From Phycisphaeraceae bacterium (lineage in GTDB: Bacteria; Planctomycetota; Phycisphaerae; Phycisphaerales; UBA1924): a DNA stretch of 32,027 nt. The notes below the pieces were generated by a model. That model saw only the letters and a program-made list of their open reading frames with translations. It ran no database searches and had not been told where the DNA came from. How positions within the stretch are numbered: position 1 is the first letter of the stretch; every line of letters starts with the position of its first letter. Position numbers and translations under genes: made by a program. The stretch covers positions 1 to 32,027 of the forward strand of contig JAJTHN010000031.1 of NCBI GenBank assembly GCA_021297895.1. Reading direction: 5' to 3'. Positions 1 through 32,027 of this stretch are shown piece by piece.

Positions 1-299
1 CGATCTGTTACCCATGTGCCCGGTCCAACACCCGCCACCCCCCTCCCCCCGCCCGCCTCCCCCCCTTGGCAGGTGGTCCGCCCCGCAACCGGGCCGTTCC
101 GGGCCGCTTCGCCGCTGCGGTCGCGGCATCGCGGGTGATGGGTCTTTCCGCCGCCGCGGCGGTGCGGGTGATTCTTGAATTCCATCCGCAGCGCGTCGCC
201 CACGCCTGGTACGGTGCCGCCGCGGGTTCTTCTGCGGTGCTCGGCCGTCCGTTCGGCCCGGCCCGGTGGCGGAACCGCTCGGATGCAGGAGCGGCGATC
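1..299. other. Non-coding upstream region of the first gene
   Basis: No convincing gene is seen. The first 70 bases are C-rich, low-complexity sequence (runs of C broken by G or T). An open frame continues upstream of the first gene, but it has no start with a ribosome binding site and its translation is Arg/Ala-rich without domain character. A -10-like hexamer TACGGT at 210-215, preceded by G, could be the promoter and would give a leader of roughly 80 nt. This is inference only. Confidence 0.4.
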
Positions 300-1247
300 A
301 TGGGCACCGGATTCTTCGGCCTGAACCTCAACACGGCGGCGGCGGTCGCGGCGATGGCGACGGCAACGCTGGTCGCCCCGGCGGCGTATGGCCAGATCTT
401 CGCCAACGCCACGCCCATCACCATCCCGCTCGACGGCCCGGCCACGCCGTTCGGCAGCGCGGTGAACGTCGCGGGCGTGAGCGACGCCGGCGGCATCCGC
501 ATCCGGCTCAAGGGCTTCTCGCACACCTTCTGCGCCGATGTCGCGGTGCTGCTGGTCGCGCCCAGCGGCATCGGGATCGAGTTGCTCAGCCGCAGCGGCG
601 GCTCGGCGGGTGTCTCGGGCCTGACGCTGACCATCGCCGCCGCCGGCCAGCCGTTCTTCAGCGAGACCGGCGCGAGCGGCGGCGAGCTGCGCCTGCGCGG
701 CGGCAGCCACAACAAGGCCGACCCATCGCCGACCCTCGGCCTGAGCAACGGCGGCGATGTGGCGATCTTCGCCGGTCGGAACTTCTGGGACGCCGGCTGG
801 CACGGCAACATCCGCTTCCACGCGGGCTTCGGTGAGCCCGAGCGCCTGCGCATCGTCGGCGACACCGGCCACGTCGGCATCGGGACCACCACGCCGCAGA
901 CGCTGCTGGATGTCCGCGGCAGCGTGGCGCTGGGCAGCAACGGCCAGCTCCGCGCCGCCGCCGGCGAGGTGGACCTGCGGCTGATGTACGGCAACGTCAA
1001 CGCGGGCGGGGGGATCATCAACGGCACCGGGTTCGCCGTGACCAACACGGGGACCGGCGCGTACACGATCACGTTCGCCACGCCCTTCTCCGGGCCGCCC
1101 GCGCTGACGGCCAACGCGGTCGCGAACTCCTCGCTGACGGTCATGGTCACCTCGATCGCGCCCAACGCCGCGACGATCCAGATCCGCAACGGCATCAGCG
1201 TGCTGACCAGCTCGGGCTTCTCCTTCACCGCCATCGGGCCGCGCTGA
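300..1247 (+). CDS. Secreted protein with tail-fibre-like repeat motif
   Basis: The predicted product is a 315-residue exported protein of unknown function. The start at 300 is chosen because AGGAG lies at 287-291 (8 nt spacer) and the protein then begins with a signal peptide: an Ala-rich hydrophobic core at residues 11-28, with cleavage likely after A-Y-G near 31. Residues about 60-170 (IRIRLKGFSHTFCADVAVLL and onward) resemble the beta-sandwich P-domain type found at the ends of secreted proteins. Residues 182-210 carry GHVGIGTTTPQTLLDVRGS, a motif typical of phage tail-fibre and trimeric surface proteins, often next to an S74 chaperone domain, which is absent here. Residues 240-315 are Gly/Thr-rich and predicted beta. 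The frame stays open upstream, so a longer product is possible but would bury the signal peptide. Confidence 0.75.
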   Translation: MGTGFFGLNLNTAAAVAAMATATLVAPAAYGQIFANATPITIPLDGPATPFGSAVNVAGVSDAGGIRIRLKGFSHTFCADVAVLLVAPSGIGIELLSRSGGSAGVSGLTLTIAAAGQPFFSETGASGGELRLRGGSHNKADPSPTLGLSNGGDVAIFAGRNFWDAGWHGNIRFHAGFGEPERLRIVGDTGHVGIGTTTPQTLLDVRGSVALGSNGQLRAAAGEVDLRLMYGNVNAGGGIINGTGFAVTNTGTGAYTITFATPFSGPPALTANAVANSSLTVMVTSIAPNAATIQIRNGISVLTSSGFSFTAIGPR

Positions 1248-1370
1248 GCGCGGCGGCGCCCGGCACGCGGCGCCGCGTTGCCGGAGGGGCCCGCCGGGTC
1301 CCGCCCCCGGCGCCCCGATCGCGGTCCGGTGGCGCAGCGCGCTTTGGTGGCCCGCCGCGCGGGCGTGAGG

Positions 1371-1376
1371 TACGTT
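1371..1376 (+). promoter_or_regulatory. -10-like element, probable leaderless promoter
   Basis: TACGTT preceded by G and followed by CCCCGC, with exactly 6 nt to the ATG at 1383. No Shine-Dalgarno is possible in that gap. The spacing matches a -10 box whose transcription start is the start codon. No -35 of the TTGACA type is evident. Confidence 0.45.
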
Positions 1377-1382
1377 CCCCGC

Positions 1383-2639
1383 ATGAATCAACCGCAAGCG
1401 AGCATGGGTGTGCGTGCACGAGGGATGCTGGTCGCCGCGGCGGCGCTGGGGGCGGCGCTTTGTCTGGCGGGGGTGGGGGGGTGGGGCGCGGGGTCGTGCG
1501 GCATCGCTTCCGCGCTGGCCGGGCCGCTGGAGCCGCCGCCCGGCCCGGTCTCGGCCACGGGCAAGACGCTCGCGGAGATCGAGCCGCGGACGGTGATCAA
1601 CCTCGCCAACACCCCCGGGGACGCCAACAGCCTCTTCCGCATCAGCGCGCCGGGCTCGTACGTGCTGGCCGGGAACGTCACGGGCGTCTCGGGCAAGTCG
1701 GGGATCGAGATCGCCGCATCGAACGTGACGATCGACCTGATGGGCTTCGACCTCCGCGGCGTGACCGGCTCGCTCGGCGGGATCGTCAGTTCCGGCAGCA
1801 TCACGAGCATCGAGATCCGCAACGGCACGGTCGGCTCATGGGGCAACGGCGGGGTCAACATCGGCGGCAACGGCGTGTTCGTGTGCAGGAACATCCGCGC
1901 GATCGGCAACACGGGCTTCGGCATCTCTTTCGACACCGGCCACATCGAGGGCTGCATCGCCGCCAACAACACCGGCATCGGGATCCGCCTGAACCAGGGC
2001 GGGACCATCACGCGGTGCCTGGCCAGCGCCAACGGCGGCGTGGGGATCAGCGGCGGGATCATCAGCGTGATCACCGAGTGCTCGAGCCACTCCAACACCG
2101 GCGTGGGCATCTCCGCCACCGGGAGCAGCATCGTCTCGCGGTGCACGAGCCAGCAGAACGGCGGCGCGGGCTTCCTGATCGACTTCGCGAGCATTCTGAC
2201 CGACAGCGCCTCCCGCTTCAACACCGGCGCGGGCATCGAGGCCCGCAACGGCTCGACCGTCCGCGGCTGCACCGCCGACCGGAACAGTCAGGAGGGCATC
2301 CTCGCCGCGAGCCGGTCGATGATCATCGGCAACAGCCTCTCGGTCAACGGCCAGGACACCACCACGCAATCGGCGGGCGTCCGCGTGACGGGGTCGGACA
2401 ACCGCATCGAGGGCAACAACATCGCGTTGAACGACATCGGCATCCGCGTCGAGGCCGCGGGCAACATCATCCTCGGCAACACGTGCTCGGGGAACACGGT
2501 GAACAACTACGACATCGCCGCGGACAACGTCTACGGGCCGATCGTCGATCGCCGGACGCCCGGGAGCCCGGTCGTGGTCGGGCACAGCGCCGCCAGCACG
2601 ATGGGCTCGACCGACCCGCACGCGAACTTCTCGTACTGA
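1383..2639 (+). CDS. Secreted right-handed parallel beta-helix protein
   Basis: A 418-residue exported protein of unknown substrate. Residues 1-47 form a signal peptide (Arg-containing n-region, Ala/Leu/Gly core about 14-34, cleavage perhaps near 46). Residues 58-100 hold a Thr-Leu-Ala-Glu-Ile-Glu-Pro-Arg segment that I associate with planctomycete beta-helix proteins. From about 100 onward there are PbH1-type coils rich in N-x-G-I-G-I patterns, as in pectate-lyase-like exoproteins and NosD-like domains. Cys residues recur at 168, 191, 212, 233, 254 and 296, with Ser at 275, so the coils are almost exactly 21 residues long and Cys stacks at one position. The protein could be a polysaccharide-binding or -cleaving protein or a structural surface protein; no catalytic set is recognised. 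An in-frame ATG at 1404 is an alternative start, but the -10-like box 6 nt before 1383 favours 1383. Confidence 0.85.
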   Translation: MNQPQASMGVRARGMLVAAAALGAALCLAGVGGWGAGSCGIASALAGPLEPPPGPVSATGKTLAEIEPRTVINLANTPGDANSLFRISAPGSYVLAGNVTGVSGKSGIEIAASNVTIDLMGFDLRGVTGSLGGIVSSGSITSIEIRNGTVGSWGNGGVNIGGNGVFVCRNIRAIGNTGFGISFDTGHIEGCIAANNTGIGIRLNQGGTITRCLASANGGVGISGGIISVITECSSHSNTGVGISATGSSIVSRCTSQQNGGAGFLIDFASILTDSASRFNTGAGIEARNGSTVRGCTADRNSQEGILAASRSMIIGNSLSVNGQDTTTQSAGVRVTGSDNRIEGNNIALNDIGIRVEAAGNIILGNTCSGNTVNNYDIAADNVYGPIVDRRTPGSPVVVGHSAASTMGSTDPHANFSY

Positions 2640-2653
2640 TCGCCGGGCGGGCC

Positions 2654-2691
2654 GGGCCGGGCGGGGACGGGCCGGGCGGGGACGGGCCGGG
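2654..2691. repeat. Short GC-rich tandem repeat between convergent genes
   Basis: Two perfect 15-bp copies of GGGCCGGGCGGGGAC (2654-2668 and 2669-2683) and a partial third copy (2684-2691) fill the 52-nt gap between the beta-helix gene and the convergent dehydratase gene. No hairpin with a T-run is seen, so this is not a classical terminator. It may be simple slippage expansion. Confidence 0.8.
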
Positions 2692-4440
2692 TCATTGGCC
2701 GGGCGTGTCGGGATTGATCGCGCGGACCATCTCCGGCACGTGGCGACGGATCAGCGCCAGCACGCCGGCCTTGTCGGCGCTGGGGCTGCGGACGGCCGAG
2801 AGCTCGGCGATCATGCGCATCGCGCTGGTGCGGTCGATGCGCGCTGTCGGCGCGGTCCAGACGGTCACGCCCGGGTGGGCGGTCGCGGCCAGTTGCTCGG
2901 CGCCGTAGCCGAGTTCCTCGTAGAGCTTCTCGCCCGGCCGCGCGCCGGTGAAGACGATCGTCGCGATGCCCAGCTCCAGCGGGCTCATGCCCATCGCCAG
3001 CGCGCGCGCCTGGTCGGGGCTGAGCGGGTCGCTCTCCGGCAGCGGCGATGCTTCCAGCGCCGCGCGTGCCGCGGCGGGGATGCTCGAAGCGTCGATCCGC
3101 ACCAGCACCCCGTGAAGCCGCGCAAAGCGGGCGGCCAGGTCCACGATCCGCAGCGGAGAGCCCATGTCCAGCACGAACACCGGCGCGCTGCCCGCATCGG
3201 CGTGCAGGGCCGCGGCGGACATGACCAGGCCCGCCGCCTCGGGGATCGTCATGAAGTACCGCGTCATCCGCGGATCGGTGACGGTGATCGGCACGCCCTC
3301 GGCCAGTTGCTGGCTCCAGACCGGGATCACCGAGCCCGCGCTGGCCAGCACGTTGCCGAAGCGCACCATGCTGCAGAGCGTCGGCCCCGTGTGCGCAAGG
3401 CTGGAGACGTACAGCTCGGCCAGTCGCTTGGTCGCCCCCATGACGCTGGTGGGGTTGACGGCCTTGTCGCTGGAGATCATCACGAAGCGCTCGGCCCCGG
3501 CGGCCAGCGCCGCATCGGCGATGCTGCGCGTGCCGAAGAGGTTGTTGCTCACCGCGTGGGCCGGGTGGTCCTCCATCAGCGGCACGTGCTTGTGCGCCGC
3601 GGCGTGAATGACCACCTGCGGGCGATGCTCCAGGCAGAGGCGCAGGGTCTGGTCGGCGTCGACGACATCGTGCAGCAGCGCGCTGCGGGCCACGCCCGGG
3701 AAGCGACGGGCCATCTCGTGATCGATCTGGAACAGCGCGTTCTCCGATCGCTCCATGAGCAGGAGCCGCTCGGGCTCCAGCGCCGCGCAGACGCGGGCCA
3801 GCTCGCTGCCGATGCTCCCGCCCGCCCCGGTGATGAGCACGCGCTTGCCGCGGATGATCCGCCGCACCGCCGGCTCGTCCATCCCGTGGTGCGATCGGCC
3901 GATGAGCGCGACGGGGTCGATCGTTGGCGCGCTCTGGCGCGGCACGGCAGGCCCGGCGCCCGTCGCGGAGCCGGCAGCGCTGCGCGCCGGGCTCGCGGGG
4001 CTCGCGGGCGCGCCGGCTGCCGGCGAGACGTGCGTCACGCCGGCGCCGGACAGGACATCCTCGAGCGTCGGGACCCAGCGGGCATCGAGCGAGAGCATCG
4101 AGAGATGACGCGAGACCAGCCGCACGCTCTCGCCCAGCGAAGCGCCGAGACTGACCAGCGCCAAACGGAAGCGGTGGCGGGCGTGAAGCGCGGGGAGGTC
4201 ATCGATGGTGCCGAGGATCGGCGGCAGGGCGGGGTCGGGGGTTGCGGTCGGCGCGGGGGTATCGAGAATCACGCCGACGATGATCGGCGGGCGTTCCAGT
4301 GCCGCGGCTTGAAGGGCCATGGCCCGCGCGCTGGCGAGCGTGCCGATGAGCACCAGACCTGTGGTTGGGCCGGCCGCGGGCGTGGTCGGTGGGCCGCTGG
4401 GGGGCATCAGGATGTCGGTAGGGCCGAGAATGGTGGGCAT
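2692..4440 (-). CDS. CapD/FlaA1-type nucleotide-sugar 4,6-dehydratase, soluble form
   Basis: A 582-residue member of the polysaccharide biosynthesis (CapD/WbpM/FlaA1) branch of extended short-chain dehydrogenases. This branch makes 4-keto-6-deoxy sugars from UDP-HexNAc for capsule, O-antigen or glycans. Residues 198-213 are the NAD(P)-binding Rossmann loop (ITGAGGSIGSE). H-A-A-A-H-K-H-V-P at 279-287 is the family signature. S324-D325-K326 with M334 and K338 match the variant catalytic set in which Met replaces the usual Tyr. The long members of the family have four N-terminal membrane spans, and these are absent here. Residues 1-125 instead look like the soluble N-terminal nucleotide-binding-like domain (GTIDDLPALHARHRFRLALV), followed by a Pro/Ala/Ser-rich linker at 140-175. 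The enzyme is therefore probably cytoplasmic. It is divergent from ruvA. No clear SD precedes the ATG. Confidence 0.9.
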   Translation of the reverse strand: MPTILGPTDILMPPSGPPTTPAAGPTTGLVLIGTLASARAMALQAAALERPPIIVGVILDTPAPTATPDPALPPILGTIDDLPALHARHRFRLALVSLGASLGESVRLVSRHLSMLSLDARWVPTLEDVLSGAGVTHVSPAAGAPASPASPARSAAGSATGAGPAVPRQSAPTIDPVALIGRSHHGMDEPAVRRIIRGKRVLITGAGGSIGSELARVCAALEPERLLLMERSENALFQIDHEMARRFPGVARSALLHDVVDADQTLRLCLEHRPQVVIHAAAHKHVPLMEDHPAHAVSNNLFGTRSIADAALAAGAERFVMISSDKAVNPTSVMGATKRLAELYVSSLAHTGPTLCSMVRFGNVLASAGSVIPVWSQQLAEGVPITVTDPRMTRYFMTIPEAAGLVMSAAALHADAGSAPVFVLDMGSPLRIVDLAARFARLHGVLVRIDASSIPAAARAALEASPLPESDPLSPDQARALAMGMSPLELGIATIVFTGARPGEKLYEELGYGAEQLAATAHPGVTVWTAPTARIDRTSAMRMIAELSAVRSPSADKAGVLALIRRHVPEMVRAINPDTPGQ

Positions 4441-4564
4441 GGTGGCGGGCGATCGGCCCGCAGAGGAGTTATCGGCTGGATTCGGGCGCGCGTGCGAAGA
4501 TCCCGGCCTCGGGGCGGAAGACGGCTTGCAAGTGTGGGTTCTGTCGGGTGCGTGTTCGGGGCAC

Positions 4565-4570
4565 TATGCT
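4565..4570 (+). promoter_or_regulatory. -10-like element, probable leaderless promoter of ruvA
   Basis: TATGCT with 6 nt (CGGGAC) before the GTG start at 4577. There is no SD in the gap. The same element and spacing occur before several other genes in the window. Confidence 0.45.
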
Positions 4571-4576
4571 CGGGAC

Positions 4577-5320
4577 GTGATCGCCCGCATCTGCGGCCAG
4601 CTTGAGCATGTCGACGCCGAGCCCCCGGCCTCGGCGATGATCCGCGTGCCGATGGGCGAGGCGGAACTGACGCTCGAGGTGCTGATCCCGTCTTTCCTGA
4701 GCGCGGCGCTGGCGATGAGTCAGGGTCAGCGGGTGGAACTGCACACGCTGACGCACTTGGAGTCGGTGAATCAGGGGGCGAGTTTCACGCCGCGGCTGCT
4801 GGGGTTTGCCACGCCCGAGGATCGGCGGTTCTTCGAACTGCTGACGACGGTCAAGGGCATCGGCCCGAAGAAGGCGCTGCGGGTGATGGCCGAGCCGGTG
4901 GCCAAGATTGCGCTTCTGATCGAGCGCGGCGACGCCAAGGGGCTGTCCGGTCTGCCGGAGATCGGCAAGCGCATGGCGGAGACGGTGATCGCGGAACTCA
5001 AGGGCAAGTGCGTGTCATACGCCGCGGCGGCGGTGATGGACGGTGCGGGAACGGGCGGCACGACTGCGGGGGGTTTGTCGGCCTTTGGGGCTCGAAAACC
5101 CGCCGACTCTGGGGCTCGATTGCCGCCCGTGCAGCGCGATGCGGTCGAGGCGTTGGTGCGGATGGGGGATGTCCGGGCAGAGGCCGAGCGCAAGGTCGCG
5201 CGGGCCGTGGAGCGGTTGGAGGGTCGGGCCGATGCGGGGTCCGGACCCGGGGGCGCGGCCGAGCGCGAGCTGGATGTTGAAGTTGTGCTGCGTGCGGTCT
5301 TCAGCGGCGGGGCAAACTGA
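4577..5320 (+). CDS. ruvA: Holliday junction branch migration protein RuvA
   Basis: RuvA binds four-way DNA junctions as a tetramer and loads the RuvB motor for branch migration in recombination repair. The GTG start is chosen because the product then begins M-I-A-R-I-C-G, as family members do; earlier in-frame starts would overlap the divergent dehydratase gene. Domain I (OB fold) spans about residues 1-64. Domain II carries two helix-hairpin-helix motifs, around 86-104 (T-V-K-G-I-G-P-K-K-A) and 122-144 (L-P-E-I-G-K-R-M-A). After a Gly/Ala-rich linker (148-180), the RuvB-contacting domain III is seen at about 183-213 (VQRDAVEALVRMGDV). At 247 residues it is somewhat longer than the usual ~200 because of the linker and a C-terminal extension that includes an acidic stretch. 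No ruvB or ruvC lies in the window, so the genes are not clustered here. Confidence 0.93.
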   Translation: MIARICGQLEHVDAEPPASAMIRVPMGEAELTLEVLIPSFLSAALAMSQGQRVELHTLTHLESVNQGASFTPRLLGFATPEDRRFFELLTTVKGIGPKKALRVMAEPVAKIALLIERGDAKGLSGLPEIGKRMAETVIAELKGKCVSYAAAAVMDGAGTGGTTAGGLSAFGARKPADSGARLPPVQRDAVEALVRMGDVRAEAERKVARAVERLEGRADAGSGPGGAAERELDVEVVLRAVFSGGAN

Positions 5321-5381
5321 ACGATCAACAAGAAGGATGAGCGCACGCAGCCGCGCGCGGACGGCCCGTTGGCCGCGGGTG

Positions 5382-5387
5382 TATGCT
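5382..5387 (+). promoter_or_regulatory. -10-like element upstream of manC
   Basis: TATGCT, preceded by GTG and followed by CCCGCG, closely matches the elements at 1371 and 10207. The mannosyl-phosphate transferase gene starts only at 5506, which would give a leader of about 110 nt. The first AUG in that leader (5397) is followed directly by UGA. Confidence 0.35.
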
Positions 5388-5505
5388 CCCGCGCCGATGT
5401 GATCGGACCGGTCGTGTTCGGCGATGATGACGGCTTGCGCGATGTTGATGCCCGTGCCCCTGACCACCGCTTCTTCACCACCCGCCCAGGATAGAGCCTC
5501 CTCCG

Positions 5506-6627
5506 ATGCGCTACGCGATGATCATGGCCGGCGGTGCCGGCACCCGACTGTGGCCGATGAGTCGGCTGGACCGGCCCAAGCAGCTGCTCAACCTCATCCG
5601 CGGGGGCGATGCGCAGGCCAAGAGCCTGCTGCAGGTCGCCGCGGAAAGGGTCGATGGGCTGGTGCCGGAGAAGCACCGGTACATCTGCACGGGCGAGGGG
5701 TATCGCGCGGCGGTGCGCAGCGCGCTGCCCGCGTTCACCGATGAGCGCATCCTGGGCGAGCCGGCGGCACGGGACACCGTCAACGCGGTGGGCTTCACCG
5801 CGGCGGTGCTGCACAAACTCGACAAGGACGCGATCTTCGCGGTCTTCACGGCGGATCACGTCATTGAGCCGGTGGATGTGTTCAAGCGGTGCGTCGAGGC
5901 GGGTTTCCGGCTTGTGGAGGCCGACCCGTCGCGGCTGGTGACCTTCTCGATCAAGCCGACGTATCCGGCGACGGGGTTCGGGTACATCGAGCGAGGGCCG
6001 GCGGTGCACGGGGTTCGCGGGGCCGAGGGCCTTGCGTACTCGGTGGCCAGGTACGTCGAGAAGCCCAACATCCAGCGTGCGCAGGCGTATGTCGAGAGCG
6101 GGATGTTCGGCTGGTCCAGCGGCATGTTCGTCTGGAAGGCCGCGACGGTGCTCGAGTGCATCAAGCGCTACAAGCCCGAGAGTTACGAAGGCCTGATGAA
6201 GATCCAGGCCGCGTGGGGCACGAAGGATCAGCAGAAGGTGCTCGCGGAGGTGTACCCGACGCTGCCGAAGATCAGCGTGGACTATGCGATCATGGAGCCG
6301 GCCAGCACGGACCCGAAGGTGCACGTGGCGACGGTGATCATGGACCTGAACTGGCTCGATGTCGGCTCGTGGCCGAGTTATGCGGAAACTCTGGCGGCCG
6401 ACAAGGACGGCAACCGCGTGGGCGGGGAGCTGGATGCGGGCCACGCGCTGGCGGTGTCGACAAGGAGCAGCACGATTGTTTCCAGTGATCCCAAGCACAC
6501 GATCGCGCTGCTTGGGTGCGAGGACCTGATCGTTGTGCACACGCCGGAGGCGACGCTGGTCATGCCGCGGGCCCGTGCGGAGGAACTCAAGAGCCTGCAC
6601 GCGCTGGTGAGCGATCGGCTGAAGTGA
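5506..6627 (+). CDS. manC: Mannose-1-phosphate guanylyltransferase
   Basis: A 373-residue nucleotidyltransferase that makes GDP-mannose from GTP and mannose-1-phosphate, the donor for mannosylated glycans and the precursor of GDP-fucose or GDP-rhamnose. The pyrophosphorylase signature is at residues 8-25 (AGGAGTRLWPMSRLDRPKQL, with the catalytic Arg and Lys). The signature K-P-T-Y-P-A-T-G-F-G-Y-I-E follows near residue 149, and a Val-Glu-Lys-Pro sugar-binding motif is near 186. The length fits the monofunctional form. The C-terminal phosphomannose isomerase cupin of the bifunctional AlgA/ManC type is missing, and only a short beta-helical tail remains. No strong SD precedes the ATG. A membrane protease gene follows 46 nt downstream and may be co-transcribed. 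Confidence 0.93.
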   Translation: MRYAMIMAGGAGTRLWPMSRLDRPKQLLNLIRGGDAQAKSLLQVAAERVDGLVPEKHRYICTGEGYRAAVRSALPAFTDERILGEPAARDTVNAVGFTAAVLHKLDKDAIFAVFTADHVIEPVDVFKRCVEAGFRLVEADPSRLVTFSIKPTYPATGFGYIERGPAVHGVRGAEGLAYSVARYVEKPNIQRAQAYVESGMFGWSSGMFVWKAATVLECIKRYKPESYEGLMKIQAAWGTKDQQKVLAEVYPTLPKISVDYAIMEPASTDPKVHVATVIMDLNWLDVGSWPSYAETLAADKDGNRVGGELDAGHALAVSTRSSTIVSSDPKHTIALLGCEDLIVVHTPEATLVMPRARAEELKSLHALVSDRLK

Positions 6628-6673
6628 TGGTGGGTGTGCCCGCAGTGCGCCGGAGGCGCATCAGGATCATCGC

Positions 6674-8284
6674 ATGAGCAACTTCCCGCCGTACACGTCA
6701 CCGGTTGCGTTCGATCCGCGAGCCGTCGGCGGGGCGGGCGACGGCAGCAACGGCAGCAGCGGCAGCGACGTGCGCGGCGACGGGCCGGGGCCGGATCCGG
6801 GCTCGCGCGCGGGCGCTCGTGTAGCGTGGGTGCTCTGCGGCGTGATGCTGGCGATCATCGTCGCGGTCCAGCAGCTCGGCACATCGGCGCTGACGGGCTC
6901 GGGCGGCCAGTCCGGCGCACCGGTGAGCATCGACCCGCCGTCGATGGACCCGACGGACCTGCAGGCTCGCTTGTACGTCAAGCTCGCTTCGGCGATGCCC
7001 TCGGCGGCGCTCGAAGCCCAGTTCGCCGATGCGCTGCTGACGCAGGCCCGCGAGGCCGACATGCTCTCGCGTGTGCGGGCGATCATTCTGCTGGCAGCGC
7101 GCGAGACGCGCGGCGGCCTTTCGGGCAACAGTGCGGTGGATGCCGCGCAGAGAGACATCCGCCGGGCGCTCGCCGAGGCCGATACGAACCCCGCCGCGGC
7201 TGATCCGCGTCAGGCGGCGCTGCGTCAACTGCTTCTCAAGGATCTCGATGCGGCGATGATTGCTCTGCAGCGCGGGCCGGCGGCGCTCGCGCCCGAGCAG
7301 CGCGAGGCGCTCATCGCCAATCACGGCTGGATCGGCAAACTGCTCGTCACGCGCGATGAACCCGAGACCCATCCCGATCGTGTCGCCATCGCCCGCGGCG
7401 GCGCGGGGCTGCTCATCGCCATGATCGCCGTGGGCGGTGTGGTCATCATGGCGCTGCTCGCGGGCCTGGTGCTGCTCGTGCTCGCCGGCATCGCGCGGTT
7501 CAGCGGCAAGCTGAGAACGCACTTCGCGGCACCCGTGCCCGGCGGGAGCATGGGGCTGGAACTGCTGGCCGTGTTCATGAGCGCGTTCGTCATGCTCAAG
7601 GTCGTCACGGCGACGCTCGCATCGGCGATGCCCGCGGTCGATACCGCGTCGGTCGCGCTGGTCCTGCAATGGGCGCTGCTGCTGGTCGTGTTCTATCCGC
7701 TGCTCCGCGGCGTTTCGTGGTCGCGGACGCGGGCGATGCTGGGGCTGACCCTGCGCCGTGCCGATGGCACGCGTTCGAGCCTGGCGCGCGAGGTCGCCGC
7801 GGGTGTAGTCGGGTATCTGGCGGTCGTGCCGCTGTTTGTGCTCGGCGCGGTGATCTCCGTCACGCTGATGCTGCTCTGGACGGCGGTGCGGTCGATGCTC
7901 GTCGGCTCGGCTCCGCCGCCGGTGAACAACCCGATCATCGATATCGTCGCCGGCGCGGGCGGGTGGCAGCTCGTCGCGTTTGCGCTGCTGGCGACGGTCT
8001 GGGCGCCGCTGCTGGAGGAGTTGATCTTCCGCGGCGGGATGTACCGACACCTTCGCTCGCGACTGCACTGGGTCGTTGCGGGTGTCTTCAGCGCGCTGGT
8101 CTTCGGCCTCATGCACGGCTACACGCTGCTCATGCTCGGTCCGGTGATCATGCTGGGCCTTGGCTTTGCGATGCTCCGCGAGTGGCGCGGGAGCCTGATC
8201 GCGTGCATCACGGCGCACTTCATTCACAACGCTTCGGTCATCGCGCTGATGGTTGTGATGCTCCGCTTCCTGCAGATGCCCTGA
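6674..8284 (+). CDS. CPBP-family intramembrane glutamic endopeptidase
   Basis: A 536-residue polytopic membrane protein with a C-terminal CPBP (Abi/Rce1-like) protease domain. The three family motifs are present: E448-E449-x-x-x-R453, F477-x-x-x-H481 and H515-x-x-x-N519. The Glu and His residues form the active site facing the membrane in this family. The N-terminus is a disordered Gly/Ser/Asp-rich stretch (1-48), then a span at about 51-69. A soluble helical domain (about 90-235) has the look of an extracytoplasmic or cytoplasmic regulatory domain. Further spans lie at about 242-272, 293-315, 325-345, 372-402, 431-446 and 467-525. Family members process prenylated proteins, bacteriocins or transmembrane substrates; the substrate here is unknown. 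It lies 46 nt after manC on the same strand. Confidence 0.88.
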   Translation: MSNFPPYTSPVAFDPRAVGGAGDGSNGSSGSDVRGDGPGPDPGSRAGARVAWVLCGVMLAIIVAVQQLGTSALTGSGGQSGAPVSIDPPSMDPTDLQARLYVKLASAMPSAALEAQFADALLTQAREADMLSRVRAIILLAARETRGGLSGNSAVDAAQRDIRRALAEADTNPAAADPRQAALRQLLLKDLDAAMIALQRGPAALAPEQREALIANHGWIGKLLVTRDEPETHPDRVAIARGGAGLLIAMIAVGGVVIMALLAGLVLLVLAGIARFSGKLRTHFAAPVPGGSMGLELLAVFMSAFVMLKVVTATLASAMPAVDTASVALVLQWALLLVVFYPLLRGVSWSRTRAMLGLTLRRADGTRSSLAREVAAGVVGYLAVVPLFVLGAVISVTLMLLWTAVRSMLVGSAPPPVNNPIIDIVAGAGGWQLVAFALLATVWAPLLEELIFRGGMYRHLRSRLHWVVAGVFSALVFGLMHGYTLLMLGPVIMLGLGFAMLREWRGSLIACITAHFIHNASVIALMVVMLRFLQMP

Positions 8285-8326
8285 ACCGGATGCGTCCCGG
8301 CGCGAGCGAGGCGCGGTGGCAGCGTC

Positions 8327-9202
8327 TCAGGTTGCCAGCGGGTTGACCCTTGGTGTCGGGTCGCCGTGGCGAACCACACGCTCGCCGATGCTCTGCCAGA
8401 ACGCCCGTGCGCTCTGGTGTTCCCACGTTCGGTCCATCGCCTCATCGCTGTCGGCGTCGCTGCGAGAGGCCAGGTGCCAGGACTCATCGAGATACGCCCG
8501 CAGGGCACGGCGCATCAGCGCGTGACGAAGTCGGACACCCACGCCCGTGGGCTCGATGATCATCGACGCGAGCATTCTCGTCGGGGCGGCAAAGACGAGC
8601 GTCGGCGTGACTTTGCGGAAGTCCACCGCGTCGATGATGCCCAGCGATGCGGGGGTCTGGTCGTCGCCCACATCGGTCACGATGATGTTCGACGGCTTGT
8701 GATCGCGATTGAACAGACCCTTGGCCACCACGCGAGCGACCAGCCGCCCCGCCGCGTCGGCGACGCGGTGCTGGGCGCGAGCCCCGATGTGGTTCGACTC
8801 GGTGATGCGTGCGAGAAAGTCCAGCAGCGTCGGCCCCTGCGCCCGGTCCATGACCAGCAGAACGTGCGGCACGCCGGACACGCTCGCGCTCAGCAGCGCT
8901 CGCGCGGGCACGACGGGCAGGCCCAGCACCGCCAGACGCCGCGTCGTGCGATATTGACGATGCAGCCGCGTTCGGCCCACCAGGGCGCGGAGCCTTGCCA
9001 CGGCCCCCTCACACGCGAGTCCCTTGATGATCAGTTCCGATCCGGGCGAGGTGAGCAGTCCGGTGAACTGCCCGGCATCGCGCTTGAACTCCTGCCAACG
9101 CGCCCCGGCCAGCCCCGCCCCGCTGTCGATGACCGGCAACATGCCGACGACTTCGGCTGAGCCGAAAAGCAGACGAACACGTTGGAGAGAGAGAGGCGAC
9201 AT
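8327..9202 (-). CDS. Lipopolysaccharide kinase-like protein (Kdo/WaaP family)
   Basis: A 291-residue protein with the small protein-kinase-like fold of Kdo kinase/WaaP enzymes, which phosphorylate sugars of the LPS inner core. Visible residues are K60 in E-L-I-I-K-G (ATP-binding Lys), the segment L-H-R-Q-Y-R-T-T-R-R-L-A-V-L-G-L-P-V (residues 80-97), the catalytic loop R166-D167-H168-K169-P170-S171-N172, and an I-D-A-V-D-F motif (190-195) in place of DFG. The start at 9202 is preferred. A longer frame reaches an ATG at 9322 that overlaps the start of the divergent glycosyltransferase, but its extra 40 residues are disordered, and a -10-like TACCGT lies just upstream of 9202. The neighbouring WaaE-like transferase supports an LPS core role. 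An alternative is an aminoglycoside or fructosamine-type kinase with the same fold. Confidence 0.78.
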   Translation of the reverse strand: MSPLSLQRVRLLFGSAEVVGMLPVIDSGAGLAGARWQEFKRDAGQFTGLLTSPGSELIIKGLACEGAVARLRALVGRTRLHRQYRTTRRLAVLGLPVVPARALLSASVSGVPHVLLVMDRAQGPTLLDFLARITESNHIGARAQHRVADAAGRLVARVVAKGLFNRDHKPSNIIVTDVGDDQTPASLGIIDAVDFRKVTPTLVFAAPTRMLASMIIEPTGVGVRLRHALMRRALRAYLDESWHLASRSDADSDEAMDRTWEHQSARAFWQSIGERVVRHGDPTPRVNPLAT

Positions 9203-9213
9203 CGCGGCTTGGG

Positions 9214-9219
9214 ACGGTA
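9214..9219 (-). promoter_or_regulatory. -10-like element for the kinase-like gene
   Basis: On the minus strand this reads TACCGT with 11 nt before the ATG at 9202, implying a leader of only about five nt. Weak on its own; listed because it fits the pattern of the other genes and supports the 9202 start. Confidence 0.25.
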
Positions 9220-9306
9220 TCCCGGGGTTGAGGCGGTCATCGTGATCGCCTGCGGCCGGATCGGATTGGGGCGAGCGGGAAACAGGGACCGGGGGATCTG
9301 ATCGCG

Positions 9307-9312
9307 TACGCT
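9307..9312 (+). promoter_or_regulatory. -10-like element of the glycosyltransferase gene
   Basis: TACGCT preceded by G, with 8 nt before the ATG at 9321 and no SD in between. This implies a leader of zero to two nucleotides. Confidence 0.4.
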
Positions 9313-9320
9313 CGTCCGTC

Positions 9321-10118
9321 ATGCCCGACCTGAGCGTCGCCATCGTCTGCTGCAACAACGCCGCCACCATCGGGCGGACGCTCGAATCGGTCCGCGGCAT
9401 GGCCCGGGAGATCGTCGCCGTCGACGGCGGATCGACCGACGGCACGCTCGATCTGCTCGCCCAGCACAACGCGCGCATCGTGAGCAGCCCCTGGCTCGGG
9501 CATGTCCGCACCAAGCAACTGGCCCTGGATCACTGTGCCGGTCCGTGGGTGCTGTGCCTGGACAGCGATGAGAGCGCCGAGCCCGAGCTGCGCCGCAGCA
9601 TCGAGCGCGTGCTCGCGAGCGAGATCGCCGCGGACGTCGCCGGCTTTGAGATCAACCGCAAGGTGTTCTACGCCGGAGCGTTTCTGCATCACGCCTGGCA
9701 GCCCGAGTGGCGGCTGCGACTGGTGCGGCGCGGGCGCGTGCGATGGGGAGGCGTGGATCCGCATGACGGCTTGCGTGTCGAGGGCGAGCCCGGCCCTTCG
9801 CGGGTCATCAGGCTCGATGGCGACCTTCGCCACGATTCGATCGACTCCATCAGCGAGTTTCTCGGCAAGCAGGTGCAGTACGGCCGCATCAGTGCCGCGG
9901 GCTTGCACGCGATGGGCGTGCGAAGCGGGCCGGCCCGCCTGCTGATCTCGCCCGCGGGGGCGTTCGTCAAGCAGTTGGTCCTCAAGCGGGCGTTTCTTGA
10001 TGGATGGCGCGGCTGGCTGGCCGCGGCCAGCGCAGCGACCGCGGCACTGGCCAAGCACGCGGCGCTGATCGAGCTCCAGCGTCGCGCTCCCGATCATCGC
10101 CGCGATGCGGACCGGTGA
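9321..10118 (+). CDS. Family 2 glycosyltransferase, WaaE/LPS-core type
   Basis: A 265-residue GT-A glycosyltransferase. Residues 4-25 give the beta-alpha-beta start (LSVAIVCCNNAATIGRTLES). The nucleotide-binding V-D-G-G-S-T-D-G-T motif follows at about 34-42. The metal-binding D-S-D-E-S is near residue 76. Downstream residues (R-L-R-L-V-R-R-G and W-G-G-V-D-P-H-D) match the acceptor half of WaaE/KdtX-like LPS inner-core glucosyltransferases. The C-terminal part (about 205-260) is amphipathic and basic, fitting membrane attachment. It is divergent from the Kdo-kinase-like gene, and the two together suggest inner-core LPS modification. The exact donor sugar cannot be read from the sequence. Confidence 0.88.
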   Translation: MPDLSVAIVCCNNAATIGRTLESVRGMAREIVAVDGGSTDGTLDLLAQHNARIVSSPWLGHVRTKQLALDHCAGPWVLCLDSDESAEPELRRSIERVLASEIAADVAGFEINRKVFYAGAFLHHAWQPEWRLRLVRRGRVRWGGVDPHDGLRVEGEPGPSRVIRLDGDLRHDSIDSISEFLGKQVQYGRISAAGLHAMGVRSGPARLLISPAGAFVKQLVLKRAFLDGWRGWLAAASAATAALAKHAALIELQRRAPDHRRDADR

Positions 10119-10206
10119 CCACACCCGCGTCGATCGACGGGCACGGTCTCCGCTCCCGCCCCCGCCCCCGCCTCTGTCGATATCTGCTCAGGTCTGGCCG
10201 GGCGCG

Positions 10207-10212
10207 TATGTT
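10207..10212 (+). promoter_or_regulatory. -10-like element, probable leaderless promoter
   Basis: TATGTT preceded by G and followed by CCCGCT, then the ATG at 10219: exactly 6 nt with no SD. Nearly identical to the sequence before the beta-helix gene. Confidence 0.45.
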
Positions 10213-10218
10213 CCCGCT

Positions 10219-11037
10219 ATGCGATTCGTGTTCATGGGCACGGGAACCTCCGCCGGAGTGCCGATCATCGGCTGCCGATGCGAGGTCTGTCTCTCGCCCG
10301 ATCCGCGCGACAGGCGACTGCGTACCGCCGCGTGCGCGATGTTCATCGATGCGCACGGTCGCGAGCGTGTTGTGCTCCTTGATGCGGGGCCGGATCTGCG
10401 GCAGCAGGCCCTGACGCTCGGGCTGAACCGGTGCGACGCGATCCTGCTGACGCACAACCACGTCGACCACATCTTCGGGCTCGATGAGGTCCGACGCTTC
10501 AACGCGCTGATGCGCGGGCCGATCGATGTCTTCGCCGATGAGCACACGATGCAGTCGGTCCGCCGCGTGTACATGCACATCTTCGAGCGCGAGCACAACG
10601 TCAACGATTCGTTCGTCGCGACGCTCATTCCGCATGTCGTGCGGCCGCTGGAGCCCTTCGAGACCTTCGGCCTCCGCGTCACGCCGATCCCGCTGCTGCA
10701 CGGTCGGCTGGAGATGCTGGGGTACCGCCTCGATGCCGGACCGGGCGTGAGCGATCCGGCGGGCGTGCTGCCGCTGGCGTACTGCACCGATGTCTCGGCG
10801 ATCCCGCCGCGGGCCTGGGGCGTGCTCGCGGGGGTGCGAACGCTCGTGCTCGATGCGCTGCGGCAGCGCCACCACCCGACGCACCTGACGATCGATCAGG
10901 CGATCGGCATCGCCCAGCGTGTCGGCGCCGAGAGCACGTACTTCGTGCACATGGGCCACGACGTGCTGCACGCGCGCGTGGCGGACGAGTTGCCCGACGG
11001 CATTATGCTCGCGCACGACGGCCTGACGCTCGGCTGA
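10219..11037 (+). CDS. PhnP-like metallo-beta-lactamase-fold hydrolase
   Basis: A 272-residue metal-dependent hydrolase of the MBL fold, probably a phosphodiesterase. Residues 1-15 (MRFVFMGTGTSAGVP) are the typical start. G-C-R-C-E-V-C (18-24) is the structural zinc cluster seen in PhnP-like members. T-H-N-H-V-D-H (78-84) is the H-x-H-x-D-H metal site. Further ligands are likely in L-L-H-G, C-T-D-V-S and the late V-H-M-G-H-D. PhnP itself cleaves cyclic ribose phosphodiesters in phosphonate use, but no other phn gene is nearby. A housekeeping role such as the related genes often found near lipoate or DNA metabolism is equally possible. It runs convergent to glmS with a 42-nt gap. Confidence 0.87.
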   Translation: MRFVFMGTGTSAGVPIIGCRCEVCLSPDPRDRRLRTAACAMFIDAHGRERVVLLDAGPDLRQQALTLGLNRCDAILLTHNHVDHIFGLDEVRRFNALMRGPIDVFADEHTMQSVRRVYMHIFEREHNVNDSFVATLIPHVVRPLEPFETFGLRVTPIPLLHGRLEMLGYRLDAGPGVSDPAGVLPLAYCTDVSAIPPRAWGVLAGVRTLVLDALRQRHHPTHLTIDQAIGIAQRVGAESTYFVHMGHDVLHARVADELPDGIMLAHDGLTLG

Positions 11038-11079
11038 TGCCGAGTCGTTCGGTGTGCACGGGCCGCGGCGGTCGTCCGA

Positions 11080-12909
<1,830 letters not shown>

Positions 12910-13276
12910 GGTGATCGATCCAGAGAGGGGGTGGGGACGGACAGAGACGTGAGCGCAACAGTCAACCGCTCAGAGCCCATGGTACGAACATCGGCCCGCA
13001 ATTGGTCGCGCCGGCGGGCAGTTCCCGCCGACGTCTTGCAAAATCGACCATTCCGCCGGCCTTCATCCGGACCCGCCCGCAGAGGCGTCGAATCCCGGGG
13101 ATGGCCAACGGCATAATCGATGCCAGTCTCCGCGCAAGATGGGTGGAAGGGTATAAGAACTTTCCCTATGTGCGGGCGGGCGCATCGCCCACGATTCTCG
13201 CTAGTCTGCCGCTTAAGTCCCCCAGCGGTGGGGAGTAATCGCGAGGTTCGCGATCCATTCACACAGGGAGCGTCAG
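12910..13276. other. Divergent glmS/mscL intergenic region
   Basis: A 367-nt gap with no convincing gene; a 45-codon frame from 13101 has no SD and no recognisable character. For glmS, a minus-strand TACCAT preceded by CG lies at 12979-12984, which would give a leader of about 65 nt. For mscL, TATAAG at 13152-13157 is a possible -10 without a good -35. Two hairpins lie just before the mscL ribosome binding site. Confidence 0.5.
13218..13254 (+). promoter_or_regulatory. Two tandem hairpins in the mscL leader
   Basis: TCCCC (13218-13222) pairs with GGGGA (13230-13234) over a 7-nt loop. Immediately after, ATCGCGA (13238-13244) pairs with TCGCGAT (13248-13254) over a 3-nt loop. The second hairpin ends ten bases before the AGGGAG ribosome binding site (13265-13270). 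No T-run follows, so it is not a classical terminator. It could affect mRNA stability or translation start. Confidence 0.4.
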
Positions 13277-13726
13277 ATGGGTCTCATCAGCGAGTTCAGG
13301 GAGTTTGCACTTCGGGGCAACGTCGTCGATCTGGCGGTCGGCGTGATCATCGGTGCGGCGTTCGGCAAGATCGTCGGCGTCATGGTCGACAAGGTGCTCA
13401 TGCCGCCGATCGGATACATCGCCGGCGGGATCGACTTTGCCGACAAGAAGCTCGTGCTGGCCGCGGCCAAGCCCGAGCTCAAGGACGCCGCCACGGGCGC
13501 GATCACGCAGAAGGCCATCCCCGAAGTCGCGATCGGCTGGGGCGAGTTCGTCAACGCGTCGATCTACTTCATCATCGTGGCGTTCTGCCTGTTCATCGTG
13601 ATCAAGCTGATGAACACCGCCAAGAAGCGATTCGAGGCCGATAAGCCCGTCCCCGCGCCCGCCGGCCCGAGCCCGCAAGAGAAGCTGCTCATGGAGATCC
13701 GCGACGCGATCAAGGCCGGGCGATGA
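13277..13726 (+). CDS. mscL: Large-conductance mechanosensitive channel MscL
   Basis: MscL opens a wide pore in the inner membrane on sudden osmotic downshock. The product is 149 residues (E. coli has 136). The N-terminal amphipathic helix and first span are the family signature: E-F-R-E-F-A-L-R-G-N-V-V-D-L-A-V-G-V-I-I-G-A-A-F (residues 6-29), including the Gly/Ala-rich pore constriction. The periplasmic loop is about 42-92 and carries K-D-A-A-T-G-A-I-T. The second span is about 93-113 (IYFIIVAFCLFIVIKLMN). A basic linker and a C-terminal helix (K-L-L-M-E-I-R-D-A-I-K) follow, separated by a Pro/Ala-rich stretch. The start is fixed by AGGGAG with a 6-nt spacer. Confidence 0.97.
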   Translation: MGLISEFREFALRGNVVDLAVGVIIGAAFGKIVGVMVDKVLMPPIGYIAGGIDFADKKLVLAAAKPELKDAATGAITQKAIPEVAIGWGEFVNASIYFIIVAFCLFIVIKLMNTAKKRFEADKPVPAPAGPSPQEKLLMEIRDAIKAGR

Positions 13727-13873
13727 GCCCGGACCGGCTGCGTCCCCGAATCGGGTGTGTGGCCGGATTGCCGAACGGATGACCCCGCGGTTTGGTAAAC
13801 TCCGGACCGCCAGATGCCGCCCCCGGCGTCGGCGTGATGTGTGCTGCCCCTCTCAATGCTCCGAGGAGATCTC

Positions 13874-14374
13874 ATGCGCTCGAAGGACTGGGTGAACGTG
13901 CTGGTGGGGACGATCGCGGCGATGTGCGTGATTGTTCTGGTGGTTGTGATCGTCAACCGTGTGTCATTGGCACCCGGCGGGAGTCGGCAGACGATCATCA
14001 CCGGCGGCATCCGTCCTGAGAGCCGACCACTGGAGGTTTGGAAGGGATCGATGGTCGTGCGCCCGGGCGAGGTGGCGGACTTTGCCGTTGGCGTGTACAA
14101 CGACCGCCAGGGTCAGTACGCGTTGATCACGATGCCCGCGGGTCGGCTGGTGGGTGTGCCGCTGCAGGAGCCGCGGTTCGGGCCGCAGGGGATCAGTTTC
14201 GCCGTCGGCCGCGAGAGCGAGCCGCGGGAGTCGTGGGTCCGGTTCCAGTTCTCGCGAGAGGGCAACGGCGGTCAGGCCCGCGGCGTCGCGTTGCAGGCCG
14301 GACAGCGTTACGAGGCGATGATGGTGCGTGTGCCGTCGAACCAGATCGGCGATCTGGGCTCGGTCCAGCGCTGA
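13874..14374 (+). CDS. Single-span membrane protein of unknown function
   Basis: I do not recognise this 166-residue protein. The start at 13874 is preferred over an ATG 33 nt upstream because GAGGAG (13863-13868) is 5 nt away. Residues 1-6 are basic, 7-29 form one transmembrane helix (NVLVGTIAAMCVIVLVVVIV), and residues 30-166 are a soluble, probably extracytoplasmic, beta-rich domain with many Arg residues (for example V-V-R-P-G-E-V-A-D-F-A-V-G-V-Y-N). No Cys is present in the outer domain. A -10-like TAAACT preceded by GG lies at 13796-13801. It follows mscL by 147 nt on the same strand and converges on pheT. Confidence 0.75.
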   Translation: MRSKDWVNVLVGTIAAMCVIVLVVVIVNRVSLAPGGSRQTIITGGIRPESRPLEVWKGSMVVRPGEVADFAVGVYNDRQGQYALITMPAGRLVGVPLQEPRFGPQGISFAVGRESEPRESWVRFQFSREGNGGQARGVALQAGQRYEAMMVRVPSNQIGDLGSVQR

Positions 14375-14444
14375 TCGCCGGTCGGGCATCATCCGGTACG
14401 GGAACTCAAGCGGGTGAGGTGCTGCGCTCCGCGTGAAGCGGCGC

Positions 14445-16628
14445 TCAGGCCTTACCGCCGTCGCGCAGTTCGGCCTTCAGGTCGCTGCGGAGTTTCTGCA
14501 CGATCGCGTCGACCTGCGCGTTGACCTCTTCATCGCGGAGCGTTCGGGTCGGCTCGCGGAAGGTCATTCGCAGCGAGACGCTCTTCTTGCTCTCGGGAAT
14601 CGGCTTGCCTCGGAAGGTCGTGACGAACCGCACGTCCTCGAGCAGGCTGGCGCGCGTCGCCAGCACGCACGACTCGACCGCGTGCCACGTCACGCTCTCG
14701 GCGAGGATCAGCGACAGGTCGCGCTCGACTACGGGGAACTGCGGCAGGGCCTTGAGCCGCGTGCGCGGTGGGTAGCCGGCCAACAGCGTGGCGAGGTTCA
14801 ATTCCGCGAGCATGACCGGCGCGGCAAGGTCGAAGGCCGACTGTGCCGCGGGGCTGACGATGCCGAAGATCCCGAGGTTGCGGTCGCCCAGTTGGATCAT
14901 CGCGCTGGCGGCGGGGTCGAGACCCTTGATGGCGGCATGTGCGGGGATGGGGGCGATGATGCTCAGGCGTGCATCGGGACCGTGCAGCGATTGGGCGAGC
15001 GTGTCGATCACGCCGCGGATGAGCCGCACGCCCTGCTGGCGGCGTTCGTGATTGGTGCCGGTGGCGGGCAGATCGGCGAGCATCGACAGCACGCGTGTCT
15101 CGCTGGCACCGCGCAGGCCGTCCTGAGCGCGGCGCTCGGCGGCGGAAGCCTCGGCGGGCAACTGGTAGAAGGTGCTGGAGGTCTCGAAGAGCCGGATGCC
15201 GCCGTCGACGGTCGCGCGGGCATCCTGATTGCGCTTCCGGCATTCCAGCAGCGACGGCAGGACGCTGGGGCGGAGGATGTTCTCGCTGCCGCGTTTGTCA
15301 TCGCCGACGCTCATGAGTTGAGCACCGGGCACGCTGAAGAGGTTCGCCGCGGCCTTGGTGACGAAACTGAAGGTGATGGTCTCGAAGAACCCCGCGCCGG
15401 TGAGCACTCGGCCGAGTTCGCGCATGGCCAGTTCTTCGCCCTGCAGCGGGCCGACGCGGACGCTGACGACGTCGGGCGCGGGGATCTTGTCGTAGCCGAC
15501 GGTGCGCGCGACCTCTTCGATGAGATCGATTTCCAGCCGCTGGTCGGTGCGCGTCGAGGGCGAGCGCCACTGCGTGGCGCCGGCGCTCGCGCCGGCTCCG
15601 GCGTGCGCGAAGCCCTGCACACGCAGGGCCGCGTTGATCTGATCATCGGAGACGTCGGCACCGAGCATGTCGCGCACGCGCTGGGTGCGGAGCGGGATGG
15701 TCGGTGCGTCGGAAAGGGGCGAGCCGCCGGTGTCATCGAGCACGCCGGGGCAGACCTTGCCGCCGGCGATGGCCACGATGAGGGAGACCAGCCGCTGACG
15801 TGCCTCGTCGATCGTTCGCGGGTCGACGACGCGCTCGAAGCGGAACGACGAGTCCGTGCGGATGGCCAGCCTGCGGGCGGTTGTGCGGATGGCCACGGGG
15901 TTCCAGGTCGCGACCTCCAGCAGCACATCGGAGGTGGCGGCGCTGACGCCGGTGGCGCTGCCGCCCATGATGCCGGCAAGCGATACCGGCGCACCGGCAT
16001 CGGCGACGACAAGGTCGCCGGCGCGGAGCGGGCGGTCGGTGCCATCGAACAGGGCGAGTTTCTCGCCCTGCGTCGCCTTGCGTACGACGATCGCGGCCTT
16101 GCCGGAGGAGTCGCGCGACAGTCGAGCAAGGTCAAACACGTGCGAAGGCGCGCCCATTTCGGCAAGGACGAAGTTCGTCGCGTCGACAACGTTGTTGATC
16201 GAGCGCTGGCCGATGGCCGCGAGCCGATCGACGAGCCATGCCGGAGACGGGCCGACCTTTACGCCGCGGATCAGCGTGAGCGTGAAGCGCTTGCACAGAT
16301 CGGGCACATCGTTGCGGAGCGTGACGGCGGAGGCGATGTCCTCGCCCGTTGGTGTCGGGGCGGGCAGGGCCGGTGCGGCATCGCGGAGCGTCTGAACGCC
16401 GCCGCTGGCCGCGGCGATCTCGCGAGCGAGGCCGGCGTGGGCGAGGCAGTCGCCGCGGTTGCTGGTGACCTCGACATCCAGGCAGGTATCGCTCGCGCCG
16501 GAGGGTACCGCGACGGGCGTGGCGCTCTCGATGGGCAAGCCGGCAAAGGTCAGGGCGTGCTCGATGGCGTCGGCGCTGAGGCCGCCGGGGCTGAGCAGGT
16601 CATTGAGCCAGGAGAGTGAGGCCTTCAT
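14445..16628 (-). CDS. pheT: Phenylalanyl-tRNA synthetase beta subunit, short N-terminal form
   Basis: The 727-residue beta chain of PheRS, which with PheS charges tRNA-Phe and edits mischarged Tyr. Visible domains are the B1 start (MKASLSWLNDLL, residues 1-12), the B3/B4 editing domain at about 110-270 (G-Q-R-S-I-N-N-V-V-D-A-T-N-F-V at 140-154, H-V-F-D at 163-166), B5 at about 305-390 (E-V-A-R-T-V-G-Y-D-K-I-P near 372-383), the catalytic-like core at about 400-610, and the ferredoxin-fold anticodon-binding domain at 631-722 (F-P-V-V-E-R-D-L-S-L). The EMAP/OB-type tRNA-binding domain that E. coli PheT carries at about residues 40-150 is missing. Here G-L-P-I-E-S-A-T-P-V (31-40) runs almost directly into D-V-E-V-T-S-N-R-G-D. 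No pheS is adjacent. The start at 16628 is chosen for homology; an upstream ATG at 16664 adds 12 residues. Confidence 0.95.
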   Translation of the reverse strand: MKASLSWLNDLLSPGGLSADAIEHALTFAGLPIESATPVAVPSGASDTCLDVEVTSNRGDCLAHAGLAREIAAASGGVQTLRDAAPALPAPTPTGEDIASAVTLRNDVPDLCKRFTLTLIRGVKVGPSPAWLVDRLAAIGQRSINNVVDATNFVLAEMGAPSHVFDLARLSRDSSGKAAIVVRKATQGEKLALFDGTDRPLRAGDLVVADAGAPVSLAGIMGGSATGVSAATSDVLLEVATWNPVAIRTTARRLAIRTDSSFRFERVVDPRTIDEARQRLVSLIVAIAGGKVCPGVLDDTGGSPLSDAPTIPLRTQRVRDMLGADVSDDQINAALRVQGFAHAGAGASAGATQWRSPSTRTDQRLEIDLIEEVARTVGYDKIPAPDVVSVRVGPLQGEELAMRELGRVLTGAGFFETITFSFVTKAAANLFSVPGAQLMSVGDDKRGSENILRPSVLPSLLECRKRNQDARATVDGGIRLFETSSTFYQLPAEASAAERRAQDGLRGASETRVLSMLADLPATGTNHERRQQGVRLIRGVIDTLAQSLHGPDARLSIIAPIPAHAAIKGLDPAASAMIQLGDRNLGIFGIVSPAAQSAFDLAAPVMLAELNLATLLAGYPPRTRLKALPQFPVVERDLSLILAESVTWHAVESCVLATRASLLEDVRFVTTFRGKPIPESKKSVSLRMTFREPTRTLRDEEVNAQVDAIVQKLRSDLKAELRDGGKA

Positions 16629-16637
16629 AGGGCCAAG

Positions 16638-16643
16638 AGGGTA
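16638..16643 (-). promoter_or_regulatory. -10-like element of pheT
   Basis: On the minus strand TACCCT stands 9 nt before the ATG at 16628 with no SD in between, implying a leader of about two or three nucleotides. Confidence 0.3.
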
Positions 16644-16715
16644 GGAGAGCGGCCGCGGAGGCACCGGCGGGCACGTGCCGACCGCTCACTGCTACACCGG
16701 CGGACGAGTGGGGGG

Positions 16716-17057
16716 TCAGGGCTGTTGCGGCGGCGGGGACGCGGGTGGTGGGGCCGCGGGTGGCGGCGGCGCGATGACCTCGTCCGTCGTCGTTCGGCGG
16801 AGCAGCACGGTCTGGCCGTTGGGCAGCGTCGCGGGGCTTTCGGCAACACGCTGCTGCACAACGACCGCCGTCGGGGGTGGACTCGAAGGGGGCGTGTGGC
16901 CGTACGGAGCGTGAGGAGGCGGCGCGTTCGCGGGGGGCGATGCAGACGGGGGCACTGCGGCGGGCGGAGCCTGCGGCACCTGGCCTGCGCGCACATCGTG
17001 CTTGACCGCCATGCGGATGTGCCCAAAAAACTCGCCGAGGTTGCGCATCAAGCCCAT
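16716..17057 (-). CDS. Small proline-rich protein of unknown function
   Basis: A 113-residue protein, taken from the ATG at 17057. An ATG at 17144 would add 29 residues and overlap the divergent promoter region. The N-terminus MGLMRNLGEFFGHIRMAVKH is an ordered amphipathic helix. The middle (about 30-70) is Pro/Ala/Ser-rich and disordered. A short ordered segment near residues 80-98 (L-P-N-G-Q-T-V-L-L-R-R-T-T-T-D-E-V-I) reads like a conserved strand pair. A Pro-rich tail follows. It lies 87 nt upstream of pheT on the same strand. The pattern of two ordered patches in a Pro-rich chain argues for a real gene, but the function is unknown. Confidence 0.6.
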   Translation of the reverse strand: MGLMRNLGEFFGHIRMAVKHDVRAGQVPQAPPAAVPPSASPPANAPPPHAPYGHTPPSSPPPTAVVVQQRVAESPATLPNGQTVLLRRTTTDEVIAPPPPAAPPPASPPPQQP

Positions 17058-17134
17058 AGGTACGGCCGGCCTCGCGTTTGTGCCCTTCTGACCATCGCGC
17101 TGCACGCCAATGGTCGCAGCGGCAAACCGGCCAA

Positions 17135-17144
17135 AGGGTACCAT
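17135..17144. promoter_or_regulatory. Overlapping divergent -10-like elements at a GGTACC core
   Basis: Plus strand TACCAT at 17139-17144 stands 5 nt before the esterase ATG (17150), fitting a leaderless mRNA. On the minus strand TACCCT occupies 17140-17135, pointing toward the small proline-rich gene (leader about 70 nt). The two boxes overlap, so the promoters could not be occupied at once. Confidence 0.35.
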
Positions 17145-17149
17145 CGCCC

Positions 17150-18781
17150 ATGATCACGATCCCGATTCGTGGGGCGTTTGCTCTGGTTCTCTCGCTTCTG
17201 GTGACCGTCGGCGTCGCGTCGCCCGCTCAGGCGCAGACCGTGTTCCGCGTCACGCTCGCCCCGGGCGTTCTGGGCGATGCCCCGGTTGTCGCCGGGCGGC
17301 TCGTCGTCGCGCTGGCGCACGAGGACGCGAACATCTCAAGGCGTACCAGCCCGCTGGATGCCCCGTTCTGGGATGACCCTCAGCCGATCTTCGGCACCAC
17401 GGTGAGCATGAAGCCGGGCGAAGCCGTCATCGTCGATGATGCCGCGACGTCTTTCGCCAGCAAGCCCTCGGCCCTCAAGCCCGGGAGGTATCGGGCCGCG
17501 GCGTGGCTGGTCGCGAATCAGGCGACGAGCAAGTGGCGCGGCGTGCCGGGCAATGCGTACTCAGAAGTCGTGGAGTTCGTTGTCCCGGAGCCGCCGGGCG
17601 TGGGCGGGCCGGTCGATATCACCCTTGCGACCGCGACGCGCGAGCCCGAACGCCGATGGCGGCCGGGTCAGGTCGAGGAGTTCGTGGTGCGCGGCGCTCT
17701 GCTCTCGGCGTTTCATGGGCGAGAGGTGGTGCTCCGCGCGGGTGTGGTTCTTCCGGCGGGCGGCGTGCAGGAGGGTCGGCGGTACCCCGCGGTGTATCAC
17801 GTTCCGGGCTTCGGCGGACGGCACGATGAGGCCCTGAGCGTTCGGCGAGCCGTTGCCCGTGGCGATGGCGACCTGGACCGAAACGTGCTGCACATCTACC
17901 TCGATCCCGAGAGCCCCAACGGGCACACGCTCTTTGCCGACTCGGCCAACAACGGGCCGTGGAACCGCGCGCTGGTCGAGGAACTCATTCCCGCGCTGGA
18001 GAAGCAGTACCCGCTCATCAGCGAACCGACGGCCCGCGTGCTCCGCGGCCATTCCTCGGGCGGTTGGAGCGTCGTGTGGCTCGGCGTGAACAACCCGCAG
18101 ACCTTCGGCTTTGCGTGGAGCACGGCGCCGGACCCTGTCTGCTTCTCGTGGTTCCAACTCGTGGACATCTACCGCCGCGCGAACATGTTCGTGCCCGCTC
18201 CGGGCGAGCCTGTCGGGCCGGGTGATGCCGCCGGCGCCGACACGCCCAGTTATCGCCGCGGCGGGGCAATGAAAATGACCATCCGTCAGGAGGCGGGCGG
18301 CGAAGAAGTCCTCGGCCCCGACGCCACCAGTGGGCAGCAGTGGGCCAGTTGGCAGGCGGTCTTCGGCCCGCGCGATGATCGCGGGCGCATCGTCGAGCTC
18401 TTCGATCACGTCACAGGAGCGATCAACCCCGCGGTGCTCGATCACTACCGCGGCTACGACATCACGCACCTGCTCCGCACGCGCGGAGATGTGGTCGCCG
18501 ATCGGCTGATGAACCACGTGCGCATCATCGTGGGTGATGCCGACAACTTCTTTCTGGAACAGGCGTGCATGGCCCTGCGTGATGAGCTTCAGCCGCGAAT
18601 CGACGCGCGGCGCGCGAGCGGCAACACGCAGGAGGTGCCCGGCGGCGTGATCATCGTGCCGGGGCTGGATCACGGCAGCGTGTTCGGACATCCGAGCGTG
18701 CGTCGTATCCCCGCGGAAATGCTCGCGTACTTCCGTGCCGCGGGGCATGTCCCGCCGGCGGTCGATGAACCCAAGCCGTGA
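17150..18781 (+). CDS. Secreted alpha/beta-hydrolase (esterase-like)
   Basis: A 543-residue exported hydrolase of the EsterD/enterochelin-esterase-like alpha/beta class. A signal peptide is at 1-29 (hydrophobic core about 9-21, cleavage likely after A-Q-A). Residues 30-160 are a beta-rich N-terminal domain. The hydrolase domain begins near 190. The nucleophile elbow is G300-H-S302-S-G304, the acid is likely D463 or D465 in G-D-A-D-N-F, and the His is H508 in G-L-D-H-G-S. Residues 345-420 form a large insertion after the nucleophile that may act as a lid. The substrate is unknown; esterified plant or algal polysaccharides are a reasonable guess for this lifestyle. Only 10 nt separate it from the convergent pyrE. 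Confidence 0.85.
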   Translation: MITIPIRGAFALVLSLLVTVGVASPAQAQTVFRVTLAPGVLGDAPVVAGRLVVALAHEDANISRRTSPLDAPFWDDPQPIFGTTVSMKPGEAVIVDDAATSFASKPSALKPGRYRAAAWLVANQATSKWRGVPGNAYSEVVEFVVPEPPGVGGPVDITLATATREPERRWRPGQVEEFVVRGALLSAFHGREVVLRAGVVLPAGGVQEGRRYPAVYHVPGFGGRHDEALSVRRAVARGDGDLDRNVLHIYLDPESPNGHTLFADSANNGPWNRALVEELIPALEKQYPLISEPTARVLRGHSSGGWSVVWLGVNNPQTFGFAWSTAPDPVCFSWFQLVDIYRRANMFVPAPGEPVGPGDAAGADTPSYRRGGAMKMTIRQEAGGEEVLGPDATSGQQWASWQAVFGPRDDRGRIVELFDHVTGAINPAVLDHYRGYDITHLLRTRGDVVADRLMNHVRIIVGDADNFFLEQACMALRDELQPRIDARRASGNTQEVPGGVIIVPGLDHGSVFGHPSVRRIPAEMLAYFRAAGHVPPAVDEPKP

Positions 18782-18791
18782 GGCGAGCGGC

Positions 18792-19361
18792 TCAGGCTTC
18801 GATGCCCAGGTCGGCCTTTGTCAGCAGTGATTCGAAGTGAACGCCGGCGTGGGCGAAGGCCTGTGCCGCGCCCTCCTGCCGATCGATGACGGCGATGACG
18901 CCGAGCACCTTTGCGCCAGCGTCGGTGAGGATCTTTACGCCCTCGAGCGCCTGGCCGCCGGTGGTGGCGACGTCTTCGACGAAGATCACGTGCTCTCCCG
19001 GCACGAGTTGGCCTTCCATCTGCTTGGCGGTGCCGTAGTCCTTTTTGGCGTTGCGGACGAAGATGCACGGGATGCCGGTGGCCATGCACGCGGTTGTGAC
19101 CAGTGGGATGCCGCCAAGTTCCGCACCGGCCAGGCGATGAACGGGCAAGCCCGCGGCGGCACCGATGGCCCGGATGCGCTGGGCGAAGAGCAGCCCAAGG
19201 CCGCGGAGGATTTCCGGACGCGTGCTGAAGAGGTACTTGTCGATGTAGTAGGTGCTGGTGCGGCCTGAGCGGAGCGTGAAGTTGCCGCGGAGCACGCACG
19301 CGGAAGCAACCTGACGGGCCAACTCTGCCCGGTTGAGTTCGGTGGTCGGGGCGGTGGTCAT
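18792..19361 (-). CDS. pyrE: Orotate phosphoribosyltransferase
   Basis: PyrE joins orotate to PRPP to form OMP in pyrimidine synthesis. The product is 189 residues. The substrate-side motif G-N-F-T-L-R-S-G-R-T-S-T-Y-Y-I-D-K (26-42) is typical of bacterial PyrE. The PRPP-binding loop is V-I-F-V-E-D-V-A-T-T-G-G-Q (125-137), and the flexible catalytic loop with K-K-D-Y-G-T-A-K lies at 106-113. The start at 19361 gives the usual length; the frame stays open upstream without character. TACACT lies 6 nt before the ATG on this strand. No other pyr gene is in the window. An unusual AT-rich palindrome lies about 100 nt upstream. Confidence 0.95.
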   Translation of the reverse strand: MTTAPTTELNRAELARQVASACVLRGNFTLRSGRTSTYYIDKYLFSTRPEILRGLGLLFAQRIRAIGAAAGLPVHRLAGAELGGIPLVTTACMATGIPCIFVRNAKKDYGTAKQMEGQLVPGEHVIFVEDVATTGGQALEGVKILTDAGAKVLGVIAVIDRQEGAAQAFAHAGVHFESLLTKADLGIEA

Positions 19362-19367
19362 GAGCGG

Positions 19368-19373
19368 AGTGTA
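19368..19373 (-). promoter_or_regulatory. -10-like element, probable leaderless promoter of pyrE
   Basis: On the minus strand TACACT, preceded by CG, stands 6 nt (CCGCTC) before the ATG at 19361. No SD is present. Confidence 0.45.
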
Positions 19374-19458
19374 CGAGCCGCCCGGCCGGGTCCGAGAGCG
19401 ACCTGGAGCTGAGAGGCCGGGCGCGCAAAACCGGCATAAGCACCTACGAGGGCGGCGA

Positions 19459-19490
19459 GAATTGCAAAGGATTTGCAATGCTTTGAATTC
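19459..19490. promoter_or_regulatory. AT-rich palindrome, candidate operator
   Basis: ATTGCAAA (19461-19468) and TTTGCAAT (19472-19479) form a perfect 8-bp inverted repeat around GGA. A second, nested imperfect pair flanks it: GAATTGCAAAG (19459-19469) and CTTTGAATTC (19481-19490). It is an island of A+T in very G+C-rich DNA, midway between the divergent pyrE and PEP-CTERM-like genes, and ends seven bases upstream of a possible -35 (TTGCCG, 19497-19502). Confidence 0.5.
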
Positions 19491-19496
19491 GGGGGT

Positions 19497-19524
19497 TTGC
19501 CGTGCCGCAATAGGGGAGTACCAT
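19497..19524 (+). promoter_or_regulatory. Candidate promoter of the PEP-CTERM-like gene
   Basis: TTGCCG (19497-19502) and TACCAT (19519-19524, preceded by G) are separated by 16 nt. Transcription would start near 19531, giving a leader of about 56 nt that contains the GAGAGA sequence just before the ATG. Confidence 0.35.
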
Positions 19525-19586
19525 AGGACGCGGGCAAGAGGCGGCCTGCGAGGCTGAGATTTGCTCGGACAATTCTGACGAGAGAG

Positions 19587-20261
19587 ATGGACTCACAGTT
19601 TTTGTGCGTTGCGGCGGTCGCCGCTGTTTCCATGGTCGGCTCGGCAATGGGCGCGACTACGGTTTCGCCCTTGGCCGGCGGTGATGCCGCGTTCAATGCG
19701 CTGACGAACAACGGCACGCTCGAGCGTGCGGTGGTGGAGGCTCGCATCGGTGACTCGCCCGCGGGCGGCACGTGGGAGCAGGCGATCTGGAAGCTGGGCG
19801 CGGTGGGCCAGCCCCAGACCAGCGGGCAGTTCGCGTGGACCAGCGGCGTGCTCGTTCCGTTCACGTTCGCGTTCGACGGTGCGTCGACTGTGACGTTCTC
19901 GCTCGGTTCTTCGACGCAGACGTGGAACGCCGTTGAGGGTTCCTTCACGGACATCTTCGTCTGCGTCCGTTCGACGAGCAACTCGTCCATCGCGCTGACG
20001 CAGATGAGCGTCAGCGGCTTGGGTGCGATCGCCGATCTGACCAGCAGCGGCGCGGTCCCGGCCGCGTATCTGCGCATCAGCAACACCAACGCCTTCGGTG
20101 CAGTGAGCATAAGCGGGCAGATGGAACTGTCCTGGACCGGCCAGCGGCCGAACGGCTCGGGTCTTGCGGCGCAGATCAAGTTCAGCAACATTCCGACGCC
20201 CGGCGCGGCGGCGGTGCTGGGTCTGGCGGGGCTGGTCGCGACGCGTCGTCGTCGCGCCTGA
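19587..20261 (+). CDS. Secreted protein with PEP-CTERM-like sorting tail
   Basis: A 224-residue exported protein. A signal peptide is at 1-22 (M-D-S-Q-F-L-C-V-A-A-V-A-A-V-S-M-V-G-S-A-M-G, cleavage likely after A-M-G). Residues 23-195 form a beta-rich, Ser/Thr/Gly-rich domain with W-E-Q-A-I-W-K-L and F-T-F-A-F-D-G segments, resembling the short single-domain proteins that carry such tails. The C-terminus I-P-T-P-G-A-A-A-V-L-G-L-A-G-L-V-A-T-R-R-R-R-A has the three parts of a PEP-CTERM-like signal (Pro motif, hydrophobic helix, basic end), which an exosortase or similar enzyme would process at the envelope. Function beyond surface display is unknown. It is monocistronic, followed by a strong hairpin. 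Confidence 0.82.
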   Translation: MDSQFLCVAAVAAVSMVGSAMGATTVSPLAGGDAAFNALTNNGTLERAVVEARIGDSPAGGTWEQAIWKLGAVGQPQTSGQFAWTSGVLVPFTFAFDGASTVTFSLGSSTQTWNAVEGSFTDIFVCVRSTSNSSIALTQMSVSGLGAIADLTSSGAVPAAYLRISNTNAFGAVSISGQMELSWTGQRPNGSGLAAQIKFSNIPTPGAAAVLGLAGLVATRRRRA

Positions 20262-20300
20262 ATCTGAGCGGACGGAAACCTTCGGGTAGAATCGAACCAG

Positions 20301-20347
20301 CCGCCGTCGGCCGCGCATCCGGACAAGGGGTACGCGGCCGGCGGCGG
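20301..20347 (+). terminator. Possible intrinsic terminator after the PEP-CTERM-like gene
   Basis: CCGCCGTCGGCCGCG (20301-20315) pairs with CGCGGCCGGCGGCGG (20333-20347) with a single wobble-type mismatch, over a 17-nt loop. The tract after it (GGTTCATTT) is only weakly T-rich, so termination strength is uncertain. Confidence 0.5.
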
Positions 20348-20389
20348 CGGTTCATTTGGCCCGCATGCCGATGCGCGCGTGAGATCGTG

Positions 20390-20395
20390 TACGCT
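20390..20395 (+). promoter_or_regulatory. -10-like element of the kinase gene
   Basis: TACGCT preceded by GTG. Transcription would start near 20402, about 36 nt before the ATG at 20438, leaving the SD-like GGAGGG (20420-20425) in the leader. Confidence 0.3.
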
Positions 20396-20437
20396 TGCCG
20401 GGCGTGGAGTCACGCCATCGGAGGGCTCGCCGCGGCG

Positions 20438-22570
20438 ATGAGCGAGAAGACCGTCAGCCTGTTCAGCGCCAAGACCGCCAGTTTGGGCGGCGGCGTATCG
20501 GCATCGCTGGAGATTCCCGCGCGGCTTGGGCCCGTGGTGCTGCTGCGTGCGCTCGGCGAGGGCGGCATGGGCGTGGTGTGGCTCGGCCGGCACGAACTTC
20601 TCAACAAACTCGTGGCGGTCAAGTTTCTTCTTGCCCAGCGAACGAGCGTTGACAGCCCCGAGTTTGCGATGTTCATCGAGGGCGCACGGGCCGCGGCGAA
20701 CGTTCGGCACGATTCTCTCAACCCCGTGCTGCACGCCGACGCGGTCGAGGGCGTTCCGTATCTGGTGCTGGACTACATCGACGGGCCATCGGTCTCGGCG
20801 CTGGTGCGTCGGCACGGCGCGCTGCCCGCGGCGGTTGCGGGAGCGGTGGTGCTGCAGGCGTGCGAGGGCGTTAGCGAGCTACACGCAAAGGATGTCGTGC
20901 ACCGCGACCTGAAGCCCTCGAACCTGATGATCGAGCAGAGCGGTCGCGTGGTCGTGACGGACTTCGGGCTCGCGTGCGTGAAGCCCGCTGGGCGTGTCGG
21001 ACAAGGTGCGACCATCGGCACCCCGGCGTACATGGCGCCGGAGATGTTCGACGGAACGATCTCGCCCCGTACCGACGTTTACGCCCTCGGCGTGACGCTG
21101 TTCGAGCTGCTCACCGGTGATGTGCCTTTCCGTGGCAAGGTCGATGAGCTCCGGGTCATGCACAGCGATCGCGAACTGCCGATCGCGCCGATGGGTGAGC
21201 GCGGCGTGCCCGAGGCGCTGCGCGAGGTGGTCATGCGCCTGGCCAACAAGAACGCGCTGTATCGCCCGAAGACCGCGCGTCACGCGGGGGATGTGCTGCG
21301 CGAAGCGATGGAGCGGGCGGGACTGCGCCCCGCGCCGCTGAGCACACTCCAAGCTCTGGCAAGCGGCGCGGCGATGACCGCTGGCGCCGATGGACGTGTG
21401 AGCATCGTCGCCGGCAGCCGGGTTGCGGGCGAGGGTGGGTTGGACGCGATGCTCGCCCGGGGGGGCGACGTGACGCTGGCGACCCCTTCGGCCAACACGC
21501 CGGGGTCCGGCGGCAACGCGACACCGGGCACATTCGCGAGTGCGCCCGGTGGTGGCGCCGGCGGGGTCACGCCGGGGTACTACGACGTGTTGCGGACCAT
21601 GGCCGAGACGCGACGCGAGGGGCGGCCGGGTGATCGAGCGACTCCGGGCGGCGGGATTGATGGCCGAACGGCCGCGGGAGCAGGAGCGAGCGGGGATGGC
21701 GCATCGCGGGGCGACCTCGGCGGGTCCGGCGAAGTTCAGCGCATCGGCGCGGATGCACCCGTGATGGCCGCCGCGACCACGGCAGGCGGCCGCGGCTTGC
21801 CGCTGGCGGCGCCGAAGTTGGCGCCGGGCGGAGCGATGCGAGCGTGGGGGCTGGGCGCGTCGGTTGGCACCGTGGTGATGGTCGCGGGCGTGCTGATCGC
21901 CGAAGCGAGCGCGATCCGGTGGGCGTTGCTGTGGCTGCACGGCGTGCTCTCGCAGTCACAGGTGATCGGCGATGAAACGCCGACGCTGCTCGCGGGCGTG
22001 AGTGTTCCTGGCGAGTTGCCGATGTGGATCCAGGGCACGGTTCGCGTGGTGGTGTGGTTGGCGATCGCGCCGATTGCGCTGTACGTCGGGGTGCGTGTCA
22101 CTCGGGTATTCGGGCTCGCGCGGCTGGCACCGCGGCAGACGCCGCGGTGTGGCTGGTGCGGGAATGAGATCGGCGAGACGGCCACCGTGTGTCCTTCGTG
22201 CCGCGTGTCGCTCGACGCGGTCGATGCCGATGGCGAGGACCCGCCGGATCTGCGGCTTGGCGCTCGCCTCTCACGTGCGGCGTGGGGGTTGGGCGTGCTC
22301 GCGTGCGTCGGGCTTCTCACGCTGGTGATTGCGCTGCTGACCGGTGCGAGCGCTGTGTGGAATGAAGGCCTCACGATCCGCCCGCTGTTGGTCTGTGTGC
22401 TGCTGACGCTGCCCATGATTGCCGCGGCGGTCGGGGTTTATGTGCTGCAGGCGTGTGCGACGCTGCACCTGCGCGGGCGGACACACTGTCCCCGCTGCGG
22501 TCGTGCGCGAGCGGTGGGGGCGGAGGTCGCGATCAGGGATCGCGCAGCGGGCGACTGTCGGTGTGCTTGA
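20438..22570 (+). CDS. Membrane Ser/Thr protein kinase with C-terminal zinc ribbons
   Basis: A 710-residue Hanks-type kinase. The kinase domain covers about 30-290: Gly-rich loop G-E-G-G-M-G (40-45), ATP Lys K62, catalytic loop H155-R-D-L-K-P-S-N162, D175-F-G177, and M-A-P-E (199-202) as the activation-segment end. Residues 300-465 are a Gly/Ala/Thr-rich disordered linker. Four membrane spans follow (about 472-493, 530-552, 614-637 and 650-671). Between spans two and three sits a zinc ribbon with C571-x-x-C574 and C585-x-x-C588, and after the last span another C684-x-x-C687 with C707 and C709 near the end. The kinase would be cytosolic and N-terminal. The start at 20438 has GGAGGG upstream; an ATG at 20387 would overlap the -10-like box. 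It converges on the ion-channel gene with a 24-nt gap. Confidence 0.9.
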   Translation: MSEKTVSLFSAKTASLGGGVSASLEIPARLGPVVLLRALGEGGMGVVWLGRHELLNKLVAVKFLLAQRTSVDSPEFAMFIEGARAAANVRHDSLNPVLHADAVEGVPYLVLDYIDGPSVSALVRRHGALPAAVAGAVVLQACEGVSELHAKDVVHRDLKPSNLMIEQSGRVVVTDFGLACVKPAGRVGQGATIGTPAYMAPEMFDGTISPRTDVYALGVTLFELLTGDVPFRGKVDELRVMHSDRELPIAPMGERGVPEALREVVMRLANKNALYRPKTARHAGDVLREAMERAGLRPAPLSTLQALASGAAMTAGADGRVSIVAGSRVAGEGGLDAMLARGGDVTLATPSANTPGSGGNATPGTFASAPGGGAGGVTPGYYDVLRTMAETRREGRPGDRATPGGGIDGRTAAGAGASGDGASRGDLGGSGEVQRIGADAPVMAAATTAGGRGLPLAAPKLAPGGAMRAWGLGASVGTVVMVAGVLIAEASAIRWALLWLHGVLSQSQVIGDETPTLLAGVSVPGELPMWIQGTVRVVVWLAIAPIALYVGVRVTRVFGLARLAPRQTPRCGWCGNEIGETATVCPSCRVSLDAVDADGEDPPDLRLGARLSRAAWGLGVLACVGLLTLVIALLTGASAVWNEGLTIRPLLVCVLLTLPMIAAAVGVYVLQACATLHLRGRTHCPRCGRARAVGAEVAIRDRAAGDCRCA

Positions 22571-22594
22571 TGACGGCCACCCGGGCGAACGGGT

Positions 22595-23410
22595 TCATGG
22601 AACATCGCCGCGCTTGCGGGCGCGGAGGATCTGCTGGACTTCATCGATGAGTTGCGCGAGGCGCTCGTCGCTGGCATCGAGCTTGGAGTGTCGGTTGCGC
22701 TCGACCTCCTGGACCTCTTGGTAGTTGTTGATGATCGCGCCGACGATCAGGTTGATCAGGATGAAGGTGCCGATGATGATCCACGAGACGTAGAAAATGG
22801 TGATGAACCAGCGTGTGGCCTTGACATCGTCGTAAGCCTCGTAGCGAAGCTGGGTCCAGTCGTCGCCGGTGAGGATGCGAAAGAGCGTAAAGAGCGATTC
22901 GTGCAGCGATCCCCAGTACTGCGGCTGGTACTGGCCGAAGAGCTTGAAGCCCATGACCGCGAAGATGTAGAAGAGCAGGATCGCGAGCATCGCGATCCAC
23001 TTCATGCTCGCCACGCTCTTGAGCAGGACCTCGACGATCAGGCGCAGTTCGCGGATCGAGCGAACGAGCCGGAAGATCCGCAGCACACGCAGAATCCGCA
23101 GCACCGGGGCCATGGGTCCGAGCGCGCCCAGAAGCGCCTCGGGCACCAGCGCCGCGGCGACGATCACGATGTCGAATATGTTCCAGCCGTCGCGGAAGAA
23201 CTCGCGCGTGCTCGAGCGTCCGAGAAAGCGCATCACGATCTCCACGATGAAGAATGCGGTGCAGACCTTGACCAGCAGCGCCAGGATGCCCGCCGCGTCG
23301 CTGCCCTTGGTGGCATAGGTCTCCGCGCCGAGCAGGACCGCGTTGAAGAGCACCACCGACATCGAGATCGCGTTGAAGCGACGACCCTCGACCAACTCAC
23401 GCATGTTCAT
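22595..23410 (-). CDS. Voltage-gated cation channel with calcium-type filter
   Basis: A 271-residue single-domain (six-span) channel of the NaChBac/NavAb type, working as a tetramer in the inner membrane. S1 is about 13-31, S2 43-63, S3 75-93. S4 carries Arg at every third position (R105, R108, R111, R114, R117, R120), so it should sense voltage. S5 is about 136-159 and S6 202-228. The pore loop reads T-L-F-R-I-L-T181-G-D183-D184-W185, where sodium channels of this type have T-L-E-S-W. The C-terminal 245-266 is a likely coiled coil. The start at 23410 is supported by GGAGG 6 nt upstream, and a minus-strand TACCAT (23457-23462) may be the -10 box. It is divergent from an RsbU-like phosphatase. 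Confidence 0.9.
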   Translation of the reverse strand: MNMRELVEGRRFNAISMSVVLFNAVLLGAETYATKGSDAAGILALLVKVCTAFFIVEIVMRFLGRSSTREFFRDGWNIFDIVIVAAALVPEALLGALGPMAPVLRILRVLRIFRLVRSIRELRLIVEVLLKSVASMKWIAMLAILLFYIFAVMGFKLFGQYQPQYWGSLHESLFTLFRILTGDDWTQLRYEAYDDVKATRWFITIFYVSWIIIGTFILINLIVGAIINNYQEVQEVERNRHSKLDASDERLAQLIDEVQQILRARKRGDVP

Positions 23411-23755
23411 GCATCGCCTCCGTAGTTCCCGCGGCTTCTCGGACGCGGGGAGGCCGATGGTACGGGCTCCGCTCGGCGTCCGCGCCCCGAGAAGCTGACG
23501 GGCAGAGCGTTCGCCGACCGCGGGCGCGTGAACCTGGCGCACATCTGCGGCCGCCCGATCGGCGGGAGTAGCGGAGTTCGTGTTTGCGGGCGGATGCCGC
23601 CCCTTTGCGCGTCGATACACCAACTCGGCGCTCGGTGCGCCGAGGGAGCGCTCACGATCGACACGCACGCACACCATCCGAACGGATCAGTCCTGCCGGC
23701 TTCGGCACGAGGCGCCGCCGCGCCCAGCGTCGTGCTCGGCGTCGGAGGTCGTGCC
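23411..23755. other. Divergent channel/phosphatase intergenic region
   Basis: A 345-nt gap. It holds the channel gene's leader (GGAGG on the minus strand) and a minus-strand -10-like TACCAT at 23457-23462. The phosphatase frame stays open back to 23528, but that extension (about 76 codons) has no SD and no domain character, so I read it as untranslated. No further sites are recognised. Confidence 0.45.
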
Positions 23756-24952
23756 ATGCTCAGCGCCGGCTGGTGGGCAGAGCGCGTAGGGCCGTGGTGG
23801 CCCGCCGCGTGCGCTCGTCCGAGCCTGCGCCCGTGGTCGCTGGAGGACCTGCTGGTCCGGCGTGACGCGATGGACTCGCTCGCATCGTGCGATGCGGCGG
23901 TCCTGATCTGCCGAGAGGAATCGGACCTTCGATCGCTTCTGCGCATCGCGGCGCACCTGCGCGAGCAGGGCCGCCCCGGGCTGGCGATCGTCGAGGCTTG
24001 GGCCAGCCCGTGGGCCCAGCGGCTCGGCGCTGCGGGGCTCATCGTCCTGCCCGCGCACAGCGAGCCCGGCGTTCTCGCGGGGATGCTCTGCGGCCTGGTC
24101 GCCAACGCCCGCTCACGGCGCGAACTCGAGGAGCAGGCCAGCACGAGCGACATTGTTCAGGCCCGCGCGCGATCGTGGCTGCGCCGAGTGGATGAGGAAC
24201 TCCACATGGCCGCGAAGATGCAGCGGGAAATGATCCCGCGCGAGCGCCCGGACCCGGGCGTGCTCGACGTCGGCGCGATCTTCCGCCCGCTTTGGCACGT
24301 CAGCGGCGACATCTACCGGTTCTGGCCCATGGGCGACGGGCGATGGGCCTTCATGATGGCCGATGCGATGGGTCACGGCGTCCGCGCGGCGATGGCCGTG
24401 ATGATCATCGCCCACGAACTCTGCCTGGATCACCTGCCGCATGACCGTACGCCGAGCGAAGCCCTCAAGCGGCTCAACGCGGCGATGTGCGATCATCCCA
24501 GCGAGGCGCTGCGCTTCGCAACGGCGATCTGCGGCACGATCGACCTGTCAACCGGCACGGTTGATGTCGCCGCCGCGGGCCATCCGCACCCGCTGCTGGT
24601 ACGCCACAGCCACGTGCGGCAGATCGAGCTGGACGGTCCGGTGCTCGGCGTGTTTCCCGATGCCGAGTTCGCCCAGAGCACCCTCACGCTCGTGCCCGAG
24701 GCGACGCTCATCGTGCACACCGATGGGCTCGAAGAGGCCTTCGGCTCTGTGCCCGCGAACCTCGGACACGATCAGCACGCCGAAGGGAACGCAACCGACC
24801 GCGCCCGCAGGGCGCTGCTGCGCTTCAGCGATGCGTCGCGACGGGTTCAGGATCAGCTTGATGAGCTCTCGACGGAACTCGATGACCAGTACGCCTCGCT
24901 CCATCGCAGCGATGATGTGACGGTTCTGGGCCTGCGCCGGTCGGAACGCTGA
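23756..24952 (+). CDS. RsbU/SpoIIE-type PP2C serine phosphatase
   Basis: A 398-residue protein phosphatase of the kind that controls anti-sigma-factor antagonists in partner switching. The start at 23756 is chosen for GGAGG (23744-23748) with a 7-nt spacer. Residues 28-115 look like a degenerate receiver domain (S-C-D-A-A-V-L-I-C-R and L-G-A-A-G-L-I-V-L-P present, phospho-acceptor Asp not evident). A helix at 118-155 with Q-R-E-M-I-P links to the catalytic domain (160-395). Metal-binding Asp positions are seen in S-G-D185-I-Y, D203-A-M-G-H-G, H-T-D323-G-L-E-E and D386-D-V-T-V. The usual G-G-D is S-G-D here. No anti-sigma or STAS partner is nearby. It converges on the secretion-platform operon. 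Confidence 0.88.
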   Translation: MLSAGWWAERVGPWWPAACARPSLRPWSLEDLLVRRDAMDSLASCDAAVLICREESDLRSLLRIAAHLREQGRPGLAIVEAWASPWAQRLGAAGLIVLPAHSEPGVLAGMLCGLVANARSRRELEEQASTSDIVQARARSWLRRVDEELHMAAKMQREMIPRERPDPGVLDVGAIFRPLWHVSGDIYRFWPMGDGRWAFMMADAMGHGVRAAMAVMIIAHELCLDHLPHDRTPSEALKRLNAAMCDHPSEALRFATAICGTIDLSTGTVDVAAAGHPHPLLVRHSHVRQIELDGPVLGVFPDAEFAQSTLTLVPEATLIVHTDGLEEAFGSVPANLGHDQHAEGNATDRARRALLRFSDASRRVQDQLDELSTELDDQYASLHRSDDVTVLGLRRSER

Positions 24953-25043
24953 GAGCAGAACTCAGTGCGGCGGTCGCATCGCGGCCCGTGAGGAAGTCAA
25001 CGCTACCGAGAAGCCCGGAACGGACCTGCGTAGCGGCGTGGGG

Positions 25044-25571
25044 TCAGCGCTTCGGCGGATGAAGCGTCAGCACCTGTCCGGCGGGGCCTATCAGCGTGAC
25101 GCTCTGCTGACCGGCATCGATGTGCGTGATGATCCAGCCTTCTGAAGGGCTCTCGCCGACGCTGCGGACCTTTGAGTTGATCATCGCAACCGCGCGGTCG
25201 ACGGTGCCGACGATCGACGTGACGCGCAATGACGGAACGCCGGGCTGGTTCACGACGGGCTCGATCTCCGGCTCGGGCTGACTGGTCGCCTGAGTCTCAG
25301 CGACCGCCGCGGGCTTGTCCATTGGGCATGCCGCGATCGTCGCGGGCTTTCGCGTGGATAGCCACAGCGCGGCGTTCAGCGTCGCGGGAGACTCCTTGCT
25401 CGGCGAGGGCGTGGGTTCAGGTTCCGCAGGGCCCTCCGAAGTGGCGGCACTTGCGGGTGTCAGCGGAGTGCTCGAGAGCGAACGCACCGCCTGAACGACC
25501 AGCACCGGAAGCAGGCACCCGCCCAGCAGAAGCAGCTTGGCCGGGTCCATGATCAGTCGGGGCGTGTTCAT
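25044..25571 (-). CDS. GspC/PilP-like inner-membrane platform protein
   Basis: A 175-residue protein, third in an operon of type II secretion/type IV pilus platform genes. Residues 1-10 are cytosolic, 11-29 form one membrane span, 35-110 are a Pro/Glu/Ala/Ser-rich linker, and 114-172 form a small beta domain (VTSIVGTVDRAVAMINSKVR onward to L-T-L-H-P-P). The layout of span, linker and small beta domain is that of GspC (HR domain) and PilP, which connect the inner-membrane platform to the secretin. A PDZ or coiled-coil C-terminus, as in many GspC proteins, is absent. Its ATG overlaps the stop of the preceding gene (ATGA), so translation is probably coupled. Gene-level family assignment is inference from architecture and context. 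Confidence 0.7.
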   Translation of the reverse strand: MNTPRLIMDPAKLLLLGGCLLPVLVVQAVRSLSSTPLTPASAATSEGPAEPEPTPSPSKESPATLNAALWLSTRKPATIAACPMDKPAAVAETQATSQPEPEIEPVVNQPGVPSLRVTSIVGTVDRAVAMINSKVRSVGESPSEGWIITHIDAGQQSVTLIGPAGQVLTLHPPKR

Positions 25572-26209
25572 CGGTCGGCCTCCGGCGTTGCCGCGCTCAG
25601 GACCCTTCGGATAGGGGTCAGATCCGGTACGAGCACGTCGCAGCCGATCTCGGCGGTCACAACCGTCGAGCCGGCCTCGACGGGCGGGGAGACCCGCAGC
25701 ATTCGAATATGCACGAAGCCGAGGTCGCGCTGGAGAGCCTCGACGAACGCAACGACGGCCGGGAAGGACCCGCGGATGGACATGTCAAAGCCGAGGCGGC
25801 GGTCCTTGGGAGCGGAATCGGCACCTGCCGCGGCGGGATCAGACGCGGACGATGCCGCGCCCGTCGGCACCGCCGGTGTCGTCGGTGTGACCTGATCGAT
25901 GCGGACACCCAGCCGCTCGCCCAGCGACATGAACTGCGTAAACGCCTCCGACTCGTCGGCAAGCATCGCGGCTCGCCGCTCGAGTTGAATGACGCGATCG
26001 CCCAGCGCGTTGAGTTCGCGGTTCTTCTCGTCGAGACGGCCGGGGTGGGTCGTGACCGCGCTCACGCGCTGACGCACGTCGTCCTCGGCGCGACGCTGCT
26101 CCGCGAGTTCACGCTCGCGCGGAGCGAGCACTCCGAGCCACAGCCCGGACAGCAGGGCCGCGGCGATGCAGAATTCCGGGATGAGTGGCCGGAGTTGGTT
26201 CGGGTTCAC
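25568..26209 (-). CDS. PilO/GspM-like platform protein
   Basis: A 213-residue bitopic protein. Residues 11-29 are the membrane span (PEFCIAAALLSGLWLGVLA). Residues 31-90 form a coiled coil rich in Arg, Glu and Ala. Residues 92-205 are a ferredoxin-like periplasmic domain (F-T-Q-F-M-S-L-G-E-R-L-G-V-R-I-D-Q near the start, G-S-F-P-A-V-V-A-F-V-E-A-L-Q in the middle), interrupted by an Ala/Ser/Pro-rich insert (113-137). This is the PilO/GspM plan; these proteins dimerise with PilN/GspL in the inner membrane. It overlaps both the gene before (ATGA at 26206-26209) and the gene after, so the three are tightly coupled. Confidence 0.82.
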   Translation of the reverse strand: MNPNQLRPLIPEFCIAAALLSGLWLGVLAPRERELAEQRRAEDDVRQRVSAVTTHPGRLDEKNRELNALGDRVIQLERRAAMLADESEAFTQFMSLGERLGVRIDQVTPTTPAVPTGAASSASDPAAAGADSAPKDRRLGFDMSIRGSFPAVVAFVEALQRDLGFVHIRMLRVSPPVEAGSTVVTAEIGCDVLVPDLTPIRRVLSAATPEADR

Positions 26210-28170
26210 GGGCGTTCCTCAGCGATGGCGCGGGCGCGTTCCTGGCCGGAAGTGATGCCGGTGACGTTCAGACCGGTCAGCGGTGCCAGGGACAACGAGA
26301 GTTCGAAGCGATGTTCCTCGCCCGTCACGGCCTCGCTCGCGGGGACTCGGGAAGTTGCACCGAGCCGCGCATCAAGCACGAGCGGGATCGCGCCGAGCGT
26401 GTCGGTGTACGAGCGCATCGCCTGCGCGAACGGTCGCTCCGCCGCGGCGCTGATCCGGCCTGTCAGGCGCAGCGTGGCGTTTCTTTCGCCGGGAGCGATC
26501 TCGACGCGGCTTATGCGAACGTGCGGGGGCGTGGCCGAGGCGACCTCCGCCAGCAGTACCGCGAAGTCGCTCGTTGGCGACGCGTGACGCGCCACGCGGC
26601 TCTCCAGCGCCCGCATCAGCTGCGTCGCCTCGGCAAGAGAGGTCTTCATTTGCGCAAGGCGGTCGGCGTCCCCGGCGCTCCGCTGCAGATCCTCGAAGAT
26701 TGAACGGGACTGCGACAGCTGCACCGATGTCCAGAACCAGCTCATGCATAGCAGGGCGCCGGCGGAGAGGTACCCCAGCCGCAAGCCACGCCGCGCCCCG
26801 AGAATGCGCTGAGCCTGGCGAGTTTGATCCGACACCAGCCCGAGCCCGAGCCCGCGAAGACCCGGCCACGCGGTGATGATGCTCGAGACCCGTTCAGCCA
26901 CGCGCGCGTTCGAGGAGTCCTGAGGGGCGGGCGCTTGAGCCGGTGAGGGGATCGGTTGAACGCCCGGTGTCGGGCTGAGCCCGATCATGCTGCCCAGAGC
27001 GCGCTCGCTGGAGATGCTCAGTCCGGTCAACTGCGCGACGGACTCCGCGAGCCGACCCAGGGCCGATCCGGGACCGTCGAGCACGATCCGCAGGTTCGTT
27101 CGCTCGCCTTCGGTCAGACCGAAGCGGAACGACTGCTTGACCTCCACCGCCAGACGCTGCAGAACGGGCTGGAGCAGCGGGAGCACCGATGCACCATCGA
27201 TGCCGCGCGAGCTGTCGATCACGTCTCCGGGCAGCGGGATGCCGGCTTTCGCCAGCAGTGCTCTGGCCGCGGGGCGGTCAAGGGTGATCGGCACCTCGTC
27301 CGGTCGACGCGTTCGCATCGGTCGGGACATCGCCTCGCAAAGGGCTTCGGTCCCGATCGCGACGGTGCGGATGAAGCGGAGCGTGCCGCCGACGCCCGCG
27401 GCCATGGTCGTGGAGTGCTCGCCGATCCAGATTGTCGCGGTCGCGGTGGCCGGGTCCTTCTGCCCCGAAGTCGCCGTGACGTTCCGAACGCACAGCGCAA
27501 GTGCGGGCGCATCGACCGGGAGGCACTGCATCACGTTCAGCCCTGCGCTGGTGAGCCAACTCGTCAGCGCGTCGACGCTCTGCGCGGCATCGAGGACCGC
27601 CAGCGTGTGCCGCTGCGGTGCGCCTCGGGCATTGACGGGCGAGGGGTCGGTCGCGAGCACCTGCGCATCGCTGATTCCATCAGTTGTCGAGAGCGACTCG
27701 GCGGCCTGCAGACGCGCAGCGCTGCGAGCCTCGGAGATCGATCCTGTCGCGGGGCAGTTGTACACGCCGGCGATCGCCGTCGGAGCGTGATACAGCAGCA
27801 CCGCGTCCGCGCCGCTCAGTCCGAGGCTCCGCACAAGGCCGGTGAGCGGCTCGTGCAACTCGGCGATGATGCCCGGCCAGCGGTCCTTGTAGGTCGGCGC
27901 GTCCAGTTCGTGGGCGCGGGCGTCTTCAACCCGGTCGCCGCGGCAGCGCGCGACGACCAGCCGCGTCATGGTCAACTGAATGATCGCTCGTGCTTTGGGC
28001 ACCGTCGGGGCTCCGGGTCTGACCGAGACAGATTCGAACGGAGCGGGCACCGCGTGGCCGAGTGCATCGAACCGTTCACCGCATTCATCGGCCATTCCCA
28101 GGCCCAACTTCGCGCTCACACCTTGTCGGGGGCTGGGCGAGTTATCGGCGACCTCGACATCAAGGGACAT
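26206..28170 (-). CDS. PilM-PilN fusion (GspL-like) platform protein
   Basis: A 654-residue protein joining an actin-like cytosolic domain to a bitopic periplasmic domain, as in GspL of type II secretion, where pili have separate PilM and PilN. Residues 1-58 are disordered. Residues 60-400 resemble the PilM/GspL ATPase fold (R-A-I-I-Q-L-T-M-T-R-L-V-V-A-R-C at 61-76, T-A-T-I-W-I-G near 244-250, and L-R-I-V-L-D-G-P-G-S-A-L near 360-371). A Pro/Ala/Gln linker is at 400-420. One membrane span is at 465-487. Residues 490-525 are a short coiled coil, and 526-640 form a ferredoxin-like domain. No strong SD precedes the ATG. No secretin, ATPase (GspE/PilB) or pseudopilin genes lie in the window, so the rest of the machine must be elsewhere. 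Confidence 0.83.
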   Translation of the reverse strand: MSLDVEVADNSPSPRQGVSAKLGLGMADECGERFDALGHAVPAPFESVSVRPGAPTVPKARAIIQLTMTRLVVARCRGDRVEDARAHELDAPTYKDRWPGIIAELHEPLTGLVRSLGLSGADAVLLYHAPTAIAGVYNCPATGSISEARSAARLQAAESLSTTDGISDAQVLATDPSPVNARGAPQRHTLAVLDAAQSVDALTSWLTSAGLNVMQCLPVDAPALALCVRNVTATSGQKDPATATATIWIGEHSTTMAAGVGGTLRFIRTVAIGTEALCEAMSRPMRTRRPDEVPITLDRPAARALLAKAGIPLPGDVIDSSRGIDGASVLPLLQPVLQRLAVEVKQSFRFGLTEGERTNLRIVLDGPGSALGRLAESVAQLTGLSISSERALGSMIGLSPTPGVQPIPSPAQAPAPQDSSNARVAERVSSIITAWPGLRGLGLGLVSDQTRQAQRILGARRGLRLGYLSAGALLCMSWFWTSVQLSQSRSIFEDLQRSAGDADRLAQMKTSLAEATQLMRALESRVARHASPTSDFAVLLAEVASATPPHVRISRVEIAPGERNATLRLTGRISAAAERPFAQAMRSYTDTLGAIPLVLDARLGATSRVPASEAVTGEEHRFELSLSLAPLTGLNVTGITSGQERARAIAEERP

Positions 28171-28207
28171 GCGATGGTTCTCGGTCCTGCGCCGTCTGTG
28201 TGGAATG

Positions 28208-28238
28208 AAAAAGCCCCGGGCACGGGGCCCGGGGCTTT
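28208..28238 (-). terminator. Intrinsic terminator after the second PEP-CTERM-like gene
   Basis: AAAGCCCCGGGC (28210-28221) and GCCCGGGGCTTT (28227-28238) form a perfect 12-bp stem with loop ACGGG. On the minus strand the stem is followed by a run of five T, which fits termination of the gene ending at 28298. The secretion-platform operon begins 38 nt further on. Confidence 0.9.
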
Positions 28239-28297
28239 CGGATGCTGCGTGAGCGGCACCGTCGCATTATCGGCGGCAACGATGCGGTGCCATTGAA

Positions 28298-29149
28298 TCA
28301 GCGACGACGACGGGCCGCGGCGATTCCGGCCAGACCAAGCAGAGCGGCCGAGGCGGGGGTCGGGATGACGGCGTAACCGAAACCGCCACCGAACGGTCGT
28401 TCGGAGACCGTAAAGACCTGCGTGAATGCGCCAGTGGTGGTGTTGATGGTGCCGAAGCGGAAGCCGGAGGTTCCGTGGTTCTGCTGGCCGGTGGAGGTGT
28501 TGTAGGCTCCGATGCGGGTGCCGAGCCACATCTGGCCGTTGTGCCATGCGCCGCCGGCCTGGCTCCAGGTGATGCCGGTGTTGCCGATAACCGTTGGGGT
28601 GGAGATAACGCTCAGGTTCAGGGCGCGGAGGTTGTAGCTCAAGCCGTCGAGAGCATACATGATGTTGCCGCTGCCCGGATAGGCCGAGGCCGGGATGCCG
28701 GGGTTCACGCCGGTGAGCACCGTCGTCGCCGCGGAGATCACCGCGCTGGTGTTGGCGTTCCGGATCTGGAAGTCGGTATGGCCACCGCTGAAGGTCGTGA
28801 AGGTGAGCAACTCGAGAACGCTTCCGTTCATGCGGAAGTCGAAGGTGTTGGTCTGTCCGCCGAGCGCCGGAAGAGCCGTGGACGTGAGCGCACCGGTGGT
28901 GGTGTTGATGCGATAGAGGCTGCCGCCGGCGGTGGTGCCACCCCAGAGGTTGCCCATCGGATCGAACGCGAGCGACGAGATCGTCGGCGCCGTAGAACCG
29001 TTGAGGGTCATGTTGATCTGCGTGACGGTCGCGCCGTTGTCGCTGGTCACAAACAGCCTGTCACCCTGCGTGAAGTAGTGGGTGAGCTGGGCGCTCGCCG
29101 CGCTGCCGGCGACAAGAAACAGTCCAAACGCTGCGAGAACACGATTCAT
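28298..29149 (-). CDS. Secreted protein with PEP-CTERM-like sorting tail
   Basis: A 283-residue exported protein. A signal peptide is at 1-20 (M-N-R-V-L-A-A-F-G-L-F-L-V-A-G-S-A-A-S-A, cleavage after A-S-A). Residues 21-255 are a Thr/Gly/Asn-rich beta domain with repeated L-x-x-I-N-T-T-T-G-A segments (at about 80 and 240) and blades such as I-S-S-L-A-F-D-P-M-G-N-L-W-G-G, suggesting a beta-propeller-like fold. The C-terminus I-P-T-P-A-S-A-A-L-L-G-L-A-G-I-A-A-A-R-R-R-R is a PEP-CTERM-like tail, nearly the same as in the protein at 19.6 kb. AGAGGA lies 7 nt before the ATG on the minus strand. Ligand or function is unknown. Confidence 0.85.
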   Translation of the reverse strand: MNRVLAAFGLFLVAGSAASAQLTHYFTQGDRLFVTSDNGATVTQINMTLNGSTAPTISSLAFDPMGNLWGGTTAGGSLYRINTTTGALTSTALPALGGQTNTFDFRMNGSVLELLTFTTFSGGHTDFQIRNANTSAVISAATTVLTGVNPGIPASAYPGSGNIMYALDGLSYNLRALNLSVISTPTVIGNTGITWSQAGGAWHNGQMWLGTRIGAYNTSTGQQNHGTSGFRFGTINTTTGAFTQVFTVSERPFGGGFGYAVIPTPASAALLGLAGIAAARRRR

Positions 29150-29242
29150 CTCTCTTTCCTCTTTGCAATGGGCTCTCGCCCATGCTCCGCTTGTTCGGGA
29201 TCGGGCGATCGATCGCCAAGACGATTACCCCGAGTGGACATA

Positions 29243-29269
29243 AGTATCTTCCCCAACAGCCGGCGTCAA
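29243..29269 (-). promoter_or_regulatory. Possible promoter of the second PEP-CTERM-like gene
   Basis: On the minus strand TTGACG (29269-29264) is a good -35, and GATACT (29248-29243) a partial -10 with a short 15-nt spacer. The leader would be about 87 nt. Confidence 0.3.
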
Positions 29270-29376
29270 TCCGCAGAACGAGAAGATCGCGTGCAACGCT
29301 TAAACTCGACCTGTTCGGGTGTCCCAAAGTGGCACAGGCGTGCTTGGCGGCGATACCGGCGACCATTGTGTTCGCG

Positions 29377-29404
29377 AAAAAACCCCGGGCACGAGCCCGG
29401 GGTT
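29377..29404 (-). terminator. Intrinsic terminator of the deoxyhypusine-synthase-like gene
   Basis: AACCCCGGGC (29381-29390) and GCCCGGGGTT (29395-29404) form a perfect 10-bp stem with loop ACGA. On the minus strand six T follow (29382-29377 as A on the plus strand). It lies 55 nt after the stop at 29460. The core is almost identical to the terminator at 28210-28238. Confidence 0.9.
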
Positions 29405-29459
29405 GAAATGAACACATCCGATGTACGAATCGCGATTCGATCTCGAAGCGAGATCGTCC

Positions 29460-30596
29460 TTAACGCCCGACGCGCTTCTTGCCCGCGGCGAAGGTCGGCA
29501 TGCCCTCGCCCTTCTCGTACATGTCAGCGAACTTGAAGCCCTTGCGGCCCTTCCAGGCCTTGCGGTGATACGCGTCGCTGGCCAGCAGCGGGAAGAGGGC
29601 CGAGAGCTCGCCGAAGACCATCTGCTCGTGCACGACGTCGACCTTGCCCCAGGAGCAGGCCTCGCGAAGCGTCGAGCCCGAGAGTGCGCCGTCGCGGCTG
29701 TCTGCGACGGTCATCTGGATCGCGTACTTGTGCATCCCGATGTCGCCGCGGGCCTTGCCGCCCTTGCGCTCATTGAGCAGCTCGGCGGCGACGACGATGT
29801 CCTGGGCGAAGTTTTTGGGAACGCCGCCGCCGAGCATCAGCAGCCCGGTGTCCTTGCACATGAGCTTGATGTCGGTCAGCTCGCGGAAGTCCTTGCCGCT
29901 GTCGATGGCGACCTGCCCGCGGCCTTCCTCGATGGCCTCGGTCTGCTGGAGCACGATGCCGAAGCCGGCGGAGCAGTCGCTGAACGCGGGCACGAAGATC
30001 GGCACGCGCTTCTGGAAGCAGGTCTTGACGATGCTCTCGTTCTTCGCGTACTTGGGGTTGTTGGCCAGGTACGCGCCCATCGCCTCGATGAACTCGCGGC
30101 TGGAGTACGCGCCGGGCGCGAACTGGTTGAAGATCTCGTACGTCGCGTGGTCGCACGCGCGAAGGTCGTCCTCGTTGATGTATGTGTCGTAGATCCGGTC
30201 GATCATCATGTTCCGCAGAGTCATGTCGTCGACGGGCGGTGCCTCCGGGCTGCCGGGGGCGATGTAGTGCTTGAAGCCCATGCCCTCGAAGAAGTCCTGG
30301 TCGACGATGTTCGCGCCGGTGCTGACGATCGCGTCGATGCAGTTGTTCTCCACCAGCGTGATCAACGCCTTCTTCAGCCCCGCGCTGATCAGCGACCCGG
30401 CGAGAGTCAGGATCACGGCGCAGTCCTTGTCCTTGAGCATCATGCTGTAGATGTCCGCGGCGTTCGCCAGTGTGCGCGACGAATACGCCATGTCGCGGTA
30501 GCTGTCGATCACCGTGCGTGCATCGAACGCCGTGATGTCGATGTGTTCAACAGGGCGGCTGAGCAGGTCCTTCTTTGTCCACTTCTGGCTGGCCAT
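29460..30596 (-). CDS. Deoxyhypusine synthase-family protein
   Basis: A 378-residue NAD-dependent enzyme of the deoxyhypusine synthase family. In eukaryotes and archaea this enzyme moves the aminobutyl group of spermidine to a lysine of eIF5A. Bacteria lack eIF5A, so the acceptor here must differ; polyamine (homospermidine-like) formation is one option. The NAD-binding T-L-A-G-S-L-I-S-A-G-L segment is at 64-74, and S-T-G-A-N-I-V-D-Q-D at 92-101. The catalytic-Lys region E312-A-C-S-W316-G-K318 is intact. By eye against the human enzyme, the residue matching H288 is Asn (N262) and that matching D316 is Leu (L305). The start is supported by AGGAGA 6 nt upstream. It is monocistronic, ending at a strong terminator. 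Confidence 0.88.
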   Translation of the reverse strand: MASQKWTKKDLLSRPVEHIDITAFDARTVIDSYRDMAYSSRTLANAADIYSMMLKDKDCAVILTLAGSLISAGLKKALITLVENNCIDAIVSTGANIVDQDFFEGMGFKHYIAPGSPEAPPVDDMTLRNMMIDRIYDTYINEDDLRACDHATYEIFNQFAPGAYSSREFIEAMGAYLANNPKYAKNESIVKTCFQKRVPIFVPAFSDCSAGFGIVLQQTEAIEEGRGQVAIDSGKDFRELTDIKLMCKDTGLLMLGGGVPKNFAQDIVVAAELLNERKGGKARGDIGMHKYAIQMTVADSRDGALSGSTLREACSWGKVDVVHEQMVFGELSALFPLLASDAYHRKAWKGRKGFKFADMYEKGEGMPTFAAGKKRVGR

Positions 30597-31060
30597 CTCG
30601 GTTCTCCTGGGCGATCCGCGTGATGCTCACGTTCGTCTCTGCGCTGTCGGGCATCGCTCCTGAAGTTCCCGCCCCGCTCGCTGCGCGGGACCGAATCTTC
30701 CGGAACTTTGCACCCGCGCATCATCTATCCGCAGCCGCATGCGTATCGCTCGCCATCGGCCAAGCCCCCCTGGCCATCAATTGGTGTACTTAGCCCGCCG
30801 GGGGTGGCGGCGGGAACTTTCTGAGAGTAGGAGAGGTTTGCGCTTGATTCCGCATACGCCTGAGCACTCTCCCGGGGGCTGGGTCCGAGATGTACACCGT
30901 TAAGTCGTTGCTCTATCAGGCTATGTGCAAAAATCCCCTAAAAAACAACTGAAAGAGTCCATCTTCGCATTCCGCGGATGAAGTGTGGCCTTCGGTTTGC
31001 CGATTCGGGAAGCGTGCTGGGTGGTCCCAGCAAATTCTCATGGAAATCGGAGGCTTCTGC
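30597..31060. other. Divergent intergenic region before the chemoreceptor gene
   Basis: A 464-nt gap with no convincing gene. It contains a hairpin CCCGCCG (30794-30800)/CGGCGGG (30808-30814), an A-rich stretch at 30928-30955 unlike the rest of the window, and a sigma-54-like element at 30986-31000. Short frames here lack SDs and domain character. Confidence 0.5.
30986..31000 (+). promoter_or_regulatory. Candidate sigma-54 promoter of the chemoreceptor gene
   Basis: TGGCCTTCGGTTTGC has the invariant GG and GC with the 12-base periodicity required by sigma-54, plus the conserved TGGC and TTGC ends; the inner ACG is not matched. Transcription would start near 31012, leaving a leader of about 50 nt that contains the GGAGG. 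Single match by eye, no enhancer-binding site identified. Confidence 0.35.
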
Positions 31061-32027
31061 ATGCGACTGCGAAATTTGGGGATTCGGACTCGTGTCTTCC
31101 TTCTTCTTCTGATCCCACTCTTGGGACTTGCGACAGTCATGTATGCCTCCTGGAGTGTCACCTCCCGGGTGCGCATCGGCGGGCCCGTCGCCTCGGAGTT
31201 GATTGCGCAAAAGGACCTGATCGCCGACATTCTCCCGCCTCCGCTATTTGTCGTCGAAGCTCACCTTCTGGCGCACCAAGTGCTCACGGCCAGCACGCCC
31301 GCAGAAGTCGACTCCTGCATCTCCAGACTTGAACGCTGCCGAACGCTGTTCGAGGAACGAAGGGAGTTCTGGCGTCAGAACTTGGGCAATGAGCTCAACG
31401 ACGCGATGTACAATCAGGTGATCCCTCCGGCCGAGCAGTTCCTTACCATCGCAACCACCGACCTTCTCGCGCTCATTCGGGCCGATCGTCGCGACGAGGC
31501 ACACGCTCTCGTTCGGGGACGGCTTGAGGAACTGTTCATCGAGCACCGGCAGGCGGTCGAGTCTGCGGCTCAGCTTGCGACCACCATGGTCGAGCAGACC
31601 CAGCGGCGCGCCGAGACCGAGGTCGCAAGCGGCATGCGGACTATCTCGGTCTCAGCAGGCATCGCCGTGGTGTTGATGATCGGCTTCGCCACGTGGATCG
31701 GCCTGTCGATCAGTTCGCCGCTCCGACAGGTGCTTGGGGCCATGCGCGACTTGACACAGGGCAACGGCGATCTGCGCAAGCGCCTTGAGCTGCCGCCTGA
31801 CACCTCGGAGATTGGTCAGCTCGTTTCGCTGTTCAACAGCTTCCTGAACAACATCCACGTCATCATCAAGCAGGTCGCTGAGTCTGCGCGTCAGGTTGCC
31901 GCGGCCAGCACGCAGATCGCGGCCAGCAGCGAGCAGATGAGCACGGGCCTCAAGCAGCAGCAGGGCCAGACCGAGCAGGTTTCAGCCGCCATCGCCGAGA
32001 TGTCCGCCAGCGTCGTCGAGGTCGCCA
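31061..32027 (+). CDS. Methyl-accepting chemotaxis protein, 5' part
   Basis: The gene runs off the window end, and 322 residues are visible. The start is fixed by GGAGG (31049-31053) with a 7-nt spacer. TM1 is about 10-30. Residues 31-193 are a helical periplasmic sensor region (four-helix-bundle type, with a pair of Cys at 86 and 93). TM2 is about 194-217. A HAMP domain follows at about 214-267 (S-S-P-L-R-Q-V-L-G-A-M-R-D-L-T-Q-G-N-G-D-L). The signalling helix begins near 270 with the heptad pattern A-A-S-T-Q-I-A-A-S-S-E-Q-M-S. The CheA/CheW-binding tip is beyond the window. Codon use appears less G+C-biased than in neighbouring genes, notably in the first 100 codons. No other chemotaxis gene is visible. 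Confidence 0.92.
   Translation, partial: MRLRNLGIRTRVFLLLLIPLLGLATVMYASWSVTSRVRIGGPVASELIAQKDLIADILPPPLFVVEAHLLAHQVLTASTPAEVDSCISRLERCRTLFEERREFWRQNLGNELNDAMYNQVIPPAEQFLTIATTDLLALIRADRRDEAHALVRGRLEELFIEHRQAVESAAQLATTMVEQTQRRAETEVASGMRTISVSAGIAVVLMIGFATWIGLSISSPLRQVLGAMRDLTQGNGDLRKRLELPPDTSEIGQLVSLFNSFLNNIHVIIKQVAESARQVAAASTQIAASSEQMSTGLKQQQGQTEQVSAAIAEMSASVVEVA

What the first reader, a model, noticed from the sequence alone, without database searches (positions are those of the whole stretch)
1371..19373. Recurrent G-T-A-Y-N-N-T box 5-9 nt before start codons: leaderless transcription
Seen directly: TACGTT-6nt-ATG (1371), TATGCT-6-GTG (4565, ruvA), TATGTT-6-ATG (10207), TACCAT-5-ATG (17139), TACACT-6-ATG (pyrE, minus, 19373), TACGCT-8-ATG (9307) and TACCCT-9-ATG (pheT, minus, 16643). 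None of these genes has an SD in the gap. Similar boxes (TATGCT 5382, TACGCT 20390, minus-strand TACCAT at 12984 and 23462, TACCAT 19519, TAAACT 13796, TACGGT 210) lie 35-110 nt upstream of other genes, most of which do have an SD-like sequence. Established: a -10 box ends about 6-7 nt before the transcription start, so the first group would begin transcription at or next to the start codon. Base composition makes TA-three-T rare here: at one-third A+T, about 0.5% per position. Inference: two promoter classes share one -10 consensus, often followed by CCCGC-type sequence, and a clear -35 is mostly missing.
Basis: partly seen in the sequence, partly recalled or inferred. Interest (0 to 1): 0.75.

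Follow-up and report, generated by a model that had tools for sequence, protein, structure and literature searches.

The report
Leaderless genes in a planctomycete order
In this bacterium, from a little-studied group of planctomycetes, about a fifth of the genes seem to have their promoter directly against the start codon, so their messages begin with the first codon instead of an untranslated leader; this is known from other phyla, and here it goes with a strong removal of the promoter motif from inside genes.

Summary
Outside the window, starts chosen without upstream information give 38 of 220 genes with a box at 5-9 nt, against a shuffled mean of 2.1 and maximum of 6; over all 244 genes, gaps 0-4 and 10-13 are empty. 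The box is a promoter -10 element, not a translation signal: it also precedes untranslated RNase P RNA (27 of 29 genomes) and 18 of 30 tRNAs examined. Boxed genes rarely have Shine-Dalgarno sites, although relatives' 16S keeps the anti-SD. The layout is conserved at pheT, pyrE and ruvA across the order, not at glmS. No general -35 is seen. The peak is strong in the window's family, patchy in the order, and unclear in eight other planctomycete genomes. Unasked finding: TAnnnT is purged inside genes on both strands (ratio 0.41/0.48), but hardly in those eight genomes or four named controls; within the order, purge and peak do not always go together. Leaderless transcription is the best reading: a known kind in a lineage where my searches showed no report. 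No transcription start was mapped.

The parts
1371..1376 (+). -10 box TACGTT, 6 nt before ATG 1383 (right-handed beta-helix protein 1383-2639)
4565..4570 (+). -10 box TATGCT, 6 nt before GTG 4577 (ruvA 4577-5320)
   Evidence: TIGR00084; box at 5-9 nt in 19 of 30 ruvA loci, own included
9307..9312 (+). -10 box TACGCT, 8 nt before ATG 9321 (glycosyltransferase family 2, 9321-10118)
10207..10212 (+). -10 box TATGTT, 6 nt before ATG 10219 (metallo-beta-lactamase-fold protein 10219-11037)
17139..17144 (+). -10 box TACCAT, 5 nt before ATG 17150 (putative esterase 17150-18781)
16638..16643 (-). -10 box TACCCT, 9 nt before ATG 16628 (pheT 14445-16628)
   Evidence: TIGR00472; box at 5-9 nt in 25 of 30 pheT loci, own included
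19368..19373 (-). -10 box TACACT, 6 nt before ATG 19361 (pyrE 18792-19361)
   Evidence: TIGR00336; box at 5-9 nt in 21 of 23 close pyrE loci, own included
210..215 (+). box TACGGT, 84 nt before ATG 300, which has AGGAG 8 nt upstream (leadered class)
   Evidence: sequence; the frame 300-1247 is open; the coding-only caller chose GTG 135 instead
5382..5387 (+). box TATGCT, 118 nt before ATG 5506 (sugar nucleotidyltransferase; leadered class)
12979..12984 (-). box TACCAT, 69 nt before glmS ATG 12909 (leadered class)
   Evidence: glmS has a box at 5-9 nt in only 1 of 30 loci
13796..13801 (+). box TAAACT, 39 nt before GTG 13841; start uncertain
19519..19524 (+). box TACCAT, 62 nt before ATG 19587 (leadered class)
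   Evidence: the coding-only caller placed a doubtful TTG start at 19671
20390..20395 (+). box TACGCT, 42 nt before ATG 20438, which has GGAGG 13 nt upstream (Ser/Thr kinase; leadered class)
   Evidence: the GTG 8 nt after the box is out of frame with the kinase
23457..23462 (-). box TACCAT, 46 nt before ATG 23410, which has GGAGG 6 nt upstream (ion channel; leadered class)

Best explanation
TAnnnT (consensus TAYNCT) is the -10 element of ordinary sigma-70-type promoters in this Phycisphaerales genome (Planctomycetota). In roughly a fifth of genes the element lies 5-9 nt before the start codon. RNA polymerase then begins at or within a few nt of the A or G of that codon, giving leaderless mRNAs read without Shine-Dalgarno pairing. 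Other genes use the same element with a leader, often with an SD. The -10 seems to act mostly without a -35, which would explain why TAnnnT is selected against inside genes on both strands. Shown by computation: positional enrichment, the same box at non-coding RNA genes, SD depletion, conservation across genera, no general TTGACA-type -35, in-gene avoidance. Inferred: the exact start sites, leaderless translation, sufficiency of the -10.
For: Gap profile over 244 genes: gaps 5,6,7,8,9 = 12,15,6,8,4; gaps 0-4 and 10-13 = 0. Held-out 38 of 220 against a shuffled mean of 2.14. RNase P RNA: box 1-11 nt upstream in 27 of 29 genomes with a locus; own tRNAs: 8-15 nt upstream in 18 of the 30 examined, of 45 found. 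SD-like sites of 4 nt or more: 4 of 45 boxed against 93 of 199 others, Fisher p 1e-6. Anti-SD: full 3' motif in 16 of 17 16S loci of the order; the 17th reads CACCTCCTT to the contig end. Orthologues, own included: pheT 25 of 30, pyrE 21 of 23, ruvA 19 of 30; glmS as contrast 1 of 30. In-gene avoidance ratio 0.41 sense, 0.48 antisense, and the middle bases most avoided are those promoters use. Tandem intergenic regions of five genomes of the family: 98 TAnnnT pointing at the gene against 50 away, p 1e-4. Positive control D. radiodurans MP1 shows the same peak, 7 boxes at 5-9 nt, 0-1 in the other four bins.
Against: No 5' ends are mapped, and gaps of 5-9 nt allow leaders of a few nt. In this genome's own RNase P locus the box is at 19 nt, not 5-10. 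Eleven of 30 ruvA loci lack the layout. Three boxed genes are within 30 nt of a same-strand gene upstream. The -35 test covers only TTGACA and flat logos; TTG 22-24 nt before the box in 6 of 45 near and 8 of 62 far sites, and one near site with a perfect TTGACA, hint that a minority has one. Avoidance does not track leaderlessness: D. radiodurans MP1 has the peak but ratio 0.92; G022 has a peak (13 of 81) but ratio 0.86/0.79; G026 and G028 have avoidance but hardly a peak. A control of 48 loci, mostly Bacteroidota, also has its highest bin at 5-9 nt (173 against 106-166), a mild excess of unclear meaning.
Confidence: 0.9

Rival explanations
1. The box is a translation signal in a 5' leader (for example an S1-binding or AU-rich enhancer) whose promoter lies further upstream.
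For: It sits where an SD would, and boxed genes rarely have an SD. A 2017 survey left leaderless and/or S1 initiation open for Planctomycetes from a single genome (PMC5397173, passages).
Against: The same box precedes RNase P RNA and tRNA genes at promoter spacing, occurs 15-114 nt before other genes with a similar consensus, and is avoided inside genes on the antisense strand too, where no translation occurs.
Confidence: 0.05
2. The boxes are leftovers of TA-poor composition and start-codon choice: a rare motif that falls near starts by chance or by biased start calls.
For: TAnnnT is rare in genes, so relaxed intergenic DNA looks enriched; upstream background is 0.0028 per position against 0.0006 inside genes.
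Against: The peak is confined to gaps 5-9 with empty neighbours, starts were chosen without upstream data, shuffling gives at most 6 of 220 against 38, and orthologues keep it.
Confidence: 0.01
3. Short-leader rather than leaderless: transcription starts 2-5 nt before the codon in many genes, so initiation is on very short leaders.
For: pheT orthologues keep gaps of 7-9 nt (one odd locus 5) while pyrE orthologues keep mostly 5-7, which could place some starts upstream of the ATG.
Against: The gap is poor in A (9%) and C-rich (50%), so the start codon's A is often the best purine; G is still 29%.
Confidence: 0.25

Closest known systems
TA-led (leaderless) genes of bacteria, Zheng et al. 2011 (PMC3160421; passages, and section 6 with table 2, read)
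   Same: TANNNT a few nt before the start codon, no SD; mixed with SD-led genes; phylum means of 19-39% in Actinobacteria, Aquificae and Deinococcus-Thermus.
   Different: Table 2 has no Planctomycetes row (at most inside 'Other Bacteria', 8 of 20 genomes), and 'planctomyce' does not occur in the main text.
-10 region adjacent to ORFs in Deinococcus-Thermus, Zhong et al. 2025 (PMC12340547; outline, part 1 of 3 of Results, section 11 and passages read)
   Same: TANNNT about 6-7 bp before the ORF, with a separate RBS-motif class; replacing the box lowers RNA, so it is a promoter there.
   Different: Different phylum. Commonest box there is TACACT; here TAYNCT. My MP1 control shows almost no in-gene avoidance. 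Their all-bacteria figure S7 is not readable here, so it may include Planctomycetota.
Leaderless transcriptome of Mycobacterium tuberculosis (PMC3898074; search listing and start of abstract only)
   Same: An extensive leaderless transcriptome in an actinobacterium; the listing counts TANNNT 12 times.
   Different: Starts were mapped experimentally there; none mapped here.
Selection against spurious -10 motifs, Froula and Francino 2007 (PMC1939733; abstract and section 6 read)
   Same: -10 motifs over-represented in regulatory DNA and under-represented in coding DNA in 24 of 42 genomes (over-represented in 9).
   Different: Used E. coli hexamers; 'Planctomyc' and 'Rhodopirellula' not in the main text. 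The deficit here exceeds that of my 50-kb E. coli stretch (0.41 against 0.87).

Membership tests
-10-adjacent leaderless (TA-led) genes | TANNNT positioned so that transcription would start at the start codon | tested here: met
   45 of 244 genes at gap 5-9, none at 0-4 or 10-13; 38 of 220 held out
-10-adjacent leaderless (TA-led) genes | no Shine-Dalgarno site | tested here: met
   SD-like match of 4 nt or more in 4 of 45 against 93 of 199 other genes
-10-adjacent leaderless (TA-led) genes | the box is a promoter element | tested here: met
   indirect only: same box before RNase P RNA in 27 of 29 genomes and before 18 of 30 tRNAs examined; orientation bias and avoidance
-10-adjacent leaderless (TA-led) genes | mapped 5' end at the start codon | not testable with these tools
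   no transcript data
-10-adjacent leaderless (TA-led) genes | translation of the leaderless mRNA | not testable with these tools
   no translation data
Canonical -35/-10 sigma-70 promoter | TTGACA-like -35 at 16-18 nt spacing | tested here: not met
   4 or more of 6 matches in 4 of 45 near-box, 7 of 62 far-box and 3 of 27 RNase P sites; control offsets give 3-6, 3-6 and 0-4; a minority may have one (TTG at 22-24 nt in 6 of 45 and 8 of 62)
Bacteroidota-type promoter (TAnnTTTG; consensus recalled) | T at positions 5 and 6 of the box | tested here: not met
   position 5 is T in 0.02 of near and 0.10 of far boxes
Loss of SD recognition by anti-SD loss | altered 16S 3' end | tested here: not met
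   anti-SD present in the 17 full-length 16S loci of relatives examined, of 20 returned, one cut by a contig end just after CACCTCCTT; this genome has no 16S hit

The most novel reading that the evidence does not exclude
In Phycisphaerales the primary polymerase starts from the -10 hexamer alone. That one property would explain leaderless genes, the general lack of a -35 and the purge of TAnnnT from gene bodies on both strands, and it arose or was strengthened within this order of Planctomycetota independently of Deinococcota and Actinobacteria. Against it: purge and leaderless peak do not always go together within the order (G022, G026, G028), for which I lowered this from 0.4 to 0.35 on checking.
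Probability: 0.35. Interest if true: 0.65.

Novelty: new member of a known kind. Interest (0 to 1): 0.52.

Why it matters
It adds an order of Planctomycetota to the bacteria with many predicted leaderless genes. Gene finders that look for SD sites may misplace such starts. The strong avoidance of the -10 hexamer inside genes, which differs between lineages of one phylum, suggests a sequence-only measure of how far a lineage's polymerase can fire from a -10 alone. Why some lineages become rich in leaderless genes can then be asked within one phylum, where relatives do and do not show the trait.

Tried and rejected
Chance and start-call bias: rejected by the shuffles and the empty neighbouring gap bins. 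Translation signal: rejected by RNase P and tRNA genes. Loss of the anti-SD: not seen in relatives. A general -35 at 16-18 nt: not seen. In some searches and 43-style views of loci, minus-strand loci are not turned by the tool; one search read nine RNase P loci and five 16S loci on the wrong strand, which searches corrected. First-pass gene calls on GC-poorer genomes found too few genes; retrained models were used instead. Literature: ten searches ran, on Planctomycetes, Phycisphaerae, leaderless, TSS, GeneMarkS-2, SD, spurious promoters and Deinococcus deserti. Among the rows shown (lists were capped) none reported leaderless genes in Phycisphaerae. Supplementary files, including any GeneMarkS-2 species lists, were not consulted.
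Full report
What the window is. The window is bases 1-32027 of contig 65 of an 84-contig, 3.48-Mb genome. The best named GlmS hits are MAGs labelled Isosphaera sp. (83% identity) and Phycisphaerales bacterium (76% and 66%), so I place it in Phycisphaerales, Planctomycetota; the genome itself is unnamed. GC is 68% in the window and in the sample.

Observation. All 14 boxes are present. TAnnnT is rare: 41 sites on both strands, 0.00064 per position. I wrote a gene caller that chooses starts by coding score alone. On the window plus 20 stretches of the same genome (383 kb) it gave 252 genes, 244 with enough upstream DNA. Gaps of 5, 6, 7, 8 and 9 nt between box and start hold 12, 15, 6, 8 and 4 boxes; gaps 0-4 and 10-13 hold none. 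Without the window: 38 of 220 genes, against a shuffled mean of 2.14 and maximum of 6 in 300 shuffles. If any in-frame ATG/GTG from -90 to +45 is allowed, 56 of 244 genes have a box at 5-9 nt, against 1-14 in the other seven 5-nt bins.

Promoter, not translation signal. RNase P RNA is not translated. The box lies 1-11 nt before its modelled 5' end in 27 of the 29 genomes of the order that returned a match (31 searched), most often at 6-7; the two exceptions, this genome (19 nt) and G018 (25 nt), have it further up. Of 45 own tRNA genes, loci were returned for 30; 18 have a box 8-15 nt upstream. At RNase P genes the box is nearer TANAAT; at protein genes it is TAYNCT. RNase P genes of the rest of the class and phylum often have it as well: 21 of 27 and 19 of 30 loci with a box 1-11 nt upstream (I examined the 57 loci newly returned, of 60 and 115 genomes with a match). 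The -10 element is thus widely shared in the phylum.

SD and start codons. Boxed genes have an SD-like match of 4 nt or more in 4 of 45 cases, other genes in 93 of 199; shifted control windows give 63-75 of 244. Starts of boxed genes are ATG 35, GTG 9, TTG 1; of the others 117 of 199 are ATG (Fisher p 0.018). Of 20 16S loci returned I examined the 17 full-length ones: 16 have GGATCACCTCCTTTCT and the 17th reads GGATCACCTCCTT to the contig end. This genome has no 16S hit. Both modes therefore appear to coexist.

No general -35. TTGACA-like sites (4 or more of 6) at 16-18 nt spacing are about as frequent as at control offsets for near boxes (4 of 45; controls 3-6), far boxes (7 of 62; controls 3-6) and RNase P boxes (3 of 27; controls 0-4). 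Against this, one near box has a perfect TTGACA, and TTG begins 22-24 nt before the box in 6 of 45 near and 8 of 62 far sites, more than at most neighbouring positions, so a minority may have a -35.

Conservation. Box at 5-9 nt before an in-frame start near the aligned N-terminus: pheT 25 of 30 loci, pyrE 21 of 23, ruvA 19 of 30, own genome included. For pyrE, seven weak hits and two hits without loci were left out; for ruvA and pheT one genome each returned no locus. Two of these starts are far from the aligned one (pyrE L418, ruvA L374) and may be chance. A cruder alignment gives 18 for ruvA and the same for the others; there the other 5-nt bins hold at most 6, and the leadered gene glmS has 1 of 30 at 5-9 nt. 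Spacing is gene-specific: pheT mean 8.5 (24 loci), pyrE mean 6.4 (20 loci) (pheT L386 and pyrE L418 dropped; orthologues share descent, so the p-value is nominal).

Spread. Boxes in gap bins 0-4, 5-9, 10-14, 15-19, 20-24: own 0,45,1,1,2 (244 genes); family G043 0,11,1,1,1 (65), G057 0,7,0,0,1 (65), G015 0,7,1,0,0 (53), G010 2,11,1,0,1 (55); order G028 0,3,1,0,1 (60), G026 2,2,1,2,1 (83), G022 0,13,5,1,3 (81), G030 0,5,1,1,1 (58); other class members G032 1,2,1,0,0 (70), G047 7,6,8,11,11 (46), G076 3,2,10,10,6 (68), G070 1,3,1,1,5 (59); other phylum members G102 3,3,4,4,3 (58), G147 3,7,4,10,7 (53), G190 2,2,3,0,2 (64), G185 1,1,4,3,6 (56). So the peak is clear in the family and in G022, weaker or absent in other genomes of the order, and not clear in the eight others. 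About 100 kb per relative was read, so rates are rough. The named MAG L002 has 0,5,0,0,0 (15 genes). Controls: D. radiodurans MP1 0,7,1,1,0 (69), a positive control that works; M. extorquens 0,0,1,1,1 (44); C. necator 0,1,2,0,0 (29); E. coli 3,3,2,0,0 (37). A set of 48 other genome loci, mostly Bacteroidota, gives 106,173,121,122,156,166,127,131 for bins 0-4 to 35-39 (741 genes): a mild excess at 5-9 nt in AT-richer DNA.

In-gene avoidance (not asked). Inside genes, T at offset 5 after TA, compared with the mean of same-phase offsets 8, 11 and 14, has ratio 0.41 (95% 0.34-0.50) on the sense and 0.48 (0.39-0.60) on the antisense strand. Family genomes: 0.37-0.52 sense, 0.48-0.68 antisense. G028: 0.43 and 0.36. 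The three f5 genomes: 0.58-0.86 and 0.79-0.85. The eight other genomes of class and phylum: 0.84-0.96 and 0.89-1.00. D. radiodurans MP1 0.92 and 0.86, M. extorquens 0.95 and 0.91, C. necator 0.93 and 1.03, E. coli 0.87 and 0.86; L002 has too few sites to tell. Synonymous-codon shuffles agree in direction, though TA followed by other spacings is avoided there too, less strongly (own: TAnnnT 0.18, TAn6T 0.44). Which middle bases are avoided mirrors the promoters: at position 5, A and C are most avoided (0.32, 0.39) and T hardly (0.83), as T is nearly absent from near boxes. In five genomes of the family, convergent intergenic regions look depleted too (9 against 16 expected from control offsets, 0.56); gene-facing tandem regions are enriched (1.37) and their opposite strand depleted (0.70). 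I read this as selection against spurious promoters, strong because the -10 needs little else. Two results speak against a simple link with leaderlessness: D. radiodurans MP1 has the peak without avoidance (it is a plasmid with mobile genes, so the chromosomes should be tested), and within the order G022 has the peak with little avoidance while G026 and G028 show avoidance with hardly a peak.

What is known. Leaderless genes with TANNNT next to the start are established in Actinobacteria and Deinococcus-Thermus: Zheng 2011 (PMC3160421, passages and section 6), Zhong 2025 (PMC12340547, part 1 of Results, section 11 and passages). Zheng's table has no Planctomycetes row. Nakagawa 2017 (PMC5397173, passages) suggested leaderless and/or S1 initiation for Planctomycetes from one genome. 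The one paper that one search found with both 'leaderless' and 'Phycisphaer' (PMC10783764, passages) lists the class in a table of anti-SD types. Avoidance of -10 motifs in coding DNA is known in general (PMC1939733, abstract and section 6). The finding is thus a new member of a known kind; the strength of avoidance and its limits within the phylum are the less expected part.

Noticed in passing
genes of the window and 20 stretches of the genome (L082-L101): The -10 hexamer TAnnnT is strongly and specifically avoided inside genes on both strands (ratio 0.41/0.48), far more than in an E. coli stretch or eight planctomycete genomes of other orders and classes.
   Followed up: yes
L438, L440; L298-L302; L288-L297: Avoidance and leaderless peak come apart: D. 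radiodurans MP1 and G022 show the 5-9 nt peak with little avoidance, G026 and G028 avoidance with hardly a peak; unexplained.
   Followed up: partly
window 14445-16628: pheT has its own conserved promoter; no predicted gene lies directly upstream on its strand, so no pheS precedes it in the window.
   Followed up: no
L132-L160: RNase P promoters use a box nearer TANAAT, while protein genes use TAYNCT; the sites may differ in strength.
   Followed up: partly
L378-L430: Box-to-start spacing is gene-specific across the order (pheT mostly 7-9 nt, pyrE mostly 5-7 nt).
   Followed up: partly
G001, G006, G027 (16S hits): Three relatives' 16S matches stop near model position 873 or 902, some near contig ends; probably assembly breaks, possibly an insert.
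   Followed up: no
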